Assembly (NCBI RefSeq): GCF_002563695.1 | Contig: NZ_PDJI01000004.1 | Span: 2,852,001 to 2,916,000 of the forward strand | Source of the DNA: Georgenia soli | GTDB taxonomy: Bacteria > Actinomycetota > Actinomycetes > Actinomycetales > Actinomycetaceae | DNA: 64,000 bases | Direction: 5' to 3' | Shown here: one piece after another, positions 1 through 64,000 of the stretch | Layout: each line of letters opens with the position of its first letter | Numbering within the stretch: position 1 is the stretch's first letter | The notes under the pieces: generated by a model | Databases searched by the model: none | Seen by the model: only the letters and a program-made list of their open reading frames with translations | Told to the model about the DNA's origin: nothing | Program-made: the position numbers and the translations under genes

Positions 1-21
1 GTCAAGAAGGAGGCCAAGTGA
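1..21 (+). CDS. nuoE: NADH-quinone oxidoreductase subunit E, last codons only
   Basis: The first 18 bases read VKKEAK in frame 1 and end in TGA at 19-21, which overlaps the nuoF GTG as GTGA. Only the C-terminal tip is present. The identity rests on position: in nuo operons the gene before nuoF is nuoE, the 2Fe-2S subunit of the NADH-input module. Nothing in these few residues shows it independently. Confidence 0.6.
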
Positions 22-1343
22 GCATCACGGCACCGGGCCGGCTCTCGCCGGTCCTCTCCGACATCTGGGACGCCGAGCGCTCCTGGAAGCTGAGCACCTA
101 CCGCGACCACGGCGGCTACGAGGGCCTGGCCAAGGCCCTGACGATGGCGCCCGAGGACGTCGTCGCGGAGGTCAAGGCGTCCGGCCTGCGCGGCCGCGGC
201 GGCGCCGGGTTCCCCACCGGCCTGAAGTGGTCGTTCCTGCCCAAGCCCGACGGCGGGCCGCGCTACCTCGTGGTCAACGCGGACGAGTCCGAGCCGGGCA
301 CGTGCAAGGACATCCCGCTGATGCTGGCGAACCCGCACTCGCTGGTCGAGGGCGTGGCCATCACGTCCTACGCCATCGGCGGCCACCACGCCTTCATCTA
401 CCTGCGCGGGGAGACGGTCCACGTCTACCGCCGGCTCCTCGCCGCGGTCCGCGAGGCCCGCGAGGCCGGGCTCATCGGCCAGGGACTCGGCCCGAACGGC
501 GACTACCACCTGGAGATCACCGTCCACGCCGGCGCCGGCGCCTACATCTGCGGCGAGGAGACGGCGCTGCTCGACTCCCTCGAGGGCCTGCGCGGCCAGC
601 CGCGCCTGAAGCCCCCGTTCCCCGCCGTCGCGGGCCTGTACGCCCGCCCGACCGTCGTCAACAACGTCGAGTCGATCGCCTCCGTCCCCGGCATCGTCAA
701 GCACGGCAAGGACTGGTTCACCGCCATGGGGACCGAGAAGAGCACGGGCCACGGCCTGTTCTCCGTCTCGGGCCACGTGAAGAACCCCGGGCAGTTCGAG
801 GCCCCGCTCGGCATCACCATGCGCGAGCTCATCGAGCTCGCGGGCGGCATGCGCGACGGCCGCCGGCTGAAGTTCTGGACCCCCGGCGGGTCCTCGACGC
901 CCATCCTCACCGAGGCCGAGCTCGACGTCCCGCTGGACTACGAGGCCGTCGGTGCCGCCGGCTCCATGCTCGCCACCCGTGCGCTCATGGTCTTCGACGA
1001 CACGACGTCGGTGGTCCGCGTCATCGCGCGCTGGACGGACTTCTACCAGCACGAGTCCTGCGGCAAGTGCACGCCCTGCCGCGAGGGCACGTACTGGATG
1101 AAGCAGGTCATGCACCGACTGGAGGCGGGCCAGGGCCTGCCCAGCGACATCGACCTCCTCCTCGACGTCTCCGCCAACATCGCGGGCCGCTCCTTCTGCG
1201 CGCTCGGCGACGCCTCCGCCACCCCGATCCAGAGCGGCATCAAGCACTTCCGCTCCGAGTTCGAGGCGGGGACGCACACCCCGGCCTGGGAGCTCTTCCC
1301 GTACGAGGCCTCGGCCATCTTCAGCGAAGCAGGTGTTCGATGA
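18..1343 (+). CDS. nuoF: NADH-quinone oxidoreductase subunit F (NADH/FMN subunit)
   Basis: This is the NADH-binding subunit of complex I: hydride passes from NADH to FMN and then to a 4Fe-4S cluster, at the cytoplasmic tip of the peripheral arm. Visible motifs are the glycine-rich loop [13 protein letters not shown] near residues 58-70, [14 protein letters not shown] near 172-185, and cluster cysteines in [12 protein letters not shown] (about 345-356) and SFCALGD (about 393). The length of 441 aa is usual for the family. The GTG start at 18 overlaps the nuoE stop, and the gene's own TGA overlaps the nuoG ATG, so translation is probably coupled along the operon. Confidence 0.98.
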
Positions 1344-3976
1344 CCGCCACGACCGACCGCCAGTCCCAGGCCCCGGTCGAGCTGCACACGGTGACGATCG
1401 ACGGCGTCGAGGTCCAGGTGCCCAAGGGCACCCTGGTCATCCGCGCCGCCGAGCAGGCCGGGATCCAGATCCCGCGCTTCTGCGACCACCCGCTGCTCGC
1501 GCCCGCCGGGGCCTGCCGGCAGTGCCTGGTGGAGGTCTCCACCCCGGACCGCGAGGGCAACCTGCGGGCGATGCCCAAGCCGCAGGCCTCCTGCACGCTC
1601 GAGGCCACCCCGGGCATGGTCGTCGCCACCCAGCACACCTCCGAGGTCGCCGAGAAGGCCCAGCACGGGATCATGGAGTTCCTCCTGATCAACCACCCGC
1701 TGGACTGCCCCGTCTGCGACAAGGGCGGCGAGTGCCCGCTGCAGAACCAGGCGATGAGCAACGGTCGCGCCACGTCGCGCTTCGTCGACATCAAGCGGAC
1801 GTTCCCCAAGCCGATCAAGGTCTCCACGCAGATCCTGCTCGACCGCGACCGCTGCATCCTGTGCCAGCGCTGCACCCGCTTCTCCGCCGAGATCGCCGGC
1901 GACCCGTTCATCGCTCTCCAGGGTCGTGGCGGCGGCGCGCCGCGCGACCACGTCCACGGCACCCACGGCTCGCAGATCGGCGCGTTCGACGAGCACATCC
2001 TCGACTTCACCTCCTCCGGCGAGGAGGAGCCGCTGGTGCTCGCCGCGGACATGGTCGGCCCCGAGGGCGCTCCCGGTGCGACCCAGGGTCTGGCCGTCGG
2101 CCCGCTCGGCGAGTCGGAGATGGACACCTCGGGCCGCCCGTTCGCCTCGTACTTCTCCGGCAACACCATCCAGATCTGCCCCGTCGGTGCGCTGACGTCG
2201 GCGTCCTACCGGTTCCGCTCGCGCCCGTTCGACCTGGTCTCCACCCCGTCCGTCGCCGAGCACGACGCCGGAGGGTCGGCCATCCGCGTCGACCACCGTC
2301 GCGGCGTGGTCCTGCGGCGTCTGGCGGGGGAGGACCCCGAGGTCAACGAGGAGTGGATCACCGACAAGGACCGCTTCGCCTTCACCTGGCAGTCCGCGCC
2401 GGACCGCCTCACGATGCCGCTGGTCCGCGACGAGCAGACCGGCGAGCTGGTGAGCACCAGCTGGTCCGAGGCCCTCGACCTGGCGGCCGCCGGGCTGCGC
2501 CGCGCCCGGGAGGCCGGCGGTGTCGGCCTGCTCCCCGGCGGCCGGCTCACGCTCGAGGACGCCTACGCGTGGTCGAAGTTCGCCCGGCTGGCCCTGGGCA
2601 CCAACGACGTCGACCACCGCGCCCGGGTCCACACAGACGAGGAGGCCCAGTTCCTCGCGCACCACGTCGCGGCCCGCGGGCTCGGGGTGACCTACTCCGA
2701 CCTCGAGCGCGCCGGGCAGGTGCTGCTCGTCGGGCTCGAGCCCGAGGACGAGTGCGGCACGGTCTTCCTCCGGCTGCGCAAGGGCGTCCTGGCCGGGACC
2801 GTCCGCGTCGCGACGGTGGCGCCGCTGGCCACCCGCGGCACCACCAAGATGCGTGGCGAGCTCGTCACCGCCGCCCCGGGCACGGAGCCCGAGGTGCTCG
2901 AGGCGATCGTCGCCGGGAGCTCCGAGGAGCGGCTCGCGGCCCTCGCCGACCGCCTGGCCGCGCCGGGCGCCGTCATCCTCGTGGGGGAGCGCGCCGCCGG
3001 TGTGCGCGGCACCCTCTCCGCCGTCTCCGCGCTCGCCGAGCGCACCGGCGCGCGCCTGGCCTGGGTGCCGCGCCGCGCCGGCGAGGTCGGCGCCGTCGAC
3101 GCCGGGCTCCTGCCGGGGCTGCTGCCCGGCGGCCGCCTCGTCGCCGACACCGACGCCCGCGTGGACGCCGGGGCCGTGTGGGGCGCCGAGTCGCTGCCCT
3201 CGACCCCGGGACGCGACGTCACCGGCATCCTCACGGCTGCCCGTGGCGGGCAGCTCGGCGGGCTCGTGGTCGGCGGCGTCGAGCCGCGCGACCTGCCCGA
3301 CCCCGCGCTCGCCCGCGCGGCGCTGGCCGCCGCCGGGTTCGTCCTCCAGCTCGAGGTGCGCCGCTCGGAGGTGACCGAGCACGCCGACGTGGTGCTGCCG
3401 GTCGCCCCGCCCGTGGAGAAGGCCGGCACCTTCGTGAACTGGGAGGGCCGCGTCCGCCCGTTCGGGCAGGTCCTCGTCTCCCGGTCGCTCTCGGACCGTC
3501 AGGTCCTCGACGCGCTCGCCACCGAGATGGGCCTCGACCTGCGCCTGGGCGACCTCACGGGCGTCCACGACGAGCTGGCCGAGCTCGCCGGCTGGACCGG
3601 TGTGCGTCCGCCCGCCCCCGTCGTGCCCGCCGGGCCGCTGCCCGCGCCCGCCGACGGCCAGGCGGTGCTCGCCACCTGGAAGCCGCAGCTGGACTCCGGC
3701 CGCGGCCAGGACGGCGAGCCGCACCTGGCCGGCACCGCCCACCGCCCGGTGGTGCGTCTGAGCCCCGAGACGGCTGCCGGCCTCGGCGTCGTCGACGGCG
3801 ACCGGGTCACCGTGACCGGGCCCGCCGGGGCGATCACCCTGCCGCTGTCCCTGGCCACGATGCCCGCGCACGTGGTCTGGCTGCCGGAGAACTCCCCGGG
3901 CTCGAGCGTGCACGACATGCTCGGCACGGGGGCCGGCGCCGTCGTCGCCCTGTCCGCCGCGGAGGTGGCCCAGTGA
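1340..3976 (+). CDS. nuoG: NADH-quinone oxidoreductase subunit G
   Basis: This is the iron-sulphur wire of the complex I peripheral arm. An N-terminal 2Fe-2S ferredoxin domain has C48, C59, C62 and C85. H119 with C123, C126 and C132 forms the His-Cys3 site, and C172, C175 and C178 plus the ICPVG cysteine near residue 280 form the 4Fe-4S sites. The rest (about 290-878) is the degenerate molybdopterin-oxidoreductase domain, ending in a molydopterin-dinucleotide-binding-like region. The protein has 878 aa. The ATG at 1340 overlaps the nuoF stop (ATGA). Longer readings upstream lie inside nuoF in another frame and are not credible. Confidence 0.97.
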
Positions 3977-5352
3977 GAACGATCCTGCCGGCGGCGGCGG
4001 CCGCCGCGCCGACCGCCGACTTCAGCAACGACACCTGGTGGATCTGGGTCATCAAGGCCGTCTTCATCCTGGTGTTCCTGCTGGTCTCCGTGCTCATGGC
4101 CCTGTGGGTGGAGCGTCGCGGCCTCGGCCGCATGCAGACCCGCCCGGGCCCGAACGTGCACGGTCCGCTCGGCCTGCTCCAGGCGGTGGGCGACGCGCTC
4201 AAGCTGGTCCTGAAGGAAGACTTCACGATCAAGGGCGCGGACCGCTTCATCTACATCCTCGCGCCCTTCATCGCCTCGTTCTGCGCCTTCATGGTCATGG
4301 CGGTCATCCCGTTCGGGCCCGAGGTGTCGATCTTCGGGGTGGTCACCCCGCTGCAGCTGACGGACATGCCTGTCGCGGTGCTCTACATCCTCGCCATCAC
4401 CGCGCTCGGCGTGTACGGCATCGTGCTCGGCGGGTGGGCGTCGAACTCCACCTACCCGCTGCTCGGCTCGACGCGGTCCGCGGCCCAGGTCATCTCCTAC
4501 GAGCTGAGCATGGGGCTCTCGCTCGTCAGCGTCTTCCTCGTCTCCGGGTCGCTCTCGACCTCCCAGATCGTCGACGCCCAGACGCAGCTGTGGTGGGCGA
4601 TCGCCCTGGCGCCCGCCTTCCTCGTCTACCTGGTCTCCATGGTCGGCGAGGTCAACCGCCTGCCGTTCGACCTGCCCGAGGCCGAGGGCGAGCTGGTGGC
4701 CGGCCACATGGTCGAGTACACCTCGATGAAGTTCGCGTGGTTCTTCCTCGCCGAGTACATCAACATGTTCAACGTCTCGGCCGTGGCCACCACCCTCTTC
4801 CTCGGCGGCTGGCGCGCCCCCTGGCCGCTCTCCGCCATCGGCGACGGCGTCCTCAACACCGGCTGGTGGCCGATGCTGTGGTTCATCGCCAAGATGTGGC
4901 TGGTCATGTTCCTCATGATCTGGACCCGAGGCACGCTGCTGCGCTTCCGCTACGACCAGTTCATGAAGCTCGGCTGGAAGCTCCTCATCCCGGTGGCCCT
5001 CGTCTGGCTCGTTGCCGTCGCCGTCGTCCAGGGCGTGCGCCAGTTCACCGACACCGACCTGACGACGATGCTCCTGTGGATCGGCGGGATCTTCGCGGTC
5101 CTCATGGTCGTGCTGCTCGTGTGGCCGGCCAAGAAGGAGGAGCCGGAACCCGAGGCGGCCGCGACGCCGCACCCGGAGATCATCCCTGCCGGGACCGAGT
5201 TCGACGCGTTCGTGGGCGGCTACCCCGTCCCGCCGCTGCCCGGCCAGACCCTGCCGCCGTCGCCCAGGCGGGCCCGCCGCGAGGCGGCCGGCGCCGGCGC
5301 GCGCACCACGCAGGGCACCCAGACCACGCAGGAGGAGGGTCACGATGTCTGA
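3973..5352 (+). CDS. nuoH: NADH-quinone oxidoreductase subunit H
   Basis: This is the membrane subunit that forms the quinone-binding chamber with NuoB/D. It has eight or so hydrophobic segments, and the conserved acidic loop [14 protein letters not shown] near residue 230 is diagnostic of NuoH/ND1. The 459 aa exceed the roughly 330 of E. coli because of a hydrophilic Pro/Glu/Arg-rich tail from about residue 388. Such tails occur in actinobacterial NuoH. The GTG at 3973 overlaps the nuoG TGA. The 3' end overlaps the nuoI start by 8 nt. Confidence 0.97.
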
Positions 5353-6073
5353 CGACCAGCGCACCCCCGACGAGGGGACCTCGCTCGGCCGTACGGAGAA
5401 GCGGCGCGGCGAGGTCGGCCGACCGCTGCCCCCGGAGCTCGGTCCCGCGCAGAAGGGCCCGCTCGGGCGCCTCTTCGCCCCGGTCGCCGGCTACGGCGTG
5501 ACCATCTCCTCGATGTTCCGGCCCACCGTCACGGAGCAGTACCCGTTCGAGAAGGTCCCGACGCAGCCGCGCTACCACGGCCGCCACCAGCTCAACCGCT
5601 ACGCGGACGGGCTCGAGAAGTGCATCGGCTGCGAGCTGTGCGCCTGGGCGTGCCCGGCGGACGCCATCTACGTCGAGGCCGGCAACAACACCCCGGACGC
5701 CCAGTACTCCCCGGGCGAGCGGTACGGCCGCGTGTACCAGATCAACTACCTGCGCTGCATCTTCTGCGGGCTGTGCATCGAGGCGTGCCCAACCCGTGCG
5801 CTGACGATGACGAACGAGTACGAGCTCGCCGGACCCACCCGCGAGGGCCTCATCTACGAGAAGCAGGACCTCCTCGCGCCGATGCTCGAGGGCATGCTCG
5901 CCGCGCCCCACCCGATGGTCGAGGGCACGGACGACGACGACTACTACCGCGGCGACGTCACCGGGCCGACGGCGGAGCAGGTCGAGTGGGTGCGGGCGCA
6001 CCGCCCGGGCGACCCTACCCTCGACACCGCCCGTCCCGTCGCCACCGCCGGCGCCGAGGGGGGCCGCAAGTGA
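5345..6073 (+). CDS. nuoI: NADH-quinone oxidoreductase subunit I
   Basis: This ferredoxin-like subunit carries two 4Fe-4S clusters (N6a/N6b) that relay electrons toward the quinone site. The two CxxCxxCxxxCP motifs are C93/C96/C99/C103 and C138/C141/C144/C148. The 242 aa include a charged N-terminal stretch of about 50 residues and a C-terminal tail of about 60 residues, both longer than in E. coli (180 aa). The ATG lies inside the end of nuoH, so expression is probably coupled. Confidence 0.97.
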
Positions 6074-7092
6074 TCACCGCGATGCTTCCCGCCTCGCTCG
6101 CCGAGACCGGCACGGTCTCCACCGGCGAGACCGTCATGTTCTGGGTGCTCGCGCCGATCATGGTGCTGGCCTCGCTGGCGCTGCTGTTCTCCCGGCGCGC
6201 GGTCTACGCCGCGATGTCGGTGGTGCTCGTCATGCTGTGTCTCGCGGCGCTGTACATCGCCCAGGAGGCCCCGTTCCTCGGGGTCGCCCAGGTGGTGGTG
6301 TACACCGGCGCCATCATGATGATGTTCCTCTTCGTGCTGATGCTCGTGGGCGTCGACGCCTCCGACTCGCTGCACGAGACGATCAAGGGGCAGCGCTGGC
6401 TGGGCGCCCTGGCCGGCGTGGGCCTCGCGGTGCTCCTCGGCGCCGTCGTGCTGCGCGCCACCGGCCCGCGGCCCACCGGCCTCGCCGGGGCGAACGCCGA
6501 CACCAACCCCGTCGGGGTGGCGCGCCTGATCTTCTCCGACCACGTCTTCGCGATGGAGCTGGTCGGCCTGCTGCTGATCATCGCGGCCGTCGGCGCCATC
6601 ACGCTCACCCACCGGGAGCGGCTGGGCAAGAAGGCGACCCAGCAGGAGGTGCTGGAGGCCAAGATGGCCGCGTACGGCGCCGGCGGGGCCCGCGTGGGCC
6701 AGCTGCCCGCCCCGGGCGTGTACGCCCGGTCCAACGCTGCCGACCTGCCGGCCCTCTCGGCCACCGGCGAGCCGATCAACGACTCCGTGCCTCGCGTGCT
6801 GCGCATCCGGGGCCAGGGCCGCACGATCGGCGACGTCAGCCCCGAGACGGTCGAGGCCGTCGCCCGGGCGCGCACCGGGCGCAAGGGCAGGGCCATGCGC
6901 CGCGCGGCCGGCTCCGTCGGTGCGCTCGCCGTCGAGCAGACGCAGATGCCGAGCATGCGGGGCGAGCCCGCGCCGCAGCCGCGGCTGCCCGGCAGCCCCG
7001 GGTACGAGGGGCCGGGCAACGGCACCGGCGCGTCCGACGCCGGGGCCGAGGGCGCCCCCAAGGAGATCGAGAGCGCGGAGGCGGAGAAGTGA
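6070..7092 (+). CDS. nuoJ: NADH-quinone oxidoreductase subunit J with long C-terminal tail
   Basis: This is a small membrane subunit of complex I (ND6 family). Five hydrophobic segments occupy about residues 18-180, including the glycine-containing [20 protein letters not shown] segment typical of NuoJ. Residues from about 184 to 340 form a hydrophilic, Ala/Gly/Pro-rich extension not needed for the core fold. E. coli NuoJ is about 184 aa, so the tail nearly doubles the protein. The start is GTG at 6070, overlapping the nuoI stop as GTGA. A reading that runs farther upstream lies within nuoI and is rejected. Confidence 0.95.
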
Positions 7093-7388
7093 GCCTGGTC
7101 AACTACCTGGTCCTGGCCGGGATCCTCTTCGCCGTCGGCGCCACCACGGTGCTCGTGCGGCGCAACGCGATCATCGCGCTGCTGGGGGTGGAGATCATGC
7201 TGAACTCCTCCAACCTCGCGCTGGTGACGTTCTCCCGGATCCACGGCGACCTCACGGGGCAGGTGCTCGCCTTCTTCGTGATGGTGGTCGCCGCCGCCGA
7301 GGTCGTCGTCGGCCTCGCCATCATCGTGTCCATCTTCCGAACCCGCAGGTCCGCGTCGGTCGACGACGTCAGCCTGCTGAAGCACTGA
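7089..7388 (+). CDS. nuoK: NADH-quinone oxidoreductase subunit K
   Basis: This 99-aa protein with three transmembrane segments belongs to the ND4L family, which lies between NuoJ and the antiporter-like subunits. The membrane glutamates expected for proton transfer are present in [13 protein letters not shown] (E about residue 35) and in [11 protein letters not shown]. The GTG start at 7089 overlaps the nuoJ TGA. The length is that of the family. Confidence 0.96.
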
Positions 7389-7401
7389 CGGGGGCCGGCG
7401 C

Positions 7402-9405
7402 ATGCTGGGTTCTACAACCGTGTCCACCTCCCTGCCGGGCGTGCTGACCGCCCTGCCGGGTGCGCTGCCCGCGGCCACCTCCACCGCGGCGGGCGCAGCG
7501 CCGACCGGGGCGGCCAGCCTCGCCTGGCTCATGGTCGCCGCGCCGCTCGTCTCCGCCGGGGTGCTCCTCCTGCTCGGCCGCCGGACCGACCGCTGGGGCC
7601 ACTGGCTCGGGGTCCTGGCGCCGGTGATCTCCTTCGTCGTCGGCCTGGCGATCCTCGTCCAGCTGCTCGGCCTGCCCGCGGACGGGCGGGTCATCGACCA
7701 GCGCCTGTTCAGCTGGATCCCCGCCGGCGAGCTGACCGTCGTCGCCGGGCTGCGGCTCGACCCGCTGTCGCTGACCTTCGTGATGCTGGTGACGTTCGTC
7801 GGCTCGCTGATCCACCTGTACTCGGTGGCCTACATGGCGCACGACGTCGACCGGCGCCGTTTCTTCGCCTACCTCAACCTCTTCGTGGCGGCGATGCTGC
7901 TGCTCGTGCTGGCGGACAGCTACGCGCTGCTCTTCGTCGGCTGGGAGGGCGTGGGCCTGGCGTCCTACCTGCTCATCGGGTTCTGGAACTACAACCTCGA
8001 CTACGCCGTGGCCGCCAAGAAGGCGTTCATCATGAACCGCGTCGGTGACGTGGGTCTGCTGCTGGCCATGATGACCATGTTCGCCGGCTTCGGCGCCGTG
8101 GACTTCGCGACCGTGCTGCCGGCCGCCGCGGGCGCCAACGAGGGTGTCCTGACCGCCATCGGCCTGATGCTGCTGCTGGCCGCCTGCGGCAAGTCGGCGC
8201 AGTTCCCGCTGCAGGCCTGGCTCGGGGACGCCATGGCCGGCCCGACGCCGGTCTCGGCGCTCATCCACGCCGCCACCATGGTCACCGCCGGGGTGTACCT
8301 CATGGTCCGCTCCGGCCCGATCCTCAACGGCGCCCCGACCGCGCTGCTCGTCGTCGCGATCGTCGGTGCGATCACCCTGCTGTTCGGGGCGATCGTCGGC
8401 TCCGCCAAGGACGACATGAAGAAGGTGCTCGCCGCCTCCACCATGTCCCAGATCGGCTACATGATGTTGGGTGCCGGGCTGGGCCCGATCGGCTACGCCT
8501 TCGCGATCTTCCACCTCGTCACCCACGGCTTCTTCAAGGCCGGGCTGTTCCTCGGGGCCGGCTCCGTCATGCACGGCATGAGCGACCAGGTCGACATGCG
8601 CCGCTTCGGCGGCCTGAGCCGGTACATGAAGATCACGTGGATCACGATGATGATGGGCTGGCTCGCCATCATCGGGTTCCCGGGCCTGTCCGGGTTCTGG
8701 AGCAAGGACAAGATCATCGAGTCCGCCTTCGCCGCCGAGGGCTGGCAGGCGTGGGTGTTCGGCACCGTCGCCCTCGTCGGCGCCGGGATCACCGCGTTCT
8801 ACATGTCGCGGCTCTTCTTCATGGTCTTCCACGGCGAGAAGCGGTGGACGACGGCGGAGGAGGGCGCCGAGCAGCACCCCCACGAGGCCCCCCTGCTGAT
8901 GACCGTCCCGATGATCGTCCTGGCCGTCGGGTCCGTGGCGCTCGGGTTCCTCATGAATCTCGGCGGCGGGTTCGTCACCTGGCTCGAGCCGGTCACGGGT
9001 GCGGTGGAGCACCACGAGCCCGTGCTCCCGGTGCCGGTGATCATGGTCGCCACCATCGTCCTGGTCCTGGTCGGCGCACTCGTGGCCTGGCGCATGTACG
9101 GCGCCCGCCCCGTGCCCGTCGTCGCCCCGGCGGGGTCCGCGCTCACGCGCGCCGCCCGGCAGGACCTGTACCAGGACAACGTCAACGAGGGCGCGTTCAT
9201 GCGTCCCTCCCAGTACCTGACCAGGTCCCTGGTCTACGCGGACGCGGCGGTCGTCGACGGTGCCGTCATGGGCGTCGCCCGTGGCACCTCCGGGATGGGC
9301 GGCGTGCTGCGCCGCGCCCAGAACGGGTACGTCCGCTCCTACGCCGGGATGGTTCTCGGCGGAGTCGTCCTGGGCCTGGTCGTCGTCCTCGCCTCGCGAG
9401 TCTGA
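7402..9405 (+). CDS. nuoL: NADH-quinone oxidoreductase subunit L
   Basis: This is the distal antiporter-like proton-pumping subunit. At 667 aa it has about 15 hydrophobic segments plus the C-terminal region corresponding to the long lateral helix. Conserved family sequence is clear: [16 protein letters not shown] (residues around 180) and [16 protein letters not shown] (around 285). The ATG at 7402 is 13 nt after the nuoK stop. The ribosome site there is weak, and an in-frame GTG at 7420 is an alternative start. The first 30 or so residues are Ala/Pro/Thr-rich and poorly constrained. Confidence 0.96.
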
Positions 9406-9432
9406 GGTCTGGGAAGAGGTAGAGGAAAAGTC

Positions 9433-11016
9433 ATGAATGCGATGAACGAGGCAGCCCTGCCCTGGCTGACGCTGCTGATCGTGGTGCCGCTCGCCGCGGC
9501 CGCCGTGCTGTGGCTGGTCCGGCCGCTGCACAAGGTGGCCCGCCCGTACGGGCTGGCGGTCTCGCTGCTGGTGCTGCTCGGCGCCGTGGCGATGACCACC
9601 CAGTTCGACATGGGTGCCGCCGGCGAGGTGCAGCTCACCGAGCTCGCCTCCTGGATCCCGCAGCTCGGCGTCTCCTACGCCCTCGGCGTCAACGGGCTCG
9701 GGCTCGCCCTGGTGCTGCTGTCGGTGTTCCTGGTGCCGCTGGTGCTGGCGGCCGCCTGGCGCGAGCAGGAGGCGGTCCCGCAGGGCGCGGTGCTCGAGCG
9801 GCGGCAGATGGGCTTCGTCGCCCTGGTGCTGGCCCTCGAGGCGCTCATGGTGGCGGTCTTCGCCGCCCGGGACGTGTTCCTCTTCTACATCCTCTTCGAG
9901 GCCATGCTGATCCCGGTGTACTTCCTCATCGGGAACTACGGCGGCCCGCGCCGGCGCACCGCCGCACTGAAGTTCCTGCTCTACTCCCTCGCGGGCGGGC
10001 TCATCATGCTCGTCGGCGTGGTCGCGCTGTACCTGGTGGGCCCGGGCGGTGAGCAGGGCTTCCTCATCGACAACCTCGTCGGCAACGTCGAGACCTCCGT
10101 GGCCGGGGAGCGGCTGCTCTTCCTCGCCTTCTTCATCGCCTTCGCCATCAAGGCCCCGATGTGGCCGGTGCACACCTGGCTGCCGGACACCGCGCAGCAG
10201 GCGCCACCGGGCGCCTCGGTGCTGCTGGTCGGCGTGCTGGACAAGGTCGGCACCTTCGGGATGATCACGCTGTGCCTGCCGCTGTTCCCGGAGGCCTCCC
10301 GGTGGGCGGCGCCGGTGATCATCGCCCTGGCGCTGATCTCGATCATCTACGGCGGGCTGCTCGCCGTCGGGCAGCGCGACATCATGCGCCTGGTCGCCTT
10401 CACCTCGGTGAGCCACTTCGGCTTCATCGTGCTCGGCATCTTCATCCGGGACGAGGTGGCCCTGACCGGCGCGATGCTCTACATGGTCGCCCACGGCGTC
10501 TCCATCGCGGCGCTCTTCCTCGTCTCCGGGTTCCTCACCCAGCGCGGCGGTACCCAGGAGATCCCGGCCTACGGCGGCATGCAGCGCGTGGTCCCGGTGC
10601 TGGCCGGCACGTTCCTGGTCTCGGGCCTGGCGTCCCTCGCCCTGCCCGGGCTGAGCGGCTTCGTCCCGGAGTACATGGTGCTGCTCGGCACCTACCGGGT
10701 CTCCATCGTCGCCGCCGCCGTGGCGGTGCTCGGCGTGATCATCGCGGCCGTGTACATCCTGCTGCCCTACCAGCGGATCTTCACCGGACCGACGCGGCCC
10801 ACGCTCCTGCGCATGCCTGACCTCGGCGCCCGGGAGAAGTGGGTGCTCGCGCCGCTCGTCGCCGCGATGCTCTTCCTCGGCTTCTACCCGGCGCCGGTCA
10901 TCGAGGCCGTCAGGCCGGTGGCGGCCGGTCTCGCCATCACCCAGCCCAGCTCGATCGACACCGCCGACGGCGGAACCCTCCCGGCGGGCGCCGTGGAGGA
11001 GGGGAGCAGCAAGTGA
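9433..11016 (+). CDS. nuoM: NADH-quinone oxidoreductase subunit M
   Basis: This is the middle antiporter-like subunit of the complex I membrane arm, 527 aa with 13-14 hydrophobic segments. PMWPVHTWLPDTAQQAP (about residue 240) and VAFTSVSHFGFIVLG are NuoM-family signatures, the former carrying the loop that precedes the conserved proton channel. The ATG at 9433 has a purine-rich ribosome site (AGAGGAAAAG) just upstream. The 27-nt gap after nuoL is the second largest in the visible operon but shows no promoter or terminator. Confidence 0.96.
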   Translation: MNAMNEAALPWLTLLIVVPLAAAAVLWLVRPLHKVARPYGLAVSLLVLLGAVAMTTQFDMGAAGEVQLTELASWIPQLGVSYALGVNGLGLALVLLSVFLVPLVLAAAWREQEAVPQGAVLERRQMGFVALVLALEALMVAVFAARDVFLFYILFEAMLIPVYFLIGNYGGPRRRTAALKFLLYSLAGGLIMLVGVVALYLVGPGGEQGFLIDNLVGNVETSVAGERLLFLAFFIAFAIKAPMWPVHTWLPDTAQQAPPGASVLLVGVLDKVGTFGMITLCLPLFPEASRWAAPVIIALALISIIYGGLLAVGQRDIMRLVAFTSVSHFGFIVLGIFIRDEVALTGAMLYMVAHGVSIAALFLVSGFLTQRGGTQEIPAYGGMQRVVPVLAGTFLVSGLASLALPGLSGFVPEYMVLLGTYRVSIVAAAVAVLGVIIAAVYILLPYQRIFTGPTRPTLLRMPDLGAREKWVLAPLVAAMLFLGFYPAPVIEAVRPVAAGLAITQPSSIDTADGGTLPAGAVEEGSSK

Positions 11017-12578
11017 ACACGTTCGTCGCCCCGGAAATCGACTGGGCCGCGCTCACCCCGACCCTGATCCTGGCGGGCGCCGCCGTGGTCGGGGTGCTCG
11101 TCGAGGCGTTCGCGCCGCGCCGCAGCCGGCGGGTGGTCCAGCTCGTGCTCGGCCTGCTCGCCACGGCCGGCGCGCTCGTCGCCGTCGTCTGGCGCTGGAC
11201 CGTCGTGAGCACGGACGGCCCGCGCGAGGTCGTCGGCGGCTCGGTGATCGAGGACGGCCCCGCGCTGGCCGCGCAGGCCGTGCTCGCCCTGGTCGGCCTC
11301 GTCGGCCTGCTCGTCATCGCCGACCGCACCGAGTCCGGCGAGGGGGCGTTCGTCGCCCAGGCGGCCGCCCGCCCCGGCTCGGCCGAGGAGGCCGACGCCA
11401 CCCGGTCGGGCATGGCCCAGACCGAGGTCTTCCCGCTGACGATGTTCGCCCTCGCCGGCATGTTCGTCTTCGCCCAGGCCGGCGACCTCCTCACCCTGTT
11501 CATCGCCCTCGAGGTGCTCTCGCTCCCGCTGTACGTCCTCTCCGGGCTGTCGCGCCGCCGTCGTCTCCTCTCGCAGGAGGCGTCCCTGAAGTACTTCCTG
11601 CTGGGCGCGTTCACCTCGGCGTTCGTGATCTTCGGCATCGCGCTGCTGTACGGCTACTCGGGCACGGTGCGCTTCTCCGGCCTGGCCCAGGCCGTCCCGG
11701 CCACCGTCGGCATGGACGGGATGCTCCTCGCCGGCACGATCCTGGTGATCGTCGGCCTGCTCTTCAAGGTCGGCGCGGCGCCCTTCCACGCGTGGACGCC
11801 CGACGTCTACACCGGCGCGCCCACCCCCATCACCGGGTTCATGGCCGCGGCCACCAAGCTCGCCGCGTTCGCCGCCCTCCTGCGGTTCGTGTACGTCGTC
11901 GTCCCGGACCTCTCCTGGGACCTCACGCCGTTCTTCTGGGCGGTGATCATCCTCACCATGCTGGTCGGCACCGTCGTCGGCATCGTCCAGACCGACGTCA
12001 AGCGCATGCTCGCGTACTCCTCGATCGCGCACGCCGGCTTCATCCTCATCGGCGTCACCGCGCTGCAGAGCTCCGGCATCGGTTCCGTGATCTTCTACAT
12101 GCTGGCCTACGGCCTGGCGACGGTCGGCGCGTTCGCCGTCGTCACGCTCGTGCGCGAGCGTGACACGGCAGGGAACGTCACCGGTGAGGCGACCCACCTG
12201 TCCCAGTGGGCCGGTCTCGGCCGGCGCAACCCGGTGGCCGCCGTCGCGATGACGCTGTTCCTGCTCTCCTTCGCGGGCATCCCGCTCACCGCCGGGTTCA
12301 TGGGCAAGTTCGCCGTGTTCACCGCCGGTGTGGACGGCGGGCAGACCGTGCTCGTGGTCCTCGCGGTGCTGGCCTCGGCGGCGACGGCGTTCTTCTACGT
12401 GCGGCTCATCGTGCTGATGTTCTTCACGGAGCCGGACGGGGAGACGGTCGCGGTCGTGTCCTCGGAGGGGCTCACCACGGTGGCCGTGGCGGTGTGCGCG
12501 GTGGGCACCGTGCTGCTGGGCGTGCTGCCCGGCCCGGTGCTCGACATGGCCGCGCAGGCCCAGACCTTCCTGCCGTAG
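11013..12578 (+). CDS. nuoN: NADH-quinone oxidoreductase subunit N
   Basis: This is the proximal antiporter-like subunit and the last gene of the nuo operon, 521 aa with about 14 hydrophobic segments. The family signature APFHAWTPDVYTGAPTP lies near residue 255, followed by KRMLAYSSIAHAGF. The GTG at 11013 overlaps the nuoM stop as GTGA. A hydrophilic insert near residues 105-140 contains Asp/Glu/Arg not present in short homologues. No terminator separates it from the next gene 14 nt away, which may be partly co-transcribed. Confidence 0.95.
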   Translation: MNTFVAPEIDWAALTPTLILAGAAVVGVLVEAFAPRRSRRVVQLVLGLLATAGALVAVVWRWTVVSTDGPREVVGGSVIEDGPALAAQAVLALVGLVGLLVIADRTESGEGAFVAQAAARPGSAEEADATRSGMAQTEVFPLTMFALAGMFVFAQAGDLLTLFIALEVLSLPLYVLSGLSRRRRLLSQEASLKYFLLGAFTSAFVIFGIALLYGYSGTVRFSGLAQAVPATVGMDGMLLAGTILVIVGLLFKVGAAPFHAWTPDVYTGAPTPITGFMAAATKLAAFAALLRFVYVVVPDLSWDLTPFFWAVIILTMLVGTVVGIVQTDVKRMLAYSSIAHAGFILIGVTALQSSGIGSVIFYMLAYGLATVGAFAVVTLVRERDTAGNVTGEATHLSQWAGLGRRNPVAAVAMTLFLLSFAGIPLTAGFMGKFAVFTAGVDGGQTVLVVLAVLASAATAFFYVRLIVLMFFTEPDGETVAVVSSEGLTTVAVAVCAVGTVLLGVLPGPVLDMAAQAQTFLP

Positions 12579-12579
12579 G

Positions 12580-12585
12580 TACGGT
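12580..12585 (+). promoter_or_regulatory. -10-like hexamer for a leaderless polyprenyl synthase transcript
   Basis: TACGGT lies 7 nt before the GTG at 12593, the spacing expected when transcription starts at the start codon. No Shine-Dalgarno sequence is visible (the preceding bases are pyrimidine-rich). No convincing -35 is seen. This would give the isoprenoid gene a transcript independent of nuo. Confidence 0.4.
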
Positions 12586-12592
12586 TCCTCCT

Positions 12593-13600
12593 GTGAATGC
12601 CTCCATGCTCCCCCTGGGCGACGCCGAGCTCGAAGCCCGGCTGCAGCCTGAGCTGACCGACGTCGAGGAGCGGCTGGCCCGTGCCGTGGTCGGCGCCGAC
12701 TCCCTCGTCGACCCCGCCTCCTCCCACCTGGCCGCCGCCGGCGGCAAGCGGCTGCGCCCCCTGCTCACCCTGCTGGGGGCCCAGCTGGGGGAGGGGGCGA
12801 ACGACCGCGTGCGCACCGCCGCCGTCGCCGTGGAGCTGACGCACCTGGCCACGCTCTACCACGACGACGTCATGGACTCGGCGCCGCTGCGGCGCGGGGC
12901 GCCCGCCGCGCACGAGGTGTGGGGCAACTCGGTGGCGATCCTGACCGGTGACCTGCTCTTCGCGCGGGCCTCGCGCATGGTCGCCGACCTCGGGGCCGAC
13001 GCGGTCCGCGTGCACTCCGAGACCTTCGAGCGGCTCTGCCTCGGGCAGCTTCACGAGACCCTGGGGCCGGCCGACGGGCAGGACCCGGTCGCGCACTACA
13101 TCCGGGTGCTCGCCGACAAGACCGGCTCGCTGATCGCCACCTCGGCCCGGTACGGCGCCGCGTTCTCCGGGGCCGGGACCGACGTCGCGGACCTCCTCGC
13201 CCGGTACGGCGAGAAGGTCGGTGTGGCGTTTCAGCTCGCCGACGACGTCATCGACCTCTCCTCCGACGCCGCGGTCACCGGGAAGACGCCGGGCACCGAC
13301 CTGCGGGAGGGCGTCGACACCATGCCGGTCCTGCTGCTGCGCGAGCGCGCGGCGAACGGCACCCTCGACGACCGCGGCTCCGGTGTGCTCGACCGGCTCC
13401 GCGCCGACGAGCTGGCCTCGGACGAGGCCCTGCGCGCCGTCGTCGCCGACCTGCGCGACCACGAGGTCGTCGGCCAGGCGCGCGAGCTCGCCGAGCAGTG
13501 GGCCCGCGACGCCGTGGCCGAGCTGGACCCGCTGCCGGACTCGTCGGTCAAGGAGGCGCTGGCGGCGTTCGCCGGGCTGCTGGTGGACCGGCTCGCCTGA
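12593..13600 (+). CDS. trans-polyprenyl diphosphate synthase
   Basis: It condenses isopentenyl diphosphate units onto an allylic primer to make a long all-trans prenyl chain. Directly downstream of nuo, it most likely makes the menaquinone tail. Both aspartate-rich motifs are intact: DDVMD with the trailing arginines of LRRG near residue 90 (first), and DDVID near residue 217 (second). The length of 335 aa fits the octaprenyl/heptaprenyl synthase family (IspB/HepT/GrcC), and chain length cannot be read from the sequence. The GTG at 12593 is chosen because the protein then starts just before the first conserved helix and a -10-like hexamer precedes it. Confidence 0.92.
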   Translation: MNASMLPLGDAELEARLQPELTDVEERLARAVVGADSLVDPASSHLAAAGGKRLRPLLTLLGAQLGEGANDRVRTAAVAVELTHLATLYHDDVMDSAPLRRGAPAAHEVWGNSVAILTGDLLFARASRMVADLGADAVRVHSETFERLCLGQLHETLGPADGQDPVAHYIRVLADKTGSLIATSARYGAAFSGAGTDVADLLARYGEKVGVAFQLADDVIDLSSDAAVTGKTPGTDLREGVDTMPVLLLRERAANGTLDDRGSGVLDRLRADELASDEALRAVVADLRDHEVVGQARELAEQWARDAVAELDPLPDSSVKEALAAFAGLLVDRLA

Positions 13601-13624
13601 GGGGTCGGCGCCGCCCGAGCGGTG

Positions 13625-13648
13625 GACGGCGCGCCTGAGGCGCCCGTC
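13625..13648. terminator. Hairpin between convergent genes
   Basis: GACGGCGCGCC and GGCGCCCGTC form a GC-rich stem with one bulge and a tiny loop, between the stops of the polyprenyl synthase (plus) and the RarD gene (minus). It could terminate both. There is no T tract, as is common in high-GC actinobacteria. Confidence 0.4.
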
Positions 13649-14596
13649 TCAGGCCCTGCGCGTGCGCGGGACCCGCGGCGGGCGGTGCCGGTAGCCGTCG
13701 ACGCTCAGGATCGCGATCGCCACCCACACCAGCACGAAGCCGGCCCAGCGCTCCGGCGGCATCGGCTCGTGGAAGATCAGCACCCCTACCGCCAGCTGGA
13801 GCACCGGGGTGACGTACTGGAGCATCCCGACCACGCTCAGCGGGAGCCGGCGGGCCGCGGCGCCGAAGAGCAGCAGCGGCACCGCGGTGAGCGGCCCCGA
13901 GAGGGCGAGCAGGGCGCTGTGGCCGGCGTCGTCGCCGAACGCGCCCTGCCCGGTCGCGGCGAGCCAGACGAGGAAGCCGGCCGCCACCGGGAAGAGCACC
14001 GCCGTCTCGACGGCGAGGCCCGGCAGCGCGCCGACCGTGCGTCCCACGCGGTTCTTCGCGAGCCCGTACAGACCGAACGAGACGGCCAGGCACACGGCGA
14101 TCCAGGGCAGCTGCCCGTAGCCGACGGCGATGACGACGACCGCCATCGCGCCGGTCGCGCACGCCGCCCACTGCGCGGGCCGCAGCCGCTCGCCGAGGAC
14201 CACCACCGCCAGGACCACCGTGGCGATCGGGTTGATGAAGTACCCCAGCGCCGCGTCGACCGTGCGGCCCGAGTTCACGCCGTACACGTACGTCAGCCAG
14301 TTGACGGCGACCAGGACGGCGGCGACGGCGATGGTCGCGAGGGTGCGCCGGTCCCGCAGCGCCGGGAGGACCGAGCGCAGCGAACGCGTCACCGCGAGGA
14401 CCAGCAGGCAGAAGCCCAGGGACCACGTGGCCCGGTGCGCGACGATCTCGACCGCCCCGGCCGGCTCCAGCAGGCGGAAGAAGAGCGGGAACGCGCCCCA
14501 CAGCAGGTACGCGGACAGCCCGACGGCGAGGCCCGTCCGGTCCAGGCCCGGCTCGTCGGGCCCCGCGCCGGCGGCGGGGGAGGGCGCGGCGGTCAC
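13649..14596 (-). CDS. rarD: RarD-like EamA/DMT family permease
   Basis: This is an inner-membrane permease of the drug/metabolite transporter superfamily; the substrate is unknown (the E. coli rarD name comes from a chloramphenicol-sensitivity phenotype). Ten hydrophobic segments start at [19 protein letters not shown], and the sequence has typical RarD features such as [20 protein letters not shown] and [11 protein letters not shown]. The start is uncertain. GTG at 14596 gives 315 aa and has a CAGAGT -10-like hexamer 7 nt upstream; GTG at 14605 is equally possible. A reading extending to 14938 would add about 110 residues of low-complexity sequence and run across the fprA start, so it is rejected. 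Confidence 0.85.
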
Positions 14597-14907
14597 GGTG
14601 CGCACTCTGGCACGGCGGGCGGCCCGCGAGAAACCGGACGGGCCGGCGAACGCCGACGCGACGCGGGACTGGGCGGCAGACGCGCAGGACTGGCGGCAGA
14701 CGCGCGGGACTGGCGGCAGACGCGGGACCGGGGTCAGGTGCGGCTCCGCCGTACCCGTCCCGGGTTCCGGCCGGAACCAGGTGTGATCTCGGTCCCTGCG
14801 CGCCCGGGGTGCGCACGAGTGCCCATACACTGGACGGCGGACAGCTCCGCCCTGGACACGCGCGCGTGTTCGCGCGCCGGGCGGCACACCACAGACGAGA
14901 GGTACCA
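14597..14907. repeat. rarD-fprA divergent spacer with 20-bp tandem repeat
   Basis: The spacer between two divergent genes contains about 3.5 tandem copies of a 20-bp unit (core GACTGGCGGCAGACGCG) at 14661-14732. Slight length differences (19/20/20) suggest slippage. The remainder is GC-rich with no credible gene. A TACACT hexamer at about 14826-14831 could serve as a -10 for fprA, but no good -35 goes with it. Confidence 0.7.
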
Positions 14908-16314
14908 GTGACGAGCTCCCGCCCGCTGAGCGTGGCACTCGTGGGCGCCGGCCCTGCCGGCATCTACGCCGCGGACATCCTGTCGAAGTCCGGCCTGGAC
15001 GTGAACATCGACCTGTTCGAGCGCCTCCCCGCGCCGTTCGGTCTCGTCCGCTACGGCGTCGCGCCCGACCACCCGCGCATCAAGCAGATCATCGTCGCGC
15101 TGTACAAGATCCTCCAGCGCGGGGACATCCGGCTGATCGGCAACGTCGAGGTCGGCAAGGACGTCTCGCTCGAGGAGCTGCAGAAGCACTACGACGCCGT
15201 CATCTTCTCCACCGGGTCCGACCGGGACGCCCCGCTCGACATCCCCGGCGTCGACCTGGAGGGCAGCTACGGCGCCTCCGAGTTCGTCTCCTGGTACGAC
15301 GGGCACCCCGACGTGCCGCGCACCTGGCCGCTCGAGGCCAAGGAGGTCGCGGTGATCGGCGTGGGGAACGTGGCGCTGGACGTCGCCCGGATGCTGGCGA
15401 AGCACGTCGAGGACCTCATGCCCACCGAGATCCCCGCCAACGTCGCGGAGGGGCTGCGCAAGAGCCCTGTGACGGACGTGCACGTGTTCGGCCGCCGCGG
15501 GCCCGCCCAGGTGAAGTTCACCCCGCTGGAGCTGCGCGAGCTCGGCCAGGTCCCCGACGTCGACGTCATCGTCTACGACGAGGACTTCCAGTTCGACGAG
15601 GGCTCGGAGGAGGCGATCCGCTCCTCCAACCAGACCAAGCAGGTGGTCAAGACCCTCATCGACTGGACGCTGAAGGAGAAGGAGGACCTCACCGCCTCGC
15701 GGCGGATCCACCTGCACTTCCTGCACCGGCCCGTCGAGATCCTCGGCAACGGCAAGGTCGAGGCCCTGCGCACCGAGCGGACGGAGCTCACCGGCGACGG
15801 CAACGTGCGCGGCACCGGCGAGATGGTCGACACGCCCGTCCAGGCGGTCTACCGGGCCGTCGGTTACTTCTCCTCCCCGGTCCCGGGCCTGCCCTTCGAC
15901 GAGATCCGCGGCGTCATCCCCAACATCGAGGGGCGCGTCCTCGGCGAGGACGGCGAGTACCTCCCGGGCGTCTACGCCACCGGCTGGGTCAAGCGCGGCC
16001 CCGTGGGCCTCATCGGCTCCACCAAGTCCGACGCCCGCCAGACCATCGGGCACGTGGTCGCCGACGCCGAGGCCGGGCTGCTCCACGCCCGCACCGAGGA
16101 CGAGGCCGAGGTCGGCCACGACGCGATGCTCGCCGCCCTGGAGGCGGCCGGCGTGCGCTACACGACCTGGCAGGGCTGGGAGCTGCTCGACGCGTACGAG
16201 CAGTCCCTCGGCGCCGAGTACGCCGACAGCCCACGCGAGCGGATCAAGGTCGTCCACCGCGACACCATGACCGCCATCTCCCGCGGCGAGGAGCACGACG
16301 GCATCCTCTACTGA
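14908..16314 (+). CDS. fprA: FAD-dependent ferredoxin-NADP reductase, adrenodoxin-reductase type
   Basis: This soluble flavoenzyme moves electrons between NADP(H) and ferredoxin, serving P450s and other ferredoxin-dependent enzymes. The FAD dinucleotide fold is at the very N-terminus ([14 protein letters not shown], about residues 12-25), and the NADP-binding fold is [13 protein letters not shown] near 150-165. A C-terminal [18 protein letters not shown] closes the FAD site, as in FprA of Mycobacterium. The length is 468 aa. The GTG at 14908 follows GAGAGG with 5-nt spacing and places the FAD motif normally. A longer upstream reading lacks such support. Confidence 0.96.
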
Positions 16315-16388
16315 GTGCTGAGCCGCCCTGCGGTCAGGGCGGACACCGCGCGGGCATCGTGCCCCATCCACGGAGACAGGTCTCTGGA

Positions 16389-16420
16389 CGACGCCGGACG
16401 GAAGCTTCCGTCCGGCGTCG
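16389..16420. terminator. Perfect 32-bp palindrome between convergent genes
   Basis: The two 16-nt halves (CGACGCCGGACGGAAG and its exact complement) meet at a HindIII-like AAGCTT centre with no unpaired loop. It lies 75 nt past the fprA stop and 92 nt before the end of the convergent membrane protein gene, so it probably terminates both. No T tract follows. Downstream to 16511 are short direct repeats of GTGCGGGC. Confidence 0.6.
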
Positions 16421-16511
16421 TGCTGTTCCGTGCGGGCCGGCCTGCCTGGTGCTGTCCGTGCGGGCCGGCCGGCGTGGTGCTGCTCGGTGCGGGCGGTCTG
16501 CGTCGGGCTGT

Positions 16512-17672
16512 TCAGCGCGGACCCGCCTGCGTCGTGGCCCGCAGCCGACGTGCTCGTCTCCGCCTCACCCACGCGACGAGACGCGCCACGCCCGTCCCGA
16601 TCTGGGCCAGGAGCGTGCCGGCGAACATCACGACGCCGAGTGCCGGCCCACCCAGCATGACGATGAACGCCGCCTGCAGGAACGGCACGTCCCGGCTCCG
16701 GTCCACCGGCTCGGCAACCCGGACGGTCTCGGCACCGGTCGGCGTCCAGCCCGCGCTGGCGGGGGAGGGTGCGGCGTCGCAGCGGAGGGTGACGGTGCCG
16801 TCGCCGGTGGGGAAGCGGAACGCCGAGGAGTAGTCGTCGTGGTCGTAGCCGAGCGCGGGGCGCATGGGCAGGTTGGCGCCGCTGCGGTCGGTGCCCGTGC
16901 AGACGATGTCGTCCACGTGCTCCTCGGGCACCCAGATCCAGCGCTCCGACGACCGGGGGAACGACAGCGCGGTGTCCTCCTGCAGGGGCACCTCGTGGTC
17001 CCACGCGCCGAGGCGGTCGATGGCGACGCCGGCGATGAAGAACCCGCCGATGCCGAGGCCGAAGATGAGCCAGGCGGCCGACCCGTAGTACCGGCGGAAC
17101 CGCCGCCGCGGGGTCCGCCGACGGGGAGCGTGCGCGCTCGGGCCGGGCGAGGCGTGCGCCTCAGCCGCGCCGTACGAGGACACGGCCTGCGGTGACGGCA
17201 CGGCAGCGGCCGGAGCAGGCGCCACGGCCGCCGCTGAGGGCGCTGCAGGCACCACGGCCGCCACTGAGGGCGCTGCCGGCGTCCCGGGCGCGGCGGCGGC
17301 TGCGGGCCTGGCTGGGGCCCTGGATGCCGACAGCTCGGCAGCACCAGCCGGCGTGGACCCAGCAGGGCGTGGGGAGAGCTTGCCTGGCAGGACGACCTTC
17401 ACGTCGTTCCGGGTCACCGAGGGGTGGGCCTGACCGGCGACCGGTGCCCCGGCCCGACCCGCGGACCGTGCCCCGTCGACAGTAGGGAGCGACCCCGCCG
17501 GAGGGGGAGAGCCGGCCGTGGAGGCGGCGCCGTCGGGAAGGGGCGGCATGCCGGTCGCGGGAGGTGCGACGTCGTCACGGGGACGCGTGCTCGGCGGCCC
17601 CTGGGCCAGCAGCTCGCGGTACGGGTTCGCACGACCGGCGTCGTGGGAGCCCCCCGTCCGGTACGCGCGCAT
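16512..17672 (-). CDS. Unknown two-span membrane protein with Ala/Pro-rich N-terminus
   Basis: I do not recognise a family. The 386 aa comprise a long Ala/Pro/Ser-rich, presumably cytoplasmic region (about residues 1-205), a basic Arg/Tyr patch (RRRTPRRRFRRYYG), one transmembrane helix (AAWLIFGLGIGGFFIAGVAI), an external domain of about 110 residues with two cysteines (DIVCTG and LRCDA) that could form a disulphide, and a second helix (AAFIVMLGGPALGVVMFAG), then a basic tail. The start at 17672 is favoured by a TACTCT hexamer 7 nt upstream. An upstream reading to 17894 crosses htpX. Confidence 0.75.
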   Translation of the reverse strand: MRAYRTGGSHDAGRANPYRELLAQGPPSTRPRDDVAPPATGMPPLPDGAASTAGSPPPAGSLPTVDGARSAGRAGAPVAGQAHPSVTRNDVKVVLPGKLSPRPAGSTPAGAAELSASRAPARPAAAAAPGTPAAPSVAAVVPAAPSAAAVAPAPAAAVPSPQAVSSYGAAEAHASPGPSAHAPRRRTPRRRFRRYYGSAAWLIFGLGIGGFFIAGVAIDRLGAWDHEVPLQEDTALSFPRSSERWIWVPEEHVDDIVCTGTDRSGANLPMRPALGYDHDDYSSAFRFPTGDGTVTLRCDAAPSPASAGWTPTGAETVRVAEPVDRSRDVPFLQAAFIVMLGGPALGVVMFAGTLLAQIGTGVARLVAWVRRRRARRLRATTQAGPR

Positions 17673-17679
17673 GGCGCCA

Positions 17680-17685
17680 AGAGTA
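17680..17685 (-). promoter_or_regulatory. -10-like hexamer for a leaderless membrane-protein transcript
   Basis: On the minus strand TACTCT sits 7 nt before the ATG at 17672 and no ribosome-binding sequence is present. This fits leaderless transcription of the unknown membrane protein gene. Confidence 0.45.
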
Positions 17686-17778
17686 GGGAACGTACCGGGG
17701 GTGAGACGCGTTGTACCAGATGGCAGGCCTGCGTGTGATCCGTGGCAGGTGAGCCGGTCATGAGGAGGAACGCCACAG

Positions 17779-18645
17779 ATGAACCGCCGCTTCAACAACG
17801 GCCTGAAGACCACCCTGCTGTTCGCCGCGATGTGGGTGCTCCTGCTGGCCGTCGGTGGTCTGATCGCGAACGGCACGGGCAGCTCGTCGTTCATCTGGAT
17901 CTTCGCCGGGATCGGGCTGATCTCGACGTTCTACAGCTACTGGAACTCCGACAAGCTGGCGATCCGCGCGATGGCGGCGCGTCCGGTGAGCGAGGCCGAG
18001 GCGCCGGGCCTGTACGCCATGGTGCGAGAGCTCGCCACGGCCGCACGGCAGCCGATGCCCCGGCTGTACATCGCGCCGACGGCGCAGCCCAACGCCTTCG
18101 CCACGGGGCGCAACCCCCGGAACGCCGCGGTGTGCTGCACGGAGGGGATCCTCCGGCTGCTCGAGCCGCGCGAGCTGCGGGCGGTGCTGGGGCACGAGCT
18201 CATGCACGTGTACAACCGCGACATCCTGACGTCCTCCGTGGCGGCGGCCGTCGCCGGCCTGATCACGGCTGTCGCGCAGTTCCTGCTGTTCTTCGGCGGC
18301 GGCGACCGCCAGCGGGCCAACCCGATCGCCGTGATCGCGACCGCACTGCTCGCACCGCTGGCGGCCACCATGATCCAGCTGTCGATCTCGCGGACCCGCG
18401 AGTTCGACGCCGACGAGGACGGCGCCCAGCTCACGGGCGACCCGCTGGCGCTCGCCTCCGCCCTGCGCAAGATCGAGTCCGGCGCCGCGGCACGGCCGCT
18501 CCAGCCGACCCAGCGCATGGAGAACGTCAGCCACATGATGATCGCCAACCCGTTCCGGGGCGGCGGGGGCGTGACGAAGCTGTTCTCCACGCACCCGCCG
18601 ATGAACGAGCGCATCGCCCGGCTGGAGCGGATGGCGGGCTACTGA
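17779..18645 (+). CDS. htpX: HtpX-type membrane zinc metalloprotease
   Basis: This is a membrane-bound M48 endopeptidase involved in membrane-protein quality control. Two N-terminal hydrophobic segments (about residues 10-55) are followed by the zinc site HELMH (H139, E140, H143) and, downstream, TREFDADEDGA, where the glutamate supplies the third ligand. Another hydrophobic pair lies between (AAAVAGLITAVAQFLLFF and the following stretch). The THPPMNERIARL tail is typical. The length is 288 aa. AGGAGG at 17763-17768 lies 10 nt before the ATG. It is divergent from the unknown membrane protein gene. Confidence 0.95.
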   Translation: MNRRFNNGLKTTLLFAAMWVLLLAVGGLIANGTGSSSFIWIFAGIGLISTFYSYWNSDKLAIRAMAARPVSEAEAPGLYAMVRELATAARQPMPRLYIAPTAQPNAFATGRNPRNAAVCCTEGILRLLEPRELRAVLGHELMHVYNRDILTSSVAAAVAGLITAVAQFLLFFGGGDRQRANPIAVIATALLAPLAATMIQLSISRTREFDADEDGAQLTGDPLALASALRKIESGAAARPLQPTQRMENVSHMMIANPFRGGGGVTKLFSTHPPMNERIARLERMAGY

Positions 18646-18773
18646 CGGTCCGCAGCCCCCTGCCGGAGGGCATGGCGCCGGTATCGCACTTTCTTCGTGC
18701 CGCGACGCTGCCGATGTTCTGCACCGCCGACGAGTGGCGGTTTCGCAGGTTCGTGCGCAACGTCCCGAGGGCT

Positions 18774-18833
18774 GACGAACTGGCCGTTTTGGTTCAGATC
18801 GGTCCTTCCGTGAACCAAAATGGCCATCTCATG
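18774..18833. repeat. 60-nt palindromic repeat, copy A
   Basis: The inverted arms TGGCCGTTTTGGTTC (18781-18795) and GAACCAAAATGGCCA (18812-18826) pair over 15 positions, the one mismatch being a G-U wobble in RNA. The loop AGATCGGTCCTTCCGT is also conserved between copies. The element begins GACGAAC and ends CTCATG. Confidence 0.85.
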
Positions 18834-18913
18834 ACACCTGGCACCGGCACGGCGGCGGGACGCAGGTAGGCGCGCCGCACGCGTACTGCGATGTCGCTAC
18901 CGCCCGAACGGTT

Positions 18914-18973
18914 GACGAGCTGGACGTTTTGGTTCGGATCGGTCCTTCTGCGAACCAAAATGGCCAACTCGTT
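18914..18973. repeat. 60-nt palindromic repeat, copy B
   Basis: The arm GACGAGCTGGACGTTTTGG plus TTCG pairs with CGAACCAAAATGGCCAACTC plus GTT, with most positions matching. The loop is GATCGGTCCTTCTG. It is 80 bp downstream of copy A in the same orientation. Confidence 0.85.
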
Positions 18974-18983
18974 GGTCTTCTGG

Positions 18984-19027
18984 TGGCAGCGGCAGCGGCA
19001 CCGGCACCGGCCCCGGCACCGGCACCG
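18984..19027. repeat. GGCAGC/GGCACC hexamer microsatellite
   Basis: About seven hexamer units (GGCAGC twice, then GGCACC with one GGCCCC variant) run in tandem just upstream of the DUF559 gene. No function is apparent. Confidence 0.7.
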
Positions 19028-19131
19028 CCGACTCACGCCCGGGCGCGGAGCGGTGACTGCCCGCGGTGCACGTCCGTGCCAGGCGCGACGGTGCTGTGGA
19101 TAGAGCCAGAGCGGACGTGGCCCGAGGAACC

Positions 19132-20070
19132 ATGCTGCCGTCCATGGAGAACCGGGCCCTTGCCGAAGCCGACGAACGGCTGAGGCGGACGGCGGTGCTG
19201 GGCGTCTTCACGCTCCAGATGGCGTCGTCCGCGGGGTTGGCCCGCGGAGTGGTGCGTGGCCGGATTCGGGCCGGAGCTTGGGTGCACGTCGTCGGCGCGG
19301 CATTTACCGCCGCGGATCGTGCCCCTGGCGTCATCGATCCCGTCCGGCTCAGGGCAGTGGGCGCCGCGCTGACGTGGCCCGATGCCGTGCTGTGCCTGCG
19401 TACCGCTGCGATTCTGCACGGGATGCCGGTGCGCGACGACGGGCTGGCTCACGTTCTCGTGCCGGAGAAGCGACGGAAGAGCCGTGGCCTCGCGCCTCAC
19501 TATCTGACGGTCGACCGTCGTGAGGTCCGCCGGTTCCTCTCGTTCCGGATCACGAGTCCGCGGCGCACGGCGATCGACTGCTGCGCGCTGCTGCCGTACC
19601 AGGAGGCGGAGAGACTCATGGCGTGGGTGCGCACCAGGGACATACTCACGCTTCCTGAGCTGGTCGCCGCGACTGAGGAACGTCGTGGAAAGCCCGGTGT
19701 GGTGCAGCTGCAGCGCCTGCTCGCCGACACCCGCTCGGGAGCTCTGAGCGAGGCGGAACGCCGGTTGCACAAGATCTTGGGGGAAGCCGGCATCGGTGAC
19801 TGGGAGGCCGATCAACCCATCGTCGTGAACGGGCGGCTGCTCGCACGTGCCGACGTACTCTTCCGAGCCGCGCGGCTGATCGTCGAGGTAGACGGCCGGG
19901 CGGCGCACCAGGATTTCGACGCCGACCGGGAGAGGCTGAACGCCCTCACCCTGGCCGGTTACACCGTGCTGCGGTTCAGCTGGCGGCAGCTCGTGGACCG
20001 TCCCTGGTACGTGCGCGAGCAGATCGAGGCTGCGCTCAGGCGAGCCGGGGTGGGATCCGCACGAGGTTGA
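19132..20070 (+). CDS. DUF559-domain protein with AbiEi-like N-terminal part
   Basis: The 312 aa have two parts. Residues 1 to about 180 resemble the helix-turn-helix/antitoxin-like region of AbiEi-type proteins (VVRGRIRAGAWVHVVGAAF, then LTWPDAVLCLRTAAILHGMP). Residues from about 205 carry a Vsr/DUF559 PD-(D/E)xK nuclease-like core: RADVLF (Asp about 240), IVEVDG (Glu and Asp about 251-253), and YTVLRFSWRQLVDRP. Such proteins are common in actinobacteria as lone genes, and function is unproven. The ATG at 19132 is preceded by GAGGAA; a second ATG at 19144 is possible. No toxin partner lies next to it. Its stop codon falls inside palindromic repeat copy C. Confidence 0.75.
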   Translation: MLPSMENRALAEADERLRRTAVLGVFTLQMASSAGLARGVVRGRIRAGAWVHVVGAAFTAADRAPGVIDPVRLRAVGAALTWPDAVLCLRTAAILHGMPVRDDGLAHVLVPEKRRKSRGLAPHYLTVDRREVRRFLSFRITSPRRTAIDCCALLPYQEAERLMAWVRTRDILTLPELVAATEERRGKPGVVQLQRLLADTRSGALSEAERRLHKILGEAGIGDWEADQPIVVNGRLLARADVLFRAARLIVEVDGRAAHQDFDADRERLNALTLAGYTVLRFSWRQLVDRPWYVREQIEAALRRAGVGSARG

Positions 20071-20119
20071 GGTTTTGGTTCGAAACGGTCAACTTTCGAA
20101 CCAGAACGGCCATCTCTTC
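20060..20119. repeat. 60-nt palindromic repeat, copy C, overlapping a gene end
   Basis: The arms GTTTTGGTTCGAAA (20072-20085) and TTTCGAACCAGAAC (20094-20107) differ at one position around an 8-nt loop. Aligned with copies A and B, the element starts at CACGAGGTTGAG. It therefore supplies the last codons and TGA of the DUF559 gene, and could also act as its terminator. Confidence 0.8.
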
Positions 20120-20136
20120 GGTCCCACCGGTGACCC

Positions 20137-20205
20137 CACCACCGGAAGCCGCGTAGCCGCACCGCCGGAAGCCGCGTAGCCGCACCGCCGGAAGCTGGTG
20201 CCGCG
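20137..20205. repeat. 23-bp tandem repeat, three copies
   Basis: Three head-to-tail units (core ACCGGAAGCCGCGTAGCCG), the third diverging at its end. They fill the space between the DUF559 gene and yajQ, which converge. Confidence 0.8.
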
Positions 20206-20280
20206 CGGCCGGAAGCCGGTGTCCGCGCGGCACGTAGCCCCAGCCTGGGCTCGCCAGGGCGATCGCCAAGGCGCCCAGGA

Positions 20281-20311
20281 GGCTCAGCGGTAGTTGGGCT
20301 CAGCGGTAGTT
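20281..20311. repeat. Tandem duplication of the yajQ 3' end
   Basis: GGCTCAGCGGTAGTT occurs at 20281-20295 and again at 20297-20311, one base apart. The inner copy encodes the last codons and stop of yajQ. The outer copy lies just past the stop. Confidence 0.85.
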
Positions 20312-20797
20312 CACGAACTGCAGCGCCGCGTCGATGTCGTCGGCGCCCTTGAGCAGCGTGATGACCTGCTGCAGGTCGTCACGGCTCTTCGAGCTCACCC
20401 GGACCTCGTCACCGGTGATCTGCGCCTTGACGCCCTTCGGGCCCTCGTCGCGGATCAGCTTGGTGATCTTCTTCGCGTTCTCCTGGCTGAGCCCCTCCTT
20501 CAGGGAGCCGACGAGCCGGTACTCCTTGCCGGAGGCCCTCGGCTCGCCGTCGCCGAGGTCCAGGGCCTTGAGGGAGACGCCGCGCCGGATGAGCTTGGTC
20601 TGGAGCACGTCGAGCACCGCCTTGACCCGCTCCTCGGAGTTGGCGGTCATCGTCACGGCGTCGCCGGACAGGCTGACCGAGGCGCCGACGTTCTTGAAGT
20701 CGTAGCGCTGGGCGATCTCCTTGGCGGCCTGGTTGACGGCGTTGTCCACCTCCTGACGGTCCACCTTGCTGACGATGTCGAAGGACGAGTCGGCCAT
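20300..20797 (-). CDS. yajQ: YajQ family (DUF520) nucleotide-binding protein
   Basis: This small cytosolic protein has two ferredoxin-like RNP folds. Members bind nucleotides or RNA, and one is a cyclic-di-GMP effector in Xanthomonas; the role in actinobacteria is unknown. The 165 aa match the family end to end: [20 protein letters not shown] at the start, [22 protein letters not shown] in the middle, and the [13 protein letters not shown] end. AGGAG lies about 8 nt before the ATG at 20797. Confidence 0.95.
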
Positions 20798-20943
20798 GTC
20801 CGGGCTCCTGCGGTGTGAGTGCGTGACGGTCTGGATGTCCGAGACTGCCAGAAGCGACGGGCTGTGACGTTCGTCGCCCGGCGCGGGTTATCGGGCACCC
20901 CGGGGTTCTTGCTATCGTTCCATCTGCACCTTCCGAGGTGCGA

Positions 20944-21025
20944 GGCGAGTTGCCCGAGCGGCCAAAGGGAGCTGACTGTAAATCAGCCGCGGAATGCTTC
21001 GCAGGTTCGAATCCTGCACTCGCCA
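20944..21025 (+). tRNA. tRNA-Tyr (anticodon GTA)
   Basis: The acceptor arms GGCGAGT and ACTCGCC pair over seven bases with discriminator A at 21025. The anticodon GTA is at 20978-20980 within CTGACTGTAAATCAG. A long variable arm, as expected for Tyr, and GGTTCGAATCC in the T loop are present. The 3' CCA is not encoded. A TATCGT hexamer at 20913-20918 may be the -10. Confidence 0.95.
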
Positions 21026-21031
21026 CGGACC

Positions 21032-21061
21032 GGCCCACCGACGGATGACCGTCGTTGGGCC
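21032..21061 (+). terminator. Hairpin after tRNA-Tyr
   Basis: GGCCCACCGACGG and CCGTCGTTGGGCC pair with one mismatch around the loop ATGA, beginning 6 nt after the tRNA. No T tract follows. Confidence 0.6.
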
Positions 21062-21164
21062 GCTGTCATGTCCGACGGGGACCCGCCGCAGCACCGCGGC
21101 GGCGGGTTTCCGGAGGGGCGTGGCGGGTGTGAGAGGACTCACCCCCGTAGGCCCCGCCCCGGAT

Positions 21165-21194
21165 TTCACACCGGGGCACTCGGGCAGGTAGGCT
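21165..21194 (+). promoter_or_regulatory. Promoter of tRNA-Thr
   Basis: TTCACA (21165-21170) and TAGGCT (21189-21194) are separated by 18 bp. The predicted start falls a few bases before the tRNA at 21205. Confidence 0.6.
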
Positions 21195-21204
21195 CGTCCG
21201 CGCT

Positions 21205-21277
21205 GCCCCGATAGCTCAGTCGGCAGAGCGTCTCCATGGTAAGGAGAAGGTCAAGGGTTCGATTCCCTTTCGGGGCT
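21205..21277 (+). tRNA. tRNA-Thr (anticodon GGT)
   Basis: The acceptor GCCCCGA pairs with TCGGGGC and the discriminator is T. The anticodon stem TCTCC/GGAGA encloses ATGGTAA, giving GGT. The T loop GGTTCGATTCC is standard. CCA is not encoded. A small hairpin (ACCGCCGT/ACGGCGGT) follows at about 21290-21315 before tRNA-Met. Confidence 0.95.
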
Positions 21278-21327
21278 CTGGTCTGGAGGACCGCCGTATG
21301 ATTGACGACGGCGGTGCGTCAGGACGC

Positions 21328-21401
21328 GGCGGGGTAGCTCAGTTGGTGAGAGCGCACGACTCATAATCGTGAGGTCGCGGGTTCGAGCCCCGCCCCCGCT
21401 A
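21328..21401 (+). tRNA. tRNA-Met, elongator type (anticodon CAT)
   Basis: GGCGGGG pairs with CCCCGCT (first pair G-U) and the discriminator is A. The anticodon stem CACGA/TCGTG holds CTCATAA. It lacks the C1-A mismatch and the three G-C anticodon-stem pairs of initiators, so it is the elongator. An Ile2 tRNA (lysidine-modified) is a less likely reading. CCA is not encoded. TATGAT at 21297-21302 may be its -10. Confidence 0.93.
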
Positions 21402-21468
21402 CAGAGACCAGTGAATGACGAAGCAGCCGTATGGCCGCTCGCAACCGAGCCGAACGTGAGGAAAAGCC

Positions 21469-21639
21469 GTGGCCAGCAAGTCTTCTGACGTCCGCCCCAA
21501 GATCACCCTCGCCTGCGAGGTGTGCAAGGAGCGCAACTACATCACCAAGAAGAACCGTCGGAACAACCCCGACCGGCTCGAGCTGGCGAAGTACTGCCCG
21601 CGCTGCAACGCGAAGACCGCGCACCGCGAGACCCGCTGA
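21469..21639 (+). CDS. rpmG: Ribosomal protein bL33
   Basis: This 56-aa protein of the large ribosomal subunit starts at GTG 21469. It carries two CxxC pairs (CEVC and CPRC) that bind zinc, so it is the zinc-containing form of L33. The body [19 protein letters not shown] is diagnostic. A purine-rich GTGAGGAAAAG precedes the start. The order tRNA-Thr, tRNA-Met, rpmG, hadA matches that known in Mycobacterium. Confidence 0.96.
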
Positions 21640-21659
21640 CCGACGCGGTCGCGCCCCTC

Positions 21660-21665
21660 TAGTCT
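21660..21665 (+). promoter_or_regulatory. -10 hexamer for a leaderless hadA transcript
   Basis: TAGTCT lies 6 nt before the ATG at 21672, and there is no Shine-Dalgarno sequence in the gap. This spacing places the transcription start at the ATG. Confidence 0.5.
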
Positions 21666-21671
21666 GGGGCG

Positions 21672-22145
21672 ATGACCGAGTCCAGCACCCGCCCCACCGG
21701 CGTCGACAAGACGCTCGTGGGGCGTTCCTATGCCCCCACGGAGACGTACGACGTCTCCCGCGTCAAGATCGCGGAGATGGCCGCGGCCACCGGCGCCACG
21801 CACCCGGCCCACACCGACCCCGACGCCGCCTGGGCCCTCGGGTACTCCGACGTCGTGGCCCCGCCCACCTTCGCCGTCGTCCTGGCGCAGCGGGCCGAGC
21901 AGGCCTACGTCGCGGCCCCGGAGTCGGGCATCGACTTCTCGCGGGTGGTGCACGCCGAGGAGCGCTTCGTCCATCACCGGCCCATCGTGGCGGGGGACCG
22001 GCTGCGCACCACGGTGCACGTGGACAAGATCCTGGAGCGCGGCGGCATCACGCTGGTGACCACGCGCGCCGAGATCGCCGACGAGGCCGACGCGCCGGTC
22101 GCGACCGTGACGTCCGTCCTGGCCGTGAGGGGGGCCGAGAAGTGA
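21672..22145 (+). CDS. hadA: MaoC-like (3R)-hydroxyacyl-ACP dehydratase, HadA-type subunit
   Basis: This hotdog-fold protein of 157 aa belongs to the FAS1-type N-terminal dehydratase/HadA (UPF0336) family. It begins KTLVGRSYAPTETYDVSRVKI and includes ATGATHPAHTDPDAA, DVVAPPTFAVVL and FVHHRPIVAGDRL, all family hallmarks. In mycobacteria HadA pairs with the catalytic HadB to dehydrate 3-hydroxyacyl-ACP in fatty-acid elongation. An organism without mycolic acids would use the pair in another acyl pathway. It overlaps hadB by GTGA. Confidence 0.88.
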   Translation: MTESSTRPTGVDKTLVGRSYAPTETYDVSRVKIAEMAAATGATHPAHTDPDAAWALGYSDVVAPPTFAVVLAQRAEQAYVAAPESGIDFSRVVHAEERFVHHRPIVAGDRLRTTVHVDKILERGGITLVTTRAEIADEADAPVATVTSVLAVRGAEK

Positions 22146-22597
22146 ACGAGCAGAACGAGACCCTGGCCCGCGGCGCCCGGCCGCTGCTGACCGAGCTGGA
22201 GGCCGGCGCGGAGCTCTTCCGCCGCACCTACGCCGTCGACCGCGACCGCCTGGTGCGCTACGCCGGCGCGAGCGGGGACTTCAACCCGATCCACTACAAC
22301 GACCGCTTCGCCCACGAGGTCGGCCTGCCCGGGGTCATCGCCCACGGCATGCTCACCATGGGGCTGGCCGGCTCCGCCGTCGCCGACTGGGCCGGCGACC
22401 CCGGAGCCGTGGTCGAGTACGGCGTCCGCTTCACCCGTCCCGTCGAGGTGCCGGACCCCGGGACGGCCGAGGTCGAGGTGGCCGGCAAGGTGGGCGCCGT
22501 CGACCTGGGGGAGGGGTCCGTGCGGGTCGACCTCACCGTGACGTCCGGAGGCGTGACCGTCCTCGCCAAGGCGCAGGCGGTCGTCCGGCTGGGCTGA
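22142..22597 (+). CDS. hadB: MaoC-like (3R)-hydroxyacyl-ACP dehydratase, HadB-type subunit
   Basis: This is the catalytic hotdog subunit, 151 aa. The hydratase-2 motif reads YAGASGDFNPIHYNDRFA, with the Asp and His expected to activate water, followed by GLPGVIAHGMLTMGLAG. The GTG start at 22142 overlaps the hadA stop, so the two are probably made in equal amounts as a heterodimer. No hadC follows; the next gene is murB. Confidence 0.9.
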   Translation: MNEQNETLARGARPLLTELEAGAELFRRTYAVDRDRLVRYAGASGDFNPIHYNDRFAHEVGLPGVIAHGMLTMGLAGSAVADWAGDPGAVVEYGVRFTRPVEVPDPGTAEVEVAGKVGAVDLGEGSVRVDLTVTSGGVTVLAKAQAVVRLG

Positions 22598-22646
22598 GCG
22601 GCCTGCCTCACGCCGGCCGGGTCCTGCCCGGCCCGGCGGGGCGACG

Positions 22647-22652
22647 TAGCCT
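22647..22652 (+). promoter_or_regulatory. -10 hexamer for a leaderless murB transcript
   Basis: TAGCCT is 6 nt before the GTG at 22659, the same arrangement as at hadA. There is no ribosome site between them. Confidence 0.5.
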
Positions 22653-22658
22653 GGGACG

Positions 22659-23831
22659 GTGACCCAGAACTCCGGACACCTCGCCCCCGCGCCCGCCACG
22701 GTCGGTGATGCACCCGCCAGGCTGGCCGACCTCACCACGCTGCGCGTGGGCGGGCCGGTGCGCGAGCTGGTCGACGCCGCGACGGAGGCCGAGCTCGTCG
22801 ACGCGGTGCGTGCCGCGGACGACGCCGGAGCTCCCGTCCTCGTCCTCGGCGGCGGGTCGAACCTCCTCGTCTCGGACGAGGGCTTCGACGGCGTCGTCGT
22901 CCGGGACGCCCGGCGCGGGATCGACGGCGTCGCCGACTCCTCGTGCGCCGGGGCGAACCTCGTCGTCCCCGCGGGCCAGCCCTGGGACGAGGTCGTGGCC
23001 ACGGCCGTCGCCGAGGGCTGGATGGGCGTCGAAGCCCTCTCCGGCATCCCCGGCTCCACGGGGGCGACGCCGGTGCAGAACGTCGGCGCGTACGGCCAGG
23101 AGGTCGCCGAGACGCTCTCCTCGGTGCGCGTCTACGACCGCCTCGAGCACCGCACCCGCATGCTGGCGGTGGGCGAGCTGGGCCTCGGCTACCGCACGAG
23201 CATCCTCAAGCGGTCCCTGACCGACCCCGACGCCGGGGGTGGTCGGGTCTGGGGTCCGACGGGGCGCTACGTCGTCCTCGAGGTCTCCTTCCAGCTGCGC
23301 CTGGCCTCCCTCTCCGCCCCGGTCCGGTACGCCGAGCTGGCGCGCCGGCTCGACGTCGCCGTCGGGGACAGGGTGCCCGCCGCCCGGGTCCGGGAGGCCG
23401 TGCTGGAGCTGCGCCGCGGCAAGGGCATGGTGCTCGACGACGCCGACCCCGACACCTGGTCCGCCGGCTCGTTCTTCACCAACCCGGTGCTCACCACCGA
23501 GGAGGCCGACGCCCGCCTGCCGGAGGACGCCCCCCGCTTCCCGGTCTCCGACCACACCCGGATCGCCCAGATCGGCGCGGCCGCACCCGTGGTCGAGGGC
23601 CTGGTCAAGACGTCGGCGGCGTGGCTCATCACCCGCGCCGGGTTCGACAAGGGCTTCGGCGCCCCCGGCCCGGCCACGTTGTCGACCAAGCACACCCTCG
23701 CCGTCACGAACCGGGGCTCGGCCACGGCCGCCGACGTCCTCGCCCTCGCGCGCACCGTCCGCGACGGTGTGCAGGAGGCCTTCGGCGTCACGCTCGTGCC
23801 CGAGCCGGTGCTGGTGGGCGTCACCCTCTGA
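22659..23831 (+). CDS. murB: UDP-N-acetylenolpyruvoylglucosamine reductase
   Basis: This cytosolic FAD enzyme reduces the enolpyruvyl group to lactyl, giving UDP-MurNAc for peptidoglycan. The N-terminal FAD domain has LTTLRVGGP, VLGGGSNLLVSDEGFDG and IPGSTGATPVQNVGAYGQE. The catalytic serine is in SAGSFFTNP (near residue 270), and the conserved glutamate sits in VPEPVLVG at the end. The length of 390 aa matches actinobacterial MurB, which is longer than that of E. coli. The GTG start is supported by the hexamer 6 nt upstream and by the short space after hadB. Confidence 0.96.
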   Translation: MTQNSGHLAPAPATVGDAPARLADLTTLRVGGPVRELVDAATEAELVDAVRAADDAGAPVLVLGGGSNLLVSDEGFDGVVVRDARRGIDGVADSSCAGANLVVPAGQPWDEVVATAVAEGWMGVEALSGIPGSTGATPVQNVGAYGQEVAETLSSVRVYDRLEHRTRMLAVGELGLGYRTSILKRSLTDPDAGGGRVWGPTGRYVVLEVSFQLRLASLSAPVRYAELARRLDVAVGDRVPAARVREAVLELRRGKGMVLDDADPDTWSAGSFFTNPVLTTEEADARLPEDAPRFPVSDHTRIAQIGAAAPVVEGLVKTSAAWLITRAGFDKGFGAPGPATLSTKHTLAVTNRGSATAADVLALARTVRDGVQEAFGVTLVPEPVLVGVTL

Positions 23832-23839
23832 CGGGGCCC

Positions 23840-23927
23840 TCCGGGCGCCGGGTCAGCGGGCGCCGGCTCAGCGGTGCCGGGCCGGCGGACGCCGGCTCAG
23901 CCGGACGGCGGGTCAGCGGGCGCCAGG
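23840..23927. repeat. Degenerate 15-bp repeats after murB
   Basis: Variants of GGGCGCCGGGTCAGC recur five or six times between the convergent murB and GntR genes. No gene or clear terminator stem is present. Confidence 0.6.
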
Positions 23928-24302
23928 TCAGCGCCCGGTCATGAGCGCGCCGCGGACGAGGTCGAGGATGTCCGGGTCCGCCAGCCCAGCGGCGCGGGCA
24001 TGGCCGACGAAGACGTGCGCGGCCGCCCGGACGTCCGCCACCGCGACCGACGGCTCCGCCGCCGGTGCCACGACCGTGCCGGTGCGCCGCCGCGACACCA
24101 CCACCCCCGCGGCCTCGAGCTCCCGGTAGGCCCGCTGGACCGTGCCGACGGCGACGCCCAGGTCGGCGGCGAGGTCCCGCACCGTGGGGAGGCGGTCCCC
24201 GGCGACGAGCGTGCCCGCCGCCACGAGGGCGGACACCTGGGCACGGATCTGCTCGTACGGCGGGACCCCCGCCGAGAGATCGACCGAGATCCGGCCGCTC
24301 AC
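23928..24302 (-). CDS. GntR-family regulator, short YtrA-like type
   Basis: This DNA-binding repressor of 124 aa has an N-terminal winged helix-turn-helix: PPYEQIRAQVSALVAAG, LPTVRDLAADLGVAVGTVQ and RRTGTVV (residues about 10-75). A short helical C-terminus (about 50 residues) is too small for the FCD or UTRA ligand domains, as in the YtrA group. The GTG at 24302 overlaps the stop of the upstream membrane-protein gene. The pair probably forms one operon that the regulator controls through the palindrome at 25238. Confidence 0.88.
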   Translation of the reverse strand: MSGRISVDLSAGVPPYEQIRAQVSALVAAGTLVAGDRLPTVRDLAADLGVAVGTVQRAYRELEAAGVVVSRRRTGTVVAPAAEPSVAVADVRAAAHVFVGHARAAGLADPDILDLVRGALMTGR

Positions 24303-25216
24303 GGCCGCACCGGGCCGACGGCGACGGTCTCGCGCCCGGGCCGTGGGTCTCCCGGGGTGAACGCCTGCGCGGCAGCCACGAGCGACCCGACCCCGACCGG
24401 CGCAGCCACCGCCACGGCCAGCCAGGCGGCCAGCGACCAGCCGGCGTTGCCGAGCGCGGCCGCGGCGACGAGGATCGCGGCGGCCGCCTCGCCGCCCACG
24501 AAGAGCTGCACCCCGCCGAGGACCCGGCGGGCGCTCGTGCGGCGGAGCCGGAGGTCGTCCTCCCGCAGCGTCCCCGTCACCGCCGGCCGGCGGGCGACGA
24601 GGTGCAGGACCCACGCCGTCCCGCCGAGGACGAGGACGAGAGCGAGCAGCAGCGGCACCGCGTACGGCGTACCCGGGTAGGGCCCCGAGGCGCCGCCTCC
24701 GATACCGGCCGCCGCGTCCTCCGGCGTGATCAGCACCGGTACCGCGCGGCCGGACTCGTCCGCGGTCGAGATGAAGAGGGCCAGGGCGACGGCGAGCACC
24801 GCCGACGTCGCGAGCAGCAGGCCGAGGCGTGCACCCGTGAGGTCGCGCACCGTCCGCCGCCGCAGCGCCGCGCTGCGCACCGTCCCCGCGGGCCGCGGCC
24901 AGGTGCTCTCGCCGACGGCGTGCACCGCCAGATGGACGAGTGCGCCGCACGCCGGACCGAGCGCGGCGACCAGCCCGGGCGCGCCCGGGACGAGCCGCGC
25001 GCCGTTCCCGGCGCCGAGAACGGCCACGACGGCGACCGCGATCCCGCCCGCCAGGCCGAGCGCAGCCGTGGCGTTCTCGTGCCTGCGGGCGGCGGCGAGG
25101 GTGGCGCTCGGGGTGTTCTCCGGCCGGCTCCCGTGCCCCAGGCGGGCGACCCAGGTGGCGAGCACCGCCCCGAGCGCGACCGGCACGAGCACGAGGAGCA
25201 GCAGCGAGACGGCCAT
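24299..25216 (-). CDS. Unknown multi-span membrane protein beside a GntR regulator
   Basis: This protein has 305 aa and about seven hydrophobic segments, from LLLLVLVPVALGAVLATWVA at the N-terminus to LAAWLAVAVAAPVGVGSLVAAA near the end. I see no catalytic or transport motif. Small GntR regulators are often encoded with a DUF1648-like or ABC-permease-like membrane protein, and this fits that pattern only by context. The ATG at 25216 has a weak GGTGG site. The last codon overlaps the regulator's GTG. Confidence 0.8.
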   Translation of the reverse strand: MAVSLLLLVLVPVALGAVLATWVARLGHGSRPENTPSATLAAARRHENATAALGLAGGIAVAVVAVLGAGNGARLVPGAPGLVAALGPACGALVHLAVHAVGESTWPRPAGTVRSAALRRRTVRDLTGARLGLLLATSAVLAVALALFISTADESGRAVPVLITPEDAAAGIGGGASGPYPGTPYAVPLLLALVLVLGGTAWVLHLVARRPAVTGTLREDDLRLRRTSARRVLGGVQLFVGGEAAAAILVAAAALGNAGWSLAAWLAVAVAAPVGVGSLVAAAQAFTPGDPRPGRETVAVGPVRP

Positions 25217-25237
25217 GGGGCTTCCACCTTCAATGAA

Positions 25238-25249
25238 TCAATGCATTGA
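25238..25249. promoter_or_regulatory. Candidate GntR operator
   Basis: TCAATGCATTGA is a perfect 12-bp palindrome 22 nt upstream of the membrane-protein ATG on the minus strand, in an AT-rich island within GC-rich DNA. A partial extra half (CATTGA) adjoins it. The position suits autoregulation by the GntR protein. That it is the operator is inference. Confidence 0.5.
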
Positions 25250-25261
25250 CACAATGGAGCG

Positions 25262-25400
25262 AGTGTGGCGCGCCCGGCGCCGGCCGTCAAGGGGTGTGGC
25301 GCGCACGGCGCCGGCCGTCAAGGGGTGTGGCGCGTCCGGCGCCAGGCGTCGAAGGGTGTGGGCGTGTGGGCCTCGACGCCGAGGGGTGTGGCGGGCAGGA
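25262..25400. repeat. 31-bp tandem repeat
   Basis: Units beginning GTGTGGCGCGC recur at 25263, 25294 and 25325 with period 31, then decay over one or two further units. It occupies the space between the hydrolase gene end and the GntR operon promoter. Confidence 0.85.
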
Positions 25401-25409
25401 CCCTCAGCG

Positions 25410-26180
25410 TCAGGGTTCGGCCGGTGACTCCCACTCTGCGCCGAGCTCCCGGACGGCCGACCGCACCGCCGCGAGGAGGTCCGCGTCACCGAGGACCCGG
25501 AAGTGCCCGGCGCCCGCCAGCCGTACGTTCCGCCGGGCGCCCGCCAGCTCGCCCGTGCCGGGGATGTGCGGGTCCCACGACGGCGCGACCGCCACGATTC
25601 GCGCGTTGACCGCCCGCTCCCGGGCGAGGGCGAGGACCTGACGGTCGCGGGGCGAGAAGTGCCGCACGGCCGAGCCGGGCGGGAACAGCCGTGCGTAGGG
25701 GGAGCCGGCCCAGGGGGTGGCGACGGCGACCATGCCGGCCACCCGTGCGCCGTCGTCGGCGAGCATGAGGGTCTTCCCGATGAGCCCGCCCTTGGAGTGG
25801 GCGACCAGCACCACGCCGGTGAGGTCGTGCTCGTCGAGGTACTCGGCGGCACGCGCAGCCGCGTCGGTGACGGGCCTGCGGTTGATGCCCAGCGTGCTCA
25901 GGACGTGGACGGGGTGCCCGGCGGTGGCGAGGTGGGCGGCCAGGGGCTCGAGGAAGCGCCACGTCTCGTAGACACCAGGCAGGAGGAGCGCCGGGACGTG
26001 GGCGGCGGCCCGGTCGGGGCGGTCCGTGCCCCCGGGGGACGAGTCTCGCGCGGAGGAGGGCGGGGACAGGTACCGGGCGGGGTCCGTGCGCCGGCCCAGC
26101 AGCGCCCGCGCCTCGTGCCGCAGCGCGTAGGCGTAGTCGGCGGCGCGCACCCGGGGGCGCAGCCAGGCGAGCGGCCTCAC
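25410..26180 (-). CDS. Alpha/beta hydrolase, lipase-like
   Basis: This hydrolase of 256 aa has the nucleophile elbow AHSKGG (Ser129), an early LLLPGVYETW that would form the oxyanion region, and a late His in GAGHFRVLGD. The acid is probably the Asp in APSWDPHIPG. The AHSKGG elbow is seen in secreted and cytosolic actinobacterial esterases/lipases. There is no signal peptide here, and the substrate is unknown. The GTG at 26180 overlaps the stop of the upstream hydrolase, and longer readings enter that gene. It is the last gene of the add operon. Confidence 0.85.
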   Translation of the reverse strand: MRPLAWLRPRVRAADYAYALRHEARALLGRRTDPARYLSPPSSARDSSPGGTDRPDRAAAHVPALLLPGVYETWRFLEPLAAHLATAGHPVHVLSTLGINRRPVTDAAARAAEYLDEHDLTGVVLVAHSKGGLIGKTLMLADDGARVAGMVAVATPWAGSPYARLFPPGSAVRHFSPRDRQVLALARERAVNARIVAVAPSWDPHIPGTGELAGARRNVRLAGAGHFRVLGDADLLAAVRSAVRELGAEWESPAEP

Positions 26181-27022
26181 CGTCCGGCGCCCCGGGCGCG
26201 GTCCAGGACGTCGAGGGCCGCGCGGGCCACGACCTCCGCGTCCTCGACGACGACGTTGTGGGCGGCTCCGGGCACCGTCCGGCTGCCCGCCGCAGCAGCG
26301 CCGAGCAGGCCCTGAAGCTGCTCCAGCCACCGCGGCGGCGCGATGACGTCGTACTCGCCCCGGACCAGCGCGACCGGTGCGAGTGGCCCCGTCAGGCGGC
26401 GCTCGAGCGGGTAGCGCATCATCGCGGGCAGCACCTCGGTCAGCCACGGCACGCCCGAGGCGGCGTACCCGCGCAGCGCGACGGCCACCGTGCGCCCCGA
26501 CTCGTGCACGCTGGACCGGGCGAACCGGGCCGCCTGGGCGGTGAACCGGCGGGCGGCGGCGTCCACGACCGGTCCGACCAGCACGGCACCGGCCACGAGG
26601 TCGGGCCGGCCGGCGCGGAGCTCCGCCGCCACCTGGGCGCCCATCGAGTGGCCCACCACCACGGCCTCGCGCACGCCCTCGCCGTCGAGGAGGTCCGCGA
26701 CGACGCCGGCCAGGTCGGCGATCCCGGGCCTGCTGGACCGCGGGCGGGGGAGTCCGCCGTGGCCGGGCAGGTCGAGGAGGTAGACGGGTCCCGCGACGGC
26801 GAGCGCCCGGGCGAGCGGCGCGAACTCCCGCGCGGACAGGCCGGCCCCGTGCAGCAGGACGAAGGCGGTGGGACGGCCGCCGTCGGGCCTCTCGGCGGAG
26901 AGGCGGTGGACGCGCACCCAGGTGCCGCGCACCCGCACGACGGAGCTGCGCAGCCGGTCGGCCGGGGCCAGCGCCGACGCCCCCGGCGGGCGCACCTCGA
27001 GCGGGCCCGGGCGCAGCCTCAT
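26177..27022 (-). CDS. Alpha/beta hydrolase
   Basis: This second hydrolase has 281 aa. The oxyanion motif LLHGAG is near residue 58, LLDLPGHG near 85, the nucleophile elbow GHSMGA has Ser126, the acid is the Asp of VRGEYDVIAP and the base the His of GAAHNVV near the end. The family includes esterases, C-C hydrolases and haloperoxidases, and nothing here selects among them. The ATG overlaps the add stop (ATGA), so all three minus-strand genes are likely translated together. Confidence 0.88.
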   Translation of the reverse strand: MRLRPGPLEVRPPGASALAPADRLRSSVVRVRGTWVRVHRLSAERPDGGRPTAFVLLHGAGLSAREFAPLARALAVAGPVYLLDLPGHGGLPRPRSSRPGIADLAGVVADLLDGEGVREAVVVGHSMGAQVAAELRAGRPDLVAGAVLVGPVVDAAARRFTAQAARFARSSVHESGRTVAVALRGYAASGVPWLTEVLPAMMRYPLERRLTGPLAPVALVRGEYDVIAPPRWLEQLQGLLGAAAAGSRTVPGAAHNVVVEDAEVVARAALDVLDRARGAGR

Positions 27023-28050
27023 CCGACCAGGGCCGGGGCGGCCAGCCAGGCGTCGACGTCGGCCAGCATGGCCCGCTTGGAGGAGTCCGAGGCGAGGGAG
27101 ACCTCGATCGAGCTGCGGGCCAGCGCGGCGAGGGCGGCGTCGTCGAGGCCGTGGTCCTCCCGGGCGATGCGGTACTGGTCGTTCAGGCGCGAGAGGAACA
27201 GCAGCGGGTCGTCCGCGCCGAGCGCCACACGCGCCCCCGCCTCGACCAGGGTGCGCAGCGGGACGTCGGCGGCGTCGTGGTAGACGCCGAGGGAGACGTT
27301 GGAGGAGGGGCAGACCTCCAGGGCGATGCCGGCGTCGACGAGGCGGGCGAGCAGGTCGGGGTCCTCGGCGGAGCGGACGCCGTGCCCCAGCCGGGCCGGC
27401 TTGAGGTGGGCGACGACGTCACGCACGTGCTCGGGCCCGAGGAGCTCGCCGCCGTGCGGCACGCCCGCCAGCCCGGCGCGCCGGGCGATCCGGAACGCCG
27501 GCGCGAACTCGGAGGTCTGACCCCGCCGCTCGTCGTTGCTCAGCCCGAAGCCGATGACCTCCCCCGGGGCGTCCCCGGCGTGCTTGGCCGCCAGGCGGGC
27601 CAGGGTGCGGGCGTCGAGCGGGTGGCGCGTGCGGGACGCGGCGACGATGACGCCCACCTCCACGCCGGTCGCCGACGACGCCTCCCGGGCCTCGTCCAGG
27701 ACGATCTCCAGGGCGGGGGTGATGCCGCCGACGAACGGTGCGTACGACGTCGGGTCCACCTGGATCTCCAGGCGCCGCGACCCCTCGGCGGCGTCGTCCT
27801 CGGCCGCCTCCCGCACGATCCGCCGCATGGCGGCCTCGGAGCGGACGACGGCGCGCGCGGCGTCGTAGGAGCGCTGGAACCGGAACCACCCGCGCTCGGA
27901 GGCGGGCACGCGCAGCGCCTGCGTGTCCGTGAGCGACTCCGGCAGCCGGATGCCCTGCTCGGCCGCGAGCTCCCGGAGCGTCGAGACCCGCATCGAGCCC
28001 GTGAAGTGCAGGTGCAGGTGTGCCTTGGGCAGAGTGGTCAGGTCGCGCAC
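27019..28050 (-). CDS. add: Adenosine deaminase family protein
   Basis: This zinc amidohydrolase presumably converts adenosine to inosine in purine salvage. The 343 aa contain the metal-binding HLHLHFTGS (residues 11-19), PHGGE in place of the usual HAGE, GHGVRSAEDPDL, and ALGADDPLLF supplying the catalytic aspartates. The HFTG variant of the first motif is typical of an actinobacterial subgroup, so the exact substrate (adenosine or a modified adenosine) is not certain. The GTG at 28050 has GGAG abutting it and CAGACT 8 nt upstream, consistent with leaderless expression. It heads an operon with two hydrolases. Confidence 0.9.
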   Translation of the reverse strand: MRDLTTLPKAHLHLHFTGSMRVSTLRELAAEQGIRLPESLTDTQALRVPASERGWFRFQRSYDAARAVVRSEAAMRRIVREAAEDDAAEGSRRLEIQVDPTSYAPFVGGITPALEIVLDEAREASSATGVEVGVIVAASRTRHPLDARTLARLAAKHAGDAPGEVIGFGLSNDERRGQTSEFAPAFRIARRAGLAGVPHGGELLGPEHVRDVVAHLKPARLGHGVRSAEDPDLLARLVDAGIALEVCPSSNVSLGVYHDAADVPLRTLVEAGARVALGADDPLLFLSRLNDQYRIAREDHGLDDAALAALARSSIEVSLASDSSKRAMLADVDAWLAAPALVG

Positions 28051-28129
28051 CTCCGTGAGTCTGCCACCGTGGCGTCCACGAGGCCGTGTCCGACCGGTAC
28101 GGGACGCCGGAACGTGGTCAACTTGCCCC

Positions 28130-29404
28130 ATGAGCGTCCCAGCTGCCGCCGAGCGAGAGCCGGCCGACGTCGCGCTGCTCACCGGTGCCGAGGCCGGCGA
28201 CATGCTGGCCGGCGCGCTCGAGGCCGAGGGGGGCCGGCTGCTGAACTGGCAGGTGCACACCATCCACCACCGCCCCGGCGCGGGCGTCACGGTGGGGTAC
28301 ACCGCGACGGTCGAGCGCGCGGACACCGTCGGCGACGTCGTGCAGAGCGAGGAGTACCTGTGCGCCACCACGGCGCGCCTCTCGCGCGGCGCCGGCCCGG
28401 GGCTCGTCCGCCTCGTGCAGCCCGACGGCGGCCCCGTGGTGCACCTGTGGCGCCACCCGGCCGACCCGGAGCTGCCCGCGCTCGCCGTCGCCTGCGACGC
28501 CACCCTGCTCTCCCAGCGCCTCGGCACCGAGGTGGGAGTCGAGCTGCTGGCGTACCGGCCCACCCGCCGGGCGGTGCTGCGGGTGCGCCGCGCCGAGCGC
28601 GGGGGAGCGGCGGCGTACCTCAAGGTCGTGCGGCCCTCCGCCGCGGGCGCGTTCGTCGAACGCCACCGCACCCTCACCGCCGCCGGCGTCCCGGCCCCGG
28701 AGGTCCTCCAGGCCGACGAGGACGGGCTGGTGCTGCTCGCCGCCGGGCACGGCACCCCGCTGGCCAACCTCCTCTCGCGGGGGCTGGGAGAGCGCACCGA
28801 CGCGGTGCTGGAGGCGCTCCTGAGCACCCTGGACCATCTGCCGTCCGCCGTGCTCGACCTGCCGCGACGGCCGGCCTGGTCGGAGCGGGCCGACCACTAC
28901 GCGCACGCGGCGGCCACCGTGCTCCCCGAGCACGCGGCGCGAACCCGGGCGCTCGCGGACGGCATCAACCACCTCATGGCGAGCTCTGACCCCGGGCCGC
29001 TCGTGCCCACGCACGGCGACTTCTACGAGGCGAACATCCTCATGGACCCCCGCCCGGACGTCGTCGCGGTGACGGCCCTGCTGGACGTGGACGCCGTCGG
29101 CCCGGGCCACCGCGTCGACGACCTGGCCTGCCTCCTCGGCCACGTCTCCGTCCTGCCGCACCTGGCCCCGGAGACGTACCCGCACGTCCCGGAGGTGCTC
29201 GACGCCTGGACGCGCACGTGCTCGACCCTCGTGGACCCGGTGGCCCTCCACGCCCGCTGCGCGGGGGTGGTGCTCTCGCTCGTGGCCGGGGCCCGCCGCA
29301 CCGACGGCGCCCACTGGCGTCCCGACGCGGAGGGGCGGCTCGCCTGCGCCGAGGCGTGGCTCGCCCACGGCCGCGAGCTCCTCGCGCGCCGCGGTCCGCG
29401 CTGA
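28130..29404 (+). CDS. Aminoglycoside-phosphotransferase-fold protein
   Basis: This 424-aa protein has the kinase-like APH fold. The catalytic loop is THGDFYEANIL (H295, D297, and the Asn), followed by LLDVDAVGPG with the metal-binding aspartate, then HRVDDLACLLG. The N-terminal lobe is less conserved, with an ATP-lysine candidate in AAYLKVVRP. The family covers antibiotic, choline, homoserine and maltose kinases; no substrate can be assigned. The ATG at 28130 has TCAACT 6 nt upstream. It is divergent from add. Confidence 0.85.
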   Translation: MSVPAAAEREPADVALLTGAEAGDMLAGALEAEGGRLLNWQVHTIHHRPGAGVTVGYTATVERADTVGDVVQSEEYLCATTARLSRGAGPGLVRLVQPDGGPVVHLWRHPADPELPALAVACDATLLSQRLGTEVGVELLAYRPTRRAVLRVRRAERGGAAAYLKVVRPSAAGAFVERHRTLTAAGVPAPEVLQADEDGLVLLAAGHGTPLANLLSRGLGERTDAVLEALLSTLDHLPSAVLDLPRRPAWSERADHYAHAAATVLPEHAARTRALADGINHLMASSDPGPLVPTHGDFYEANILMDPRPDVVAVTALLDVDAVGPGHRVDDLACLLGHVSVLPHLAPETYPHVPEVLDAWTRTCSTLVDPVALHARCAGVVLSLVAGARRTDGAHWRPDAEGRLACAEAWLAHGRELLARRGPR

Positions 29405-29588
29405 TCGGACCTCGTCCGGCCGGTGGCCCTCGGGCTTCCGCGGCCCGCGCCCGGCCCTCCGGCCGCGGATGAGAGAGCTGTCATCTTCCCCTCCTCCTCG
29501 TCTCACCCCGGTCCGAAAGAGTTGCGGTCATCGACGGAGAGGGCCGAACCGCCTCTCCCGGAAGCGCAACAGCAGGAGGGGCATTCCG

Positions 29589-30101
29589 ATGAACCGCAAG
29601 CTCTGGCTCACCACCGGCACCCTGAGCGTCCTCGCCGCCGCGAGCGGTGCGGGCGCCGCCTTCGCCGACACCGACGACGGCTGGGACGACTCCGGCGCCG
29701 AGGTCACGACGTCCGCGGACGACTCCGGCGCCGAGGTCACGACGTCCGCGGACGACTCCGCGAGCACCCCGGCGACAGCGACGCCCGCCGACACCCGGGC
29801 CACCGACCCGGCCTCCGTCAGCGCCGGCAGCGCGACCACCGCGACCACCGCGGTCTCTGCCGTGTCGGCCCAGAGCGCGGTCAGTCCGACGACGCCCGCG
29901 TCGGCGGCGAGCTCGGTGACGCCCGCGTCGGCGGCGAGCTCGGTGACGCCCGCGTCGGCGGCGAGCTCGGTGACGCCCGCGTCGGCGGCGAGCCCCGTCA
30001 CGCCGGCGTCGGCGGCCAGCGCGGTGACGCCCGCCTCGTCGGCCAGCCCCGTGACCCCGGCGTCGCCCGCCTCCGCGCCGTCGGCGCCGTCGGGCGAGTG
30101 A
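29589..30101 (+). CDS. Exported Ser/Ala/Thr/Pro repeat protein
   Basis: I do not recognise a family. The 170 aa begin with a signal peptide (MNRKLWLTT, hydrophobic core, AFA cleavage site at about residue 26). Two exact DDSGAEVTTSA units follow, then an Ala/Thr region, then about eight TPASAASSV-type 9-residue repeats to the end. There are no cysteines, aromatics or charged residues after about residue 70, so it looks mucin-like and disordered, perhaps O-mannosylated. AGGAGGGG precedes the ATG at good spacing. The 33-bp and 27-bp DNA repeats should make the gene length-variable. Confidence 0.8.
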   Translation: MNRKLWLTTGTLSVLAAASGAGAAFADTDDGWDDSGAEVTTSADDSGAEVTTSADDSASTPATATPADTRATDPASVSAGSATTATTAVSAVSAQSAVSPTTPASAASSVTPASAASSVTPASAASSVTPASAASPVTPASAASAVTPASSASPVTPASPASAPSAPSGE

Positions 30102-30217
30102 GCAGGGACGCCGGCCGGAGACCCCGTCCGCGCGGCCGGCGTCCACCGTTCCCACGCCCGTCCACGAGCCGCTCGATAGGATCGTGGACCGGCGGACGAG
30201 CTTGGTGAGGAGCTGAG

Positions 30218-30637
30218 ATGGTCGCCAACAGGACCTGGGCGGTGATCGGGGGCGCGCTGGGCGCCGTCGGGATCGCCGGCGCCCTGACCGCCACGGCGGG
30301 CGAGCCCCGTGACCCCGTGGACCTCGACGCCGTCGAGATCGCGTCGACGGCGGACGGCACCGTGCCCGCCGCCACGCCCGGTCCGGACCCCGCACCGTCG
30401 CCGAGCGGCCCCGCGGGGGCCGCCACGGATGACGGCCTCGACGACTCCGACGATCACGACGACCGCCGCGACGACGACGACCGCGACGACGACGACCGCG
30501 ACGACTCGGACGATCACGACTCCGACGACGACGACCGCCGCGGCGGCGACGACCGCGACGACTTGGACGACGACGACTCGTCCGGCCCGACCGTGGTCTC
30601 GCCGCCGAGCCCGGTGACCGCGGACACCCCCGACTGA
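30218..30637 (+). CDS. Exported or anchored Asp-rich repeat protein
   Basis: No family is recognised. The 139 aa start with a hydrophobic segment (WAVIGGALGAVGIAGALTA), likely a signal or anchor. A Pro/Ala linker and then about 60 residues of Asp/Arg/His runs (DDDDRDDDDRDD type) follow, ending in a Ser/Pro/Val tail. The acidic run could bind calcium or other cations at the cell wall (inference). GAGGAG is placed 4-5 nt before the ATG. TAGGAT at 30177-30182 may be a -10. The stop overlaps the next gene's ATG by one base (TGATG). Confidence 0.75.
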   Translation: MVANRTWAVIGGALGAVGIAGALTATAGEPRDPVDLDAVEIASTADGTVPAATPGPDPAPSPSGPAGAATDDGLDDSDDHDDRRDDDDRDDDDRDDSDDHDSDDDDRRGGDDRDDLDDDDSSGPTVVSPPSPVTADTPD

Positions 30638-31488
30638 TGCTCGCGATACTCGGACCTGGAGCGGTGGGCGGACTGCTCGGCGCAGCGCTCCACAGAGCGG
30701 GGGAGGACGTCGTGGTGGTCGCGCGGCCCGCGAGCGCCCGGCGGATCCTCGCCGAGGGCATCCAGGTGCGCTCGGAGCTGTTCGGGGAGTTCACGGCCAT
30801 GGTGCCGGTGACCACCGCCCTGCCGGCGGGCTCCGCCGTCGTCCTGGCGGTCAAGGCCTACGGACTGCCCGACGTCCTGCCGCAGCTCGCGGCCGCGCGA
30901 CCGAGCGAGGTCCTCGCCCTGCTCAACGGGCTGGGGCATGCCGAGGCGCTCGGGGAGATCCCGGGCGCCCGCTGCGGGTCCGTGCAGGTGGAGGCCGCGC
31001 GCGAGGACGGTGTCGTCATCCACCGCGGCAGGTTCCTCATCGTCAACGTGCCGGCCGACGCCGACGGCCGGATCGCCGCCGCCCTGCGGCGGTCCGGTGT
31101 CGACGTGCGTGTGCGGGGCACGGAGCAGGACGTGCTGTGGGCCAAGTACAGCTTCCTGGCGCCGACGGCGCTCCTCACCTCGTGGGCCGACCTGCCGCTC
31201 GGGGAGGCGCTCGCCCGCGACCCCGACGTCGCGCGCGGCGTGGTCGACGAGGTCGCGGCGGTGGCGACGGCGGACGGTCACCCCACCACCTCCGACGAGC
31301 TGGATGCCCTGCTCCGCCGGCTGCCGGCGACGATGATGTCCTCGCTGCAGCACGACGTCCGCGCCGGCGGCCCCACCGAGCTGGAGGCGATCGGCGGGCA
31401 CCTGATCGTGCTGGGGGAGCGCCACGGCGTCCCAGTGCCGACCCTCGAGCGCGTGGTGGACGACCTCCGGAGCCGGCTCGCCGCGTGA
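30637..31488 (+). CDS. 2-dehydropantoate 2-reductase family protein
   Basis: It belongs to the ApbA/PanE family, NADPH enzymes that reduce 2-dehydropantoate to pantoate for coenzyme A, though many paralogues reduce other keto acids. The N-terminal Rossmann motif is LGPGAVGGLLGA (residues about 5-16). The substrate lysine is in WAKYSFLAPTALL, and LAVKAYGL and NGLGHAE follow the family pattern. The 283 aa are slightly short. Coupling to the Asp-rich protein gene by TGATG is unexpected for a vitamin gene, so PanE activity should not be assumed. Confidence 0.85.
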   Translation: MLAILGPGAVGGLLGAALHRAGEDVVVVARPASARRILAEGIQVRSELFGEFTAMVPVTTALPAGSAVVLAVKAYGLPDVLPQLAAARPSEVLALLNGLGHAEALGEIPGARCGSVQVEAAREDGVVIHRGRFLIVNVPADADGRIAAALRRSGVDVRVRGTEQDVLWAKYSFLAPTALLTSWADLPLGEALARDPDVARGVVDEVAAVATADGHPTTSDELDALLRRLPATMMSSLQHDVRAGGPTELEAIGGHLIVLGERHGVPVPTLERVVDDLRSRLAA

Positions 31489-31604
31489 GGCGGGCCCATA
31501 CGAGGCGACCCGTCGAACGAGGCGGGTCCGGGCGAAAGCCGTCCCGGCCGCGTGAGGCGGGCCGGGCGTGAGACGACCCGGCCGTGTGCGGGCGGAAGGC
31601 GTCG

Positions 31605-32276
31605 TCAGCGGGTGACGTCGACCAGCCGGTAGCCCATGCCGCGGACCGTCTCCACGTGGGCCGCGCCGATCTTGCGGCGCAGGTAACGCACGTACACGTC
31701 GACCACGTTCGACCCCGGGTCGAAGTCGTAGCCCCACACGCGCGAGAGCAGCTGCTCGCGGGAGAGCACCTGGCCCGGGTGGGTCATGAAGGTCTCGAGC
31801 AGGCTGAACTCGCGCGCGGAGAGGTCCACCTCCTTACCCTCGACCGTTACGCGCCTGCTGCGCAGGTCCAGGGAGAGGTCGCCGTGGGCCAGCACCGTCG
31901 TCTCGACGGTCGACGGCTCGGTGCGCAGCCGCAGCCGGACCCGCGCGAGCAGCTCCTCGAAGCGGAACGGCTTGGCCATGTAGTCGTCGGCGCCGCCGTC
32001 GAGACCGGCGACCGTGTCGTCGACCGAGGACCTGGCGGTGAGGATGATGACGGGGACGGTCGAGCCCTGGCCGCGCATGCGCCGGAGCACCTCGAAGCCG
32101 TCCATGTCCGGCAGCCCGATGTCGAGGATGACCAGGTCGTAGCCGTCGGTGTGGGCGTGGGCGAGCGCGTCACGCCCGGTGGCCACCGCCGTCGGCAGGT
32201 GCCCCGCGGCCCGGAGCCCCTTGGTCACGAACGAGGAGATGCCCGCCTCGTCCTCGACGATCAGGATCTGCGCCAT
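31605..32276 (-). CDS. OmpR-family response regulator
   Basis: This two-component transcription factor has 223 aa. The receiver domain has E8/D9, the phosphoacceptor D52 in LVILDIGLPDMDG, the switch Thr in LTARSS and Lys in MAKPF. The C-terminal winged helix ends EQLLSRVWGYDFDPGSNVV and VETVRGMGYRLV. GGAGGG lies well placed before the ATG at 32276. The histidine kinase at 34072-35553 is the obvious partner but is separated by a symporter gene on the other strand. Confidence 0.95.
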   Translation of the reverse strand: MAQILIVEDEAGISSFVTKGLRAAGHLPTAVATGRDALAHAHTDGYDLVILDIGLPDMDGFEVLRRMRGQGSTVPVIILTARSSVDDTVAGLDGGADDYMAKPFRFEELLARVRLRLRTEPSTVETTVLAHGDLSLDLRSRRVTVEGKEVDLSAREFSLLETFMTHPGQVLSREQLLSRVWGYDFDPGSNVVDVYVRYLRRKIGAAHVETVRGMGYRLVDVTR

Positions 32277-32552
32277 CTTCCCTCCGCGGTTCCGGTTCCG
32301 GACAGTCTGGCACCGTTCGTCCGTCGGGCCCGGGACATGGCGAGATCCGCCGCGCCGCCGCGGCAGTCCGACGCCGCCGCGCTCGAGGGGCCCTGCCGCT
32401 GAGGCCCTCCACGTCGCCTGTGACCGGAGCCGAGTGCGCCCGCCGGCACGCCAGGTTTCGGCCACCCGGGGCTGGATGGAGGAGACCGGAGGCACTAGGT
32501 TGCGTGCAATCCGGGTTCCGGACAGGCCGGGGCCGAGACCGAGGGGGACGGC

Positions 32553-33977
32553 ATGGACAGCGAGCGGCTGGCGAAGATCCTGGGCGACATCGGCGGGGTG
32601 GTGTGGGGTCCGTTCATCCTCATCCCGCTCCTGCTGGGCGCCGGCCTGTACCTGACCATCCGGCTGGGCGGGCTGCAGTTCCGCAAGCTCGGCGCCGCGC
32701 TGCGCCTCGCCCTGGTCCAGCGCAAGGACGAGGGCGCCGACGGCGACATCTCGCACTACCAGGCCCTCACCACCGCCCTCGCCGCCACCGTCGGCGTCGG
32801 CAACATCGCCGGCGTGGCCACGGCCATCCACCTGGGTGGTCCGGGCGCCCTGTTCTGGATGTGGGTCACCGGCCTGCTCGGCATGGCGTCGAAGTACTCG
32901 GAGGCGTTCCTCGGGGTCCGGTTCCGCACGAAGGACGCCAAGGGCGACGTCTCCGGCGGACCGCAGTACTACCTCGCCCGGGCCATCCCCAACCGGTTCG
33001 GCCTGGTCCTGAGCCTCACCTTCGCCGTGTTCGCGGTGCTCGCCAGCTTCGGCATCGGCAACATGACCCAGTCCAACACCGTGGCCACCTCGGTGGAGGG
33101 GTCCTTCGGCGTCCCGGTGTGGCTCGTCGGCCTCCTGCTGGCCGTCGGCACGGGCGCGGTGCTCATCGGCGGCATCCGCTCGATCGGCAAGGTCACGGCC
33201 GGCTTCGTCCCGATGATGATCGTGCTCTACGTCCTCGCGTCGCTGGTGCTGCTGGTCATGAACGTCGCCGACATCCCGCAGGCGCTCGCGCTGATCTTCA
33301 CCGACGCCTTCACCGGGACCGCGGCCGCCGGCGGGTTCCTCGGCTCGACGATGATCCTGGCGATCCAGTTCGGCGTCGCCCGCGGAATCTTCTCCAACGA
33401 GTCGGGCATGGGTTCCGCCGCCATCGCGGCGGCCGCCGCCCAGACCCGCCACCCCGTCCGCCAGGGCCTCGTGTCGATGACGCAGACGTTCATCGACACG
33501 CTCATCGTCGTGTCGATGACCGGCCTCGTCATCATCACCACCGGCGCCTGGCAGAGCGAGAAGGAGGGTGCCGGGATGACGGCCGAGGCGTTCAACGCCG
33601 GCCTCGGGCCGTGGGGCCACTACATCGTGACGATCTCCGTCATCTTCTTCGCGTTCTCCACCGTGCTGGGCTGGGCCTACTACGGCGAGCGCTGCATGGA
33701 GCGGCTCGTGGGCGTCAAGGGCGTCATGCCCTACCGCGTGCTGTTCACCATCGTGGTCTTCGTCGGGGCGACGACGGAGCTGACCGTCGTCTGGAACTTC
33801 TCCGACATCATGAACGGGCTGATGGCCCTGCCCAACCTCATCGGCCTGGTCATCTGCGCGGGGCTCATCGCGCGCGAGACGAAGGCGTACCTCGCGCACG
33901 ACCCGCAGCTGCTCCAGGAGCCGTCGGTCTCCACGCTCGAGGGCACGGCCGCGCTGGAACGACTGGTCCGCCGCTAG
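32553..33977 (+). CDS. Sodium:alanine symporter family (AGCS) transporter
   Basis: This membrane transporter couples sodium (or proton) flow to uptake of alanine, glycine or similar amino acids. It has 474 aa with about ten hydrophobic segments. Family signatures include TTALAATVGVGNIAGVATAI, GGPGALFWMWVTG with LLGMASKYSE, and SNESGMGSAAIAAAAAQT. The ATG at 32553 follows a GAGGGGGA site. TAGGTT at 32496-32501 might be the -10. It lies between and opposite to the two genes of a two-component system. Confidence 0.93.
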   Translation: MDSERLAKILGDIGGVVWGPFILIPLLLGAGLYLTIRLGGLQFRKLGAALRLALVQRKDEGADGDISHYQALTTALAATVGVGNIAGVATAIHLGGPGALFWMWVTGLLGMASKYSEAFLGVRFRTKDAKGDVSGGPQYYLARAIPNRFGLVLSLTFAVFAVLASFGIGNMTQSNTVATSVEGSFGVPVWLVGLLLAVGTGAVLIGGIRSIGKVTAGFVPMMIVLYVLASLVLLVMNVADIPQALALIFTDAFTGTAAAGGFLGSTMILAIQFGVARGIFSNESGMGSAAIAAAAAQTRHPVRQGLVSMTQTFIDTLIVVSMTGLVIITTGAWQSEKEGAGMTAEAFNAGLGPWGHYIVTISVIFFAFSTVLGWAYYGERCMERLVGVKGVMPYRVLFTIVVFVGATTELTVVWNFSDIMNGLMALPNLIGLVICAGLIARETKAYLAHDPQLLQEPSVSTLEGTAALERLVRR

Positions 33978-34001
33978 CCAGGGCTCCGGCGGCAGCGGGC
34001 T

Positions 34002-34029
34002 CCCCGGCGGGCAGGCCCGCCCGCCGGGG
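34002..34029. terminator. Bidirectional hairpin between symporter and kinase genes
   Basis: CCCCGGCGGGC and GCCCGCCGGGG are perfect 11-bp arms around a 6-nt loop, 24 nt after the symporter stop and 43 nt before the end of the convergent kinase gene. Confidence 0.75.
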
Positions 34030-34071
34030 AACCGCCGCTGCGGACTCGTCAGGTCCGAGCGGCCCCGCCTG

Positions 34072-35553
34072 TCACGCCCGGGCGGCCTCGTCGGTCGAGG
34101 CGACCGGCTCCTCCGACGGGCGCGGGTCGACCTCCACGTCCACGGCCGGCAGGTCCAGCAGGAAGAGCGACCCGGCGCCGGGGTGGGAGTCCACGCGCAC
34201 CGTGCCCCCGTGCGCCTCGGCGATGGCCGCCACGATCGCCAGCCCCAGCCCCGCGCCCTCGCGGCGTCCCGCCTCGCCGGGTGCGCGGGCGAACCGGTCG
34301 AAGATGCGCTCGCGCTGCTCCGGTGCGATGCCGACGCCCTCGTCCCGGACCCACAGGTGCAGCCGGTCGCCGTCCAGCGCGCACCCGATCGCCACCGTCG
34401 AGCCGTCGTCGGAGAACTTCACCGCGTTCGCGACCAGCTGCAGCATCGCCTGGGTGAGCCGCTGCGCGTCCACGCTCGCCTCGGCCTCGAGGCGCTCGTC
34501 CACCCGCCACCGGCGCTCGCCGAGCGGCCGCGCCTGGTCGAGCACGTTGTCGATCAGCAGCCCCAGCGAGGCGGGGGCGGGTTGGACGAAGTCCGGCTGC
34601 TCGGACCGGGCCAGCATCACGAGGTCGTCGGCGAGGCGGTGCATCCGGTCGAGCTCGCTGAGGGCCAGCGCCTTGGTGGCGGCCGTGTCCGCGGGGTCGG
34701 CGGGATCCATGAGCTCGAGGTGACCACGGACGATGGTGATCGGCGTACGGAGCTCGTGGCCGGCGTCGTCGAGAAGCCTGCGCTGGGAGGAGAAGGCGTC
34801 CTCCAGGCGGGCCAGCATGGCGTTGAAGGTCCGGGCGAGGTCGCTGAGGTCGTCGGTGCCCGTCACGTCGATGCGGCGGGACAGGTCCGTCTCGGAGATC
34901 GTCTCCGCCGTCTCGCGGAGCTGGCGCACCGGTCGGAGGAGCCGCCCCGACAGCAGCCACCCGACGACGGCGAGCACCGCGAACGAGACGGCGCTGACGA
35001 GGGCGTAGGTGCGGAACGTGTCGGTCACCGACGCCTGCTCGGCGGCGCGGTCGAACGCGACGACGAGGGCACCGACGCCGACGTCGTCCACGGTGACCGG
35101 GATCAGCGCGTAGCGGTACTCGGCGGCCGCGGTCGTCACGGACGCGATCCGTCCCGAGCCGGAGCCGGACGCGGCCTCGAGCTGGTCGGTCAGGTGGGTG
35201 ACGAGCTCGGCGTCGTCCGCCAGGGGCAGGCCCGAGGGCATGGTGTACTCCAGCCGGCCGTCGACGAAGCCCACCATCCCCTCGCCGGGGCCGGGCACCT
35301 CCCGCACCATGCCGTCGTAGATGATCTCGCGGGCGTCGGCGCCGGCCGTGCGTGCCGCGTCGTCCGCGAAGGCGGAGAACTCCTCGGCGGTGCGGTGCAG
35401 GCTCGCGTCGACGACGTCGTCGACGCGGTCACGCTGCAGCACGAAGGCGGTGCCGCCCGCCACGAGGAGCGTGAGCCCGGTCAGGGCCAGCACCAGCACG
35501 AGGATGCGGGCGCGCACGGTCGTGCCGCGAGGGTTGCCACCCGTCGTCGCCAT
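34072..35553 (-). CDS. Sensor histidine kinase
   Basis: This membrane kinase of 493 aa has one transmembrane helix at about residues 16-39, an external sensor of about 140 residues, and a second helix at about 183-203. A HAMP linker (RPVRQLRETAETISETDLS), the H box DDAGHELRTPI (H266), an N box with LVANAVKF, and the G boxes DEGVGI and GAGLGLAIV follow. All catalytic boxes are intact. The start is fixed by GGAGGAGGAG before ATG 35553; a longer reading to 35763 runs over the aspC terminator. It most likely phosphorylates the regulator at 31605-32276. Confidence 0.94.
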   Translation of the reverse strand: MATTGGNPRGTTVRARILVLVLALTGLTLLVAGGTAFVLQRDRVDDVVDASLHRTAEEFSAFADDAARTAGADAREIIYDGMVREVPGPGEGMVGFVDGRLEYTMPSGLPLADDAELVTHLTDQLEAASGSGSGRIASVTTAAAEYRYALIPVTVDDVGVGALVVAFDRAAEQASVTDTFRTYALVSAVSFAVLAVVGWLLSGRLLRPVRQLRETAETISETDLSRRIDVTGTDDLSDLARTFNAMLARLEDAFSSQRRLLDDAGHELRTPITIVRGHLELMDPADPADTAATKALALSELDRMHRLADDLVMLARSEQPDFVQPAPASLGLLIDNVLDQARPLGERRWRVDERLEAEASVDAQRLTQAMLQLVANAVKFSDDGSTVAIGCALDGDRLHLWVRDEGVGIAPEQRERIFDRFARAPGEAGRREGAGLGLAIVAAIAEAHGGTVRVDSHPGAGSLFLLDLPAVDVEVDPRPSEEPVASTDEAARA

Positions 35554-35660
35554 CGTCTCCTCCTCCGCCCGCCGCGCTCTGCCGAAAACGCTCCCGGCGG
35601 GTCCTGCGGTTCCCTTCCGGCCGGTGCGCGCCGATCGTCCCACCGATGGTGACGCACGCG

Positions 35661-35678
35661 GATGAGACGGGGATGAGA
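35661..35678. promoter_or_regulatory. GATGAGA direct repeat upstream of the kinase
   Basis: GATGAGA occurs at 35661 and again at 35672, an 11-bp step (one helical turn) as OmpR-family dimers prefer. It lies about 110 bp upstream of the kinase ATG. A role in autoregulation is inference. Confidence 0.4.
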
Positions 35679-35710
35679 GGAGCCCGGGACCCGTCAGGGT
35701 CCCGGGCTCC
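35679..35710 (-). terminator. Terminator of the aminotransferase gene
   Basis: Two perfect 14-nt arms (GGAGCCCGGGACCC and its complement) enclose the loop GTCA, 22 nt past the aminotransferase stop on the minus strand. It separates that gene from the kinase downstream. Confidence 0.75.
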
Positions 35711-35731
35711 TTCCCGACGGCGCAGGGGGCC

Positions 35732-36943
35732 TCAGGCGAGCAGCTCCTGGATGCGGCCGACACCCTCCACGAGGTCGTCGTCGCCCAGCGCGTAGCTCAG
35801 GCGCAGGTAGCCGCTGGGGCCGAACGCCTCGCCCGGCACGACGGCGACCTCGACCTCCTCGAGGATCAGCTCGGCGAGCTCCGCCGAGGTGGTGGGCGTG
35901 CGGCCCCGGATCGTGCGGCCCAGGACGCCCTCGACGGACGGGTAGGCGTAGAACGCGCCGCGGGGCGTGGGCAGCGTGACGCCGTCGATGGCGCGGAGCA
36001 TCTCCACCATGGTGCGGCGGCGGCGGTCGAACGCCGTCCGCATGTTCTCGACGGCGGAGAGGTCGCCGGTCAGGGCCGCCACGGCGGCGCGCTGGGAGAC
36101 GTTGGCGACGTTGGAGGTCAGGTGCGACTGCAGGTTCGTGGCCGCCTTGATGACGTCCTGCGGGCCGATCATCCAGCCCACGCGCCAGCCCGTCATCGCG
36201 TACGTCTTGGCGACGCCGTTGAGCACGATCGAGGTGTCGACCAGCTCGGGGACGACCCGCTGGATCGGGGTGAACACCGTGTCGTCGTAGACGAGGTGCT
36301 CGTAGATCTCGTCGGTGATCACCCATACCCCGTGCTCCACCGCCCAGCGGCCGATGGCCTCTGTCTGCTCGGGGGAGTAGACGGCGCCGGTCGGGTTCGA
36401 CGGTGAGCAGAACAGCAGCGCCTTGGTCCGCTCGGTGCGGGCCGCCTCGAGCTGCTCGACCGTGACGAGGTACTCCTGGTCGGCCCCGGCGAACACCTCC
36501 ACCGGGGTGCCGCCCGCGAGCGTGATGGCCTCGGGGTAGGTGGTCCAGTACGGGGCGGGCAGCAGCACCTCGTCGCCCGGGTCGATGATGGCGGCGAACG
36601 CCTGGTAGACGGCCTGCTTGCCACCGTTGGTGACGAGGACGGAGTCGGGGGAGACCTCGTAGCCTGAGTCGCGCAGGGTCTTCGCGGCGATGGCCTCGCG
36701 CAGCACCGGCAGCCCCTTCGCCGGGGTGTACCGGTGGTTGACCGGGTCCTTGGCGGCGGCGATCGCGGCCTCGACGATGTAGTCGGGCGTGGGGAAGTCA
36801 GGCTCGCCGGCGCCGAAGCCGATCACCGGACGGCCCGCGGCCTTGAGGGCCTTGGCCTTGGCGTCGACGGCGAGCGTCGCCGACTCGCCGATCGCGGCGA
36901 GCCGGGCGGAGACACGGGACTTGGATGTGGTGGATGCGCTCAC
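35732..36943 (-). CDS. aspC: Aspartate-type aminotransferase (class I/II, PLP)
   Basis: This cytosolic PLP enzyme transfers amino groups between aspartate or related amino acids and 2-oxoglutarate. In its 403 aa the PLP lysine is K246 ([16 protein letters not shown]), with N183 in SPSNPTG, D211 in TDEIYEHL, and the C-terminal arginine in [20 protein letters not shown] marks the subgroup I gamma enzymes common in Gram-positives. The GTG at 36943 begins [17 protein letters not shown], as in relatives. A reading to 37204 would run through the tRNA-Trp promoter region. It is divergent from tRNA-Trp. Confidence 0.93.
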
Positions 36944-37220
36944 AAGGCCTATCGTGGCACGCGCCCATCTGGTGGTCACGGGCCGTTCGGTCACCGGGCG
37001 GGCAGCACCTTCTGGCCCCCGGGCTGACGGCAGCCTCGGGCACCGGCGGACGGCCTCCGCGGCACGGTCCGAGCGGAGGGGACCACGTGTGACGAGGCTC
37101 CCTGCGGGGCGGGTTCGACCAAAAGCCCCTCGACCACGTACACTCGACGCCGGTGGTTGACGTCCGCCATGCTGAAGCGTGCCCGTGCGGGTAGGTGAGA
37201 GCATGGGGGTAGATCACCGA

Positions 37221-37296
37221 AGGGCAGTGGCGCAATTGGTAGCGCACCGGTCTCCAAAACCGGCGGTTGTGGGTTCGAGTCCCTCCTGCCCTGCCA
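37221..37296 (+). tRNA. tRNA-Trp (anticodon CCA)
   Basis: AGGGCAG pairs with CTGCCCT and the discriminator is G at 37293. Encoded CCA follows at 37294-37296, unlike the three tRNAs near 21 kb. The anticodon CCA is at 37254-37256 in CCGGTCTCCAAAACCGG. Its place before secE matches trpT in other actinobacteria. Confidence 0.96.
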
Positions 37297-37410
37297 GGAC
37301 TGCACCTCCAGACGGAGGATGTGGACGTCCTGATGGCTTCGCCGCACGGCGAGCCGGAGCCGTCCGACCGGGGCGGTGTCGGACCGGGCCGATACGTAAG
37401 GAAGCAACCT

Positions 37411-37680
37411 GTGAGCGAGTCTGCGAGCGCGACGTCGGGGCGGCCCGAGCGCGCCGCGAGCGCGGGCGGGGCGACCACGAAGAAGAAGCGTGGCCTCTTC
37501 GGCCGCATCGCGCTCTTCGTGCGTCAGGTCATCGCCGAGCTCAAGAAGGTCGTGCGCCCGACGCGCAGCGAGCTGATGACCTACTTCGTCGTCGTCCTCG
37601 TCTTCGTCGCGGCGATCATGGCCTTCGTCGGTCTGCTCGACCTGTCGTTCGGTCGGCTCGTGCTGTGGATCTTCGGCTGA
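37411..37680 (+). CDS. secE: Preprotein translocase subunit SecE
   Basis: This is an essential subunit of the SecYEG protein channel. It has 89 aa: a Ser/Ala/Arg-rich N-terminus, the amphipathic helix [19 protein letters not shown] that is the family signature, and a single transmembrane helix ([20 protein letters not shown]). The GTG at 37411 follows AAGGAAG. An upstream reading from 37334 would extend into the tRNA spacer. Confidence 0.95.
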
Positions 37681-37756
37681 CTCCCATGACGCCGTCGGTC
37701 CACGCCGGCAGCCGGCCGACCCAGTAGCCACCCACCGACCAGAAAGCAGGTCCCCT

Positions 37757-38662
37757 GTGCCTGAGGAAACTCTCGAGCCCCAGAACGTCGAGGAGACGTC
37801 GCTCGAGCACGGGCAGCCGGACGCCCCGGCTGCCGGCGACGCCGACGTCGGTGCTGCCGTCGAGCCCGACCAGGCCGGAGCGGACCTGACGGACGCCGAG
37901 GAGTCCGACGAGGACCTCGCCGCCGACTCCGAGGAGGCCGACGAGGCGCTCGCCGCGGACACCGCGGAGTCGGACGAGGCGCTGGCCGCGGACGTCGAGG
38001 GGGCGGAGCCCGCGACCGACGAGGCCGCCGCCGAGCCGGAGGCCGAGGAGGACCCGCTGGAGGCGTTCCGCAAGGAGCTCAGCCGGCTGCCGGGCTACTG
38101 GTACGTCGTGCACACCTACGCCGGCTACGAGAAGCGCGTGAAGGCGAACCTCGAGAACCGCATCCAGAGCCTCAACATGGAGGACTACATCTACCAGGTC
38201 GAGGTGCCCATGGAGGAGGTTGTCGAGATCAAGAACGCCCAGCGCAAGCTCGTCAACCGCGTCCGTGTCCCGGGCTACACCCTCGTCCGCATGGACCTGA
38301 CCGACGAGTCCTGGGGCGCCGTGCGCCACACCCCGGGCGTCACCGGCTTCGTGGGCAACACCCACCAGCCGGTCCCGCTGACCGAGGACGAGGTCTTCTC
38401 GATGCTCGCCCCCACGGTCCAGGCCGCGGCCCCGGCCACGTCCGCCAAGTCGGCCACCGCCGGCGGCGGCGCGCAGCCGACGCCCATCCAGGTGGACTTC
38501 GAGGTCGGCGAGTCGGTCACCGTCACCGACGGCCCCTTCGAGACGCTGCCGGCGACCATCTCGGAGATCAGCCCGGAGAGCCAGAAGCTCAAGGTGCTCG
38601 TCACGATCTTCGGCCGGGAGACCCCGGTCGAGCTGTCGTTCTCGCAGGTCGCCAAGATCTGA
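37757..38662 (+). CDS. nusG: Transcription antitermination factor NusG with acidic N-terminus
   Basis: It binds RNA polymerase and controls pausing, Rho termination and coupling to ribosomes. The NGN domain starts at about residue 115 ([18 protein letters not shown]), and [17 protein letters not shown] and [10 protein letters not shown] follow. The KOW domain is at about 250-301 ([19 protein letters not shown]). Before NGN lie about 110 residues rich in Asp, Glu and Ala, typical of actinobacterial NusG. The 301 aa compare with 181 in E. coli. Start GTG 37757. Confidence 0.97.
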
Positions 38663-38732
38663 GCCGAGGCGCGACAGCGTCTGCCGGCCGACCGCCGGCG
38701 GGTATCCCAGGAAGAACCGTTAGGACCCGAAC

Positions 38733-39164
38733 ATGCCCCCCAAGAAGAAGGTTGCAGGCCTGATCAAGCTCCAGATCCAGGCCGGCGCCGCGACCCCGGC
38801 GCCGCCGATCGGCCCCGCGCTGGGTCAGCACGGCGTCAACATCATGGAGTTCTGCAAGGCGTACAACGCGGCCACGGAGGCCCAGCGCGGCAACGTGATC
38901 CCGGTGGAGATCACGGTCTACGAGGACCGTTCCTTCACCTTCGTCACCAAGACCCCGCCGGCCGCCGAGATGATCAAGAAGGCCGCCGGTGTGGCCAAGG
39001 GCTCCGGCACGCCGCACACCGCCAAGGTCGGCAAGATCACCCGTGAGCAGGTGCAGGAGATCGCCCGCACCAAGCAGGAGGATCTCAACGCCAACGACAT
39101 CGACGCCGCCGAGAAGATCATCGCCGGCACCGCCCGCTCCATGGGCATAACGGTCGAGGGCTGA
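38733..39164 (+). CDS. rplK: Ribosomal protein uL11
   Basis: This large-subunit protein lies at the base of the stalk, where it binds 23S rRNA in the GTPase centre and is needed for the stringent response and thiopeptide sensitivity. It has 143 aa. The N-terminal [20 protein letters not shown] with its conserved prolines and the C-terminal rRNA-binding domain ([37 protein letters not shown]) are intact. It starts at ATG 38733, in an operon with rplA. Confidence 0.98.
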
Positions 39165-39253
39165 CCGAACAACCCGTACGACGGCGCCCCGGCGCCGTGA
39201 AGTGGCAGGGTCCGCGCGGACCCGCAGACCACGACTGCAGAAGAGAGAAGCAG

Positions 39254-39970
39254 ATGGCAACGCGCAGCAAGAACTACCGCAAGGCCGCCGAGCGCATTCA
39301 CGACGGCGAGCTCTACGCGCCCCTCCAGGCCGTTCGTCTGGCCAAGGAGACCGCGACCACCAAGTTCGACTCCACCGTCGAGGTCGTCTTCCGCCTCGGC
39401 GTCGACCCCCGCAAGGCAGACCAGATGGTGCGCGGCACCGTCAACCTGCCGCACGGCACCGGCAAGACCGCTCGGGTCCTGGTCTTCGCCGTCGGTGAGC
39501 GGGCCAACCAGGCCATCGAGGCCGGGGCGGACGAGGTCGGTGGCGACGAGCTGATCGAGAAGGTCGCGGCCGGCTACACCGACTTCGACGCCGCCGTGGC
39601 GACGCCGGACCTCATGGGCAAGGTCGGCCGCCTGGGCCGCGTGCTCGGCCCCCGTGGCCTCATGCCGAACCCGAAGACCGGCACCGTGACGATGGACGTG
39701 GCCAAGGCCGTGAACGACATCAAGGGCGGCCGCATCGAGTTCCGGGTGGACAAGCACTCGAACCTGCACTTCATCATCGGCAAGGCCAGCTTCGACGAGA
39801 CGAAGCTCGTGGAGAACTACGCCGCGGCGCAGGAGGAGATCCTCCGCCTCAAGCCGGCCAGCTCCAAGGGCCGCTACATCACCAAGGCGACCGTCACCAC
39901 CACGATGGGCCCCGGCATCCCGCTGGACGCCACCAAGACGCGCAACCTCACCACCGAGGACGCCTCCTGA
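39254..39970 (+). CDS. rplA: Ribosomal protein uL1
   Basis: This two-domain protein of the L1 stalk controls E-site tRNA release. In many bacteria it also represses its own L11-L1 operon by binding mRNA; no such site is evident here. The 238 aa contain [20 protein letters not shown] and [16 protein letters not shown], both family signatures. The ATG at 39254 follows AAGAGAGAAG. A strong terminator follows the gene. Confidence 0.98.
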
Positions 39971-39994
39971 CCAGGTGAGCTGAACCAGGTTCGA

Positions 39995-40041
39995 CGACGA
40001 CGGCCCGGACCTTCCGCAGGGAAGGTGCCGGGCCGTCGTCG
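39995..40041 (+). terminator. Terminator of the rplK-rplA operon
   Basis: A stem of about 20 bp (CGACGACGGCCCGG with ACCTTC against GAAGGT with GCCGGGCCGTCGTCG), one bulged base and a 6-nt loop, 25 nt past the rplA stop. Confidence 0.8.
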
Positions 40042-40116
40042 TGCCTGAGGCCCTAGACCTGAGGTTCGGGGCCTGGGACCCCGGTCCACCCTCGGTACGC
40101 GTCCTCACCGAGGGAG

Positions 40117-40176
40117 GACCAGATGGCCAGAATGGTTCGCATCGAACCGTTCTGGAAGCAAATCCTGACCTCGACC
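40117..40176. repeat. 60-nt palindromic repeat, copy D
   Basis: CCAGAATGGTTCG (40127-40139) and CGAACCGTTCTGG (40143-40155) pair at 12 of 13 positions around the triloop CAT. This is a tighter hairpin than in other copies, formed by the conserved loop sequence GCATCGAACCG. Confidence 0.75.
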
Positions 40177-40276
40177 TGGACGTCGACCTTGGCCTCGACG
40201 TCGACCCAGGCCTCGACGGCGACCTTGGCCTTGACGGCGACCCAGGCCTCGACGTCGACCCAGGCCTCGACGTCGT
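40173..40276. repeat. 18-bp minisatellite
   Basis: Tandem 18-bp units of the form GGCCTCGACGTCGACCCA begin at 40191, 40209, 40227, 40245 and 40263 (last partial), with a degenerate unit before. Variants exchange CCA/CTT and GTC/GGC, as expected after slippage and drift. Confidence 0.85.
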
Positions 40277-40313
40277 TCCTGTCCGGTCGATGGTCGCTGG
40301 GCACTCGTCAGGC

Positions 40314-40620
40314 GACGAGTTGGCCGAAATGGTTCGCATCGGACCGTTCCCTAACCAATTTGTCGACCTCGACCCGTCGTCGCCGGACTCCGGGCAGCGA
40401 CGGGCGACGAGTTGGCCAAAGTGGTTTGCATTCGGACCGTTCGCTGACCAATTCGTCCGCCTCGTCTGGTCGCTGGCCCCTGGGTGACCGACGGGCGACG
40501 AGTTGGCCAAAGTGGTTCGCATCGGACCGTTCGCTAACCAATTCGTCCGCCTCGTCTGGCCGCTGGCCCCTGGGTGACCGACGGGCGACGAGTGCGGGGA
40601 AGTGGATCGGATCGCCGGAC
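40314..40620. repeat. Tandem array of 60-nt palindromes (copies E, F, G and a remnant)
   Basis: Elements start with GACGAG at 40314, 40406, 40497 and 40587, a period of 92, 91 and 90 bp. E, F and G span about 60 nt each and end CTCGAC or CTCGTC, complementary to their first six bases. The core is TGGTTCGCATCGGACCGTTC followed by a variable CT and AACCAAT. The 30-bp linkers between F, G and the remnant are nearly identical. The fourth unit is decayed. Confidence 0.85.
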
Positions 40621-40729
40621 GCCGGTGCCGGGCGTCGTCGGCGCGGCTCCGAGGTGCGACGGCTGGCGCGGAACACACCGGGTGTGGCCAAGGACACGGC
40701 CGTCGGAGCGGCCCCGGGCCCGCCGGGCG

Positions 40730-40759
40730 TTGTTCGGGGCCTCAGGAAGCCTGTAGGGT
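40730..40759 (+). promoter_or_regulatory. Promoter of rplJ-rplL
   Basis: TTGTTC (40730-40735) and TAGGGT (40754-40759) are 18 bp apart. Transcription would start at about 40766, immediately before the conserved leader. Confidence 0.55.
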
Positions 40760-40765
40760 GTCATC

Positions 40766-40893
40766 TGCCAAAGACCGCCGGTCGCCCGTCTCGCAGACGG
40801 GGCCAAGTCCGCTGACGCGGAGCCTGCGCAGGTGAGTATCGAGCTTGAGCCGTAAGGTTCCGAGCCCCGTGCCCTCCTGTGCACGGGGCTTTT
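40766..40893 (+). ncRNA. L10 ribosomal-protein leader with attenuator
   Basis: The leader resembles known actinobacterial L10 leaders: GCCAAAGACCGCCGGTC, then GCCAAGTCCGCTGACGCGG and CCTGCGCAGGTGAG, which fold as the L10(L12)4 binding structure. A 9-bp stem GCCCCGTGC/GCACGGGGC (40864-40889) is followed by TTTT, an intrinsic attenuator. Binding of excess L10-L12 complex would favour repression of rplJ-rplL. The fold was judged by eye only. Confidence 0.75.
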
Positions 40894-40939
40894 CTGCGTT
40901 TACGGGTCGCCGACCGGCGTCACTACCGGAAGGAGGGCC

Positions 40940-41461
40940 ATGGCGAGGCCTGACAAGGCGGCAGCGGTTGCCGAGATCACGGAGCAGTTCCGTGAGTCGA
41001 GCGCCGTCATGCTGACCGAGTACCGCGGACTCAGCGTCGCCCAGCTCAAGCAGCTGCGCCGCTCGCTCGCCGGTACTGCTAGCTACGCCGTGGTGAAGAA
41101 CACGCTGACGGCCATCGCGGCGAAGGAGGCCGGCCTCGACAACCTCGAGGACGAGCTCTCCGGCCCCACCGCGATCGCGTTCGTGACCGGGGAGCCGGTC
41201 GACGCGGCCAAGGCCCTGCGTGACTTCGCCAAGGCGAACCCTCAGCTCGTGATCAAGGCGGGCGTCCTGGAGGGCAGCAAGCTCTCCGCCGAGGACGTCT
41301 CCAAGCTCGCCGAGCTCGAGTCCCGCGACGTGCTGCTGGGCAAGGCGGCCGGAGCGATGAAGGCTGCGCTGTTCCAGGCTGCCTACCTCTTCACCGCGCC
41401 GGCCACCCAGGCCGCGCGCACCATCGAGGCCCTGCGCGAGAAGCAGGCCGCCGAGGCCTGA
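40940..41461 (+). CDS. rplJ: Ribosomal protein uL10
   Basis: It anchors the L7/L12 dimers to the ribosome and, with them, represses this operon through the leader. It has 173 aa. The N-terminal rRNA-binding domain has [20 protein letters not shown] and [18 protein letters not shown], and the C-terminal helix that carries L12 dimers is [23 protein letters not shown] precedes the ATG. The gene lies 81 bp before rplL. Confidence 0.98.
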
Positions 41462-41541
41462 TCCCGACCGGGACCGGCCACGGCACGCACCACCCCCACC
41501 CTCTGCTCGCGTAGCAGGACTACCAGGAAGGAACGCCAACC

Positions 41542-41934
41542 ATGGCGAAGCTCAGCACCGAAGAGCTCATCGAGGCTTTCAAGGAGCTCACCCTCATCGA
41601 GCTCTCCGAGTTCGTGAAGCAGTTCGAGGAGACCTTCGAGGTCACCGCCGCCGCCCCCGTCGCCGTCGCCGCTGCCGGTGCGCCGGCCGGTGGTGCGGGC
41701 GCCGAGGAGGCCGAGGAGGAGAAGTCGGAGTTCGACGTCGTCCTCGAGTCGGTCGGCGACAAGAAGATCCAGGTCATCAAGGAGGTGCGCGCCCTGACCT
41801 CCCTCGGCCTGAAGGAGGCCAAGGACCTCGTGGACAGCGCCCCTAAGGCCGTCCTCGAGGGCGTTGCGAAGGACGCGGCCGACAAGGCCAAGGAGCAGCT
41901 CGAGGGCGCCGGCGCCACCGTCACCCTCAAGTGA
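41542..41934 (+). CDS. rplL: Ribosomal protein bL12 (L7/L12)
   Basis: This acidic stalk protein recruits translational GTPases and is present in several copies per ribosome. It has 130 aa: an N-terminal dimerisation domain ([20 protein letters not shown]), an Ala/Gly/Glu hinge (about 45-65), and the C-terminal factor-binding domain with [20 protein letters not shown] and [22 protein letters not shown] precedes the ATG. Confidence 0.98.
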
Positions 41935-42000
41935 TCTGACCGGCTCCGCCCCGGCGCGACACCGCGCTGGGCGGGGCCGGGAGCCCCGTACGGCTCGACG

Positions 42001-42031
42001 ACGAGGCCCGCACCAGTGGTGCGGGCCTCGT
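42001..42031 (+). terminator. Terminator after rplL
   Basis: Two perfect 14-nt arms (ACGAGGCCCGCACC and complement) surround the loop AGT and are followed by TTCC. It should separate rplJL from rpoBC, at least in part. Confidence 0.8.
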
Positions 42032-42042
42032 TCCGTGCTCGC

Positions 42043-42071
42043 TGGACCTAGCACCATCCGGCGGGTATGCT
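42043..42071 (+). promoter_or_regulatory. Promoter of rpoB-rpoC
   Basis: TGGACC (42043-42048) and TATGCT (42066-42071) are separated by 17 bp, just past the rplL terminator and about 85 nt before the rpoB start. Confidence 0.6.
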
Positions 42072-42163
42072 GACGCTTTGCGCTGACCTCTGCCTGCCAT
42101 CAGGCTCCACCCGTCCCAGGTGATCAGTGCAGTGTGCATTCCAATCGCAGGGAAGGACCCCCT

Positions 42164-45673
<3,510 letters not shown>

Positions 45674-45805
45674 GACCCGAGGGGGCGTGCCGTGGTGGCG
45701 TGGCCGACCGAGAGAACACGGTCGGCCGCGCCCCGGCACCGCCAGCCCCACCGGCGCCCAACCTCAAAGCTGTAAACGGTGTTCTACCGGAGGAAGTAGG
45801 AACCC

Positions 45806-49696
<3,891 letters not shown>

Positions 49697-49712
49697 TCCA
49701 CGCAGGACGCGA

Positions 49713-49745
49713 CGGGGCCGAGAGGTTCAGCACCTCCCGGCCCCG
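49713..49745 (+). terminator. Terminator of rpoBC
   Basis: CGGGGCCGAGAGGT and ACCTCCCGGCCCCG pair with one mismatch around a 5-nt loop, 17 nt past the rpoC stop. Confidence 0.75.
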
Positions 49746-49804
49746 CCGCGTGCCGGGACGTGGCGATGGTGTTGCACGCCACGCCCCGGGCTCGTCCCCA
49801 AGCT

Positions 49805-49834
49805 TTGACGCACGAATCCGCCGCGGAGTACGCT
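49805..49834 (+). promoter_or_regulatory. Promoter of the rpsL-rpsG-fusA-tuf cluster
   Basis: TTGACG (49805-49810) and TACGCT (49829-49834) with 18-bp spacing form the best sigma-70-type match in the window. Transcription would start near 49841 and leave a leader of about 280 nt before rpsL. No gene is credible in that leader, and I could not recognise a described ribosomal leader motif. Confidence 0.7.
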
Positions 49835-50120
49835 ATTCGGCGGTGCCCGTGACATCGGGCTCTCGTGCGTGCGCCTCTCACGCCGCTGGGTCTCGACCCC
49901 GGCAGGAGCGGGGTCCGCAGGCGTCACCGCCCAGTAGCAGCACGTCGATCCACCTCTTACGGTGGCAGACGTGGCAACGCCACAGCTGGTCGACACGCCC
50001 GACAGCGGGGGCAAGGGGAAGCGAGCGAGGACGGGTCCAGTTGATCCGTGCCGGTCGACCCCAATGGTCGGGCGAGCAGAGCAAATATCGACACAGCAAG
50101 TACTTCGAGACGGAGATGTA

Positions 50121-50495
50121 GTGCCCACGATTCAGCAGCTGGTCCGCAAGGGCCGGAGCGTCAAGGTCGGAACCTCCAAGACGCCGGCCCTCAAGGGCAG
50201 CCCGCAGCGTCGCGGTGTGTGCACCCGCGTGTACACCACGACCCCGAAGAAGCCGAACTCGGCGCTTCGTAAGGTCGCCCGCGTCCGCCTGTCCTCCGGC
50301 ATCGAGGTCACCGCGTACATCCCCGGCGTCGGTCACAACCTCCAGGAGCACTCCATCGTGCTGGTGCGCGGCGGTCGTGTGAAGGACCTGCCCGGTGTCC
50401 GTTACAAGATCGTCCGCGGCGCGCTCGACACCCAGGGTGTTCGTGGCCGCCAGCAGGCTCGCAGCCGCTACGGCGCGAAGAAGGAGAAGAAGTAA
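50121..50495 (+). CDS. rpsL: Ribosomal protein uS12
   Basis: This decoding-centre protein of the small subunit has 124 aa. [17 protein letters not shown] and [12 protein letters not shown] hold the lysines (E. coli K43 and K88 equivalents) whose mutation gives streptomycin resistance, and both are wild type here. The GTG at 50121 follows GAGACGGAG and begins [11 protein letters not shown] as in all S12. An upstream in-frame reading from 49962 covers the leader and is rejected. Its TAA overlaps the rpsG ATG by one base. Confidence 0.97.
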
Positions 50496-50965
50496 TGCCT
50501 CGTAAAGGCCCCGCCCCGAAGCGGCCGCTCGCGGTCGACCCCGTCTACGGCTCGCCGGTGGTGACCCAGCTGGTCAACCGCGTGCTGCAGGACGGCAAGA
50601 AGTCCACGGCAGAGCGCATCGTCTACGGCGCTCTCGAGGGCGTCCGCTCGAAGACCGACACCGACCCGGCCGTCGTCCTCAAGCGTGCGCTCGAGAACGT
50701 CCGCCCCTCCCTCGAGGTGCGCTCGCGCCGCGTCGGTGGTGCGACCTACCAGGTGCCGGTGGAGGTCCGTCCGGTCCGTCAGACCACGCTCGCGCTGCGC
50801 TGGCTGGTCGACTACGCGCGCTCCCGCCGCGAGAAGACGATGACCGAGCGCCTCATGAACGAGATCCTCGACGCCTCGAACGGCCTCGGCGCCGCCGTGA
50901 AGCGTCGCGAGGACACGCACCGCATGGCCGAGTCCAACAAGGCCTTCGCGCACTACCGCTGGTAG
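50495..50965 (+). CDS. rpsG: Ribosomal protein uS7
   Basis: This small-subunit head protein binds 16S rRNA near the E site and initiates head assembly; in E. coli it also represses the str operon. The 156 aa are full length, with [31 protein letters not shown] and [16 protein letters not shown], and the C-terminal AFAHYRW. The ATG overlaps the rpsL stop (TAATG). Confidence 0.98.
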
Positions 50966-51037
50966 TCACGGCTCCGCCGTCGGCAATCCCGGCGGCAGCC
51001 CACACCGCACTTACGACACGACCGAAGAGAGCCTGAC

Positions 51038-53140
<2,103 letters not shown>

Positions 53141-53260
53141 GTCCCACAGGTCGACCCAGCAAGAAACCCATAACCGACCCGTAGGATCCAACCGCCCCGG
53201 CAGGGGCCGCCAAGCACCTGCCAGAGCTGTGACAACTACCCAAGTCCCAGGAGGACCCCA

Positions 53261-54454
53261 GTGGCGAAGGCCAAGTTCGAGCGGACCAAGCCGCACGTCA
53301 ACATCGGCACCATCGGTCACGTCGACCACGGCAAGACGACGCTGACCGCTGCCATCTCCAAGGTGCTGGCCGACAAGTACCCGGACCCGAACACGTTCAC
53401 GCCGTTCGACCAGGTCGACAACGCTCCCGAGGAGCGTCAGCGCGGTATCACGATCAACGTCTCGCACGTCGAGTACCAGACCGACAAGCGCCACTACGCG
53501 CACGTCGACGCCCCCGGTCACGCCGACTACATCAAGAACATGATCACCGGTGCCGCCCAGATGGACGGCGCGATCCTGGTGGTCGCGGCGACCGACGGCC
53601 CGATGGCCCAGACCCGCGAGCACGTCCTGCTCGCCCGTCAGGTCGGCGTGCCCTACCTGCTCGTCGCGCTGAACAAGTCCGACATGGTCGACGACGAGGA
53701 GATCCTCGAGCTCGTCGAGATGGAGGTCCGCGAGCTCCTGTCCTCCCAGGGCTTCCCCGGCGACGACGTCCCCGTGGTCCGCGTCTCGGCGCTCAAGGCG
53801 CTCGAGGGCGACCCGCAGTGGGTCAAGTCGGTCGAGGACCTCATGGAGGCCGTGGACGAGAACGTCCCGGACCCGGTCCGCGACATCGACAAGCCGTTCC
53901 TCATGCCGATCGAGGACGTCTTCACCATCACCGGGCGCGGCACCGTCGTCACCGGTCGTGTGGAGCGCGGTCAGCTCAAGGTGAACGAGGAGGTCGAGAT
54001 CGTCGGTATCAAGGAGGCGAAGCAGACCACCACCGTCACCGGCATCGAGATGTTCCGGAAGCTGCTCGACACCGCCGACGCCGGCGAGAACGTCGGTCTG
54101 CTGCTCCGCGGCACCAAGCGTGAGGACGTCGAGCGCGGCCAGGTCGTCTGCAAGCCTGGCTCGATCACCCCGCACACCCAGTTCGAGGGCCAGGTCTACA
54201 TCCTCGCCAAGGACGAGGGCGGGCGTCACAACCCGTTCTACTCGAACTACCGTCCGCAGTTCTACTTCCGCACCACCGACGTCACCGGCGTCATCACGCT
54301 GCCCGAGGGCACCGAGATGGTCATGCCCGGCGACAACACCGAGATGACGGTCGAGCTCATCCAGCCGATCGCCATGGAGGAGGGCCTCGGCTTCGCCATC
54401 CGTGAGGGTGGCCGCACCGTCGGCTCCGGCCGCGTCACCAAGATCATCAAGTGA
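53261..54454 (+). CDS. tuf: Elongation factor Tu
   Basis: This GTPase delivers aminoacyl-tRNA to the ribosome. Its 397 aa contain [27 protein letters not shown] and NKSDMVDD for GTP, plus the two beta-barrel domains ending [20 protein letters not shown] lies about 7 nt before GTG 53261. A TAGGAT hexamer at 53182-53187 in the 120-bp gap after fusA may give an extra internal promoter, which is usual for tuf but not proven here. Confidence 0.98.
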
Positions 54455-54529
54455 TCACCCGCCGGGCGTGAGCCCGGCACCTGCCGGGGCGACCCGGCAG
54501 CCGGCCACGGCCGGCGCACGCAGGACCCC

Positions 54530-54566
54530 CAGGGCCCGGCGGCTGCACCGCAGCTGCCGGGCCCTG
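54530..54566 (+). terminator. Terminator after tuf
   Basis: The 16-nt arms CAGGGCCCGGCGGCTG and CAGCTGCCGGGCCCTG differ at one position, enclose CACCG and are followed by TT, 75 nt past the tuf stop. Confidence 0.8.
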
Positions 54567-55292
54567 TTGCGTGCTCGGGCGCAGCACAGGCCCCGAGACA
54601 GCCGTCCTGGCGCGACAGTGCTGGCGAACGCCGGCGCGTGCGGGGGAGCGCGGCCGAGCGCCGGGCAAGCGCGGGCGAGCGCGGGGGAGTGGCGGCTGCG
54701 CCGTCGAACGCCGGCGAGTGCGGGCGTTTGCGCGCCGTGCCCCTTCCGGCGCCGAGTGCGCACGGCAGGGCGTGCGCAGGATGCGAAGTTCCTAGCACTC
54801 GACGATATGCGGGCACCGTCGGCGGACCTCTGCCGCACCAGGCGCCGGCGAGGACGGCCCGGCAGGCCGGGGGAGCGGCCCCGCCGGGACGGGGGAGTGC
54901 CCGCCCGGCAGGGGGTGATGGTTGCTGGGGTCGTGCCGGTGGGCAGCGTCACAGGAGTGATCGCGCCAGGGGGCTCGCGGCCCGGTGGCACCGGCTGGTA
55001 GCGTGGCTGGGCCGGGACGCGCGAGCGTCTTTGTCGGAGCGTGATCCAATCCTCACCGCGAGGGCGGGGTCCTGATTGGCCAAGCGGCCGGTCGCTCTGG
55101 CAGACTAGTCCGGTTGCCTGGGGTCAGGCCCTAGGACATGACTGCTGGATCGGGTGCCAACGCCCAGGTCCGAACAAGCATCACAACGACCACCCCCGAA
55201 CGGGGATCCGGGTCGGAGCATGTTGCGAAAAGCGACACGCCCGAGCGCGGGGGTCGGTACAGACAGCGGTACGAGAGAGGTTAGACGACGCC
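54567..55292. other. tuf-rpsJ spacer and probable S10 operon leader
   Basis: There is no credible gene in about 725 bp. 54600-54740 contains degenerate repeats of GCGAGCGCGGGG and GAACGCCGGCG. A candidate S10-operon promoter is TTGGCC at 55076 with CAGACT at 55101 (19-bp spacing, weak), which would leave a leader of about 185 nt before rpsJ. I see no clear L4-type leader structure by eye. Confidence 0.55.
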
Positions 55293-55601
55293 ATGGCGGG
55301 ACAGAAGATCCGCATCCGGCTCAAGTCCTACGACCACGAGGTCATCGACAGCTCGGCGCGCAAGATCGTCGACACGGTGACTCGCGCTGGTGCGACGGTC
55401 GTGGGCCCGGTGCCGCTGCCGACGGAGAAGAACGTCTTCACCGTCATCCGTTCGCCCCACAAGTACAAGGACAGCCGCGAGCACTTCGAGATGCGCACCC
55501 ACAAGCGCCTCATCGACATCGTCGACCCGACGCCGAAGGCTGTCGACTCGCTCATGCGTCTCGACCTGCCGGCGGACGTCAACATCGAGATCAAGCTCTG
55601 A
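55293..55601 (+). CDS. rpsJ: Ribosomal protein uS10
   Basis: This small-subunit head protein and NusB partner in antitermination is the first gene of the S10 cluster. The 102 aa begin [19 protein letters not shown] and include [20 protein letters not shown] and [13 protein letters not shown]. It starts at ATG 55293; the upstream in-frame stretch belongs to the leader. Confidence 0.98.
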
Positions 55602-55612
55602 GGACACCTGTA

Positions 55613-56281
55613 ATGACTACGACTTCCCAGCAGGCTGCCGGCCGCGCCACCAAGGCGCTGCTCGGCACGAAGCTCGGCATGACCCAGGTGTGGGACGAGG
55701 CCGGCCGCCTCGTGCCCGTCACGGTCGTCCAGGTGGGCACGAACGTGGTGACGCAGGTGCGTACCGCGGAGACCGACGGCTACAACGCCGTGCAGCTCGC
55801 CACCGGCCAGATCGACCCGCGCAAGGTCACGCAGCCGCTCAAGGGCCACTTCGAGAAGGCCGGGGTCACCCCGCGCCGCCACGTCACGGAGATCCGCACC
55901 TCCGACGCCGACGAGTACAGCCTCGGCCAGAAGCTCGGCGTGGACCTCTTCGAGGCCGGCCAGCGTGTCGACGTCGTCGGCACCACCAAGGGCAAGGGCA
56001 CCGCGGGCGTCATGAAGCGCCACGGCTTCGCCGGCGTGTCCGCCTCGCACGGTGCGCACCGCAACCACCGCAAGCCGGGTTCGATCGGCGGCGCCTCGAC
56101 GCCGGGCCGCGTGTTTCGCGGCCAGCGGATGGCCGGCCGGATGGGTAACGCGCGCCAGACCACCCAGAACCTGAAGATCCACGCCGTCGACGCCGAGCGC
56201 GGGCTGCTGCTCGTCGCCGGTGCCGTTCCCGGCAACAAGGGTGGCGTCGTCGTGATCCGTACCGCCGCGAAGGGGGCGTGA
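55613..56281 (+). CDS. rplC: Ribosomal protein uL3
   Basis: This early-assembly large-subunit protein has a loop that reaches the peptidyl-transferase centre. It has 222 aa, with [20 protein letters not shown] at the start and [16 protein letters not shown] and the [15 protein letters not shown] tail. It starts at ATG 55613, 11 nt after rpsJ. Its stop region overlaps or abuts rplD. Confidence 0.98.
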
Positions 56282-56286
56282 GCCGC

Positions 56287-56940
56287 ATGGCAACCACGCA
56301 GACCATCGACGTCCTGGACGCCACGGGGGAGAAGGCCGGCTCGGCCGAGCTGCCCGCCGAGGTGTTCGACGTCCAGACCAACGTGCCGCTGATCCACCAG
56401 GTCGTCGTCGCGCAGCTCGCGGCGGCCCGCCAGGGCACGCACGCCACCAAGACCCGCGGCGATGTCCGCGGCGGTGGCCGCAAGCCCTACAAGCAGAAGG
56501 GTACGGGCCGCGCCCGCCAGGGTTCGACCCGCGCGCCGCAGTTCGCCGGCGGTGGCGTCGTCCACGGCCCGCAGCCGCGCGACTACAGCCAGCGCACCCC
56601 CAAGAAGATGAAGGCCGCCGCCCTGCGTGGCGCCCTGTCGGACCGGGCCCGCGCCGGCCGCGTGCACGTCGTCTCCGAGCTCGTCTCCGGCGAGACCCCG
56701 AAGACCGCCATGGCCCTCACCGCGCTGAGGAACGTCGTCGCCGACCGCACCGCGCTGGTCGTCCTCGAGCGCGGGGACGAGCTGACCGTCCTGAGCCTGC
56801 GCAACGTCCCGAGCGTCCACCTGCTCTGGGTCGACCAGCTCAACACCTACGACGTCCTGGTCAACGACGACGTCGTGTTCACCTCCGGTGCGCTGCAGGC
56901 GTTCCTGCGCGGCCCGAAGGCCGAGGAGGAGACCAAGTGA
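56287..56940 (+). CDS. rplD: Ribosomal protein uL4
   Basis: This large-subunit protein lines the exit tunnel (loop [20 protein letters not shown]) and in some bacteria represses the S10 operon. It has 217 aa. ATG 56287 is preferred because AGGGGG lies about 10 nt upstream. A GTG at 56278 overlapping the rplC stop would add three residues but has no room for a ribosome site. Confidence 0.96.
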
Positions 56941-57242
56941 GCCTCGAGGCGAGCAAGAACCCCCGCGACATCATCATCAAGCCGATCGTCTCCGAGAAGA
57001 GCTACGGCCTGATCGACGAGGGCAAGTACACCTTCGAGGTGGACCCGCGCTCGAACAAGACCGAGATCAAGAACGCCGTCGAGAAGATCTTCGACGTCAA
57101 GGTCGCCTCCGTGAACACGGCGAACCGTCCGGGCAAGTCCCGCCGGACCAAGTTCGGTCTCGGCAAGCGCAAGGACACCAAGCGCGCGATCGTCACGCTG
57201 CGCGAGGGGACCATCGACATCTTTGGCGAGGTCGCCGGCTGA
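56937..57242 (+). CDS. rplW: Ribosomal protein uL23
   Basis: This large-subunit protein at the tunnel exit docks trigger factor and the signal-recognition particle. It has 101 aa, with [39 protein letters not shown] and the [19 protein letters not shown] tail. The GTG at 56937 overlaps the rplD stop as GTGA. Confidence 0.97.
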
Positions 57243-57270
57243 CGCCGGCGCGCCGAAGGAAGGATCGAAA

Positions 57271-58107
57271 ATGGGAATCCGTAAGTACAAGCCGACGACG
57301 CCGGGCCGCCGCGGTTCGAGCGTGGCCGACTTCGTCGAGATCACCCGGTCCGAACCGGAGAAGTCGCTGGTCCGCCCGCTGACCAAGAGCGGTGGCCGTA
57401 ACTCCACCGGCCGGATCACCACCCGTCACAAGGGTGGCGGCCACAAGCGCGCCTACCGCGTGATCGACTTCCGTCGTCACGACAAGGACGGCGTGCCCGC
57501 GAAGGTCGCACACATCGAGTACGACCCGAACCGCACCGCGCGCATCGCGCTCCTGCACTACGCCGACGGCGAGAAGCGCTACATCCTCGCGCCGAACAAG
57601 CTCAAGCAGGGCGACCGCATCGAGAACGGTGCCGGCGCGGACATCAAGCCGGGCAACAACCTCCCGCTGCGCAACATCCCCGTCGGTACGGTCATCCACG
57701 CCATCGAGCTGCGGCCCGGCGGCGGCGCGAAGATCGCCCGCTCGGCCGGTGCGTCCGTCCAGCTGGTGGCGAAGGAGGGCAAGTTCGCGCAGCTGCGCAT
57801 GCCCTCCGGCGAGATCCGCAACGTCGACGCCCGCTGCCGCGCCTCCGTCGGTGAGGTCGGCAACGCCGAGCAGTCCAACATCAACTGGGGCAAGGCCGGC
57901 CGTATGCGTTGGAAGGGCAAGCGCCCGACCGTGCGCGGTGTCGTCATGAACCCGGTCGACCACCCGCACGGTGGTGGTGAGGGCAAGACCTCCGGTGGTC
58001 GTCACCCGGTCAGCCCGTGGGGCCAGCCCGAGGGCCGGACCCGCCGTCCGAACAAGCCCAGCGACCAGCTCATCGTGCGCCGTCGCCGTACGGGCAAGAA
58101 GCGCTGA
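57271..58107 (+). CDS. rplB: Ribosomal protein uL2
   Basis: This conserved 23S rRNA-binding protein is needed for subunit joining and peptidyl-transferase activity. It has 278 aa. The catalytically important histidine region reads [20 protein letters not shown], and the start [15 protein letters not shown] is standard. GAAGGAAGG precedes ATG 57271. Confidence 0.98.
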
Positions 58108-58122
58108 TAGGAAGACGACGAC

Positions 58123-58404
58123 ATGCCTCGCAGTCTGAAGAAGGGTCCTTTCGTAGACGACCACCTGCAGAAGAAGGTGGACGCTCAGAACGACAAGGGC
58201 ACCAAGAACGTCATCAAGACCTGGTCCCGCCGGTCGGTCATCACGCCCGACTTCCTCGGGCACACCTTTGCGGTGCACGACGGCCGGAAGCACGTGCCGG
58301 TCTTCGTCACCGAGTCGATGGTCGGCCACAAGCTCGGGGAGTTCGCCCCGACCCGCACCTACCGCGGGCACGACAAGGACGACCGCAAGGCTCGTCGCCG
58401 CTGA
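58123..58404 (+). CDS. rpsS: Ribosomal protein uS19
   Basis: This small-subunit head protein contacts the A-site tRNA and the B1 bridges. Its 93 aa run from [20 protein letters not shown] through [20 protein letters not shown] to [12 protein letters not shown]. It lies 15 nt after rplB with GATAGGAAGACG upstream of the ATG. Confidence 0.98.
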
Positions 58405-58451
58405 GGCGACGACCTTCCCGAGCACACCGAACCGACAAGTAAGGCAGGAAC

Positions 58452-58850
58452 ATGGAAGCCAAGGCGCAGGCGCGATTCGTGCGCGTCACGCCTCAGAAGG
58501 CACGCCGTGTCGTGGACGTCGTCCGCGGCAAGCGCGCCGAGGAGGCGGTGTCCGTGCTGCGGTTCGCCCCGCAGGCGGCGGCCGAGCCCGTGCGCAAGGT
58601 CGTGGAGAGCGCGATCGCCAACGCCCGGGTGAAGGCCGACCAGGCCAGCGAGGCGTTCGACGAGAACAAGCTCGTCATTCTCGAGGCGTTCGTCGACGAG
58701 GGACCCACCCTGAAGCGGTTCCGTCCGCGGGCCCAGGGGCGGGCGAGCCGCATCCTCAAGCGCACCAGCCACATCACCGTCATCGTCGGTGAGGCTGAGT
58801 CCAACGGCGCGGCCAAGCAGGCCGCCGGCACGAAGGGGAGGACCCGATAG
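58452..58850 (+). CDS. rplV: Ribosomal protein uL22
   Basis: This large-subunit protein has a beta-hairpin that lines the exit tunnel ([20 protein letters not shown]), where macrolide-resistance changes arise elsewhere. It has 132 aa with an N-terminal [19 protein letters not shown]. The C-terminal 15 residues are Ala/Lys-rich. The TAG overlaps the rpsC GTG by one base. Confidence 0.97.
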
Positions 58851-59683
58851 TGGGTCAGAAGGTCAACCCGACCGGGTTCCGGCTCGGTATCACCACCGAT
58901 CACCGTTCGCGCTGGTTCGCCGACAGCACCAAGGCCGGCCAGCGGTACCGCGACTACGTGCGCGAGGACGTGGCGATCCGTCGCCTCATGTCCGCCGGGC
59001 TCGAGCGCGCCGGCATCTCCAAGGTCGACATCGAGCGCACGCGTGACCGCGTCCGCGTCGACCTGCACACCGCCCGCCCGGGCATCGTCATCGGGCGACG
59101 CGGCGCGGAGGCCGACCGCCTGCGCGGCGAGCTCGAGAAGCTCACGGGCAAGCAGGTCCAGCTGAACATCCTCGAGGTCAAGAACCCCGAGGTCGACGCC
59201 CAGCTGGTCGCCCAGGGCATCGCCGAGCAGCTCGCCAGCCGCGTGTCCTTCCGCCGCGCCATGCGCAAGGGCATGCAGTCCGCGCAGCGCGCCGGCGCCA
59301 AGGGCATCCGCGTGCAGTGCTCCGGCCGTCTCGGCGGCGCCGAGATGTCGCGTTCCGAGTTCTACCGCGAGGGGCGCGTGCCGCTGCACACCCTGCGCGC
59401 GAACATCGACTTCGGGTTCTTCGAGGCCCGCACCACCTTCGGCCGCATCGGCGTGAAGGTCTGGATCTACAAGGGTGACGTGACCGAGAAGGAGTACGCC
59501 CGCGAGCAGGCCGACTCCGCCTCCCGCGCGCCGCGCGGTCGTGGTGGGGAGCGCCGTGGCGCCCCGCGCCGTGACGGTGCCGGCCGCGGCGGCGAGTCCC
59601 GCGCGCAGGCTGCTCCCGCCGCGGCGGGCCAGGGCGAGACCCCGGCCGCCGAGGCTTCGGCACAGACCGGAACGGAGGCCTGA
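58850..59683 (+). CDS. rpsC: Ribosomal protein uS3 with C-terminal tail
   Basis: This small-subunit protein at the mRNA entry channel has a KH domain and helicase-lining arginines. Its 277 aa begin [20 protein letters not shown], with [15 protein letters not shown] (GxxG loop) near residue 80. The last 60 or so residues form an Arg/Gly/Ala-rich tail ending in Thr/Glu/Ala, longer than in E. coli (233 aa). It starts at GTG 58850. Confidence 0.97.
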
Positions 59684-59686
59684 GCC

Positions 59687-60106
59687 GTGCTCATCCCCCG
59701 GCGGACCAAGCACCGCAAGCAGCACCACCCCTCGCGCCGCGGCGTGGCCAAGGGTGGCACCACGATCGCCTTCGGCGACTACGGCATCCAGGCTGTCGAG
59801 GGTGCGTACGTCACCAACCGGCAGATCGAGGCCGCCCGTATCGCCATGACCCGCCACATCAAGCGTGGCGGCAAGGTGTGGATCAACATCTTCCCCGACC
59901 GTCCGCTCACCAAGAAGCCGGCCGAGACCCGCATGGGCTCCGGCAAGGGCTCGCCCGAGTGGTGGATCGCCAACGTCAAGCCCGGCCGCGTCATGTTCGA
60001 GCTCGCCGGCGTGGATGAGCAGCTCGCTCGCGAGGCCATGAGCCGCGCGCAGCACAAGCTGCCGATGAAGACTCGCTTCGTGAGTCGTGAGGGTGGTGAA
60101 GGCTGA
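59687..60106 (+). CDS. rplP: Ribosomal protein uL16
   Basis: This large-subunit protein beside the A-site helps position tRNA. Its 139 aa start [19 protein letters not shown] and include [20 protein letters not shown] and [16 protein letters not shown] [19 protein letters not shown]. The GTG at 59687 is 3 nt after the rpsC stop, and its TGA overlaps the rpmC ATG. Confidence 0.97.
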
Positions 60107-60345
60107 TGGCCATCGGAAGCAAGGGTCTGGCCCCGGCCGACCTGGACGGGATGGACGACGACCGTCTCGCGCAGGAGCTGGAGAAGGCCAAGGCCGAGCT
60201 GTTCAACCTGCGGTTCTCCGCCGCCACCGGACAGCTCGAGGACCACGGCCGGCTCAAGGCCGTGCGTCGCGACATCGCCCGCATCTACACGATCGTGCGC
60301 GAGCGCGAGCTCGGCATCCGCACGGCGCCGAGCACCGAGAAGTGA
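60106..60345 (+). CDS. rpmC: Ribosomal protein uL29
   Basis: This small helical protein at the tunnel exit neighbours L23. It has 79 aa; the core is [20 protein letters not shown] and [19 protein letters not shown]. An N-terminal [16 protein letters not shown] and a short tail make it a little longer than the E. coli protein (63 aa). The ATG overlaps the rplP stop. Confidence 0.96.
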
Positions 60346-60356
60346 ACGAGGTCCCA

Positions 60357-60650
60357 GTGAGCGAGAACACGACGTCCACGGCTGCCGAGGCCGCCGAGGA
60401 CCGCAACTTCCGCAAGTCGCGCCGCGGTTACGTGGTCAGCGACAAGATGGACAAGACCGTTGTGGTCGAGGTCGAGGACCGCGTCAAGCACGCGCTCTAC
60501 GGCAAGGTCATCCGCCGCACCGAGAAGGTCAAGGCGCACGACGAGACCAACGAGGTCGGCGTCGGTGACCTGGTCCTGATCATGGAGACCCGTCCGCTGT
60601 CGGCCACCAAGCGCTACCGCGTGGTCGAGGTCCTCGAGAAGGCCAAGTAG
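60357..60650 (+). CDS. rpsQ: Ribosomal protein uS17
   Basis: This small-subunit primary binder of 16S rRNA has 97 aa when started at GTG 60357, which has GAGGT 4 nt upstream. GTG 60342, overlapping the rpmC stop, would add five residues and cannot be excluded. The fold is marked by [38 protein letters not shown] and [15 protein letters not shown]. The first 20 residues are an acidic Ser/Thr/Glu extension. Confidence 0.95.
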
Positions 60651-60729
60651 CACCGGCCTCCCAGCCCACCATCCGTTCGGCAAGGCTCGGTGAGAACCGA
60701 GAACCGGCACGACGACAGGAGTACATCGA

Positions 60730-61098
60730 ATGATCCAGCAGGAGTCGCGGCTGAAGGTCGCCGACAACACCGGTGCGAAGGAGATCCTCTGCATCCGGGT
60801 TCTCGGCGGCTCGGGCCGGCGCTATGCCGGCATCGGCGACACGATCGTCGCCACCGTCAAGGACGCCATCCCCGGCGGCAACGTCAAGAAGGGCGACGTC
60901 GTCAAGGCGGTCATCGTCCGGACGACGAAGGAGCGCCGCCGCCCGGACGGCTCGTACATCAAGTTCGACGAGAACGCAGCCGTCATCCTCAAGGCCGACG
61001 GCGACCCGCGCGGGACCCGCATCTTCGGCCCGGTGGGCCGCGAGCTGCGCGACAAGAAGTTCATGCGCATCATTTCTCTGGCGCCGGAGGTGCTCTGA
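60730..61098 (+). CDS. rplN: Ribosomal protein uL14
   Basis: This large-subunit protein at the subunit interface is the binding site of the silencing factor RsfS. It has 122 aa, starting [20 protein letters not shown] with [20 protein letters not shown] and [27 protein letters not shown] precedes the ATG. The 79-bp gap after rpsQ marks the usual S10/spc boundary, though no terminator is evident. Confidence 0.98.
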
Positions 61099-61100
61099 CC

Positions 61101-61442
61101 ATGGCGAAGATCAAGAAGGGCGACCTCGTGGTCGTCATCGCCGGCCGGGACAAGGGCAAGCAGGGCCGGGTGCTCGAGGTTCTCAAGGACTCCGACCGCG
61201 TCGTCGTCGAGGGCGTCCAGCGCGCCACGAAGCACACGAAGGTCGGCCAGTCCAGCCGCGGCGCCCGCACCGGCGGTATCGAGACGGTCGAGGCCCCCAT
61301 CCACGTCAGCAACGTGATGGTCGTCGACCCGGAGACCAAGAAGGGCACCCGGGTGGGCTACCGCACCGAGCAGGTCGAGCGCGACGGCCGGAACCGCACC
61401 GTGCGGGTCCGCGTGGCCAAGCGTTCCGGTAAGGACATCTGA
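61101..61442 (+). CDS. rplX: Ribosomal protein uL24
   Basis: This assembly-initiating large-subunit protein has a KOW domain: [20 protein letters not shown] near the start, then [20 protein letters not shown] and [20 protein letters not shown]. It has 113 aa. ATG 61101 lies 2 nt past the rplN stop, and the ribosome site GGAGG lies within the end of rplN. Confidence 0.97.
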
Positions 61443-61444
61443 GC

Positions 61445-62011
61445 ATGAGCGAGACCACCACCACCTCGAGCCCGCGCCTCAAGCAGCGCTACCGCGACGA
61501 GATCGTCGCCGGCCTGCGCGAGGAGTTCCAGCACGCCAACGTGAACCAGGTCGCCGGCCTGACCAAGATCGTGGTCAACATGGGCGTGGGCGACGCCGCT
61601 CGTGACTCGAAGCTGATCGAGGGCGCCATCCGCGACCTCAGCCTCATCACCGGCCAGAAGCCGCAGGTCACCAAGGCCCGCAAGTCCATCGCGCAGTTCA
61701 AGCTGCGCGAGGGTCAGCCGATCGGCGCGCACGTGACGCTGCGCGGCGACCGCATGTGGGAGTTCCTCGACCGTCTGCTCTCGGTGGCGCTGCCCCGCAT
61801 CCGCGACTTCCGCGGCCTGTCGCCCAAGCAGTTCGACGGCCACGGGAACTACACCTTCGGTCTCACCGAGCAGTCGATGTTCCACGAGATCGACCAGGAC
61901 AAGATCGACCGGGTGCGCGGCATGGACATCACGGTCGTCACCTCGGCCACCACCGACGACGAGGGTCGCTCGCTGCTGCGTCGCCTCGGATTCCCTTTCA
62001 AGGAGGACTGA
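61445..62011 (+). CDS. rplE: Ribosomal protein uL5
   Basis: This large-subunit protein binds 5S rRNA and contacts P-site tRNA. It has 188 aa, with [40 protein letters not shown] and [23 protein letters not shown] 61445 is 2 nt past rplX; a short Ser/Thr-rich start precedes the conserved [11 protein letters not shown]. Confidence 0.98.
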
Positions 62012-62012
62012 G

Positions 62013-62198
62013 ATGGCGAAGACCGCTCTGATCCAGAAGGCCAACCGCAAGCCGAAGTTCGCCGTGCGCGCCTACACCCGCTGCCAGCGCTGCGGGCGCC
62101 CGCACTCGGTGTACCGCAAGTTCGGGCTGTGCCGCATCTGCCTGCGCGAGATGGCCCTGGCGGGCCAGCTCCCCGGTGTGACCAAGTCCAGCTGGTAA
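62013..62198 (+). CDS. rpsZ: Ribosomal protein uS14, zinc-binding type
   Basis: This 61-aa short form of S14 has two zinc-binding CxxC pairs (TRCQRCGR and CRICLRE), the form that does not need substitution under zinc-replete conditions. [20 protein letters not shown] and [11 protein letters not shown] are standard. It starts 1 nt past the rplE stop, with AAGGAGG inside the end of rplE. Confidence 0.97.
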
Positions 62199-62252
62199 CG
62201 ACTACGTCGCAGGTCCCGTGAGGAAACCACGACGAGGAAGGGCTGAGGCCCG

Positions 62253-62651
62253 ATGACTATGACCGACCCCATCGCAGACATGCTGACGCGTCTGCGCAAC
62301 GCCAACTCGGCGTACCACGAGGCGGTGTCCATGCCGTACTCGAAGCTCAAGGCGAACATCGCCGAGATCCTGAAGGCCGAGGGTTACATCGCCGGCTGGA
62401 GCGTCGAGGACGCCGAGGTGGGCAAGAAGCTCAACCTCGACCTGAAGTACGGCCCCAACCGTGAGCGCTCGCTCGCGGGGGTGCGCCGCGTGTCCAAGCC
62501 GGGCCTTCGCGTCTACGCGAAGTCCACCAACCTGCCCAGGGTCCTCGGCGGCCTGGGGGTGGCCATCCTGTCCACCTCCTCCGGCCTGCTGACCGACCGC
62601 GAGGCACAGAACAAGGGCGTGGGCGGGGAAGTCCTCGCCTACGTCTGGTGA
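62253..62651 (+). CDS. rpsH: Ribosomal protein uS8
   Basis: This central-domain 16S rRNA binder is the known repressor of the spc operon in E. coli. It has 132 aa, with [58 protein letters not shown] and [23 protein letters not shown] 62253 has GAGGAAGGG upstream. Confidence 0.98.
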
Positions 62652-62669
62652 CCAGGAAGGAAGCAGACC

Positions 62670-63206
62670 ATGTCTCGAATCGGTAGGCTCCCCGTCCCGG
62701 TCCCCGCGGGCGTCGACGTCACCATCGACGGTGCCAACATCACCGTCAAGGGCCCCAAGGGCACGCTGACCCACAACGTGCCGGCGCCCATCTCCGTCAC
62801 CCAGGAGGACGGCACGCTGGTCGTGTCCCGTCCGAACGACGAGCGTGAGTCGCGGTCGCTGCACGGCCTGACCCGCACGCTGCTGCACAACCTGGTCATC
62901 GGTGTGACCCAGGGCTACTCCAAGGGCCTCGAGATCGTCGGCACCGGTTACCGCGTGCAGGCGAAGGGCTCGGACCTCGAGTTCGCCCTCGGCTTCTCCC
63001 ACCCCGTGTCGGTGACGGCCCCCGAGGGCATCACCTTCACCGTGGAGGGCCCCACGAAGTTCACCGTCTCCGGCATCGACAAGCAGCTCGTCGGAGAGAC
63101 CGCGGCGAACATCCGCAAGCTCCGCAAGCCCGAGCCCTACAAGGGCAAGGGCGTGCGCTACGCCGGCGAGCAGGTCCGCCGCAAGGTCGGAAAGGCTGGT
63201 AAGTAA
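62670..63206 (+). CDS. rplF: Ribosomal protein uL6
   Basis: This two-domain large-subunit protein lies near the sarcin-ricin loop and GTPase centre. It has 178 aa, starting [20 protein letters not shown], with [20 protein letters not shown] and the RNA-binding end [27 protein letters not shown] precedes the ATG, 18 nt after rpsH. Confidence 0.98.
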
Positions 63207-63209
63207 GCG

Positions 63210-63581
63210 ATGGCTATCTCCGTCAAGGGCAAGGGCAAGAACGTCGCCCGCACGCGCCGCCACCTGCGGGTGCGCAAGCGCATCAGCGGCACGGCCGAGC
63301 GCCCCCGCCTCGTGGTCACGCGCTCCAGCCGCCACATGGTCGCCCAGCTCGTGGACGACACCACCGGCCGCACGCTGGCCTCCGCCTCGACCCTCGAGGC
63401 CGACCTGCGCTCCGCCGAGGGCGACAAGGTCGCCAAGGCCCGCCGGGTCGGCGAGCTCGTCGCCGAGCGCGCGAAGAGCGCCGGTGTCGAGGCCGTCGTC
63501 TTCGACCGAGGCGGCAACAAGTACCACGGGCGGGTCGCGGCCGTCGCCGACGGCGCCCGCGAGGGTGGTCTGACCCTGTGA
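63210..63581 (+). CDS. rplR: Ribosomal protein uL18
   Basis: This large-subunit protein binds 5S rRNA with L5. Its 123 aa contain [40 protein letters not shown] and the [20 protein letters not shown] end. ATG 63210 lies 3 nt after the rplF stop; the ribosome site (AAAGG, GGT) falls in rplF. Confidence 0.98.
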
Positions 63582-63615
63582 CCAAGCAGAGCGTACGAGA
63601 GCAGAGGAACATCTG

Positions 63616-64000
63616 ATGGCTGCACCGCAGCGAGGCAGGGCCGGCGGCCCGGCCACCGGCTCGGGCGAGAACCGCGAGGGCGGCAACCGCCGCGACGGCG
63701 GCCGCCAGGGCGGCGGCCGTCGCGACAGCAACCGTCGCGGGGCCGAGGACAAGAACCAGTACATCGAGCGCGTCGTCACGATCAACCGCGTCGCCAAGGT
63801 CGTGAAGGGCGGTCGTCGCTTCAGCTTCACCGCCCTGGTCGTGGTCGGCGACGGCGACGGCACCGTCGGCGTGGGCTACGGCAAGGCCAAGGAGGTGCCC
63901 GCGGCGATCGCCAAGGGCGTCGAGGAGGCGAAGAAGAACTTCTTCCGCGTCCCCCGCGTGGCCCGCACCATCCCGCACGCCGTGACGGGCGAGGCCGCTG
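63616..64000 (+). CDS. rpsE: Ribosomal protein uS5, 5' part
   Basis: This small-subunit protein at the mRNA entry channel is involved in decoding fidelity and spectinomycin binding. 128 complete codons are present and the window ends inside the gene. The S5 core starts near residue 50 ([40 protein letters not shown]). Before it lies a Gly/Arg/Asn-rich extension of about 45 residues ([10 protein letters not shown] and [10 protein letters not shown] repeats), longer than in E. coli. The ATG follows AGAGGAA. Confidence 0.96.

Follow-up and report, generated by a model that had tools for sequence, protein, structure and literature searches.

The window, by which we mean the whole 64,000-nt stretch of Georgenia DNA analyzed here, contains seven palindromes of about 60 nt which share a common layout (Table 1). 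Gene boundaries were called with a codon-usage script, and within the window the DUF559 gene was added and one spurious open reading frame was removed by hand. The DUF559 reading frame ends in a TGA (20068-20070) inside the left arm of copy 20060, so that one palindrome does supply a gene's stop codon, as the preliminary description had claimed. An ordinary hairpin precedes the cluster between rplA and rplJ, and a second Georgenia genome, G001, lacks the cluster.

Table 1. Family copies and neighboring features in the window; pair counts refer to one register of 23 pairs, with Watson-Crick and G-U pairs counted.
Feature	Position	Strand	Remarks
Peptidase_M48 gene	17779..18645	+	upstream of first cluster
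Family copy, 60-nt class	18774..18833	+	128 nt past Peptidase_M48 gene stop; 19/23 pairs (18 Watson-Crick + 1 G-U)
Family copy, 60-nt class	18914..18973	+	top genome match to model R1, 78.1 bits; 21/23 pairs
DUF559 gene	19066..20070	+	between first-cluster copies; variable in genus
Family copy	20060..20119	+	DUF559 stop codon in left arm; convergent with DUF520 gene; 18/23 pairs
DUF520 gene	20300..20797	-	YajQ; convergent, downstream of first cluster
Ribosomal protein L1 gene (rplA)	39254..39970	+	upstream of second cluster
Ordinary G+C-rich hairpin	39994..40042	+	just past rplA; not a family member; kept in G001
Degenerate family copy, 59 nt	40117..40175	+	downstream of rplA; spotted by eye and by pattern search, missed by model R1; 11/23 pairs
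Family copy, 60-nt class	40314..40373	+	rplA-rplJ spacer; 17/23 pairs
Family copy, one extra base	40406..40466	+	in 91-nt tandem duplication; 18/23 pairs
Family copy	40497..40556	+	in same 91-nt tandem duplication as 40406; 18/23 pairs
Ribosomal protein L10 gene (rplJ)	40940..41461	+	downstream of second cluster

The seven-copy family in the window was confirmed as real and far above chance. A pattern for the left arm and loop matched 6 times against 0.09 expected and a pattern for the outer arms 9 times against 0.15 expected, numbers which none of 100 shuffles reached in either case, and fold z-scores of the seven copies ranged from -2.5 to -5.3. These copies are not independent, as 18774 and 18914 are spaced by 140 nt and show 84% similarity, while 40406 and 40497 belong to one tandem duplication. 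The expectation that pairing is kept despite differing arms held for six copies (17-21 of 23 pairs) but not for copy 40117, which is one base short, pairs poorly in the common register and takes an alternative fold instead. The conserved loop and the single orientation reported previously are features of the window rather than of the family: the loop sequence showed no conservation outside the window clusters, and genome-wide 13 copies lay on the plus and 7 on the minus strand (n = 20, by the better-scoring model strand, excluding 2920752, which lies inside a gene, and 40117). Orientation is in any case weakly defined because several copies are nearly symmetric.

Both further genomic copies and covariation, on which the preliminary description had staked the family, were found. 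At least 21 copies occur in the window's genome among the matches listed, and a genus model matched all nine Georgenia genomes searched (G008 weakly) and, at E 1e-6, 3 of 393 further genomes from the class. The resulting list, with matches to about E 1e-6, holds at least 90 copies, with some 20 per genome at most among those listed. A pattern scan of genome contigs returned 15 stretches, 7 of them from Georgenia. In an Rfam 15 scan of window positions 17500-42200 and of 12 further loci, only tRNAs reached the gathering score. No description of such a family was found in the titles and abstract beginnings of the open-access literature, and Georgenia was not mentioned in the part of that literature searched in the same way.

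Across the genus the element measures approximately 50-62 nt, with two 23-nt arms around a loop of either 4-5 or about 14 nt. The arm motif CGAG..T.G......TGGT is nearly invariant, while the remaining arm positions vary yet stay paired, and the terminal GACG/CGTC bases are mutually paired in the alignment. Covariation was absent from an initial set of ten copies of the window's genome, half of which lie in the window (79.6% of cells paired vs. 78.9% after shuffling), but emerged in 52 copies from the genus, retained from 73 matches after 21 weak, indel-bearing, coding or other-genus matches were left out (87.0% vs. 73.1% of cells paired; score 0.390 vs. 0.176; 0/500). Swapping right arms within species lowered pairing from 0.731 to 0.599, and none of 2000 swaps was as high as the original. 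In 16 hand-chosen pairs of orthologous copies, some of which have a copy in common, 25 positions showed a change on both sides where 7.9 were expected, and 20 of these 25 were paired in both species; one-sided changes by which a pair is lost or gained (40) outnumbered the compensated ones (20). Tandem copies had more G-U than A-C pairs on their transcribed strand (62 vs. 45, p 0.06), which is only a hint.

The intergenic bias which had been proposed for checking was seen, with 86 of the 90 listed copies outside called genes; a coding origin was rejected on this count and because the 60-nt form is open in one frame but the 50-nt form shifts it. By placement, 41 of the 90 lie between convergent genes, 39 between tandem genes and 6 between divergent genes, with 4 overlapping genes, as compared to 20 convergent, 82 tandem and 35 divergent among 137 background spacers. 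In tandem spacers the copies seem to replace ordinary hairpins: a second long hairpin was present in 2 of 32 spacers with a copy vs. 10 of the 28 remaining spacers at those loci (p 0.008), and in 2 of 34 vs. 40 of 138 against the long background (p 0.0035). Limited to the four species of that background the difference was not significant (2/16, p 0.24), and convergent spacers showed no exchange relative to the long background (9/39 vs. 8/28). Copies stand farther from the stop codon than ordinary hairpins (median 105 vs. 31 nt), and no T-run follows them (T 0.154 in the 8 nt 3' of 39 tandem copies), although the ordinary hairpins of these genomes also go without one (T 0.179).

Our leading reading of these sequence patterns, to which we give a probability of roughly 0.45, is that the Georgenia family consists of REP-like, dispersed, bidirectional 3'-end hairpins, serving as terminators or as protection of mRNA ends, and spread by copying without a RAYT. 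The transcribed hairpin would end or protect mRNA arriving from either side, and such a role would allow the arm middle to drift while pairing is kept. Copies would spread within lineages by some copying process that resembles REP in outcome, and this lineage-wise copying could produce the dialects described below. Genus reach, covariation, 3'-end placement, tandem exchange and the T-poor ordinary hairpins count for a 3'-end role; the unexchanged convergent spacers, the non-significant four-species comparison, the greater stop distance, the missing T-run, the position of the rplA-rplJ cluster behind an ordinary hairpin and its absence from G001, the surplus of one-sided over compensated changes and two copies inside a FolB-HPPK fusion gene count against it.

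A somewhat unlikely account is that the palindromes are selfish, REP- or MITE-like non-autonomous elements, moved in trans by some enzyme, tolerated at gene ends, purged from promoters and without host function. It would fit their dispersal and lineage dialects, their absence from matching sites of other species (gained or lost between species), the adjacency of some copies to indels of neighboring genes, the two copies in the coding linker of the FolB-HPPK gene and the scarcity of copies between divergent genes. The Y1 transposase of the RAYT superfamily (PF01797), the RAYT/TnpA(REP) gene which the preliminary description had suggested looking for, was however found in none of nine Georgenia genomes, while the control search detected it in 5 of 14 known genomes, and no clean empty site with a target-site duplication was seen in the three copy sites aligned. 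Moreover, at least 9 of 17 copy-bearing spacers of genome G000 carry a copy in G001 too, and compensatory change in place would be needless for a merely tolerated repeat. A MITE would be expected to have target-site duplications and the same ends as an autonomous insertion sequence; a limited search gave no such partner, and the three aligned sites showed no duplication.

Quite unlikely, in our estimate, is that the copies are sequence-specific sites whose fixed CGAG and TGGT, either in the duplex or in an extruded hairpin, are recognized by a lineage-drifting protein such as a chromosome organizer, termination factor or processing enzyme. The near-invariant bases do stand in both arms, and in several species, though hardly in the window's own, the arm middles follow the lineage more closely than the site (84 of the 90 listed copies, with 30 orthologous pairs chosen by hand, many of them at two shared sites). 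Single arms are not in excess, however: the arm pattern gave 47+43 matches in G000 vs. 42+34 for a reversed control, and a G004 dialect pattern, which resembles common coding words and has a high background, gave 56 matches in G004 vs. 25-47 in the eight others, a surplus about equal to the 20 arms which the ten copies listed for G004 contribute. In addition, all dialects hold the same fixed bases while the variable middle covaries, and a factor therefore need not change. It is similarly improbable that this is a genus-specific 3'-end system in which folded hairpins are recognized through fixed CGAG and TGGT by a trans-acting factor for termination, mRNA-end processing or copying; its recognition would drift by lineage, and a lineage's copies would therefore come to share one dialect, orthologous sites included.

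Still less credible is covariation without selection, with replication template switching (a mechanism described in PMC8794818) copying arm onto arm of otherwise neutral copies, which would suit the several copies with fully paired arms and different middles but leaves 3'-end placement, fixed bases and dialects unexplained. Other origins were rejected: phage (no exact-skeleton match among viral contigs), integron-like cassettes (extra genes adjoin some copies, but insert edges do not fall at two copies) and DUF559 as partner (other DUF559 genes lack a copy nearby among the matches listed). No common functional class emerged among the neighbors either: 24 genes adjoining copies in G000 matched 45 Pfam families, and each of the 25 families listed was matched by only one gene.

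With these results a high-G+C actinobacterial genus gains a covarying family of dispersed palindromes, in a RAYT-free form whose sites are conserved in part and whose dialects differ by lineage. Should the hairpins prove to be transcript ends, they would illustrate how a replaceable terminator can be made of a dispersed repeat; otherwise they would point to a copying mechanism still to be discovered. Lineage-varying arm sequence in gene-end hairpins is unusual, yet close to known kinds of repeat. In Neisseriaceae, DNA uptake sequences form inverted pairs at gene ends. The Georgenia family shares this arrangement, as well as the division into lineage dialects known from Neisseriaceae (PMC3630211, PMC2397512). 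It is set apart by the few copies, the variable, paired middle and the lack of an excess of single arms, of which an uptake sequence would have many over the genome, and an uptake-sequence origin was rejected on the G000 and G004 arm counts. REP elements of the GTAG- and CGTC-tagged families are 20-40 bp long, with stems of 8-9 bp in the CGTC kind and an unpaired tag at one stem end, and lie intergenically near 3' ends, mostly between convergent or co-directional genes (PMC3733652); the GTAG kind is expected alongside a RAYT in the genome. Both families are dispersed intergenic palindromes downstream of genes, with lineage-specific types and occasional copies that lie in genes or give stop codons (PMC3733652), and 80 of the 90 listed Georgenia copies are convergent or tandem. 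The Georgenia element nevertheless lacks the unpaired terminal GTAG/CGTC tag, its stem is about 23 bp, no Y1 transposase accompanies it in 9 of 9 genomes and copies are few, so that membership in the described tagged REP families was rejected. The preliminary interpretation is thus partly supported: a genome-wide, mostly intergenic, covarying repeat, gained and lost between species, agrees with structural selection or a REP- or MITE-like origin, but not with membership among tagged REPs.

Comparison with intrinsic (rho-independent) terminators, which include U-poor ones, is mixed as well. The Georgenia copies differ in having a common motif at unrelated genes, no T-run and a greater distance from the stop; they resemble terminators as stable hairpins past the stop codon, often common to convergent genes, and in that another long hairpin is seldom present in tandem spacers.

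The common palindromic layout assigned to seven copies in the window by the preliminary description was borne out by alignment and by two pattern scans, which gave 6 matches against 0.09 expected and 9 against 0.15 expected from shuffled controls, thus ruling out chance. A single 23-bp register with a 14-nt loop gives good pairing in six of the seven copies. The arm runs GACGAG, N-T-N-G, a variable block and TGGT by the loop, with the inverse on the opposite side, and the loop measures 4-5 nt in a 50/51-nt class and ~14 nt in the 60-nt class.

Positions of family copies and neighbouring features (G000, Georgenia soli; G001 and G006, other Georgenia; G414, same order but a different family; L-numbers, sequence stretches)
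Feature	Genome	Position	Remark
Copies, M48-DUF559-DUF520 locus	G000	window 18774, 18914, 20060	18774/18914 local duplicates
Copies, rplA-rplJ spacer	G000	window 40117, 40314, 40406, 40497	40117 degenerate in the 23-pair register; 40406/40497 local duplicates
18-bp tandem repeat, GACCTSGNCCTSGACGKC type	G000	window 40167-40274	between copies 40117 and 40314; absent from G001, as are the spacer's copies
DUF559 gene	G000	window 19066-20070	variable in the genus
Copy	G000	1956727	diverged hairpin at G001 counterpart
Copy	G000	2736770	within ~190 nt missing from G001
Copy site	G000	1924882	gene order broken between G000 and G001
Copy site	G000	1811342	no match among G001 stretches compared
Long hairpin, common arms ACAACGGYGAGGRTTCGGTGC	G001; G000	L263:3252-3301; L281:1571-1619	at gene ends; possible sister family
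Long hairpins unlike the ACAACGGYGAGGRTTCGGTGC hairpin		L261:13911, L219:17963, L285:5656	may be dispersed palindromes of sister families
Two hairpins, skeleton CGAAGTCGCGCAA.TGGTCGT	G414	L210, L212	Georgenia-like; possible sister family
~5.9 kb extra relative to G005	G006	L224:10316-16184	one long ORF (~1,800 codons); adjoins the 3'-end family copy of a gene with an RNB domain (RNase II-type)

That the family extends beyond the window was confirmed by a covariance model built on ten G. soli copies (R1), which found it at many further places in this genome and the genus. A second model built on 52 copies (R2) matched all nine genus genomes at E <=0.01, with 42 matches in G000, 41 in G007, 32 in G001, 25 in G004, 24 in G006, 21 in G005, 19 in G002, 11 in G003 and 2 in G008 (best E 0.0023), counts that cover both strands, on both of which a palindrome is usually matched. 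Among the matches listed there are at least 90 copies across eight species, 21 of them in G. soli. In a class-wide search of 394 genomes including G. soli, three others reached E 1e-6 under stricter filters, one being G414, whose two hairpins have a related skeleton. An exact-skeleton scan of named genomes returned 15 stretches, seven from Georgenia (G. thermotolerans, G. subflava and Georgenia sp. EYE_87); among the other eight, one Blastococcus and one Rothia MAG stretch had 19/19 arm pairs, two Pseudonocardiales MAG stretches had 14 and 15/19, and the remainder had 11 to 14.

With genes called by our own script, 90 copies comprised 41 in convergent, 39 in tandem and 6 in divergent spacers and 4 overlapping genes, compared with 20 convergent, 82 tandem and 35 divergent among 137 background spacers of >=60 nt (convergent p 1.8e-7; divergent p 3.5e-4). 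In these genomes, long hairpins as a class are markers of gene ends, occurring in 21/82 convergent, 62/305 tandem and 7/130 divergent spacers. A second long hairpin was found in 2/32 copy-bearing tandem spacers versus 10/28 others at the same loci (p 0.008), and in 2/34 versus 40/138 (p 0.0035) when the comparison was with long stretches from four genomes, the latter contrast being 2/16 (p 0.24) when restricted to the four long-stretch species. Convergent spacers showed no contrast against the long stretches (9/39 vs 8/28), and at the same loci the values were 9/32 vs 3/3, with too few controls to use. Copies lie a median of 105 nt from the upstream stop versus 31 nt for ordinary hairpins, and neither kind is followed by a T-run (T 0.154 and 0.179, respectively).

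The proposed arm covariation was not found among ten G. soli copies but emerged from 52 genus copies, where 87.0% of cells were paired vs 73.1% shuffled, both sides had changed in 205 cells vs 94, and the covariation score was 0.390 vs 0.176 (0/500 shuffles each; slid registers <=0.129). Because kinship may inflate covariation, right arms were swapped within species; Watson-Crick pairing at eight variable columns fell from 0.731 to 0.599 (0/2000), and from 0.603 to 0.439 (3/2000) for 17 G. soli copies only. In 16 orthologous pairs, 25 positions had changed on both sides (7.9 expected), and at 20 of these the bases pair in both species; a further 58 changes were one-sided, 40 of which made or broke a pair. 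Taken together, these results show that pairing is imperfectly maintained as copies evolve in place, whether by selection or by template switching, a route to paired arms described in PMC8794818.

Copies are shared between species at some sites and missing from a species at others. At the M48-DUF559-DUF520 locus, copies occupy both matching spacers in G001, G002, G003 and G004 and one in G007. In G008 the site lacks both the DUF559 gene and any copy. This gene is 68-74% alike across species (neighbours 81-88%), with an 80% alike remnant in G003 and homologues elsewhere in G005 and G006. Matched by flanks, nine of 17 copy-bearing G. soli spacers also carry a copy in G001; among the remaining eight, three were not placed. 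The G001 rplA-rplJ spacer is ~475 nt shorter, having no copies and retaining the ordinary rplA hairpin. A FolB-HPPK fusion gene carries a copy in its linker in G001 and G004; the G. soli linker is shorter and has no copy.

Arm sequences also form dialects. Over arm columns 7-16 in 30 orthologous pairs, mean distance was 0.355 between orthologues, 0.262 to same-species paralogues of pair members and 0.421 to unrelated other-species copies; orthologues were nearer than paralogues in 10/30 pairs and nearer than unrelated copies in 20/30, and orthologue likeness is retained at several sites between close species. Mean same-species distances differ (G004 0.147, G002 0.175, G003 0.183, G001 0.251, G007 0.363), those of G000 (0.443), G006 (0.443) and G005 (0.46) lying barely below cross-species distances, and one dialect is common to G001, G002 and G003 (0.176 to 0.266 among them); dialect therefore tracks lineage, not strictly species, and is weak in G. 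soli itself.

We favour a putative role for the copies as bidirectional hairpins at transcript ends. This is suggested by their position at gene 3' ends, by arms that stay paired as copies evolve at their sites, and by what looks like an exchange with ordinary hairpins. A copying process would also be needed to spread them, given their dispersal, gain and loss, and dialects. The preliminary description had proposed looking for a RAYT gene, and no Y1 transposase of that superfamily was found in the nine genus genomes. No description of the family was found in the open-access literature searched. The family is sound and stands close both to REP elements, likewise dispersed palindromes, and to terminator hairpins; its odd feature is its lineage dialects.
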